DNA of 22,707 nt from a virus, in IMG/VR virus record IMGVR_UViG_3300048840_000041, positions 1-22,707 of that record. The stretch is one strand, 5' to 3'. A model generated the notes under the pieces. The model had not been told where the DNA came from. It did no database searches and was given only the letters and a program-made list of their open reading frames with translations. The translations under genes were made by a program, and so were the position numbers. Position 1 is the first letter of the stretch, and every line of letters starts with the position of its first letter. Below are positions 1 to 22,707 of the stretch, piece after piece.

Positions 1-243
1 TTGACTTCCGGCAGGCAGTAGCACTTGAACGATGCGGTCCTGCTGTTCTTCAGCTTTGGCCTGCCTCTTTTCGGCTTCCGTAAGAAGTCCATACTTTTCA
101 TCCTCCGTTTCTTCTCTGATGTGTACTTGCCATCCATGCGTCAAAAGCCAGTCCACTGCTGTCTCATAATTGGCCTCTATGTGAAATGGATACGTGTAAG
201 ATTCCTCGCCGTCCTTGTGTGCTGTTAGTATGTAGGTAGTCAT
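1..243 (-). CDS. Small hypothetical protein, cut by the left window edge
   Basis: The frame opens with ATG at 243 and stays open for 81 codons to base 1, so the C-terminus lies outside the window. It begins MTTYILTAHKDGEESYTYPF. The second half (about residues 45-75) is rich in Glu, Lys, Arg and Gln and probably forms a helix or coiled coil. There are no cysteines, no signal peptide and no membrane segment in the visible part. The start is supported by a GGGGAT site just upstream and by its position 3 nt after the TAG that ends the methyltransferase remnant. It belongs to the small-gene operon driven from the promoter at 757-784. I do not recognise the family; a small accessory phage protein is all that can be said. 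Confidence 0.75.
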   Translation of the reverse strand, partial: MTTYILTAHKDGEESYTYPFHIEANYETAVDWLLTHGWQVHIREETEDEKYGLLTEAEKRQAKAEEQQDRIVQVLLPAGSQ

Positions 244-246
244 TGG

Positions 247-335
247 CTATCCCCACTGCTCAGCCATCGCTTCGGCTATTCCAGTATATGTTCTACTGCG
301 TTCCTTCCACACTCACAAGCAACCAGTACTTTCAT
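247..335 (-). pseudogene. Remnant of a phage cytosine-C5 DNA methyltransferase (large internal deletion)
   Basis: The ATG at 335 overlaps the stop of the upstream gene (ATGA) and encodes MKVLVACE, the usual start of small phage C5-cytosine methyltransferases (typically MKVLVACE-[FY]-SG). A few codons later, in another frame, comes WKERSRTYTGIAEAMAEQWG followed by TAG at 247-249, which matches the usual C-terminus of the same family (RWKERSRTYPGIA-AMA-QWG). The whole catalytic middle, including the PC motif and target-recognition part, is missing, and the two ends are joined out of frame at about 312. The ATG frame stops after 19 codons at a TAG. No active enzyme is possible; at most a 19-residue peptide is made. 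The family match is from memory of the conserved ends, not from a search. Confidence 0.65.
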
Positions 336-586
336 TTTATTGCCCTCTTCAATGCTGCATATATCTCTGTGTTCTGCTGCCCATGTTTCTTTAGGATTTC
401 CATTTGCCGCTTGAACCTTGCTTGCTTCTGCTCTGGCAGCAGTCCAGCCTTCTTCATTTCTTCAACTGTCATTGTTCTCTCCTTCTGGCATCCGTCACAC
501 TTAACCGTCATCTTTCCCCTCCTACTACACCTAAAAAACCTAGAGCAATTCACGCCTTTACAACTTACCCTCTTTTTGCCAGCCAT
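332..586 (-). CDS. Small basic cysteine-containing protein (possible zinc finger)
   Basis: This 84-residue basic protein has Cys9, Cys14, Cys20 and a CxxC pair (KCDGC, about residues 29-32), which together could hold one zinc ion. The C-terminal half is a predicted amphipathic helix rich in Lys, Arg and Gln. The ATG at 586 has GGAG about 7 nt upstream and overlaps the end of the preceding gene by 22 nt. Its own stop overlaps the next start as ATGA, which implies translational coupling in one operon from the promoter at 757-784. I do not recognise a named family; a small nucleic-acid-binding accessory protein is an inference from charge and cysteines only. Confidence 0.7.
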   Translation of the reverse strand: MAGKKRVSCKGVNCSRFFRCSRRGKMTVKCDGCQKERTMTVEEMKKAGLLPEQKQARFKRQMEILKKHGQQNTEIYAALKRAIK

Positions 587-711
587 TTCTCTGCTCCCTT
601 GCGCGTCTTGAAGTTCTTTGATGCTGTGAAGCTCATGGCCGTGTAGGTGCCATCATTCTCTTCGATGATTTCGCGGCTGATTGTCTTGGTGGCGTATTTG
701 ATAGTCTTCAT
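565..711 (-). CDS. 47-residue hypothetical protein, first gene after promoter A
   Basis: The protein begins MKTIKYATKTISREIIEEND and ends in a basic GAEKWLAKRG tail; it contains one Asp-Gly-Thr. The start at 711 is chosen because AAGGAG lies 6-7 nt upstream. A longer reading from 750 would place its ATG only a few bases after the promoter -10 box, inside or before the expected transcript start, so it is unlikely. It is the first gene of the left operon and overlaps the start of the next gene by 22 nt. The layout (short beta strands, then a basic helix) resembles small phage DNA- or RNA-contacting proteins, but I recognise no family. Confidence 0.7.
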   Translation of the reverse strand: MKTIKYATKTISREIIEENDGTYTAMSFTASKNFKTRKGAEKWLAKRG

Positions 712-784
712 TGTTTTCTCCTTGGTTGAGGTTGTTTGGTTGCTTTCCATGCCTTTATAATACTAGCCTTTCTTTCTTTGTCAA
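711..784 (-). promoter_or_regulatory. Promoter A with leader (TTGACA-N16-TATTAT)
   Basis: Reading the minus strand, TTGACA (779-784) is followed after 16 nt by TATTAT (757-762), a near-consensus sigma70-type promoter. The leader that follows contains CATGGAAAGCA, CAAACAACCTCAACC and an AAGGAG ribosome site before the ATG at 711. The same layout, with the same 73-nt distance from TTGACA to ATG, is repeated at 20072-20145. Confidence 0.8.
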
Positions 785-804
785 ACATAATCCCACTTAA
801 TTCT

Positions 805-828
805 GAAAAAAGCTGTAAATAGCTTCTA
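805..828 (-). terminator. Small intrinsic terminator
   Basis: On the minus strand AAGCT, a 6-nt loop ATTTAC and AGCTT form a 5-bp stem, extendable by a G-U and an A-U pair, followed directly by a run of T (806-811 on the plus strand as A). The stem is short and AT-rich, so it may be leaky. It sits between the end of the tail operon and promoter A, where a terminator is expected. Confidence 0.5.
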
Positions 829-906
829 AGCCTGTCGAATATCGGCTAGGTGTGATATGTGTCTGTAGGGGAAACTATTGCGTAGGAGTGGATTGTGTGA
901 TAAATA

Positions 907-965
907 GGGCCGGTGTAGTGGGAGTATGTCTGCAAATGGGCAAGATTTGCGGCCTACACCGGCCC
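907..965 (-). other. Large nested hairpin after the last tail gene
   Basis: GGGCCGGTGTAG (907-918) and CTACACCGGCCC (954-965) form a perfect 12-bp stem. The 35-nt interior holds a second 6-bp stem, GCAAAT (932-937) with ATTTGC (945-950). It begins about 10 nt downstream of the stop of the last structural gene. On the minus strand it is followed by TATTTATC rather than a clean U-run, so it may be a 3'-end stabiliser, a leaky terminator, or a DNA site. Bases 829-906 hold nothing else I can recognise. Confidence 0.65.
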
Positions 966-975
966 AGGAGAGAGA

Positions 976-2901
976 TTACGGCCTTGAATGTGCTGTACGT
1001 GCCATTATAAAGGTGATCGGATTATCAAGTTGCGAGTTGCTGAACTTGCGTTTATACCTGCCCTGAACATCGGTAGCTACAGTTCTTGGATACGCCTGCC
1101 ATGCCACAACTGGTACAGATACGATAATGTTATTGTCCGTTGCCAGTGTTTTGATATTAACAGTCCCATCAATATCATAATCGTCATCTATTATTGGCGT
1201 ATTGCCTGTAGCAGTGTACGCAAGGTGACATACTCTGTTCTGCGTGCCGTCCCTGTCTTCAGTACTCGCGTATACGCTGCATGTGTAATCAGTGCCGTCA
1301 TTCGTGACATTCAGGAATACATCACCGATAGAATCACAGCTAGTGTTCAGGCTCCAATTATCCGTCAATGACCAACTAGAAGAATAGAAGATATTGCCGC
1401 CGTCATTTGCTATGTATGACGATGTGCCAGGAAACAGTTTCAACTGCTCTACTCGTGATGCTGTTGCGAAATCTATACCGAAGAATATCATTGACTTACC
1501 ATCATTATCAATATAGGCCCTGTCTTCTGCCGCGCCCGTATACAACATAGGATTTTTACTGAACAACCCATTTGATGTCGGATTAGGTATATTGTTCATG
1601 GCTGTAGGATTAGTGCGGCTCCACTTCCCTGTCCATGTGTAATCATACGTCATAGGGGATGCTTGCAGTTTGAAAGTACCATCATCAGTTCCGTCATCCT
1701 GATACTTGTACAGCTTGTTCATATTCGTGCCTACGGTAGTATCACGTATGACATAATACAGTTCGTCCGTGTCTGAATCGTAGCGCATAACTCCACTGCT
1801 ATTCATAGTGGCTGTATCAAATACTTCCATTACATTACCGTCATATCGCCATGCTTTTTTCTTTGCGCTTGACGGCATCCATAGATACTTTTCTGTCGGC
1901 ACAAATCCATCAGGCTGTCCGTCAGATATTGTCCAATCAAATACACTCCCATCCTCTTTGTATAGCGCCCATGCTAGAGGATTAGTTATCGCATAAGATA
2001 GCTGAAATAACGAGTATGCGTTACCTTTCCATAAGGCTGCATTCTGTATGTTGAGTATGTATTTGGTAGCTACTGGTTCTGTCCAATTTCCAACCTCAAA
2101 TATATTCCGGTACTTCCATTTGTTTTGAGCTAGTCGCTCTAATATCGCCGTATAACTTCGATTCTTGCTGCCAGTTCCATCTATGCTTATTGGCAGATTC
2201 ACCCACATTAGAGCTAGCCCATCCTGGCCTATGTTCTTATCTACATGTACGTCATACGCAACATTAGGGCCGTCAAATACCCAAGTAGCATCTTCACCGC
2301 CGGGCTTGCTATTAGGTATCCACCAGTCTCTCGTGACGGCATCCTTAGTGCCATACCGTCCGTCCCACTTCAATATCATACTCCAGGCATTTGCAGGCAG
2401 TGGTGTATCCCAATCTATTACAGTACCATCCCATTGGCTGCCTGACCAATTGTAGTATTTGGTACTGCCGTCAACCCCGTCATAGCCGAAGTTACCCCAC
2501 ACCCACAACTTATCATCATTGAACTGGCTGCAATCTATCATGCCAGCAGCAGCGGAATCATCGTATGTCAGGCACTTGTACTTGATGTATTCGTTGTGTG
2601 ATTTGGAGAAGCTTTCAACTTCTATATTGTGATTGTCAGAAATCCCTAGTGTAGCTTTTAGCTGCCAGAAATCGCCAGGAGTAGCGTTATCTATCTTAAT
2701 ACCAACTAGTGAACTACCATCATGCCCGATAGTAATTATGTCATTCACTCGTGGCTCTGTTGCCCTGGCGTGTGTCTGTGCGTTACCGTCATAACCTGAG
2801 TAGGAGAACTGCCCTGCTATCGGATGCGTAGATGCTAACGCCGATAGATTGTTATCGGAGTCAACTTGCAACCACACAAAATCACCGTTTGATATGCCCA
2901 T
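976..2901 (-). CDS. Large tail-tip or tail-fibre protein, Trp/Asp/Gly-rich
   Basis: This 641-residue protein is rich in Trp, Tyr, Asp, Asn and Gly and looks beta-structured throughout, with no membrane segment or signal peptide. Short WxxDG and YDG elements recur irregularly (for example SQWDGT, LKWDGR, WRYDGN), as in beta-propeller or fibre-like host-contact proteins. I count 7 Asp-Gly-Thr and 3 Asp-Gly-Ser, among 20 Asp-Gly pairs in all. It is the last gene of the tail operon; its ATG overlaps the upstream stop as TAATG, implying coupled translation. Position after the tail hub suggests a tip or receptor-binding role, but no enzyme motif or known receptor-binding family can be seen. Function is inferred from position only. 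Confidence 0.75.
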   Translation of the reverse strand: MGISNGDFVWLQVDSDNNLSALASTHPIAGQFSYSGYDGNAQTHARATEPRVNDIITIGHDGSSLVGIKIDNATPGDFWQLKATLGISDNHNIEVESFSKSHNEYIKYKCLTYDDSAAAGMIDCSQFNDDKLWVWGNFGYDGVDGSTKYYNWSGSQWDGTVIDWDTPLPANAWSMILKWDGRYGTKDAVTRDWWIPNSKPGGEDATWVFDGPNVAYDVHVDKNIGQDGLALMWVNLPISIDGTGSKNRSYTAILERLAQNKWKYRNIFEVGNWTEPVATKYILNIQNAALWKGNAYSLFQLSYAITNPLAWALYKEDGSVFDWTISDGQPDGFVPTEKYLWMPSSAKKKAWRYDGNVMEVFDTATMNSSGVMRYDSDTDELYYVIRDTTVGTNMNKLYKYQDDGTDDGTFKLQASPMTYDYTWTGKWSRTNPTAMNNIPNPTSNGLFSKNPMLYTGAAEDRAYIDNDGKSMIFFGIDFATASRVEQLKLFPGTSSYIANDGGNIFYSSSWSLTDNWSLNTSCDSIGDVFLNVTNDGTDYTCSVYASTEDRDGTQNRVCHLAYTATGNTPIIDDDYDIDGTVNIKTLATDNNIIVSVPVVAWQAYPRTVATDVQGRYKRKFSNSQLDNPITFIMARTAHSRP

Positions 2902-3554
2902 TATACTTTCGCATATTTCACTGTGAACTGAGTACCGTCCTCTACGCTAGAGCCATCAGCATTGATATGTACTAATTTAACATTAAGCAATCCCGATGCG
3001 CTGGATTTCTGCTTAACCTTAGCTATACGTCCTATGTATGGATGATTCGATTCATGTGTGTATATCCCATGACTGCCATCTATCCTGGCATGACACACAA
3101 ACGGCCCAGGCGCTTTCACTAGCTTCTGTGTTCCCTCAAGGTATCCGTAGTTTCTGCCAACTAGAGGATTCAGTGCCTTAGTTCCATCCAGTAACATAGG
3201 CTTGCCCACTGCACACATAACGCTCATCTCTGTGCCGTCTGTGCTACCATCACCCGCCGCTATAGAATAGCCGCTGATGTTAATCCAAACCAGATGGCCC
3301 ACCCTATCAAGTACATGCGTGCTGCCCTCTAAGCTGCCCTCTGGATAGTATGTACCGTCTGAACCAACAGAACCGTCAAAGAAAGCAGTTGAGTTTATGT
3401 TACGTACTGGCCTGAGTAGCAACCTAGTTCCATCCCATGCAGGAGAACTACCATCAGCACCGTCATTAGGTACACATACGCCGCCGTTATTGATAGAGCC
3501 ATCACCAACGTTCTTAGCTTTCCAGATACTGAAGTTTACGTCTAGCCCTGGCAT
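2901..3554 (-). CDS. Tail-tip accessory protein with the densest Asp-Gly-Ser/Thr content
   Basis: This 217-residue beta-rich protein carries 5 Asp-Gly-Thr and 6 Asp-Gly-Ser, about one per 20 residues, plus related Glu-Gly-Ser and Glu-Gly-Thr. Both serine codon families encode them: TCT in NVGDGS and NADGS, AGC or AGT in AGDGST and GADGSS. The last third (SNHPYIGRIAKVKQKSSASG, about residues 165-185) looks like an ordinary folded beta segment. It is linked by TAATG overlaps to the hub-like protein before it and the large tip protein after it, so the three are probably made together. I do not recognise the family; a tip or baseplate-like accessory is inferred from position. Confidence 0.75.
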   Translation of the reverse strand: MPGLDVNFSIWKAKNVGDGSINNGGVCVPNDGADGSSPAWDGTRLLLRPVRNINSTAFFDGSVGSDGTYYPEGSLEGSTHVLDRVGHLVWINISGYSIAAGDGSTDGTEMSVMCAVGKPMLLDGTKALNPLVGRNYGYLEGTQKLVKAPGPFVCHARIDGSHGIYTHESNHPYIGRIAKVKQKSSASGLLNVKLVHINADGSSVEDGTQFTVKYAKV

Positions 3555-5386
3555 TATGCTTCCCCATCGAATATTCTGGCCTCTGGTGGCGTGTGGTATC
3601 CAGTCTTCATACGCGCCTTGCGAGTCTGGTACGCTGTCCTATCTCTCAGTATATTAAGCCGTGCATGTTGTGATAAAGTTGACAAGTCAGTTTCTATTCC
3701 CCATGCAACTAGCGTCTGCGGTATCTCATTAGCGCCCATGCTGAATTTTACTTGTGAAATCTTGCCGTCTGGCTTCCACTGCCTCTTGATTCCAGGATAC
3801 ACATACACCACCGGATTGCCAGTAGTGCCGTCTGATCCGTCCCAGAATTGGCGCTCTCTCTCTCTGGCAGCACTCAGGCACTTCTTGTTCCATTCTGCCG
3901 TACCGTCTGCCCTGTCTAAATCTAGCCGCTTGACTATATCAACTACGTTTGTTTTTCCCTTAGCAAGCCCTTGACGATTCTTCCAGGTGTAGGTATATAC
4001 TCTGCTGTAGTTGCTAGGAGATACACCGATATTAGCTCGAATCTTCAGGCTCCTGGCCGTCTGCATTTTGCCACTACTTGAGAACTGCACAACAGGCATT
4101 CCAAACTTCACTAGCCCTAGTTGTTTGTCAATCTGAAATGATGCCTCAACTCTGTGCTGTGCGCCTGTGTTGTTGCTGTTCTTAACCATGAACTCTGAGT
4201 CTGCTACTCTGTGCGGCCCGATTACATACGGCCTGCGCTTCATCTCCATTCCGTCTACTTTTATGGACTCTTTCAAGAATGGATTCCAGCGCCTAATATA
4301 GTCTGCTCTTGTTCCGTCCTCTTCATTGCTATCATCACCACCAGTCAGTAGTTTGATTGATTCAGGTAGCCGATACCATCTGCACCATGAATCAGAGAAT
4401 GCTTTTGCTGCTTTAAGTTTAGTCGTGCCGTCTGCTAGATTCTGTGCGCTTGCGCCAGGTACTAATAGCTTTTCAGCCTCCATCTTCAGCCGGTTGCCGG
4501 TTGACTCGTTAAACCCGCCCTTGTCCTTATCGAAGTAACTGACTGAGCTACCATCTACATCGTTATCTTCATACAGAGTACCATCAGTATCAAGTATAAC
4601 TGGTGTCAATGCAAACGTACCATCAACGTTGTTGCTGGTTACTACATAGATGCTCTTAGGTGGATCAATGACGCGTTTGGTAACGACCTTAGACAGATAG
4701 TCCGTGTCCTGCTGTGTGCCATCAGTAACGCCAATAGGCCACACATCTATGGTGCCGTCATAATCCAGTGTGATACGTAGCCCGTACTCACCCAGGATGT
4801 TCATCATATGCTCACCGGGATACTCACCAATAGCCTCTATGTATGGCCGAGCGAACGTTGTACCATCTCCATAAGTGCCATCGTCTTTAGGCTTAGGAAA
4901 TGGCGCACGCAGATTCAATATCTTAGTAGTGCCGTCTATGCTCATTGCTGACGCTAGCGCTCTAACAAGTTGATTAAGCGGCATAGTGCGCCCGGTAACA
5001 TCCGTACCGTCTGATGTCATAGGCCACAGATTGCCCTTGTCATCTCTGACATTGCGCTCAATTATCAGTCCGTCATGTTTATTCCAGACCCATCTTCCAT
5101 CACGTATCTGCACCTGTGCGTCATGGCTGGATGTGTCTGAGGTAGGCACCACTTGAGTGAGTCGGCAATTAGAGATTACCAGTGGTGTGTTCTGGCCGTC
5201 ATCGAATGTGACTGAACCATCTTCAGGCACTAACTCAGTATCGCTAGCCGCAATATTCATAAATATCAAGCCAGGATCTATACCGTCCGTGACAGTATAG
5301 CTACCGGATATGCCGCGCACTACTAGCACACTTCCATCTGATTCTCTGGTGCCTTCAAATTGCAGGAATGCCGTACCGTCTGCCAT
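3554..5386 (-). CDS. Tail hub-like / minor tail protein
   Basis: This protein of about 610 residues probably contributes the central tail hub or tip. It follows the tape measure and distal tail gene, where hub proteins are found. A segment near residues 90-110 (RDGRWVWNKHDGLIIERNV) and the following LVRALASAM helix match the layout I know from hub-like minor tail proteins (an R-x-W-x-W strand, then a short domain selecting a helical pair). I count 13 Asp-Gly-Thr and 4 Asp-Gly-Ser, spread over the whole length. The start at 5386 is preferred because GGGG lies about 8 nt upstream and it follows the previous TAG by 2 nt. A start at 5416 would add ten residues inside the upstream gene. No peptidase or lysozyme motif is visible. 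Confidence 0.65.
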   Translation of the reverse strand: MADGTAFLQFEGTRESDGSVLVVRGISGSYTVTDGIDPGLIFMNIAASDTELVPEDGSVTFDDGQNTPLVISNCRLTQVVPTSDTSSHDAQVQIRDGRWVWNKHDGLIIERNVRDDKGNLWPMTSDGTDVTGRTMPLNQLVRALASAMSIDGTTKILNLRAPFPKPKDDGTYGDGTTFARPYIEAIGEYPGEHMMNILGEYGLRITLDYDGTIDVWPIGVTDGTQQDTDYLSKVVTKRVIDPPKSIYVVTSNNVDGTFALTPVILDTDGTLYEDNDVDGSSVSYFDKDKGGFNESTGNRLKMEAEKLLVPGASAQNLADGTTKLKAAKAFSDSWCRWYRLPESIKLLTGGDDSNEEDGTRADYIRRWNPFLKESIKVDGMEMKRRPYVIGPHRVADSEFMVKNSNNTGAQHRVEASFQIDKQLGLVKFGMPVVQFSSSGKMQTARSLKIRANIGVSPSNYSRVYTYTWKNRQGLAKGKTNVVDIVKRLDLDRADGTAEWNKKCLSAARERERQFWDGSDGTTGNPVVYVYPGIKRQWKPDGKISQVKFSMGANEIPQTLVAWGIETDLSTLSQHARLNILRDRTAYQTRKARMKTGYHTPPEARIFDGEA

Positions 5387-5388
5387 TA

Positions 5389-6183
5389 CTATACCCCATA
5401 TGCCGAACCATCCCATACGCCAGGATATACATACGTGCCATCATTCATTGCTGATGTGCTGATGAATGAATAGTTCCATGTCGCCGCATATCCCTCATGC
5501 CGTAATACTGTACCATCAGGACTATAATGCTCAGTAGGACTAGTAGCACTGTACCTGTAATCCTCATTAATCAAACTCGTACCGTTAGGTGTTACAGCAA
5601 ATCCAGGAGCAACTACATAACTATTCTTGCCTACTGAACTGCCAGTCTGAGTCAGGTGGTAGTGCGTCTGGTCTGCCGTTCTAAATGACTGCGGTGCGCC
5701 GTTCACAACTACAGCATGTTGATAGATAGGTAACCCACCCCACATCTCAGTAGTCTCAGTCCATGCAGTTACAGCATCAGTACCATCAGGATCAACATCG
5801 TAGTCTGCTGTCACAGTGATAGAGTATGTTCTAACACCGTTGTCTGCAAACTCTGGCCCGTTGCCCGTAGGATATCCCGGCTCCGCTGTTACTTTCGTAC
5901 CTGTTTTAGTAGCTGATGATACTATCTCGAATGCCTTAGTTGAATTGTCAGGATACTTCAGAGTAAAATCCTGGCCGTCCTTTGCGAAAGCTGCCTCAAG
6001 ATTAGTTATAGCCGTGTTGAATGCTGTCTTATCCGCGCATATCAATTGCCCTGTTACGTTACAGGTTACCGTTCTGGTGCTTTTCTGTCCTCTGGCTGAA
6101 TAGTTCTGCGTCTTATCTATCGTTACTACTGGTTCGCCAGGAGTGAATGAGAACGTGCCGTAATGTAATACCATGCCTGCCAT
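5389..6183 (-). CDS. Distal tail-like structural protein
   Basis: This 264-residue beta-rich protein begins MAGMVLHYGTFSFTPGEPVV and sits directly after the tape measure gene, the normal place of the distal tail (Dit-like) or first minor tail protein. The N-terminal half (about residues 10-130) reads as alternating strands ending in TYSITVTADYDVD, typical of a tail-tube-like fold. The C-terminal half is Thr/Ser/Tyr-rich and may be a carbohydrate-binding or outer domain. It holds 3 Asp-Gly-Thr and 1 Asp-Gly-Ser, all in the C-terminal half. The start has GGGG about 8 nt upstream and lies one base from the tape measure stop. Assignment is by position and fold impression. Confidence 0.6.
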   Translation of the reverse strand: MAGMVLHYGTFSFTPGEPVVTIDKTQNYSARGQKSTRTVTCNVTGQLICADKTAFNTAITNLEAAFAKDGQDFTLKYPDNSTKAFEIVSSATKTGTKVTAEPGYPTGNGPEFADNGVRTYSITVTADYDVDPDGTDAVTAWTETTEMWGGLPIYQHAVVVNGAPQSFRTADQTHYHLTQTGSSVGKNSYVVAPGFAVTPNGTSLINEDYRYSATSPTEHYSPDGTVLRHEGYAATWNYSFISTSAMNDGTYVYPGVWDGSAYGV

Positions 6184-6184
6184 A

Positions 6185-7660
6185 TTATAACCCCGATGCT
6201 ACAGCTTCAGCGCCCTGTCGTTTCTTCAGTTCAACAGCAACATTATGCTTAACATTGTTCAGAGTCTTATCAACAGCAAATCCGAAAGCTTCCATTAAAT
6301 CATTCGATGTGGTAAGAGCTTTCTGCCTTGCGTCAAATGATCCTGTACCTTCCTTGAATCGTGGATCACTTCCCTGCTGCGATTCGCTATGCCTAGCAGC
6401 TCCTACTTTCTGAGCTTCTACTACGTTAGCCTGTGGATTATAGAATGAACCAAGCACACCTGATATACTAAGCGCATTACTTAGCTTCATTACTGGATGA
6501 TTCAGGATGTCATTCAGCGTATTTATCATTATCTTGAAACCGTCTATCATGTCAGTGAATGCACTAGTGATAGTATCAGCAACACCAGCAGCACCGCCAA
6601 GAGCGTCTATAGCCTTGCCGAGTTGTGGTATTACTTTCTGGCTTATGTCTATTCCAGCAACTTTGATAGCGTTCAATGTTCTCTCTACTGCTGCCGCTGG
6701 TCCTTCTTCCATGCGCCTGAAAGCTTCAGCCTGTGCGCCTGTGCTGTTTATGTTGTTCTGCTGAATGCGCGTAAATTCTTTGTTCTGTTTGCCAGCAAGA
6801 GCTAGTACAGCAGTAATAGCGCGTATGCTAGGAAATAGCTTTGATAGCGCCTCATTGCTGCCGCCTGTCTTTACCCTTATCTGGTCTATCCACTTAGCAA
6901 AACCCATAGCCTTAATGCTTGATCCGTCAAACGCTATACCTAAATTAGCTGCGGCTTTCTTCTGTGTATCTGATGCGCTTATCACCTGAGCAAATACATT
7001 CTTCAAAAAGGTAGTTGCGTTTACCTGTTTGATAGATCCTTTTGTCATCGTAGTAGTGGCTGCGAATAAATCCTCTAGCGATACTCCAAGTTGTGCCGCA
7101 AATGGTAGCACCTCGCCCATGCTGGCCGCTAGCTCTTCATATGTGGTCTTGCCGTCTTTGATTGACTGGAATACTATGTCGCCGATTCTACCGGCCTCAC
7201 TAGCCTCTAGCCCATAGGCATTGACAACACCAGTCAATAAGTCTACCGCTTCTACCGTCTGAGCTACACCAGCAATAGCGCCTTTGTTAGCAATGTTCAA
7301 GAACTCCATTGCTTCAGCAGCAGGAATACCAGCAGACAATACTTGCCGCAATCCTTCAGCAAGCTCTAACGGTGCCTTGCCGGTATCTATTGCCATAGCC
7401 TTTAGTTGCTTGTCGAACGTACCCATGATATCCACGTTTTCGCCGAGCATCGTGGATACTTCACGCATCTTCTTTTCAAATCCTAGCGCCTCTCGTGTAC
7501 CAAGAGCGATACCGCCAGCTATAGCAATCCCGAACATCTTGCCAAATCTAGCCGCTTTAGATACAGCATTATCTAGGCTTTTGTTAATGCTGTTCATGGT
7601 ACGCTTTAGGCCAGGACTAGCCTTAGCACCGATTCTGATTAGTAGATTGCGTTCAGCCAT
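6185..7660 (-). CDS. Tail tape measure protein (TP901 core type)
   Basis: This protein of about 491 residues sets tail length and is threaded through the tail tube. Residues about 60-300 show the TP901-type tape measure core: FEKKMREVSTMLGEN, helical KAPLELAEGLRQVLSAG, VEAVDLLTGVVNAYG, then TYEELAASMGEVLPFAAQLG. A hydrophobic glycine-rich stretch (GIAIAGGIALG) lies near residue 45. The usual scaling of about 0.15 nm per residue would give a tail of roughly 70-75 nm, which is short. The ATG at 7660 with GGGG upstream is preferred over a TTG four codons earlier. It overlaps the end of the gpT frame by 8 nt. Only one Asp-Gly-Ser occurs, in contrast to the genes downstream. Confidence 0.88.
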   Translation of the reverse strand: MAERNLLIRIGAKASPGLKRTMNSINKSLDNAVSKAARFGKMFGIAIAGGIALGTREALGFEKKMREVSTMLGENVDIMGTFDKQLKAMAIDTGKAPLELAEGLRQVLSAGIPAAEAMEFLNIANKGAIAGVAQTVEAVDLLTGVVNAYGLEASEAGRIGDIVFQSIKDGKTTYEELAASMGEVLPFAAQLGVSLEDLFAATTTMTKGSIKQVNATTFLKNVFAQVISASDTQKKAAANLGIAFDGSSIKAMGFAKWIDQIRVKTGGSNEALSKLFPSIRAITAVLALAGKQNKEFTRIQQNNINSTGAQAEAFRRMEEGPAAAVERTLNAIKVAGIDISQKVIPQLGKAIDALGGAAGVADTITSAFTDMIDGFKIMINTLNDILNHPVMKLSNALSISGVLGSFYNPQANVVEAQKVGAARHSESQQGSDPRFKEGTGSFDARQKALTTSNDLMEAFGFAVDKTLNNVKHNVAVELKKRQGAEAVASGL

Positions 7661-8332
7661 GAATTGCCCCAAGGATGTCTGATAGGTGTTTAGTAATCAC
7701 CAGTGAATCAATACGTGTGTTCTGTGCGTCTAACAGTAAACAGTCTTGCAAGAAACCTACATCATTCTTGTCATCTTCGGATAGTCCGAACATATGCGCC
7801 AGCCGATAGCGATTGTATCTTTCCTCTTGTTCTGGCAGCCATTGGCAAGACTTGTAACACTCACCACAGTTAGGCTCTAGTCCGTTAGGCCAAGGAAATG
7901 TCTTACCGCCTTTTTCCACAAGCGTGCCGTCTGTCTCGTGCCAGTACTGCTTGCAGAACTCGCAGTCTTTTTCTTCAACCTCTGGATATAGTCGATGGAC
8001 GTAAAGCCCATTAGTTAGTTTTTTTCCGCTTGTGCCTCTTGGAATATCTCAATGAATATAGCAGTTACAGCGCTTATTTCCAGGCTGTCAAGTCCGTCTT
8101 TGTTGCACTCCACTTCAAGCGCCCACTTGACTACATGAGCAGCTACAAAGTCAAACATATCACCGAACTTAAACGCCAACCCTTCGTCCTTGCCAATATC
8201 ATCCCGGTACTTCTCAGCCAGTTCAGATACGGCTCTACCACCTGGAACTCTGTACGTAATCTCGAAAGAGTCAAAACCTTCTACCTCGATTGTCGCAGTT
8301 CTTTCGCCCAATTTCTTAACTACTGATCCCAT
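7653..8332 (-). CDS. Tail assembly chaperone gpGT, made by -1 frameshift
   Basis: The first 105 codons (8332-8018) are gpG; a -1 slip on A AAA AAC (8024-8018) continues reading from CTA at 8018 for 121 more codons to 7653, giving about 226 residues. In lambda-like phages a small fraction of ribosomes makes this fusion, which brings tape measure and tail tube together and is absent from the virion. The T part has four cysteines in the pattern CEFC...CGEC plus a further Cys (about 20-50 residues into T), possibly a zinc-binding knuckle, and one Asp-Gly-Thr. A GTG at 7919 could in principle start a separate protein, but that would leave the 99 nt upstream of it open in the same frame without explanation. 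Confidence 0.82.
8015..8332 (-). CDS. Tail assembly chaperone gpG-like
   Basis: This 105-residue acidic protein lies between the tail tube and tape measure genes, as lambda gpG does. It begins with strands (TATIEVEGFDSFEITYRVPG, residues 13-32) and continues as helices with a KDGLDSLEISAVTAIFIEIF segment near residue 80-100, the layout usual in this family. It ends GAA AAA AAC TAA, so the stop lies directly after the slippery heptamer. GAAAGGG about 7 nt upstream of the ATG is a good ribosome site. The unshifted product is expected to be the abundant form. Confidence 0.82.
   Translation of the reverse strand: MGSVVKKLGERTATIEVEGFDSFEITYRVPGGRAVSELAEKYRDDIGKDEGLAFKFGDMFDFVAAHVVKWALEVECNKDGLDSLEISAVTAIFIEIFQEAQAEKN
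8018..8024 (-). promoter_or_regulatory. Programmed -1 frameshift site A AAA AAC
   Basis: The heptamer is in the correct phase (GAA AAA AAC TAA in the gpG frame), sits one codon before the gpG stop, and opens into a frame of 121 codons with no stop. A run of seven A makes slippage likely. I did not find a strong stem-loop immediately downstream by eye; lambda-type sites often lack one. Confidence 0.82.
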
Positions 8333-8349
8333 TTTACAGCCCTTTCATA

Positions 8350-9231
8350 TTAAGTCTTTGCAATAGAAATCTCGTCACCACTTGACGGCTTATATGCCTT
8401 GTACTCCAATGAATAATCTACTTCTCCATCACTACCGATTGACGGTGTAGGGCTAGTCAGCGCTACCTCAGTCATCGTATGCGTGAATGTAGTAGCCCCA
8501 TCAGTCAGCACCACCTTGAACTGCACATCTGTAGCTGAATTGAGCTTGCTATACAAATCAGTCCAGTTATCACTATTCAAGTCAAGGTCCACTGAACCCT
8601 TGCATTCAAACGTGCCGCCTGCTGTGCTGCTTCTTGTAATGCTGTTGTGGAATCGCTCCGCTTTGTTCTCAGTGCATTCGATTGTGAATCCCTTGGCAAA
8701 GTACTCTGAGAACGTGCCATCGTCGTCAGACGAGAAGCTGAGTGTCGAATCGCTCATTATCATAGGACTAGCCTGAGTAACAGCCGCTACCGCACCGCTG
8801 GATGCCTCAGTAGTGCCTAGACACTCCATCTCTACCTGAACAGGATTGTTCTCGCTGCATGAAATCCTGAACGTGTTGCAGGTGCTTGCGGCATAGGTGA
8901 ATATTTTGCTGTTATCTCTGTCTATGACTATCGTGAATTGCTTGCCGTTGGTATCATCCGCTGGTGTCCATGTGCTTGACGATCCGTCAAAGAAGCAGTC
9001 AAGTAGCTTCTCATACTCAGCATAGCTTGGATGAAATGTCAGCGTGCCGGAAATATCCTTTTTCATCACAGTCAACCGGCCCAGTTGCGGATGCCTGCTG
9101 GCAATCATAGCCGCGCCTGGTTCGTTAAACTCTGGCTTGCTGCTGAAATCCTCACTAACTGCTGTTACTACGTTGCCGTTCATCTTGACGGCACAATCAT
9201 GTCCGAACGTCATACCTTTACTCTTAGCCAT
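8350..9231 (-). CDS. Major tail tube protein
   Basis: This 293-residue protein polymerises into the tail tube. It has the beta-sandwich style of lambda gpV-like tube proteins: an N-terminal DCAVKMNGNVVTAVSEDF strand pair, the substitution-tolerant middle, and a closing strand set with GEVDYSLEYKAYKPSSG near the C-terminus. It is longer than the usual 150-250 residues, possibly with an extra surface domain. The ribosome site is very strong (AGGAG, 8 nt before ATG at 9231), as expected for one of the most abundant virion proteins. It lies just before the gpG/gpGT frameshift pair. One Asp-Gly-Thr and one Asp-Gly-Ser occur. Confidence 0.82.
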   Translation of the reverse strand: MAKSKGMTFGHDCAVKMNGNVVTAVSEDFSSKPEFNEPGAAMIASRHPQLGRLTVMKKDISGTLTFHPSYAEYEKLLDCFFDGSSSTWTPADDTNGKQFTIVIDRDNSKIFTYAASTCNTFRISCSENNPVQVEMECLGTTEASSGAVAAVTQASPMIMSDSTLSFSSDDDGTFSEYFAKGFTIECTENKAERFHNSITRSSTAGGTFECKGSVDLDLNSDNWTDLYSKLNSATDVQFKVVLTDGATTFTHTMTEVALTSPTPSIGSDGEVDYSLEYKAYKPSSGDEISIAKT

Positions 9232-9242
9232 TTCATCATCTC

Positions 9243-10082
9243 CTAGCTAGTTACTGAATATGTACCATCAGCCGTCAGTGAATAAGTCAATTGTGCCGTG
9301 GCTTCGTTAGCGCTTCTTAGTTCTCGTGCAAGAAATACCAGGTTAATCGGCGATAGAAATAGATGCTGCTCTTCAATCGCTCTGCTGTCAAATGTCTCTG
9401 AGTCGCCTACATCACTGCACCATACATCAGTAAGAGTTGTCAGCCTATGTCCTGAGAATAGCCGTATCAATTGCCGCCTCATCATCAGTTCATTAGCTCC
9501 ACGTAGTCCTGTAGTTCTCTCGCAGATATAGCAAGTAACGTTGTAGGTGAATGTGTCCACCTGTGACATCTGATTATCTGGATTGTTGCTGCCTGGAAAT
9601 ACCTTGATAATCGTGGTGTCTACATCGTCAAAGTTTGGCGGCCATTCCTTTTCAGCCGTCACCAGCGTGCCGTCATAGTTAGTCAGGCTGGCGTCATTAA
9701 TCATCGACACTACAGCGTCAAGTATCCTGTCCAGGAGTGTACTGGTGCCTACTGTGGCATACCCCCTAATGCCGCCGTTGCATGATGTATTGCCGTCACT
9801 GTTTAAGCTCTCAACCTTAAACCAGTATGAGCCTGCATCTATATTAAACGATCCTGTACCATCGCTTACTCTTGAATCGCCGGTCAACCAATTTCCAGTA
9901 GGTGATGACCTATATTTGATTGTGTTAGTTGTACCGGCTGTTGATCCTGTAATCGCGTAATTCACGCCGCTTGTAGCGTTCGCCAAGTCAGTGATAGTAA
10001 ATGCTGGCACTGCTGGTATTGCTCCAGTGCTAGCGCTGCCTGTCAGTAGTCCGAAGCTAGATAACGCTCTAAGGTCACCCAT
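9243..10082 (-). CDS. Tail terminator-like protein with an N-terminal Ig/FN3-like domain
   Basis: Two parts are visible in 279 residues. Residues about 20-110 read as an Ig- or FN3-like module: PAVPAFTITDLANATSGVNY, a TNTIKYRSSPTGNWL strand pair, then AGSYWFKVESLNSDGNTS. Residues about 115-265 resemble tail terminator or minor tail (gpU-like) proteins: a helix LLDRILDAVVSMINDA, a strand FTYNVTCYICER, a helix NELMMRRQLIRLFSGHR. Position directly before the tail tube gene fits a terminator. The TAATG overlap at 10082 couples it to the upstream gene. An Ig-like module fused in front of a terminator is uncommon; such modules usually decorate the virion surface. Domain names are from pattern recognition only. 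Confidence 0.6.
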   Translation of the reverse strand: MGDLRALSSFGLLTGSASTGAIPAVPAFTITDLANATSGVNYAITGSTAGTTNTIKYRSSPTGNWLTGDSRVSDGTGSFNIDAGSYWFKVESLNSDGNTSCNGGIRGYATVGTSTLLDRILDAVVSMINDASLTNYDGTLVTAEKEWPPNFDDVDTTIIKVFPGSNNPDNQMSQVDTFTYNVTCYICERTTGLRGANELMMRRQLIRLFSGHRLTTLTDVWCSDVGDSETFDSRAIEEQHLFLSPINLVFLARELRSANEATAQLTYSLTADGTYSVTS

Positions 10083-10681
10083 TAGCTTACCGTCCTAGTG
10101 CCTGTGGTTCCAGGTAGTGCCGCTGTCCACAGAGCCGTACCATCAATGTTGTTGAATGTAAGATTGGTACCGTCACCACTAACAGCGTTGACAAGAGCCG
10201 CATGTACTTTCGTGGCGTGTTCTTCGTATGTCTCAGTACCGTCAAATGTGTCTGTAGCAGGAGCGTAGGTAGAGAATCCAGTTGCTTTATACTGGCTGAA
10301 TCCACTCACTGTAGTGCCGTCATTCTTGGTTACGTTTGCATTGGTGCCGTCTGTGAATCTGTTCTCTATACTGAACTCTGCAATAGTAGCATTCACAGCA
10401 GCGCTATCTATAGTGCCGTCCTCTAGGATTACTTGGTAGTCTGATCCAGTAGAATAGAATGCGCTTGATCCTGCCTTTATGGTGCAGTGGTGAACTCCGA
10501 CAATGCCGTTGAAGTCCTTGCTGTCAGTTACGCCTGCATTAGTGCCGTCAGTGCCATCGTCTTTATAGACGTTAATAGTTCCATCAGTAGAACGAGTTAC
10601 AGAAGCGCCATTGCTATCAACCGTGTTCCAGGAGAAATACAGTGTGCCGTCTTCTGCTAAATCGCCTCTATATATGCCCAT
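10082..10681 (-). CDS. Phage appendage protein with an upper-baseplate/fibre-type N-terminal domain
   Basis: This 199-residue protein starts MGIYRGDLAEDGTLYFSWNT, a form I associate with small beta-sandwich phage proteins of the YRGD(I/L)AED...SVYKDN...FSIENRF type found near tail or fibre genes. The family landmarks VYKDDGT (about 39), GVTDSKDF (about 50), GVHHCTI and FSIENRF (about 108) are all present. It has 10 Asp-Gly-Thr, one per 20 residues. At family-conserved places the length seems unchanged: the usual KDNSTTQSTAGVT (from memory) is here KDDGTDGTNAGVT, so the motif replaces residues rather than being inserted. TAATG overlaps link it to both neighbours. Surface appendage is the best guess. 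Confidence 0.65.
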   Translation of the reverse strand: MGIYRGDLAEDGTLYFSWNTVDSNGASVTRSTDGTINVYKDDGTDGTNAGVTDSKDFNGIVGVHHCTIKAGSSAFYSTGSDYQVILEDGTIDSAAVNATIAEFSIENRFTDGTNANVTKNDGTTVSGFSQYKATGFSTYAPATDTFDGTETYEEHATKVHAALVNAVSGDGTNLTFNNIDGTALWTAALPGTTGTRTVS

Positions 10682-11616
10682 TATTGAACCTTTCCGTAGA
10701 ACTTACTATTTCCGCCACTAGCAGCAGCACCAAATGAAATCCCCTCGCTACATCCTATGCTTGGTGGATTAGCTCGTGTCTGTCCGTCTATGTCTAGAGT
10801 AATACCGCCCACAGCAACACCCTGGCCGACCAGAGCCGAGCTAGTGTGTATGCGCCAGTCCAGCGGGAAGAAGTCGTTGGCGTTGTCTAGCATGGGCTTT
10901 ATGTTTGCATCAGTTTCGTTTATTCTGTTGTTCGCGCCAGTGGACCAATTACCATCACCGGCAGTCGCGTCACCTGTAGAGTTGTTGTAGCCAGTCGCGC
11001 TCGCAATGGCAAAAACTCCAGCCGTTTGGTTCTGTACGCAAAGATTATTGCTTGCCGTACTCGCACCAAAAAGTAGAATTCCAAACCCGGTAGATACGCA
11101 TGTATTGAAATACGCCTCTATTGCCACATAAGCCCATATTGATACATACTGTCCAACGCAATGACAGTTTGAAATCTTGAACGCCCCATCTCCGGCTTGA
11201 AAAGTAATAGCTGATCCGCCGGTATAAAATCTACATCTGTCAATATGTATTCCTGCTCCGCCTCCTGTTGTGTCGTTCCACAACACCGCAGGGTTAGAGG
11301 AGTAGCTCAAGAATGTGATATTCTGTACCACAAGTTGCGTGGATATTCCTGACAGGTTCCCGCTAAAGCTGAGATGTGAATAGTTCCCCCCACTCGCTTG
11401 AGATATCGTCACCTGATTACTTGGGAGCATTCCTTCCAGTGAGAACCCTGCCGTTCCAGCAAAACGCTCAAACCAGAAACGTCTTTTGCTGGCATTGGAG
11501 TAGTACATTTGGATGTTGTTTGATCCGTCTACTCCGGCTGCCGTTATCGCAGTTGCAAGCGTTGTATACGTCTTTGCTGTTCCTGCCGCATCATACCCAC
11601 AAGAAATGTTAGCCAT
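10681..11616 (-). CDS. Right-handed beta-helix appendage protein
   Basis: This 311-residue protein reads as a parallel beta-helix or pectin-lyase-like fold: short repeating rungs with stacked Asn, Ile, Val and Cys, such as VVQNITFLSYSSN, IHIDRCRFYTGG, KISNCHCVGQY, EAYFNTCVSTGFGILLFG and NNLCVQNQT. It ends with a PLDWRIHTSSALVGQG segment, a form common at the end of such beta-helix proteins in phages and bacteria. Tail spikes and depolymerases use this fold, but I see no clear catalytic residues. It has only one Asp-Gly-Ser although it is beta-rich, which sets it apart from its neighbours and hints at a later-acquired host-range module. Overlaps by TAATG with the gene upstream and downstream. 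Confidence 0.72.
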   Translation of the reverse strand: MANISCGYDAAGTAKTYTTLATAITAAGVDGSNNIQMYYSNASKRRFWFERFAGTAGFSLEGMLPSNQVTISQASGGNYSHLSFSGNLSGISTQLVVQNITFLSYSSNPAVLWNDTTGGGAGIHIDRCRFYTGGSAITFQAGDGAFKISNCHCVGQYVSIWAYVAIEAYFNTCVSTGFGILLFGASTASNNLCVQNQTAGVFAIASATGYNNSTGDATAGDGNWSTGANNRINETDANIKPMLDNANDFFPLDWRIHTSSALVGQGVAVGGITLDIDGQTRANPPSIGCSEGISFGAAASGGNSKFYGKVQ

Positions 11617-11927
11617 TATTTTACCGCCAATTCTTTTAGCACCGAATAGTTGCGTGCCTTCAGAAACTCAACCGCTTCAGTCTCACTTGTAATCTGGATT
11701 AGCGATGTCCGTTTCCACGCGAGGTCAATCTCTTCCTTTGGAACATCGACAGGAACTTTCGCGTTGACCCGTATCTGCTCCGGTGGATTAAACGGGTCAA
11801 CTTCCTCAGTTAGCGCAAGCTCAAATACTTCCAACTCGTGCTTGCTCCATGGCCGTGTAGTCGCGCAGTCCTGTTCAGACTTCGCCACGATGAACTTGCC
11901 GTCTTTTAGTAGGCATTCAAACTTCAT
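11616..11927 (-). CDS. Hypothetical 103-residue acidic protein
   Basis: The protein begins MKFECLLKDGKFIVAKSEQD and has a C-terminal helix SETEAVEFLKARNYSVLKEL. There is no signal peptide or membrane segment. Position directly before the beta-helix gene, with TAATG coupling, suggests a chaperone or small partner for the appendage, as phage fibre genes often have, though here it is upstream rather than downstream. The ATG at 11927 overlaps the CxxC gene by 11 nt and has GAGA about 5 nt upstream. Family not recognised. Confidence 0.65.
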   Translation of the reverse strand: MKFECLLKDGKFIVAKSEQDCATTRPWSKHELEVFELALTEEVDPFNPPEQIRVNAKVPVDVPKEEIDLAWKRTSLIQITSETEAVEFLKARNYSVLKELAVK

Positions 11928-12084
11928 TTTTCTCTATCCGCTCCCGTATCTTCTTCTCTGCACAATGTTGACAGATAGTGTCTGTCTCTCTCAGCCCTAG
12001 CCACAACAACCTGCTGCGCTGCGTATGCAAATAGACTGGTATTCCTGGCTTTTTTGGATAGCAGAAATCACAGTCTTTTCCCAT
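11917..12084 (-). CDS. 55-residue CxxC...CxxC protein
   Basis: The protein starts MGKDCDFCYPKKPGIPVYLH and ends with a basic helix CAEKKIRERIEKNEV. CDFC (residues 5-8) and CQHC (about 38-41) form a likely four-cysteine zinc site. ATG at 12084 lies inside the previous 25-codon gene in another frame, and the stop overlaps the next gene by 11 nt. The upstream ribosome site is weak, so it probably relies on coupling. Small treble-clef-like proteins of this kind are common and mostly unexplained in phages. Confidence rests on the paired cysteines and dense packing. Confidence 0.6.
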   Translation of the reverse strand: MGKDCDFCYPKKPGIPVYLHTQRSRLLWLGLRETDTICQHCAEKKIRERIEKNEV

Positions 12085-12145
12085 TCATCAGGTAACCTAT
12101 GACAATTAACAGCAGTCCGAAGAATAGCACCACAATAAGCTGCAT
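12068..12145 (-). CDS. 25-residue single-span membrane peptide
   Basis: It reads MQLIVVLFFGLLLIVIGYLM plus a short basic tail NGKRL. The first 20 residues form one hydrophobic membrane span with a positive C-terminal end. Its ATG overlaps the stop of the preceding gene as TAATG. Within a lysis-type block it could help holin function or be a small regulator of lysis; this is an inference from position. Such a short frame could be chance, but the clean hydrophobic span and the overlap at both ends argue for a real gene. Confidence 0.5.
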   Translation of the reverse strand: MQLIVVLFFGLLLIVIGYLMNGKRL

Positions 12146-12366
12146 TATTTCGGCTTGCTGGTGCTTATTAGATACATGTGTAAGTCACGCACATTGTCGT
12201 CAATTCTGCGAAGCGTCACGGCTTGCGATTCCTGCCGCTTCTCGATTGCAACAACCCTATCTATACTTGCGGAGTTGTACGTAGCGTGTGTAGCAATACC
12301 AGCAAGGCACATCAGCAACAGTCCTACTATAATCTGCTTCATCATTACGCTATCCCTAGTTGTCAT
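12145..12366 (-). CDS. Small membrane-anchored coiled-coil protein (inner-spanin-like)
   Basis: The 73-residue reading has one N-terminal membrane segment (IIVGLLLMCLAGIATHA, about residues 12-28) followed by a charged helix (ASIDRVVAIEKRQESQAVTL, then RRIDDNVRDLHMYLI). This is the shape of an inner-membrane spanin: an anchor plus a periplasmic coiled coil. The ATG at 12366 overlaps the lipoprotein stop as ATGA; an ATG seven codons later (12345) has AGGGAT upstream and is an alternative start. Spanins act with an outer-membrane lipoprotein to fuse the two membranes at lysis, and the gene just upstream is a lipoprotein. It is shorter than most inner spanins, so the role is tentative. Confidence 0.6.
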   Translation of the reverse strand: MTTRDSVMMKQIIVGLLLMCLAGIATHATYNSASIDRVVAIEKRQESQAVTLRRIDDNVRDLHMYLISTSKPK

Positions 12367-12584
12367 TTGCTTGCTCCACCATCAGATAGGCAGTACCAGC
12401 CCTCTTTGAGTGTCAACTTTCCTGCTACTGGTTTGCCGTTGCTATCCTTTACCCATATCTTCACATTAGGCACATCCTGGCGCAACCTCACAGGAGTACC
12501 ATCAGGCACATAAAGAGTGCGTATAAAACAGCCGCTACTTGCTAGCGCTAATACTATCACGCAAACGCTTTTCAAGACTGCCAT
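12363..12584 (-). CDS. Small phage lipoprotein (possible outer spanin)
   Basis: The start at 12584 is chosen because AAGAGG lies 9 nt upstream. It gives a 73-residue protein with a compact signal peptide MAVLKSVCVIVLALASSGC and a lipobox ending at Cys19. The mature part, about 55 residues, runs TLYVPDGTPVRLRQDVPNVK followed by WVKDSNGKPVAG and a EGWY strand near the end. I remember this VPDGTPVRLR...VWVKD...EGWY form as a recurring small phage lipoprotein of unproved function. It would be anchored in the outer membrane. It overlaps the 49-residue gene by 50 nt and the next gene by ATGA. Outer-spanin role is inferred from context. Confidence 0.7.
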   Translation of the reverse strand: MAVLKSVCVIVLALASSGCFIRTLYVPDGTPVRLRQDVPNVKIWVKDSNGKPVAGKLTLKEGWYCLSDGGASK

Positions 12585-12684
12585 CACGTTGAGCCTCTTC
12601 ACAGGTATCATTCGCCTTTTCGATTATTACAGGTATCAGCGCTTGCAGTAGTAGCTTAACAATAGCCAATATTACCTGTATCAT
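12535..12684 (-). CDS. 49-residue membrane peptide overlapping the lipoprotein gene
   Basis: The peptide starts MIQVILAIVKLLLQALIPVI, a hydrophobic N-terminal helix, and ends in a highly charged tail (EKANDTCEEAQRDGSLEKRL and a short rest). The ATG at 12684 overlaps the holin-like gene stop as ATGA. Its last 50 nt are shared with the start of the lipoprotein gene in another frame. I recall similar short peptides next to the same lipoprotein type in other phages. It could be a holin partner, antiholin or spanin component; the sequence does not decide. It contains one Asp-Gly-Ser. Confidence 0.65.
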   Translation of the reverse strand: MIQVILAIVKLLLQALIPVIIEKANDTCEEAQRDGSLEKRLRDSISASK

Positions 12685-12950
12685 TTCTCTGCACCTACTT
12701 TTACGCTTGTTCTGCTGTTGATATAGCCGAGCTTCACAACAGTTTCCTTGAACAGTGCCAGCCCCGCCACTACAGCGCCTACGATAATGCCAGTAGTTGC
12801 CTCAGTGCCAAGTGCTTGAGCTACCGAGCTGCCGATAGTAATCAGCAATCCGATAATCTGCACAACAAGCGCCCAACGTCCTGAACCTTGCGCCTCTTTG
12901 TATTCAGTGGTATCTACTCCGGGCTTCATTGGATCTTCTTTAGCTGCCAT
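12681..12950 (-). CDS. Holin-like protein with two membrane segments
   Basis: This 89-residue protein has a polar N-terminus of about 25 residues, a first membrane segment WALVVQIIGLLITIGSSVAQ (about 26-46), a second TGIIVGAVVAGLALF (about 53-67) and a basic C-terminal tail. This matches the size and layout of class II-type holins, which make holes in the inner membrane at lysis. It heads a block of small membrane and lipoprotein genes, which supports the role. GGGAG lies about 8 nt before the ATG. No endolysin gene is visible in the window, so the cell-wall enzyme must be encoded elsewhere. Confidence 0.68.
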   Translation of the reverse strand: MAAKEDPMKPGVDTTEYKEAQGSGRWALVVQIIGLLITIGSSVAQALGTEATTGIIVGAVVAGLALFKETVVKLGYINSRTSVKVGAEK

Positions 12951-12961
12951 GTCTTTTCTCC

Positions 12962-13534
12962 CTATTTGTTAGTATGCTCGTACCATTCCATAGCCAAACT
13001 TGTAGGCTTGGCTGAACCAGCAATATTAGATACCTGGAGCAGTACAATCTGATTCTGCTCCATTATCCATTCGTCACGCACCTCAGCACCACCACCACTA
13101 GCGTTGCCACCTGTGCCACCTGGAACAATCTTACAGTCTAAAACAGTTCCATCGTCTGTCACGGTTACACCAGTCTTTACTGTTACGGTTGAGGCAGTTG
13201 CGCTATTCATGTTTTTGTTTATTGGAGTGAATGAAGAACCGCCACTAGTTGTAGGATTCTTGGTAAGCCTCACAACAGCATTGCCACCACAAGAGGCATC
13301 CCATATCATGTGCCCCCACTTAGTAGTGTTAGGAGTAGTAACCATAATATTAAGAGTACCATCATCAGCTAGTAACTGGTCGCAAACTGGAACCTTAAAT
13401 GTAGAGCCTGCGTGTATTTCATGGTGCGCATAGTCTACCGTATTAGTAGCGTTTGTGGTTGAGTCTAGTGTTGGCGTTTTGCCGTTAGTATCAACCGGCA
13501 TTATGATTTCTTTACCGTTGATAGTAGTAGTCAT
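12962..13534 (-). CDS. Phage structural protein of the conserved WYEHT C-terminal type
   Basis: The protein has 190 residues. The stretch DYAHHEIHAGSTFKV (about residues 34-48), the middle SSFTPINKNMNSATASTVTV with a long Thr-rich strand, the RDEWIMEQNQIVLLQVSN strand and the C-terminal MEWYEHT match a family I know from siphophages (EIHEG...SG...TPIN-N-R-S...LL--T---YLF--TN...W-EHT). Members lie in late regions and are believed to be virion proteins, possibly capsid decoration; the exact role is not established. Two Asp-Gly-Thr occur. TAATG overlap with the gene upstream. It closes the head module just before the holin-like gene. Confidence 0.65.
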   Translation of the reverse strand: MTTTINGKEIIMPVDTNGKTPTLDSTTNATNTVDYAHHEIHAGSTFKVPVCDQLLADDGTLNIMVTTPNTTKWGHMIWDASCGGNAVVRLTKNPTTSGGSSFTPINKNMNSATASTVTVKTGVTVTDDGTVLDCKIVPGGTGGNASGGGAEVRDEWIMEQNQIVLLQVSNIAGSAKPTSLAMEWYEHTNK

Positions 13535-13917
13535 TAGAATAATGTCCTGTAAGCGATTTCAAGGCCCCAATTAAGTCCACCAGCATTTTGGAAGCTACCA
13601 TCTAAATCTGATTCTGCTTTCAGTGGAAACGGTTTTGTAGGTGTCCATGTGTTGTCTGCTATGCCGCTCATATCCTGAGTGTGAACTACAACATCATAGC
13701 TAGTACCGTCTGATGAATTCTCTTTAAGAAAGAAGTTCTGCGAAGTTGCGCTAGTACCGTCTAGGTGTAACTTAGCGCTGATAACCTCTACCTTGATTAG
13801 CTTTGTCGCGCTTCTACCTGTTGCACCAAGGATTGTATTAAGGCTAGTTTGTAGTGCAGTACCACCACCTTTAGCCTGTGCGAATTGAACCGCTGAATAT
13901 GGATAATCAGTTGACAT
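13534..13917 (-). CDS. Hypothetical beta-rich structural protein, 127 residues
   Basis: After a short helix (TALQTSLNTILGATG, about 19-33) the protein is all strands: KLIKVEVISAKLHLDGTSAT, YDVVVHTQDMSG, WTPTKPFPLKAES, then GGLNWGLEIAYRTLF at the C-terminus. This is the style of small decoration proteins or fibre-base domains that occur in pairs with the WYEHT protein that follows. A very strong ribosome site, GGAGG 8 nt before the ATG, suggests high output and hence a virion component. Two Asp-Gly-Thr and one Asp-Gly-Ser. No named family recognised. Confidence 0.62.
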   Translation of the reverse strand: MSTDYPYSAVQFAQAKGGGTALQTSLNTILGATGRSATKLIKVEVISAKLHLDGTSATSQNFFLKENSSDGTSYDVVVHTQDMSGIADNTWTPTKPFPLKAESDLDGSFQNAGGLNWGLEIAYRTLF

Positions 13918-13918
13918 T

Positions 13919-14428
13919 CTAAAAGCCTCCTTTGTCCAGTTCTTTCATTACTCTGTCAGCTAGTATGTTTACAATGTTCTTCATATCCATTCCGTTCAAT
14001 CCGAAATGCTCTCTAGCTGGTACGTCTTCAAATCCTTCTTGCTGTCTCTTAGCGCCTACCCAGACTGTGCCGGTTTGAAATGCTCTCCCGTTGTCGTATA
14101 CATCAATTATTCTACCCTTGCCTCTGGTAGATTGAGCCATGTGCCGAGCCAACTTACTTACCTTTGCGCGTTTCAGCGCTGGCTTGGATACTGTTCTCCT
14201 CGCTCTCTTGACATTCCGTCTACGTCTACCTCTTGCCGGTGCTGCTACTTTAGCCCTTTGCCACGGTTCGCCTGTGGGACTCATATGCAGTTGAAATCGT
14301 GTCTTCGTCTGCTTGTTAATGTATGAGTTGACTTGCCTCCATGGGTAGAACGTTCTGCCAGGGCTGGTTAATACTCGCATCCATTTCTTAGTCAGCCGTT
14401 GGAATTGCTGAGGAGTTAACTCAGCCAT
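13919..14428 (-). CDS. Phage virion morphogenesis / tail completion protein (gpG Mu / gpS P2-like)
   Basis: The 169-residue protein starts MAELTPQQFQRLTKKWMRVL. Landmarks of the virion morphogenesis family are visible: an N-terminal helical part, then RFQLHMSPTGEPWQRAK (about residues 40-56, the family's F---PDG-PW element), a highly basic middle (RGRRRRNVKRARR, 67-79), and near the end VPAREHFGLNGMDMKNIVNIL, matching the family's PAR-FLG--- helix. In Mu and P2 these proteins help finish or join the tail to the head. Here it lies in the head-tail connector block, coupled by TAATG to the gene before. It has no Asp-Gly-Thr. Confidence 0.75.
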   Translation of the reverse strand: MAELTPQQFQRLTKKWMRVLTSPGRTFYPWRQVNSYINKQTKTRFQLHMSPTGEPWQRAKVAAPARGRRRRNVKRARRTVSKPALKRAKVSKLARHMAQSTRGKGRIIDVYDNGRAFQTGTVWVGAKRQQEGFEDVPAREHFGLNGMDMKNIVNILADRVMKELDKGGF

Positions 14429-14778
14429 TAGATGTCAGCTTTCTGCATGGTGATATTATACATTGTCCCATCACCGTCTAGCTCATGGCTTACATAGTCG
14501 TAGTAGTCCGTTCCGTCTGTCAGAATATCCTTGCGCTTAGGCACTAATGCAGTTCCATCAGATACCAAATCACCAGCACGTATGAACCACATTGCGTCCA
14601 TGCTACGCACCCATACGCCTTGATCCTCATATTGGGCTTGCGTTCGATTCTTCGTTGCGTTTAGTGTTACTGTGCCGTCACCAAATGACCTATAGGATAC
14701 TGAGCTGCCCCATTGCAGAATACCAGTGCTGGCAATAATCGCACCATCCACAATACTGAGCAAGTCATTCCATGCCAT
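14428..14778 (-). CDS. Probable head-tail connector protein
   Basis: This 116-residue protein has an N-terminal helix (WNDLLSIVDGAIIASTG) and a beta part (SVSYRSFGDGTVTL, SMDAMWFIRAGDLV, DYYDYVSHELDGDGTMYNIT). The order, following capsid genes and preceding the tail completion protein, and the closing YYDYV...MYNITMQ strands suit a gpFII/gp7-like connector that caps the portal complex. Four Asp-Gly-Thr fall in predicted turns. The ATG at 14778 follows a hairpin in the intergenic gap. Family assignment is by position and size only. Confidence 0.55.
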   Translation of the reverse strand: MAWNDLLSIVDGAIIASTGILQWGSSVSYRSFGDGTVTLNATKNRTQAQYEDQGVWVRSMDAMWFIRAGDLVSDGTALVPKRKDILTDGTDYYDYVSHELDGDGTMYNITMQKADI

Positions 14779-14798
14779 AAGTCACCTATATATGTAGC

Positions 14799-14828
14799 TG
14801 GCCGGTTGCCATATGCGACAACCGGCCA
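14799..14828 (-). other. Perfect 10-bp hairpin between cement and connector genes
   Basis: TGGCCGGTTG (14799-14808) and CAACCGGCCA (14819-14828) form a perfect GC-rich stem with a 10-nt loop. Outer GTAGC (14794-14798) and GCTAC (14837-14841) can also pair. On the minus strand no U-run follows, so it is more likely a processing or stabilising element, or a weak terminator that lowers connector output relative to capsid, than a full terminator. Confidence 0.6.
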
Positions 14829-14837
14829 ATTACAAAG

Positions 14838-15332
14838 CTACGCATTATTCAGAATCTGGTTGTTTTCCAACGTGGTCAAAAGACTGTTGAACTTCGTCAC
14901 AAGGTCAGCAAGAGTTCCATCGCCGTTAGCAATGGTGTCAGAACGTCCGAGAACGTTCAGAAGCACTCTGCCAGTATCAACCGCTGTACCATCAGCATCT
15001 ACCGCACGGCCAAGAGGGTATCCGTTGGCTGGTGCCTGAGTAGTCGTGGTAGCAGCGCCGCCAGTCGTACCATCAACACCAGTACCGTCTTTATCCCAGA
15101 ACACTTGATCGCCAGCAGCAAAAGCGGTTGAGTCCTTACGAACCCAGAACACGCCAGATACATCACAGCCGCCTGCCTGCGTACCGTCTGAATCAACCGT
15201 CAAGCGGTTAATAACAACACCGGCACGCAAATCGCCAATCTGCACCACCGTACCGGCATTAACAGTTGCGGCAGGCGTATAGGTCATCGTAACGCCGTCT
15301 TTATCAGTTCTTGCTTGTGATCCAAGAGCCAT
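14838..15332 (-). CDS. DUF2190-type capsid cement / decoration protein
   Basis: The 164-residue protein lies right after the capsid gene, as DUF2190 proteins do. It has the family's features: MTYTPAATVNAGTVVQIGDL, RAGVVINRLTV, GVFWVRKDSTAFAAGDQVFW with WDKDG, then NGYPLGRAVDADGTAV and RVLLNVL. The C-terminal LADLVTKFNSLLTTLENNQI is an added helix that may make trimers. Such proteins are thought to cover capsid surfaces. GGAGG 9 nt before the ATG is consistent with high copy number. Five Asp-Gly-Thr, including KDGTGVDGT, lie in surface loops. Confidence 0.78.
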   Translation of the reverse strand: MALGSQARTDKDGVTMTYTPAATVNAGTVVQIGDLRAGVVINRLTVDSDGTQAGGCDVSGVFWVRKDSTAFAAGDQVFWDKDGTGVDGTTGGAATTTTQAPANGYPLGRAVDADGTAVDTGRVLLNVLGRSDTIANGDGTLADLVTKFNSLLTTLENNQILNNA

Positions 15333-15375
15333 GGTATTTATCCTCCATTTACATTGTTAAAAAGTTGGTACACAA

Positions 15376-16827
15376 TTACGCGGTATTCTTGTTGACTCCA
15401 CGCCAATCAAGGGCCTTCGCATTAAGGTCAAAACGTACACGAGTAGTAAAGCCAAATACGTTCAAGCCTTCGCGCTCAGTCTCAATAGTAGGAGTCTGAA
15501 CACCGTTCAAGAAGCCAAGCTCAATGGTATCGTTAATCGCTGGATTAGCTGATACGTACCAAGTGGAAGAGCTACTCGCCTCAAGCTGCCGTGATACAAC
15601 AGGAATCAGCGCACCAGCAACAGGATTCTTCTCGCCAAGTGGAGTAGTAAGCGCTGCTACGGTTCTGTCACTTGACAGGATACGTACTGCTGTGTCCCAA
15701 AGAGTAGTAGGAACAATAACATACTTCGGGTCCATCTCGATGTAATCGCCAGCCTTGTTAGTCTGCTTCATCATTGCCGTCATAGCTACACCAACAGTAG
15801 CGATAGTCAGAGCCGAGCCAGTCTGCAAGTTGGCATGATTAGCATGATACAAAGCAACCGCATCACTCATTGCTGCGTTATCAGTCATGATGCCGTATAC
15901 AAGCTGGTCAATTAGTGCCTTTGCACGCCCGCCAAGTTTACGCGGTATGACAGAGAGAAGGTCAAGGTTATCATTCACGATATCCATCTCTTCCAAAGTC
16001 ACCTTCTTAGCATAACGGACGATCTTGTAGCTTTCCTTGGTATCAGAGATATCGCCGTGAGTAACTTCATTGCCGTACTCAACAGCACTAAGGCTTACAT
16101 TGTCATCAAGCCGCACTCGCTCGTTAACCTTGTAGTCCGTAGGCGAAGTGATGTTGCAAAGCTGCATTGAAGTTGACTCAATAGAGTTAAAGCCCTTCAT
16201 GGCCGCTTTAGTCGCTACGTTGTTAATGATGTTAGGCATGATTGCTGTAGAGAAAGCAGCACGAACCATAGAACTTTCGTTCATAGGAACTGCACGCCCT
16301 TCAGTCTTAAGCGCAAATTCTGCCACATCAACAAGCCGCGTTTTACGCATTGACTGGCCGAGTGCCGTCTGCTCCGCGGTCATGTCGTGGTTCGTCTCGC
16401 CGCCACATCGTACCATGAGGTGTGCAGAAAGAGCATCAATCCTCTTGGTCTGATCTTCCATACCCATTTCAATCCGTACGCCTGCACCTTCAGACTGCAA
16501 CTTAGCAATCAGAGCCGCTTGCGCCTGCTCTACTGTCATGTTCTTAGCAATGACTTCAGCACGCAATTCTGCATTGTCACCACCGAACAGAGCATTGATT
16601 TTCTTCTCAGTGTCCATGGCTTCAAGCTTCGCTTGCAGTTTAGTAATCGCCTTTGACTCAGCGCTCTCTTCTGCTGGCTTTTCAGGAGCCGGTACAACTT
16701 CAGTCGTGCCGTCATCTTCTGCTGCGGCAATCTCAGCATCATACATAGCTTTCAGACTCTTAGTCTGTGACTCACTAAGGTCATCAACATTGAATCCCTT
16801 AGCTTCTACCCATTTTGCAAATTTCAT
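15376..16827 (-). CDS. Nested internal product: scaffold - major capsid protein
   Basis: Inside the fusion ORF, Met192 (ATG at 16827) is preceded by a perfect GGAGG (16835-16839 on the plus strand as cctcc) at 7-nt spacing, the best ribosome site in the head module. Translation from here gives 483 residues starting MKFAKWVEAKGFNVDDLSES, that is the delta/scaffold region plus capsid without protease. Phages with nested scaffold genes (lambda C/Nu3) use the same trick. This would supply the many capsid subunits with only a few protease-fused chains. No experimental support; based on sequence position and strength of the site. Confidence 0.7.
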   Translation of the reverse strand: MKFAKWVEAKGFNVDDLSESQTKSLKAMYDAEIAAAEDDGTTEVVPAPEKPAEESAESKAITKLQAKLEAMDTEKKINALFGGDNAELRAEVIAKNMTVEQAQAALIAKLQSEGAGVRIEMGMEDQTKRIDALSAHLMVRCGGETNHDMTAEQTALGQSMRKTRLVDVAEFALKTEGRAVPMNESSMVRAAFSTAIMPNIINNVATKAAMKGFNSIESTSMQLCNITSPTDYKVNERVRLDDNVSLSAVEYGNEVTHGDISDTKESYKIVRYAKKVTLEEMDIVNDNLDLLSVIPRKLGGRAKALIDQLVYGIMTDNAAMSDAVALYHANHANLQTGSALTIATVGVAMTAMMKQTNKAGDYIEMDPKYVIVPTTLWDTAVRILSSDRTVAALTTPLGEKNPVAGALIPVVSRQLEASSSSTWYVSANPAINDTIELGFLNGVQTPTIETEREGLNVFGFTTRVRFDLNAKALDWRGVNKNTA

Positions 16828-17400
16828 ATCAGTTCCTCCGTTAGAAAATTCTGCTGATACTTCAGCGCTGGTGGAGCCATCTGCTCCGAGTGGCACGAAA
16901 GATGTCTCATTCAAAACCGACTTATCTATAATTGACACAGGGCCGACAACCTTTTGCCCATTAACTTCCTTGCTGTCGCCTTCGCTGAGTTCAATGATTC
17001 TTACTGGTGTAGCTCCAAGGCTAGCCTGCCAAGGGAAACCGTTCTTGCCGCTTTCGGTTACTTCTCTTGACGCATCACTTGAGCCTGAAATAACACCCTC
17101 TACATTCAGGCTGCTGCCGCTGATTACTGGCGTGCCATGCCCTACAATACGGCTTGTGTCGTGGTGCTGTAGTACAGGCATCGGTCCCTTAGGTAGCTTC
17201 ATACCAGCCAGATTAACTACAATATTGCCATAGTAGCCAACAGACATCATGCCGCCGTTGTAGGCGTTAATCCTGAACGTAGGTAAAGCGCTCTCTTCTC
17301 CTGCTGCCGCTTCGATGAATTGTATGTCAGCAGTTGCGTAGAACATCTTATTAGACTTAGCGGCTGCTTTAATCTTGTGCTTCTTCTGCTTCCTTGTCAT
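15376..17400 (-). CDS. Prohead protease - scaffold - major capsid fusion protein
   Basis: The 674-residue ORF joins three parts. Residues 20-170 look like an HK97-type prohead protease: MPVLQHHDTSRIVGHGTPVI with His79/His80 and Asp81, then FPWQASLGATP with Ser127 as the likely nucleophile. Residues about 192-330 are a charged helical delta/scaffold region (ESAESKAITKLQAKLEAMDT). Residues about 335-674 are the HK97-fold capsid: MVRAAFSTAIMPNIINNV, VRYAKKVTLEEMDIVND, DPKYVIVPTTLWDTAV, and a closing GLNVFGFTTRVRFDL. Protease and capsid in one ORF is known in some phages. The Asp-Gly motifs occur only in the linkers (GADGS, EDDGT). The start at 17400 follows the portal stop after 2 nt. Confidence 0.85.
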   Translation of the reverse strand: MTRKQKKHKIKAAAKSNKMFYATADIQFIEAAAGEESALPTFRINAYNGGMMSVGYYGNIVVNLAGMKLPKGPMPVLQHHDTSRIVGHGTPVISGSSLNVEGVISGSSDASREVTESGKNGFPWQASLGATPVRIIELSEGDSKEVNGQKVVGPVSIIDKSVLNETSFVPLGADGSTSAEVSAEFSNGGTDMKFAKWVEAKGFNVDDLSESQTKSLKAMYDAEIAAAEDDGTTEVVPAPEKPAEESAESKAITKLQAKLEAMDTEKKINALFGGDNAELRAEVIAKNMTVEQAQAALIAKLQSEGAGVRIEMGMEDQTKRIDALSAHLMVRCGGETNHDMTAEQTALGQSMRKTRLVDVAEFALKTEGRAVPMNESSMVRAAFSTAIMPNIINNVATKAAMKGFNSIESTSMQLCNITSPTDYKVNERVRLDDNVSLSAVEYGNEVTHGDISDTKESYKIVRYAKKVTLEEMDIVNDNLDLLSVIPRKLGGRAKALIDQLVYGIMTDNAAMSDAVALYHANHANLQTGSALTIATVGVAMTAMMKQTNKAGDYIEMDPKYVIVPTTLWDTAVRILSSDRTVAALTTPLGEKNPVAGALIPVVSRQLEASSSSTWYVSANPAINDTIELGFLNGVQTPTIETEREGLNVFGFTTRVRFDLNAKALDWRGVNKNTA
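16827..16840 (-). promoter_or_regulatory. Strong internal ribosome site within the protease-capsid ORF
   Basis: On the minus strand ACGGAGGAACTGATATG: a five-base GGAGG core, 7-nt spacing, ATG. It falls exactly at the boundary between the protease domain and the scaffold-like region. The surrounding codons (SNGGTD) do not look constrained as protein, which supports selection for the RNA signal. Confidence 0.7.
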
Positions 17401-17402
17401 GG

Positions 17403-18854
17403 CTAGCCCTCTGCTACCTGTAGACGGATTATCTTTGCTCTGTTCTCAGCCTGTGTTGCTTGCTGCTCTGGTGTCGATTCTTCAAGAGTCAATTTCAGTA
17501 AGTCCATTTTCTTCTTCTCAATTGCTCTCTGCTCGAATTCTTTCTCCCAATCCTTGCCCTGAGCCGCATACACGTTCTTGTACGTGGTAGTCATACTGGT
17601 GAGTGCTTCAGTGGTTGCTAGAGCTTCCTTAAGCGGATCTACATGCTCAAACTGGTCCCACATCCATTCATGACTTAGCGTTTCAGGACTAGACACGGTG
17701 GTGAATATCCCGGCTGCTCGTGCCTGTATGAACCACTTATTGAAGATTACGTTTAGTAGCTCACGCTCTATCCACTCCTGCGATACCTCAACCGCCTTAA
17801 AGTACATCTGATGGTCAAGTCTGCCTGATGCGTAGTTGTAGTCTGAGCTATCAGCAGCAGCTATGTTGTATGGCATGTTCAAGCAGCGTGCTATCTCGTT
17901 TAGTATCTCACGCTTAAACTCTTTGTATGTGTCCGTAGGCTGCTCCGCTTTCATCTGCTTGGCTTCCCAGCCCTTTGGAGTAGTCATCATCATGCCGCGC
18001 TCAATATCGAATACATCCATCGCTTCTGGATCGTCTTCGGTCGCCATATTTCCGGCTTGTGATTGCAGAATAACGGCATAGTCAGCAGCGGTTTCGGCGG
18101 CACCGATTACGGCTAGAGTGTAGCGTCTGAGATATGCGAATAGCGGTATGGCAGGAGTAATCCAAGGCACGCCTCTTGACTGCCCCGGCCTGTCCTTGCG
18201 ATAGAGATGCACCATTCTATCTGCCGGTATTCGCTCAAAGTCCATGTTAAATACTGGCGATTGCGGATTGACGCTGCCCTTCTTGGCTATGTGGTAGGCA
18301 ATAGGCACGCCGTTGTCATCGTACTCAACGCCCATGCTGATGTTTGATGTGTTTGTGTTAGGTAGCCATGGAGTGTCGAGTCTGTTAGGATCTATCAGAG
18401 CCGGAAATAGCTTGACCTTACCTGGCAATGACTGATTAGTATTCATCAGCACAAGAGCCTCACCATCACCGCACTGCTCTTTAACTGCTATTTGCAGAGT
18501 ACGTACTAAGTCAACCTGAGTCATCCAGTTGCTAAACTCGCGCTCTGCCAGTCCATTCAATCCCTCGCTAGCCGTAGTCATCTGGAGCCGTGGTCCAGTG
18601 CCGATGATATCGTTTGACATTGTTTCTACGATACCCTCAGCGTATGAGTTATTACGGATTTCGTGGTTAGCTCTTTCTCTCAGAGTAGGTAGGTCAGTAA
18701 TGATTACTTCATCAGCGCTGACATCAGCAGCGTTCTTAAAGGCGTTCTTGATGAATCTGGTGCTACCGGCAGCGTCATATCCACCGGCCATGATTTGCCA
18801 TGTGCGTTTGAATGTAGTCTTTACTCGCGCAACAACACCCAATTTCTTAGCCAT
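17403..18854 (-). CDS. Portal protein (lambda gpB-type)
   Basis: The 483-residue protein forms the dodecameric ring at the capsid vertex through which DNA passes. Family landmarks: RERANHEIRNNSYAEGIVET (about residues 59-78, the start of the portal clip), DIIGTGPRLQM, NRLDTPWLPNTNTSNISMGV with GVEYDDNGVPIAYHI (about 178-192), then RKDRPGQSRGVPWITPAIP and the long helices LNEIARCLNMPYNIAAADSS and YNYASGRLDHQMYFKAVEVS near 330-375. The lambda-family N-terminal basic segment is present. Start ATG at 18854 overlaps the stop of the gpW-like gene as TAATG. No Asp-Gly-Thr or Asp-Gly-Ser motif at all. Confidence 0.88.
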   Translation of the reverse strand: MAKKLGVVARVKTTFKRTWQIMAGGYDAAGSTRFIKNAFKNAADVSADEVIITDLPTLRERANHEIRNNSYAEGIVETMSNDIIGTGPRLQMTTASEGLNGLAEREFSNWMTQVDLVRTLQIAVKEQCGDGEALVLMNTNQSLPGKVKLFPALIDPNRLDTPWLPNTNTSNISMGVEYDDNGVPIAYHIAKKGSVNPQSPVFNMDFERIPADRMVHLYRKDRPGQSRGVPWITPAIPLFAYLRRYTLAVIGAAETAADYAVILQSQAGNMATEDDPEAMDVFDIERGMMMTTPKGWEAKQMKAEQPTDTYKEFKREILNEIARCLNMPYNIAAADSSDYNYASGRLDHQMYFKAVEVSQEWIERELLNVIFNKWFIQARAAGIFTTVSSPETLSHEWMWDQFEHVDPLKEALATTEALTSMTTTYKNVYAAQGKDWEKEFEQRAIEKKKMDLLKLTLEESTPEQQATQAENRAKIIRLQVAEG

Positions 18855-19078
18855 TAGGCACTATCTCCAAAACGTAGCTTTGAATATTTGACGCCGCTTT
18901 GCTGTGAGGTGGATGTGCTCTCTTTAGATTCCCACCTGTCAAGAGATGCTTCTAAGTCCTTGATTTTGGCGAAATGGGCTTCTCTGTCACCGGCCTGAAT
19001 GCGCTCTAGTGGTGTGTCGTAGAGATTCTTGAGGCTGGACTTGATGCTCGTGATCATCTCTGCTGTAGTCGTACCCAT
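18854..19078 (-). CDS. gpW-like head-tail joining protein
   Basis: This 74-residue protein lies directly before the portal gene, where lambda gpW (68 residues) lies. Two helices are visible: TAEMITSIKSSLKNLYDT (about 5-22) and REAHFAKIKDLEASLDRWES (about 32-51), with a Ser/Thr-rich linker and a short C-terminal strand VKYSKLRFGDS, the family pattern (S-x-G--Y). gpW completes DNA packaging and links portal to tail. GAGGGG lies 4 nt before ATG, and this is the first gene after the late promoter at 19102-19130. Confidence 0.75.
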   Translation of the reverse strand: MGTTTAEMITSIKSSLKNLYDTPLERIQAGDREAHFAKIKDLEASLDRWESKESTSTSQQSGVKYSKLRFGDSA

Positions 19079-19100
19079 AGCACCCCTCTGTGGTTGAGGT

Positions 19101-19165
19101 TACTATATGGTAGCATGTGAGGATTTTCAACACATATTGGTGGGATGTGAGGTTTTACACTATAT
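19101..19165 (-). repeat. 30-bp-spaced direct repeats overlapping promoter C (candidate operator)
   Basis: On the plus strand ATGGTAGCATGTGAGG (19107-19122) and TTGGTGGGATGTGAGG (19137-19152) are direct repeats 30 bp apart, sharing GATGTGAGG/CATGTGAGG. The first lies in the promoter spacer and next to the -10. About 9 bp further is CACTATATGCAGTG (19159-19172), an imperfect palindrome with the same ACTATATG word found at the -10. They sit between the promoter and the ribbon-helix-helix gene. Confidence 0.55.
19102..19130 (-). promoter_or_regulatory. Promoter C for the head-tail operon (TTGAAA-N17-TATAGT)
   Basis: On the minus strand TTGAAA (19125-19130), a 17-nt spacer and TATAGT (19102-19107) form a good sigma70-type promoter. 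The leader AACCTCAACC shares the CCTCAACC word with promoters A and B. The first gene downstream is the gpW-like joiner, so this is the likely start of the structural transcript of about 18 kb. Confidence 0.7.
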
Positions 19166-19185
19166 GCAGTGGTTTGCTGGTGTGA

Positions 19186-19356
19186 TTAGTCCGTGAGGAG
19201 TTTAACCGCTAGACGCAATGCGGCTGACTCTGAGAGATTCTTTTGCTTGCGGTATGCTGTTAGTGCTGATTTCTCAGAAGGTGTCAGATAGCCTCTAACT
19301 GGCTCTGAGGCCCTGTCTTCTGCTGGTGTCTTTGGTCTGCCTACTTCGTTAGTCAT
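19186..19356 (-). CDS. Small ribbon-helix-helix (CopG/Arc-type) DNA-binding protein
   Basis: This 56-residue frame starts MTNEVGRPKTPAEDRASEPV. The part VRGYLTPSEKSALTAYRKQK (about 20-39) is a ribbon strand with a first helix. The following NLSESAALRLAVKLLTD is the second helix, with the usual LSESAALRLAV form of plasmid and phage RHH proteins. Such proteins are dimers that bind direct or inverted repeats in DNA and act as repressors. The ATG overlaps the upstream stop as ATGA. It is the last gene before promoter C and its repeats, so control of the structural operon is a fair inference. Confidence 0.75.
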   Translation of the reverse strand: MTNEVGRPKTPAEDRASEPVRGYLTPSEKSALTAYRKQKNLSESAALRLAVKLLTD

Positions 19357-19649
19357 TGGTTGCCATATCCTTTCATGTCTTCTGGCCCAAGTCCTTCTGC
19401 TGCCATCTTGCTGATCATGTATCGCATCTCTGGCGTTACTCTCGGTCGTCTTTGATCCTTATATACCTGCCAGAACCTCTTTTCTATAAGGCCTGATATC
19501 AAGTAATCGCTGTTCTTTGATTCGAGTAGATCTGACATGATGCCAACGGCTTGCTTTTGGCTCATCACTGCGTTAATTGCAGATCTTTTGTGTTCACTGT
19601 TTGGCGCGAATCGTATTAGCGTCTCCGCTTCTTCGTAAGTGATTGTCAT
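19353..19649 (-). CDS. Hypothetical helical protein, 98 residues
   Basis: The protein starts MTITYEEAETLIRFAPNSEH and is helical throughout, with segments AINAVMSQKQAVGIMSDLLE, SDYLISGLIEKRFWQVYKDQ and TPEMRYMISKMAAEGLGPED. No cysteines, membrane span or signal. The start has AGGAG 7 nt upstream. It overlaps the RHH gene by ATGA, so the two are likely co-translated and may act together. I do not recognise a family. Confidence 0.68.
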   Translation of the reverse strand: MTITYEEAETLIRFAPNSEHKRSAINAVMSQKQAVGIMSDLLESKNSDYLISGLIEKRFWQVYKDQRRPRVTPEMRYMISKMAAEGLGPEDMKGYGNQ

Positions 19650-19681
19650 TGACTACTCCTGTGCTATTAGTTTGTATGTTG

Positions 19682-19879
19682 TCATTTGGTTTCATCTTGA
19701 TAAAAGCCACACACATGGGAAGCATGCTTGCGTCCATTCTGTATTCTGCACCAGTAATCAGTTGTTCCCATATAAGACCCACTTGAACGAGAACAAAACT
19801 TGCAATTATCACATTTTTCTTCTGTAAATATATCATCGCAGAACTTTTGTATTTCTTCATCTGGATAATCTTGCAGCAT
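19682..19879 (-). CDS. Cysteine-rich small protein (possible metal binding)
   Basis: Starting at ATG 19879, it reads MLQDYPDEEIQKFCDDIFTE and holds CDNCKFC, WCR and HVCGF: six cysteines in about 65 residues, a layout able to bind zinc or an iron-sulfur cluster. AGGAG (overlapping the TAG of the previous gene) is 8 nt upstream and decides the start; an ATG at 19915 inside the previous gene lacks a ribosome site. Function unknown. The final HVCGFYQDE is the shape of zinc proteins in which the last Cys closes the site. Confidence 0.68.
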   Translation of the reverse strand: MLQDYPDEEIQKFCDDIFTEEKCDNCKFCSRSSGSYMGTTDYWCRIQNGRKHASHVCGFYQDETK

Positions 19880-19889
19880 ATCAATTCTC

Positions 19890-20072
19890 CTAACATGATT
19901 TATTAGACAAGTCATTCAAGATCCACATCGCCGCATCAAAGCCAACCAAGCTCTTCAGGTAGCTAAATCTGCTCTCACATCCCTTACGTGAGTCAACATC
20001 TCCCATAGTCTTTATCCCGATGCTTGCAAGTTTCTTTGAGCCAGTCTTGTGCGCCTTAGTCATGTAGGTCAT
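19890..20072 (-). CDS. Hypothetical 60-residue protein, first gene after promoter B
   Basis: The protein starts MTYMTKAHKTGSKKLASIGI and ends with a SRFSYLKSLVGFDAAMWILN helix. AGGAG lies about 6 nt upstream of ATG 20072. A longer reading from 20111 would start within a few bases of the -10 box and is not credible. The LASIGIKTMGDV segment has the look of a helix-hairpin-helix or similar short motif, but the match is too weak to name. Confidence 0.62.
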   Translation of the reverse strand: MTYMTKAHKTGSKKLASIGIKTMGDVDSRKGCESRFSYLKSLVGFDAAMWILNDLSNKSC

Positions 20073-20145
20073 GTTCTTCTCCTGGGTTGAGGTTGTTTGC
20101 GTGCTTTCCATGCCTAGATAATACCTTATCTTATCTTATTGTCAA
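20072..20145 (-). promoter_or_regulatory. Promoter B with leader, copy of promoter A
   Basis: On the minus strand TTGACA (20140-20145), a 16-nt spacer and TATTAT (20118-20123) are followed by the same leader as promoter A: AGGCATGGAAAGCA, CAAACAACCTCAACC and AGGAGAA before the ATG, with 73 nt from TTGACA to ATG in both. The spacers differ (ATAAGATAAGATAAGG here), so the elements that are kept are promoter boxes and leader. Confidence 0.8.
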
Positions 20146-20201
20146 TAGATAATCTTTGGATTTCTTCTAAGTCATTGCACAGCAAGGAGAACAAAATATA
20201 A

Positions 20202-20393
20202 TTACCATGCAATTTCTTCAAAGGTAGTAAACCGCCGCCCGCAGTGAACGCATCTCCTGCGCCTGCGTATCTTGCCCATTGTTGATGTACCGTCTTCTAG
20301 CTTGCCCCTTGTATCCCTTGTTTCTAGCACCTCATGCTCTGGGCATCCGCAAGTAGGGCAGTACATGCCGCCTAATGGCACTACCTCTTTCAT
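20202..20393 (-). CDS. NrdR-like zinc-ribbon protein without ATP-cone
   Basis: This is a 63-residue protein. [19 protein letters not shown] followed by [20 protein letters not shown] is close to the N-terminal zinc ribbon of NrdR, the repressor of ribonucleotide reductase genes (from memory CPFC...V-DSR...IRRRRECP-CG-RFTTYE). The 90-residue ATP-cone that senses nucleotides is absent, so it may bind DNA without nucleotide control. ATG 20393 overlaps the previous stop as ATGA; an ATG at 20417 would lie further inside the upstream gene. Such stand-alone ribbons occur in several phages. One Asp-Gly-Thr in the loop. Confidence 0.7.
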
Positions 20394-20626
20394 GTGCGTA
20401 TCTCTGGCTTGCGGCATTTACCACACCAATCTGTAGCTAACCTGTCCTGATATACAGGCCCTTCCCTACAGACGCCCATGGCTCCATGATCCGGCTTTAG
20501 CTTCCAGTACATGCACAGTACGCACGCGTCGCGTAGCTGGTCATTAGGTGTCTTGTTCTCAGTCTGCGTAACATGGAATGGAGCATCTACGCCATTAACA
20601 GGTTTCCTATGCTTGTTCTTGCTCAT
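20390..20626 (-). CDS. Small four-cysteine protein (possible zinc site)
   Basis: The protein has 78 residues: a basic N-terminus [20 protein letters not shown], a CVLC pair (about 35-38), a single Cys in GVCREG (about 53) and a WCGKC pair (about 68-71). AAGGGG lies 6 nt before the ATG, which overlaps the terminase stop as ATGA. Because it follows the terminase directly it may be an HNH-less packaging helper, but no histidine-based nuclease motif can be seen, so this is only a suggestion. Family not recognised. Confidence 0.66.
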
Positions 20627-22647
20627 CGCTTACCCCTTTTTCTAGCCGCCTGAATCTCAGACAGCTTCAGCTTCTTACCTGGCCTAACTCCCATAACCCC
20701 ATCAAGCCTAATCCCACGCCATGAAGCAGCCGCATGGCAATAGATAACTGTATCCCAATAGTGATTCGCCCCACGCCCTGGCCGTGGTTGCCATTTGGCG
20801 TAGTTGTTGCCCAGCCTATCCTCAGACGGTGCGCCCATTTCGCTGCTCAGGTGTTCAGCGTACACCCGATGGTTAGAGCGTTTATACAACTCCCAACTGC
20901 CTGATTCCCCTAATGGCGTGCGTATCCTTCTATCAACTAACGTCTTATAGTGATCTACGTTGATGTGCATCAGGTATGTGTTCCTGCCCGTTTTAGAATC
21001 AACCGTGTAGCTGTAATACCACCCCTCGCCCTTGTTGCTGGCCTGCACCTTTTTAGGCATCCTAAATGCATTATGCGGCAACCCCTTAGACGGCCTGACT
21101 ATATCATTCCTGTTGTGCCTGTCGCATATCTCATATATCAGTTCAGTATCATCCCCGCTATCTATAAGTATACAAGATACAGGTACTTCTCTGTCGTTCT
21201 CGTCTTTGTATCCCCTATATAGTATTAGTCCCAATAGCCCATGCTCACCTATAAGCCCCTCACGGATACGCTGCTCTGGACTCCTGCCAGTCAATTGCAC
21301 CGCGCCGTAGTCCACCACAGTACCGCTAAAACCATCACCAAATGCCATGACTGAATAATACAGCTCGTTATCCATTACATCTATGCCTGCAACTAGTACG
21401 CTCCTATTCGCCGGGACTACAAGCCTTGCAAGGTCTACCTGCTTGTGGATAATGTCTCTAGGCTCAAGCGGTATCATACCGCCAGCGTCATCTACCATAG
21501 GCTCATTCTGGTACTCACACATCACAAACTCCTCACCCTTATCAGCCCATTCGTTAAAGTAGTGCTGTAGTGCGCTCACCTCGCCTTTCTTTGGATTATA
21601 GGACTCTTCCCATGACACCTCTGAGCCAGAATCCATAGATTCCCTGTTGTCCAGGTAGAACTTGTTAGCTACGCTAGGCCCCTCAGAGATAGTGTTTCTA
21701 CGCATCTCCATGTAGCTATCCCATAAGTCCATCTTATCCGGTTCAGAGTTCAGAAACCTATACCTATCACCCTGCCAAGACGGAGAGCGTACAGGATCCG
21801 TAAGTACATCCACAATACAATCTACAGCCTGGATTGAGCCGAGAAGTATCTGTGTCATACTGCCGCCTGGCTCTACCAGCCCACCCACATCATTATTGAT
21901 AATATCCATCCTATCATCAGTCATGACAATAGACTTAGAGCTTTCGTGTGTCTCGATATCGTCAAAAATAACCATATCCGGCCTGATGTCCTCACAGTTC
22001 ATACCACGCACAGCACCGTCAATACCACAGCTAGCAAAATAAGCCGACCTATCCCGCAACCCCTCAATCACAGGAAAGGCCAGATATTCGTTACCCCATA
22101 CGATGCCAGTCAATTCACCGCCTACTGTCTGAGTAAGCGCCCTCTGGCTGCTCCCCTTCAGCATCCGCACGGGGTAACAAACCTCTGGAAAGTCCTCTAA
22201 TAATGGCTCAAACTTAGCAAACACAGCTTTCAGGTTCTTATAGTTCCTCTTACCATCCTTACCAGTAGCGCCAATCCAGAACGGAAAGCGCCTGTGCTCA
22301 TAAAGCAGCACCCACGTAAGAGCACCCTTAACAAGACTCGTCTTACCCTTACCCCTATCTGCCGCAAGTGCTTTGTCACTATCGCTTTCCACGCATGTCT
22401 GAAAGTCTGCGATAATCTTCACATGATCACTACAGAAAGGCTTGCGAAAAGTCTGCTTCATATACTCCCGCAAGAACTTCTCCAAGTCATTCTTACACGC
22501 CTCTCTTCTAGCGTAATCCTTTACGTCAGGTATCTTTAAGTCACGCTCACCAGCACGCTGCTTTGAACGTGACACAGCCTGGCTATCAGTGTATTCCTGA
22601 TAGCTCAACTCCTTTTTACGACCTGCTTTTCCCTTAGTTGCTGGCAA
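20623..22647 (-). CDS. Terminase large subunit
   Basis: The 674-residue packaging motor cuts and pumps phage DNA. ATPase: Walker A-like DRGKGKTSLVKGA (about 97-109, DRGKGKT variant), Walker B MVIFDDIET (225-233) and a coupling motif LLGSIQ (268-273). Nuclease: GIDV with Asp423, ILIDSG with Asp496, and NHYWDT with Asp632, the three-acid RNase H-like site. The start codon is TTG at 22647; AAAGGA lies about 12 nt upstream, longer than usual. Just upstream the same frame is open to TAA at 22696 but has no ATG or GTG. No small subunit is seen; it should lie beyond the right edge. The gene has no Asp-Gly-Thr. Confidence 0.9.
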   Translation of the reverse strand: MPATKGKAGRKKELSYQEYTDSQAVSRSKQRAGERDLKIPDVKDYARREACKNDLEKFLREYMKQTFRKPFCSDHVKIIADFQTCVESDSDKALAADRGKGKTSLVKGALTWVLLYEHRRFPFWIGATGKDGKRNYKNLKAVFAKFEPLLEDFPEVCYPVRMLKGSSQRALTQTVGGELTGIVWGNEYLAFPVIEGLRDRSAYFASCGIDGAVRGMNCEDIRPDMVIFDDIETHESSKSIVMTDDRMDIINNDVGGLVEPGGSMTQILLGSIQAVDCIVDVLTDPVRSPSWQGDRYRFLNSEPDKMDLWDSYMEMRRNTISEGPSVANKFYLDNRESMDSGSEVSWEESYNPKKGEVSALQHYFNEWADKGEEFVMCEYQNEPMVDDAGGMIPLEPRDIIHKQVDLARLVVPANRSVLVAGIDVMDNELYYSVMAFGDGFSGTVVDYGAVQLTGRSPEQRIREGLIGEHGLLGLILYRGYKDENDREVPVSCILIDSGDDTELIYEICDRHNRNDIVRPSKGLPHNAFRMPKKVQASNKGEGWYYSYTVDSKTGRNTYLMHINVDHYKTLVDRRIRTPLGESGSWELYKRSNHRVYAEHLSSEMGAPSEDRLGNNYAKWQPRPGRGANHYWDTVIYCHAAASWRGIRLDGVMGVRPGKKLKLSEIQAARKRGKR

Positions 22648-22705
22648 TATTAATGTATATCCTTTGATGGTAACAACTTGAAAAACTAGCTCTGTTTAGT
22701 GCCTC
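22634..22705 (-). other. Open frame at right edge, possible end of an upstream gene
   Basis: From the right edge a frame stays open for 23 codons (EALNRASFSSCYHQRIYINI and a short end) and stops at TAA 22634, overlapping the terminase start by 14 nt. Terminase small subunit genes often overlap the large one in this way. Too short to judge; another frame ends MRH at TAA 22696 and could be the end of that gene instead. Confidence 0.2.
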
Positions 22706-22707
22706 AT

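Follow-up and report, generated by a model that had tools for sequence, protein, structure and literature searches.

A possible Asp-Gly-Thr/Ser recognition word in the outer proteins of a probable planctomycete phage

The outer virion proteins of an uncultured virus are rich in the tripeptide Asp-Gly-Thr/Ser (DG[ST]). The reading we prefer, tentatively and at rather less than an even chance, is that these proteins have converged site by site on DG[ST] as a recognition word, and that its likeliest recogniser is an enzyme modifying the Thr/Ser hydroxyl. The stretch of DNA analysed here (the window) is 22,707 nt long and is IMG/VR record IMGVR_UViG_3300048840_000041; it is a fragment from which the early genes and most of the non-structural genes are absent. 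The excess of the motif and its limitation to Asp, Gly and a hydroxyl residue were computed, as were its origin at the protein level, its absence from those relatives that were examined, its concentration in proteins other than those of capsid shell, portal, packaging and tape measure, and its loop position in one modelled protein. From these we infer three things, namely recognition of the word, an enzyme as its recogniser, and the nature of what that enzyme adds. In a narrower form, possible but more doubtful, the word would be a novel D-G-T/S modification sequon, in about 70 copies in nearly every outer virion protein, through which one enzyme coats the particle.

The window has the gene order of a tailed phage (terminase, portal, fused protease-capsid, cement, joining, tube and tape measure genes, from Pfam and PHROGs matches) and belongs to a planctomycete-associated lineage. 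Of 80 portal relatives retained from genome assemblies, 65 bear planctomycete titles, and the virus is probably a phage of Planctomycetes. The relatives found are distant (at most 34% identity for the terminase and 49% for the portal).

We found 59 DGT and 20 DGS in the window, 79 DG[ST] with the short ORFs 568..750, 12538..12684 and 20205..20417 included, which reproduces exactly the count in a preliminary description of this DNA. The five tandems quoted there (DDGTDGT, DDGTDDGT, KDGTGVDGT, DGSDGT, DGSTDGT) are all present, and 75 of the 79 motifs lie inside 976..15332. The 24 main ORFs hold 57 DGT and 19 DGS (76), whereas whole-protein shuffles predict 6.2-6.8 (Poisson P ~1e-51). Shuffling within blocks of 10-40 residues gave 6.4-7.9, with a maximum of 18 over 300 shuffles; this rules out local composition as the cause, which by the preliminary description would have refuted it. 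A first-order Markov (dipeptide) model, which already includes the signal, predicts 39. In a ranking of tripeptides DGT has a z of ~29 and DGS of 9, and the next tripeptide 6.6. The excess is 11-12-fold overall and about 15-fold in outer proteins; the excess described earlier is thus real, and its size, put near 20-fold, was overstated.

All of the features below are on the minus strand. The tail-tip/appendage protein of 641 aa (976..2901; 10 DG[ST], including DDGTDDGT) and the tail appendage protein of 217 aa (2901..3554; 11 DG[ST]) owe their names to position, and our searches found a homologue for neither; in the second, the motif takes 11 of the 14 Asp residues. Next to them are tail-tip proteins of 620 aa (3554..5416; 17 DG[ST]) and 264 aa (5389..6183; 4 DG[ST]). 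Phage-like stretches in genomes of the phylum of the planctomycete relative encode 15 homologues of the former, with 0-3 DG[ST] each, and 16 of the latter, with 0-1 each. The tail tube (8350..9231, PF18906) has two DG[ST]. The minor tail protein (9243..10082) has three DGT, two of them outside what we take to be a terminator-like core at about residues 114-255, which carries extensions. Two appendage proteins, also named by position, hold ten DGT (199 aa, 10082..10681, including KDDGTDGTN) and one DGS (311 aa, 10681..11616). The 199-aa protein reads TDGTNANVTKNDGTTVSG in a stretch where partial homologues read TETSIADVRKVTGSSVSG.

The phrog_5335-like protein, whose function is unassigned (12962..13534), has two DGT, a 127-aa protein adjoining the neck genes (13534..13917) has three DG[ST], and the head-tail joining protein (14428..14778, PF25138) has four DGT; exposure of the joining protein is not obvious, and its motifs count against a sequon. 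The capsid cement protein (14838..15332, PF09956, phiCD508 gp48-like) has five DGT, all of which are predicted to lie in loops in a model of this one protein (mean pLDDT 81). A single-sequence model of the 199-aa appendage protein had a pLDDT of 35 and was left out of the loop analysis. In the fused head protease and major capsid protein (15376..17400) two DG[ST] are found, at residues 174 and 230, and none elsewhere in the 674-residue chain. The portal (17403..18854) and large terminase (20623..22647) have none and the tape measure (6185..7672, PF10145) has one DGS as its sole motif; these three are internal negative controls, and the near-absence noted for them earlier is borne out. Altogether, 72 of the 79 motifs are in 12 outer proteins (tail-tip, tube, connector, cement and appendage) and three in five core proteins, a split that is our own grouping and places three proteins of unknown role among the 12. 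Motif spacings range from 3 to 137, with no dominant period.

Single motifs were also found in a small ORF that looks lipoprotein-like by sequence (12363..12611, DGT), in the short ORF 12538..12684 (DGS), in 568..750, which is probably non-structural (DGT), and in a Cys-rich, zinc-ribbon-like short ORF with a presumably NrdR-like pattern (20205..20417, DGT). Outside the 12 outer and five core proteins, 17 small ORFs together have four motifs where 0.6 are expected (P 0.003, for a post hoc grouping), which counts against a sequon. Some of these ORFs probably have no place in the virion, and this small excess counts against a purely virion role.

The motif is restricted in its residues and the hydroxyl is obligatory, as expected of a sequon. 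Asp is needed, with NG[ST] found once (5.3 expected by shuffle) and EG[ST] five times (4.0 expected). DG followed by any other residue occurs 39 times against 32 expected, and Ser or Thr comes next in 76 of 115 cases after DG but in 69 of 455 after all other xG (Fisher P 6e-26). Thr outnumbers Ser in the motif by 57 to 19, though the proteins contain 539 Thr and 481 Ser. The flanks are weak overall. Asp at -2 (12, 5.4 expected) and Tyr at +4 (8, 2.4 expected) hint at a turn or hairpin context, a point against a sequon. This pattern speaks against isomerisation of Asp-Gly, against a generic turn and repeats, and against a cause in the DNA.

DG[ST] density is not a family property. It is ruled out as such by counts in 64 terminase relatives, 158 portal-alignment relatives, 231 pooled loci and the tail-tip homologues. 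The 231 loci hold 628 DG[ST], and 600 are predicted from their dipeptides. The 23 stretches with tail-tip homologues, which come from 16 genomes (a 17th genome that matched, G115, was left out), hold 99 where shuffling gives 74; L519 is the highest of these stretches, with 13 against 5.3. Homologues align at 36 sites of the window and provide 882 ungapped cells, of which 86 have DG and seven have DG[ST]. One of the seven is in L519, and such cells count against a sequon. The joining protein, with 36 homologues, has DG[ST] in 3 of 118 aligned cells, and the DGT at site 74 of the minor tail protein is shared with one homologue, in L519. Homologues of equal DGT density, which the preliminary description had named as grounds for giving up its interpretation, were seen neither in the 231 loci and tail-tip homologues nor at the 36 aligned sites. 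Relatives often carry part of the motif at homologous sites and seldom the whole. At site 278 of the 620-aa tail-tip protein, 11 of 15 homologues read DGx, where x is never Ser or Thr; at site 34 of the joining protein the third column is Ser or Thr in 89%, and the window adds the Asp and Gly before it. Several homologous columns read DGE, DGN, NGR or GGS. The motif had been said to replace conserved stretches rather than lengthen them. This is true for 23 of the 36 sites, in columns at least half ungapped; the other 13 are in insertions or stretches of variable length.

IMG/VR was scanned twice for DGT in clusters of three, which gave at least 120 and at least 94 further loci. Neither among the 214 matches listed nor among the 231 relative loci did we find a second virus with DG[ST] spread across its proteins, and this lack counts against a sequon. 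The window has 12 proteins with at least two motifs and more than three times expectation, and any of the 94 loci or of the 352 loci L009-L360 has at most four. L172, L144, L128 and L466 were rejected as DGT-saturated viruses because their counts are due to repeat proteins, and in L132, L166 and L422 the signal is mild and scattered. TBLASTN against phages at E limits from 1e-3 to 1 gave no match for 10082..10681, 3554..5416, 5389..6183, 2901..3554, 976..2901, 12962..13534 or 12363..12611. Scans of viral contigs with 10082..10681, 15376..17400 and 3554..5416 found no relative, a blank that proves little since 15376..17400 has existing homologues and drew one too. The protein of 10082..10681 also had no match in 392 genomes of the planctomycete relative's phylum. 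The titles and opening parts of the abstracts listed on DGT/DGS motifs describe no such system, no paper turned up on tripeptide enrichment in phage tail proteins, and those on isoaspartate in virions, phage virion glycosylation, planctomycete glycosylation and phages, and DxDxDG hold nothing matching.

In the narrower form of our reading, DG[ST] would have arisen in the outer proteins by independent substitutions and insertions. Under the preferred reading itself, the recogniser would be an enzyme modifying the Thr/Ser hydroxyl, with O-glycosylation the obvious candidate, and its gene might lie in the part of the phage genome that the window lacks or in the probably planctomycete host. Loops of the tail tip, tube, neck and cement protein would become decorated. 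A target for a modifying enzyme, one of the meanings proposed earlier, is the best fit to the data (Asp, Gly and hydroxyl required, Thr:Ser 3:1, weak flanks), but an enzyme was not recognised in the window; apart from weak sub-threshold matches, no protein-modifying family was found among the Pfam or PHROGs matches of 20 window proteins each. We also looked for the habit in possible hosts. A tandem DGTDGT DNA word matched 78 of 294 genomes of the planctomycete relative's phylum, most highly G261 and G001. In 20 sampled stretches (L389 was left out of the count) there were 33 DG[ST] against ~18 by shuffle for G261 (12 stretches) and 13 against ~14 for G001 (8 stretches), an excess that is mild at most.

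A rather unlikely alternative is lineage-specific structural drift, in which DG[ST] is a favoured beta-turn of unconstrained loops and has no recogniser. The sites do lie in loops that vary or are inserted, and in columns where the residues of relatives suit a turn (DGE, DGN, NGR, GGS), the small ORFs too have a mild excess, and Tyr at +4 would suit a hairpin. However, a turn preference should also lift NG[ST], DGN and DGK, whereas NG[ST] is nearly missing and other DG are hardly raised, and the relatives have no preference for Ser or Thr after DG. The same two counts weigh against the metal- or sugar-binding turn suggested in the preliminary description, which is in part supported: the sites tested are loops or turns (5/5 in the cement protein), and 12 of 76 sites read DxDG[ST] (0.5 expected). 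Unlikely as well is a short binding epitope on exposed loops, present in many copies and bound weakly and polyvalently by a partner, which might be a protein or glycan of the host surface, a metal ion or another virion nearby. The residue specificity would fit an epitope as it fits a sequon, the cement model has DGT in loops, and DxDG[ST] together with DxDxDG (3, 0.18 expected) has the shape of Ca2+ loops. Yet 64 of the 76 sites lack Asp at -2, the RTX motif is absent (0), and a binder does not obviously account for the motifs of the small ORFs and of the neck protein.

It is improbable that the record is unfaithful to a natural genome through misassembly or altered sequence. The pattern was not found in another sequence and the relatives are distant, but the main genes are open and ordered as in such phages, the motifs use several codons at variable positions and spare conserved cores, and some are near the residues of relatives (LGADGSTS beside LGADDQT). 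More improbable still are labile sites, which would serve the virion as built-in clocks for isomerisation or cleavage. The classic labile pair is indeed Asp-Gly, but its chemistry needs DG or NG and no set third residue, and neither DG without Ser/Thr nor total NG (27, 32 expected) is raised to match; this idea from the preliminary description is disfavoured. The least probable is a DNA-level cause (an over-represented word, targeted insertion or conversion tract that reads DGT), for which a slight skew of the Gly codon to GGT (33/76 sites, P 0.018 within DGT-rich genes) speaks and which is largely refuted by frame and codon diversity: the minus strand has 61 GAYGGNAC, 57 of them inside large genes and in frame to read DGT, three outside those genes and one in another frame, the plus strand has one, and codons match background for Asp (P 0.98), Thr (P 0.11) and Ser (P 0.12). 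The signal arises at the protein level.

If the sequon is true, the sequence of a viral genome could directly reveal a new protein-modification specificity, and the acceptor peptide, known ahead of its enzyme, would make that enzyme easy to assay. If the word is a binding epitope, one short peptide is displayed virion-wide. Even under drift, a dozen unrelated proteins converging on one tripeptide is a striking proteome-scale preference next to 231 relative loci at expectation. Counts of this type across virus collections would find further cases.

The N-glycosylation sequon is N-x-S/T. It is similar to the window motif in having a hydroxyl two residues after an acidic or amide residue and Thr over Ser, but the window has Asp, not Asn. 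N-x-S/T (61, 55.4 expected), the bacterial D/E-x-N-x-S/T (5, 6.1 expected) and the rarity of NG[ST] do not fit an N-glycosylation substrate. DxDxDG is the form of Ca2+ loops in EF-hands and dockerins, which share an Asp-Gly in a loop with the window; the window has DxDxDG three times, above expectation, and its acidic spacing is absent at most sites, so that a DxDxDG Ca2+-loop protein was rejected. RTX and collagen-like repeats were rejected with it (G..G..G..G occurs twice, 0.4 expected). Phage DGT repeat proteins, which we take to be collagen-like in L466, RCC1-like in L144 and GDGTET tails in L128, give a viral contig a high DGT count as well. There it comes from copied units in one repeat protein or a few paralogues, whereas 12 proteins without such units contribute in the window. 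We know of no comparable tripeptide word in mycobacteriophages with glycosyltransferases. Capsid glycosylation has been suggested for mycobacteriophages with putative glycosyltransferases (PMC11256854), which may, like the window phage, decorate their own virion proteins; a glycosyltransferase was not recognised in the window. The general O-glycosylation motif of Bacteroidota is D(S/T)(A/I/L/V/M/T) (PMC8550257), which is likewise three residues long, combines Asp with a Ser/Thr acceptor and is spread over many proteins. The window differs in placing Gly between Asp and the hydroxyl, its glycan is hypothetical, and the Bacteroidota motif is below chance there (18, 27.9 by shuffle), which rejects a substrate of that type. 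As a putative sequon read from sequence, D-G-T/S matches none of the glycosylation motifs tested here.

All recognised genes of the 22,707-base virus record lie on the minus strand: the large terminase (20623-22647), portal (17403-18854), a fused head protease and major capsid protein (15376-17400), the cement protein (14838-15332), joining and neck genes (13919-14778), the tail tube (8350-9231), the tape measure (6185-7672) and a tail-tip block (976-6183). An open reading frame (ORF) is cut by the left end, so the window is probably a genome fragment. A planctomycete host is likely: genome assemblies gave 448 confirmed portal relatives, and 65 of the 80 that were kept have planctomycete titles. 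Genomes from a single phylum, to which one of these planctomycete relatives belongs, carry homologues of the tail-tip genes 3554-5416 and 5389-6183, those of 5389-6183 in 17 of 392; because the search covered that one phylum, they would not fix the host alone. This tail-tip module is common to phage-like stretches of several genomes of one phylum (L486, L507, L509, L511, L514). Proteins tried from L486 and L511 matched no Pfam family at the cut-off. A human faecal phage record (L193, MT835660.1) matches the window at 30% in the tape measure and nowhere else. GATC is strongly depleted across the window (1-22707), with 36 copies vs. 93.7 expected from trinucleotides, and none of the other 15 palindromic tetramers stands lower. 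This ratio of 0.38 compares with a median of 0.95 in 89 relative loci above 15 kb, two of which fall lower (L354, L303), and suggests avoidance of a GATC-cutting host.

The preliminary description had claimed an excess of Asp-Gly-Thr (DGT) and Asp-Gly-Ser (DGS), together DG[ST], and this was borne out. The 24 ORFs hold 57 DGT and 19 DGS, or 59 and 20 with three short ORFs added, vs. 6-8 DG[ST] in shuffles (6-7 for whole proteins; 6.4-7.9 for local blocks of 10 to 40 residues, highest 18 in 300). Among tripeptides seen at least four times, z was 29 for DGT, 9 for DGS and 6.6 for the next. When proteins were grouped by place, a grouping of our own, 12 tail-tip, tube, connector, cement and appendage proteins had 72 motifs in 3,421 residues (4.7 expected), five core proteins had three in 2,495 (1.3 expected), and 17 small or other ORFs had four in 1,336 (0.6 expected). 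The small-ORF excess (P 0.003) tells against a cause confined to the virion. A short Cys-rich ORF adjoining the terminase (20205-20417, minus strand), which we take to resemble an NrdR zinc ribbon, has one DGT.

The saturation is absent from the relatives examined. In 64 terminase relatives observed/shuffled DG[ST] was at most 4.3, at four motifs, and no locus had more than 11; 158 relatives from the portal alignment totalled 385 vs. 359. The 231 pooled loci held 628 vs. 600 from dipeptide frequencies, or 0.63 per 1,000 residues (highest 2.4), compared with 11.6 in the window. Since pooled loci are whatever flanks the matched head gene and often lack the tail, a separate search was made for homologues of the tail genes. 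The 620-residue tail-tip protein (3554-5416) has 17 motifs in the window and zero to three in each of 15 homologues (nine in total); 5389-6183 has four, with zero or one in each of 16 homologues. Homologue searches found none for 976-2901, 2901-3554, 8350-9231, 10681-11616 (searched once), 12962-13534 and 13534-13917, and only partial ones for 10082-10681. These seven proteins are omitted from a tally at 36 window sites, where 882 ungapped homologue cells contained DG in 86 and DG[ST] in seven. The earlier view that motifs replace rather than lengthen family-conserved stretches holds for 23 of the 36, in mostly ungapped columns, and fails for 13 in insertions or variable stretches. Site 278 of 3554-5416 is DGx in 11 of 15 homologues, x never being S/T, and site 34 of 14428-14778 is S/T in 89% of homologues, with D and G present in the window. 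Where relatives carry DG, the window gained a hydroxyl; at sites with the hydroxyl in relatives, it has D and G. The DGT at site 74 of the minor tail protein (9243-10082) recurs in one homologue, from stretch L519. The first homologues of this protein align at about residues 114-255, beyond which the L519 homologue extends; the extensions on either side hold two of its three DGT. The DGT scan also met a viral contig (L172:2-6361) with tandem paralogues bearing long Trp-Lys-x-Gly-Thr (WKNGTWKDGTW) repeats.

For the cement protein, a model built with 39 relatives (mean pLDDT 81) has a Foldseek match to 9gb0_C, the minor capsid protein of phiCD508 (E 7e-4), and a profile search matched 9gay_C (E 1e-6). 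All five DGT fall in loops of the model, some at lower confidence (68 around residues 41-50, 55 around 131-140). Loops make up about 57% of the chain by our count, so their holding all five DGT is weak support. The protein has 164 residues, with a predicted C-terminal helix at 141-158; among 63 homologous ORFs, 29 span 104-148 residues and the others at least 229.

DG[ST] is a three-part word needing carboxylate, glycine and hydroxyl, with Thr preferred (57:19). S/T follows DG in 76 of 115 dipeptides and all other xG in 69 of 455; EG[ST] is at chance (5 vs. 4.0). Flanking residues carry little signal (Asp at -2, 12 vs. 5.4; Tyr at +4, 8 vs. 2.4; Trp at +6, 5 vs. 1.3), and motif spacing is irregular. 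Because the word has these three requirements, favours Thr, largely ignores its neighbours and occurs in many unrelated outer proteins, we tentatively read it as the acceptor motif of an enzyme that would modify Ser/Thr on outer virion proteins. No such enzyme was recognised within the window, so the role stays inferred. A lineage-wide drift towards turns, which the small-ORF excess and the turn character of many aligned columns would favour, is rather unlikely, since NG[ST] is near-absent (1 vs. 5.3) and DG before other residues barely in excess (39 vs. 32). That the word is a binding epitope we consider unlikely. Asp-Gly lability, repeats and the known sequons tested did not fit the pattern. 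The signal is at the protein level: Asp, Thr and Ser codons at the sites follow usage elsewhere in the same genes (Gly leans mildly to GGT, P 0.018), and 57 of 61 minus-strand GAYGGNAC read DGT in large genes, with three outside those genes and one in another frame. Causes at the DNA level, whether a repeated word, an insertion element or a tract of conversion, do not fit this pattern.

Among the papers listed in searches of the open-licence literature, none describes such a tripeptide word. Closest is a motif of three residues reported for O-glycosylation in Bacteroidota, D(S/T)(A/I/L/V/M/T) (PMC8550257), whose count in the window is below chance (18 vs. 27.9). The DG[ST] word, as seen in one uncultured genome, is possibly a new word of a similar kind.

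Follow-up and report, generated by a model that had tools for sequence, protein, structure and literature searches.

Nested starts in phage protease and scaffold genes are already known from Mu and lambda. The Mu annotation places the start of gene Z within gene I, with gene T directly after it; the Z start, acaggagaacaaacccATG, carries AGGAG and opens a product with the N-terminus MNETLRKLLARLG. Nested protease-scaffold products are also made from herpesvirus UL26/UL26.5. An internal start of the Mu I/Z kind has been proposed at Val177 of PaMx73 gene 27 (PMC4378225). Genes in which a protease and a capsid protein are fused are known in MD8 (PMC8508860) and in Paracoccus prophages (PMC6536676), and the literature also describes them in actinophages. 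An internal start goes unmentioned in the MD8 paper (PMC8508860), and in the open-licence literature we found no report of one that yields the capsid precursor in the fused family.

Anatomy of the fusion gene and its internal start signal

The window, by which we mean the whole 22,707-nucleotide stretch of viral DNA that was analysed (positions 1 to 22,707 of IMG/VR record IMGVR_UViG_3300048840_000041), contains recognisable phage head and tail genes, all of them minus-strand and arranged as terminase, portal, fusion gene, cement protein and tail genes; the features described below are on the same strand. The fusion gene (15376–17400; PHROG 4523) encodes a full-length product of 674 aa in which a protease, a scaffold and a capsid protein are joined. 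NCBIfam NF045541 (prohead protease/MCP fusion) matches aa 71–673 with E=1.6e-88, at a score of 298 bits that is under the curated cut-off of 525.

A Pfam search with the N-terminus of the fusion was without match. In the AlphaFold2 model of the full protein this part forms a beta-barrel with its strands at aa 41–182 (16855–17280), and the predicted fold resembles both herpesvirus assemblin (the top five Foldseek matches have E values of 4e-4 to 8e-4) and HK97-type prohead proteases (E down to 4e-20). His80 and Ser127 of this predicted prohead protease domain are invariant columns among the relatives. Psychrobacter phage Y8A encodes a separate Mu-I-like protease that shares 32–35% identity with the N-terminus of the fusion and matches the fusion protease domain strongly (hhalign E 4e-25); the Mu I protease domain itself gave no hhalign match to that domain. 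The stand-alone Y8A gene (L006:2899-3831) has an AAGGAG and, past the protease domain at codon 189, a GTG in frame; the Y8A capsid is of a different kind.

The barrel is followed by a disordered linker at aa 184–191 (16828–16851; pLDDT <50) and by a helical, delta-like scaffold region at aa 194–346 (16363–16821), whose first predicted helix begins at aa 194. The remainder, from about aa 375 to 674 (15379–16278), is an HK97-fold major capsid domain. It is recognised by PF25209 (E=2.8e-37) and by the Mu-like gpT family PF10124, its C-terminus being of the Phage_capsid_4/gpT-like type, and it matches the HK97 capsid and encapsulins in Foldseek and Mu gpT in hhalign (probability 96%, E 1.3e-9).

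The first-pass annotation had pointed to a GGAGG with 7-nt spacing to an in-frame ATG, standing between the protease and scaffold regions, and both the signal and its placement are exactly as described. The GGAGG Shine-Dalgarno (SD) sequence (16835–16839) lies in the linker, and GGAGG-N7-ATG spans 16839–16825. The ATG (16825–16827) is codon 192 and is preceded by cGGAGGaactgat; the surrounding minus-strand sequence is tttctaacGGAGGaactgatATGAAATTTGCAAAATGG, and the N-terminus from this codon would be MKFAKWVEAK. In the AlphaFold2 model Met192 sits where the unstructured linker ends, ahead of the first scaffold helix. The nested reading frame runs on through the capsid part to 15376, such that the predicted short product of 483 aa (15376–16827) includes the capsid protein; its designation as a putative capsid precursor draws on conservation of the start and on a stand-alone homologue with a matching Met, described below.

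Taken alone, the window sequence gives no significance to this signal, since GGAGG-N7-ATG occurs once against 0.99 expected by chance from shuffles, and GGAGG-N4-9-ATG five times against 4.96 expected. It is only through comparison with relatives that the internal site exceeds chance.

Several other virion proteins of the window (976–6183 and 10082–15332, minus strand) are far richer in Asp-Gly-Thr/Ser tripeptides than expected, with 17 against 0.7 at 3554–5416, 11 against 0.3 at 2901–3554, and 10 against 0.5 at 10082–10681. The tripeptides are spelled with mixed codons. The terminase and portal have none, and one copy in the cement protein (SDGT) is an insertion relative to its homologues.

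Conservation of the internal start among relatives

A scan of viral-contig proteins with the window sequence as sole query returned no relatives and an alignment query was needed, with which 80 viral-contig relatives were found; a further 80 loci were taken from bacterial genomes, mostly of Planctomycetota and Lentisphaerota. Relatives were retrieved by protein patterns and tblastn, a procedure blind to the SD. Protease and capsid HMMs recognised 154 fusion ORFs among the viral contigs, bacterial loci and annotated records, and these form 63 clusters at a 60% identity cut-off, covering Planctomycetota, Lentisphaerota, Pseudomonadota and environmental phages. The junction was searched from -5 to +60 codons relative to the end of the protease.

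The check that the first-pass annotation had proposed, whether related fusion genes conserve the SD, gave a clear answer: an ATG with an SD of at least 4 nt is present at the junction in 62 of the 63 clusters, and one with at least 5 nt in 46. Codon permutation gives 2.9 clusters at the latter threshold, and equal windows placed in the capsid part 0.8. The signal was similarly frequent (43/44, with at least 4 nt) in an earlier set of 44 clusters in which ClpP-type fusions were included. When the first ATG after the protease is picked regardless of SD, it has an SD of at least 5 nt in 39/63 clusters versus 7/581 for downstream in-frame ATGs (p=1e-38). The internal Met often opens a signature such as M-x-F-x-x-W-L-x-A-x-G, with the F present in 20 and the W in 22 of the 63 clusters. 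The conserved start signal in relatives thus supports the reading of a nested capsid gene within the fusion.

The junction ATG with SD is absent from 12 of the 154 fusion ORFs. Two of these (L126 and L160) have AAGGAG with GTG instead, and in about seven, which belong to a Rhodopirellula-type lineage, the fusion persists and no site is recognisable. Loss of the site from a retained fusion, the observation named beforehand as counting against a nested gene, is seen in only about 10 of 154 ORFs, mainly in that one prophage lineage. The Rhodopirellula-type prophages without internal ATG and SD are L133, L145, L149, L156, L161, L165 and L167. Most loci of this type have a conserved AACGCAAGTTTGAA before an ATG without SD, and another initiation signal may be in use there.

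A different arrangement is seen in genome G058 (loci L178 and L202), where the protease ORF closes with a stop codon and the capsid ORF follows in a different frame. The order in L178 is the protease stop, then AGGGAGAGG-aac-ATG, then the capsid protein N-terminus MHPKLRAFLVANGL, and this start Met aligns with the internal Met of the fused genes L177 (MNKELRAYLEKLGL) and L200. There is some chance that the split reflects a sequence error breaking a fused gene. Apparent natural splits into protease and scaffold-capsid ORFs occur at approximately the same boundary in L178/L202, L085 and L002; L085 and L002 have no good SD there, and L002, though split, continues to carry a fusion-protein annotation. 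L067 also reads as split and may instead contain a frameshift, and the apparent split gene of contig L121 is a frame-broken copy. Other candidates for split members were set aside: L180, L182 and L183 are stand-alone capsid genes so distant that their start could not be placed, and Bordetella phage BPP-1, considered for its known capsid N-terminus, has an uncleaved capsid protein of the separate-gene type.

Two predicted products and the alternatives

We consider it highly probable that the one reading frame gives two proteins, a protease-scaffold-capsid form that co-assembles with a shell-building scaffold-capsid form, and that the gene derives from a Mu-like I/Z-T block that became fused with the Z start kept. 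Translation from 17400 would give the long form of 674 aa. We infer that initiation at the internal GGAGG/ATG (16827) gives the 483 aa form, which would serve as the shell-building precursor in the manner of HK97 gp5 with its delta domain. Both products share the scaffold and capsid parts, so co-assembly is possible, and the long form would join the assembly through them. A few protease domains would thereby be enclosed in the prohead, where they would later remove the protease and scaffold by cleavage, and the two initiation rates would set how many proteases each head receives. A plausible origin is that the Z stop codon of the ancestral block was lost, so that Z, its start retained, became continuous with the capsid protein.

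That the short form is the bulk product by virtue of its initiation rate, as proposed in the first-pass annotation, is plausible within the window. The duplex with the anti-SD is -9.5 kcal/mol for the internal site versus -6.3 for the main start, where a weak GAGG (17408–17411) is situated just ahead of the portal stop codon. Among the window starts examined, GGAGG or better precedes only three, namely the internal start, that of the cement protein (15332) and that of the gene at 13917. A stronger internal site across the family was tested and is unsupported, as the values there are -7.9 for the internal and -8.0 kcal/mol for the main site; the two are equally strong and do not by themselves fix the product ratio.

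This family-wide equality would also fit a use of the internal start for a minor scaffold-capsid form or for assembly tuning, with the full-length protein as the major product, and the main start adjoins the portal stop, such that translational coupling is possible. We regard this as unlikely, given the clearly stronger internal site and weak main site of the window and the minor share of the protease among prohead components in HK97-like and Mu-like phages.

It is less likely still that only the full-length protein is made, with each capsid subunit bearing a self-removing protease and the GGAGG-ATG arising as a by-product of the amino acids of the linker. Papers on MD8-like and Paracoccus phages regard the fusion as a single product, and the signal does lie partly at the amino-acid level, as synonymous codon shuffling of the same genes still gives a mean of 23.6 of 63 clusters (maximum 30 in 100 shuffles), to be set against the 46 observed. 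However, synonymous codon choice at the site is biased: Lys/Gln-Glu pairs are spelled xAGGAG in 24/26 cases at the site versus 62/187 elsewhere in the genes (p=6e-9). Among the clusters the SD is found in every reading phase (43/16/3) and encodes KE, QE, GG, VE and others, which argues that nucleotides rather than amino acids are kept. Local RNA structure is also weaker, with a folding energy for the 50 nt around the ATG of -8.0 versus -13.8 kcal/mol (p=7e-12), and hardly any such sites are present elsewhere in the genes. The least probable account is that the internal site is an unused relic of a once-separate capsid gene, for although split forms exist from which it could be inherited, an unselected motif of 5–7 nt with correct spacing would be gone at about 30% protein identity, and the site is retained in nearly all clusters.

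Relationship to known systems

The two-product reading may extend further. We lean towards the view that in all protease-capsid fusion phages, whatever the type of protease, the capsid protein is separately initiated at a kept internal start, and that a ribosome site derived from a Mu-type I/Z ancestor stays in place as genes switch between the fused and the split state. If this is true, protease-capsid 'fusion proteins' are systematically mis-annotated two-product genes. The two-product reading itself would explain how a phage with a single gene may avoid having a protease on each of several hundred capsid subunits, and would show where the capsid precursor probably begins in a large family annotated as one product. 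It would likewise tie the nested scaffold genes of the Mu type to capsid proteins of the HK97 type with a built-in scaffold. A pair of in-frame ribosome sites offers a clean testable case of how a protein ratio is set, for which the laboratory phages mEp460 and Fels-1 are suited.

Among the described systems, the NF045541/NF045540 fusions (MD8, F10, mEp460 and RcMeacham) have the same domain order as the window protein and are probably of the same family; they differ in that their records are annotated with one product and in that the window protein scores under the family cut-off. The junction SD and ATG are also present in F10, mEp460, Fels-1 and RcMeacham, the SD being weak (4 nt) in mEp460 and Fels-1. 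HK97 gp4/gp5 shares the protease fold, the HK97 capsid fold and a scaffold that is an N-terminal extension of the capsid protein, but its protease and capsid protein are encoded by two separate genes. Herpesvirus UL26/UL26.5 shares the assemblin-type protease fold, whereas a separate transcript is used in herpesviruses, and the capsid gene is likewise separate.

The first-pass annotation had regarded the locus as a variation on lambda C/Nu3. The nested in-frame start is indeed common to both, and in the lambda annotation it gives a scaffold without the protease; however, lambda has an S49 protease and a separate capsid gene, E, and it is Mu I/Z, not lambda, that offers the closest parallel. 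In Mu, as in the window gene, an in-frame internal start with an SD is situated past the protease domain. The Mu Z N-terminus, MNETLRKLLARLG, is close to the internal N-termini MNERLRKFLESRGL and MNERLRKYLESRGL of fusion genes, and the Mu Z start region pairs with the M192 region of the window protein in a weak alignment (hhalign E 0.19). Mu differs in that its short product is scaffold only, with T a separate gene overlapping the Z stop codon, whereas the predicted short product of the window gene comprises both scaffold and capsid.
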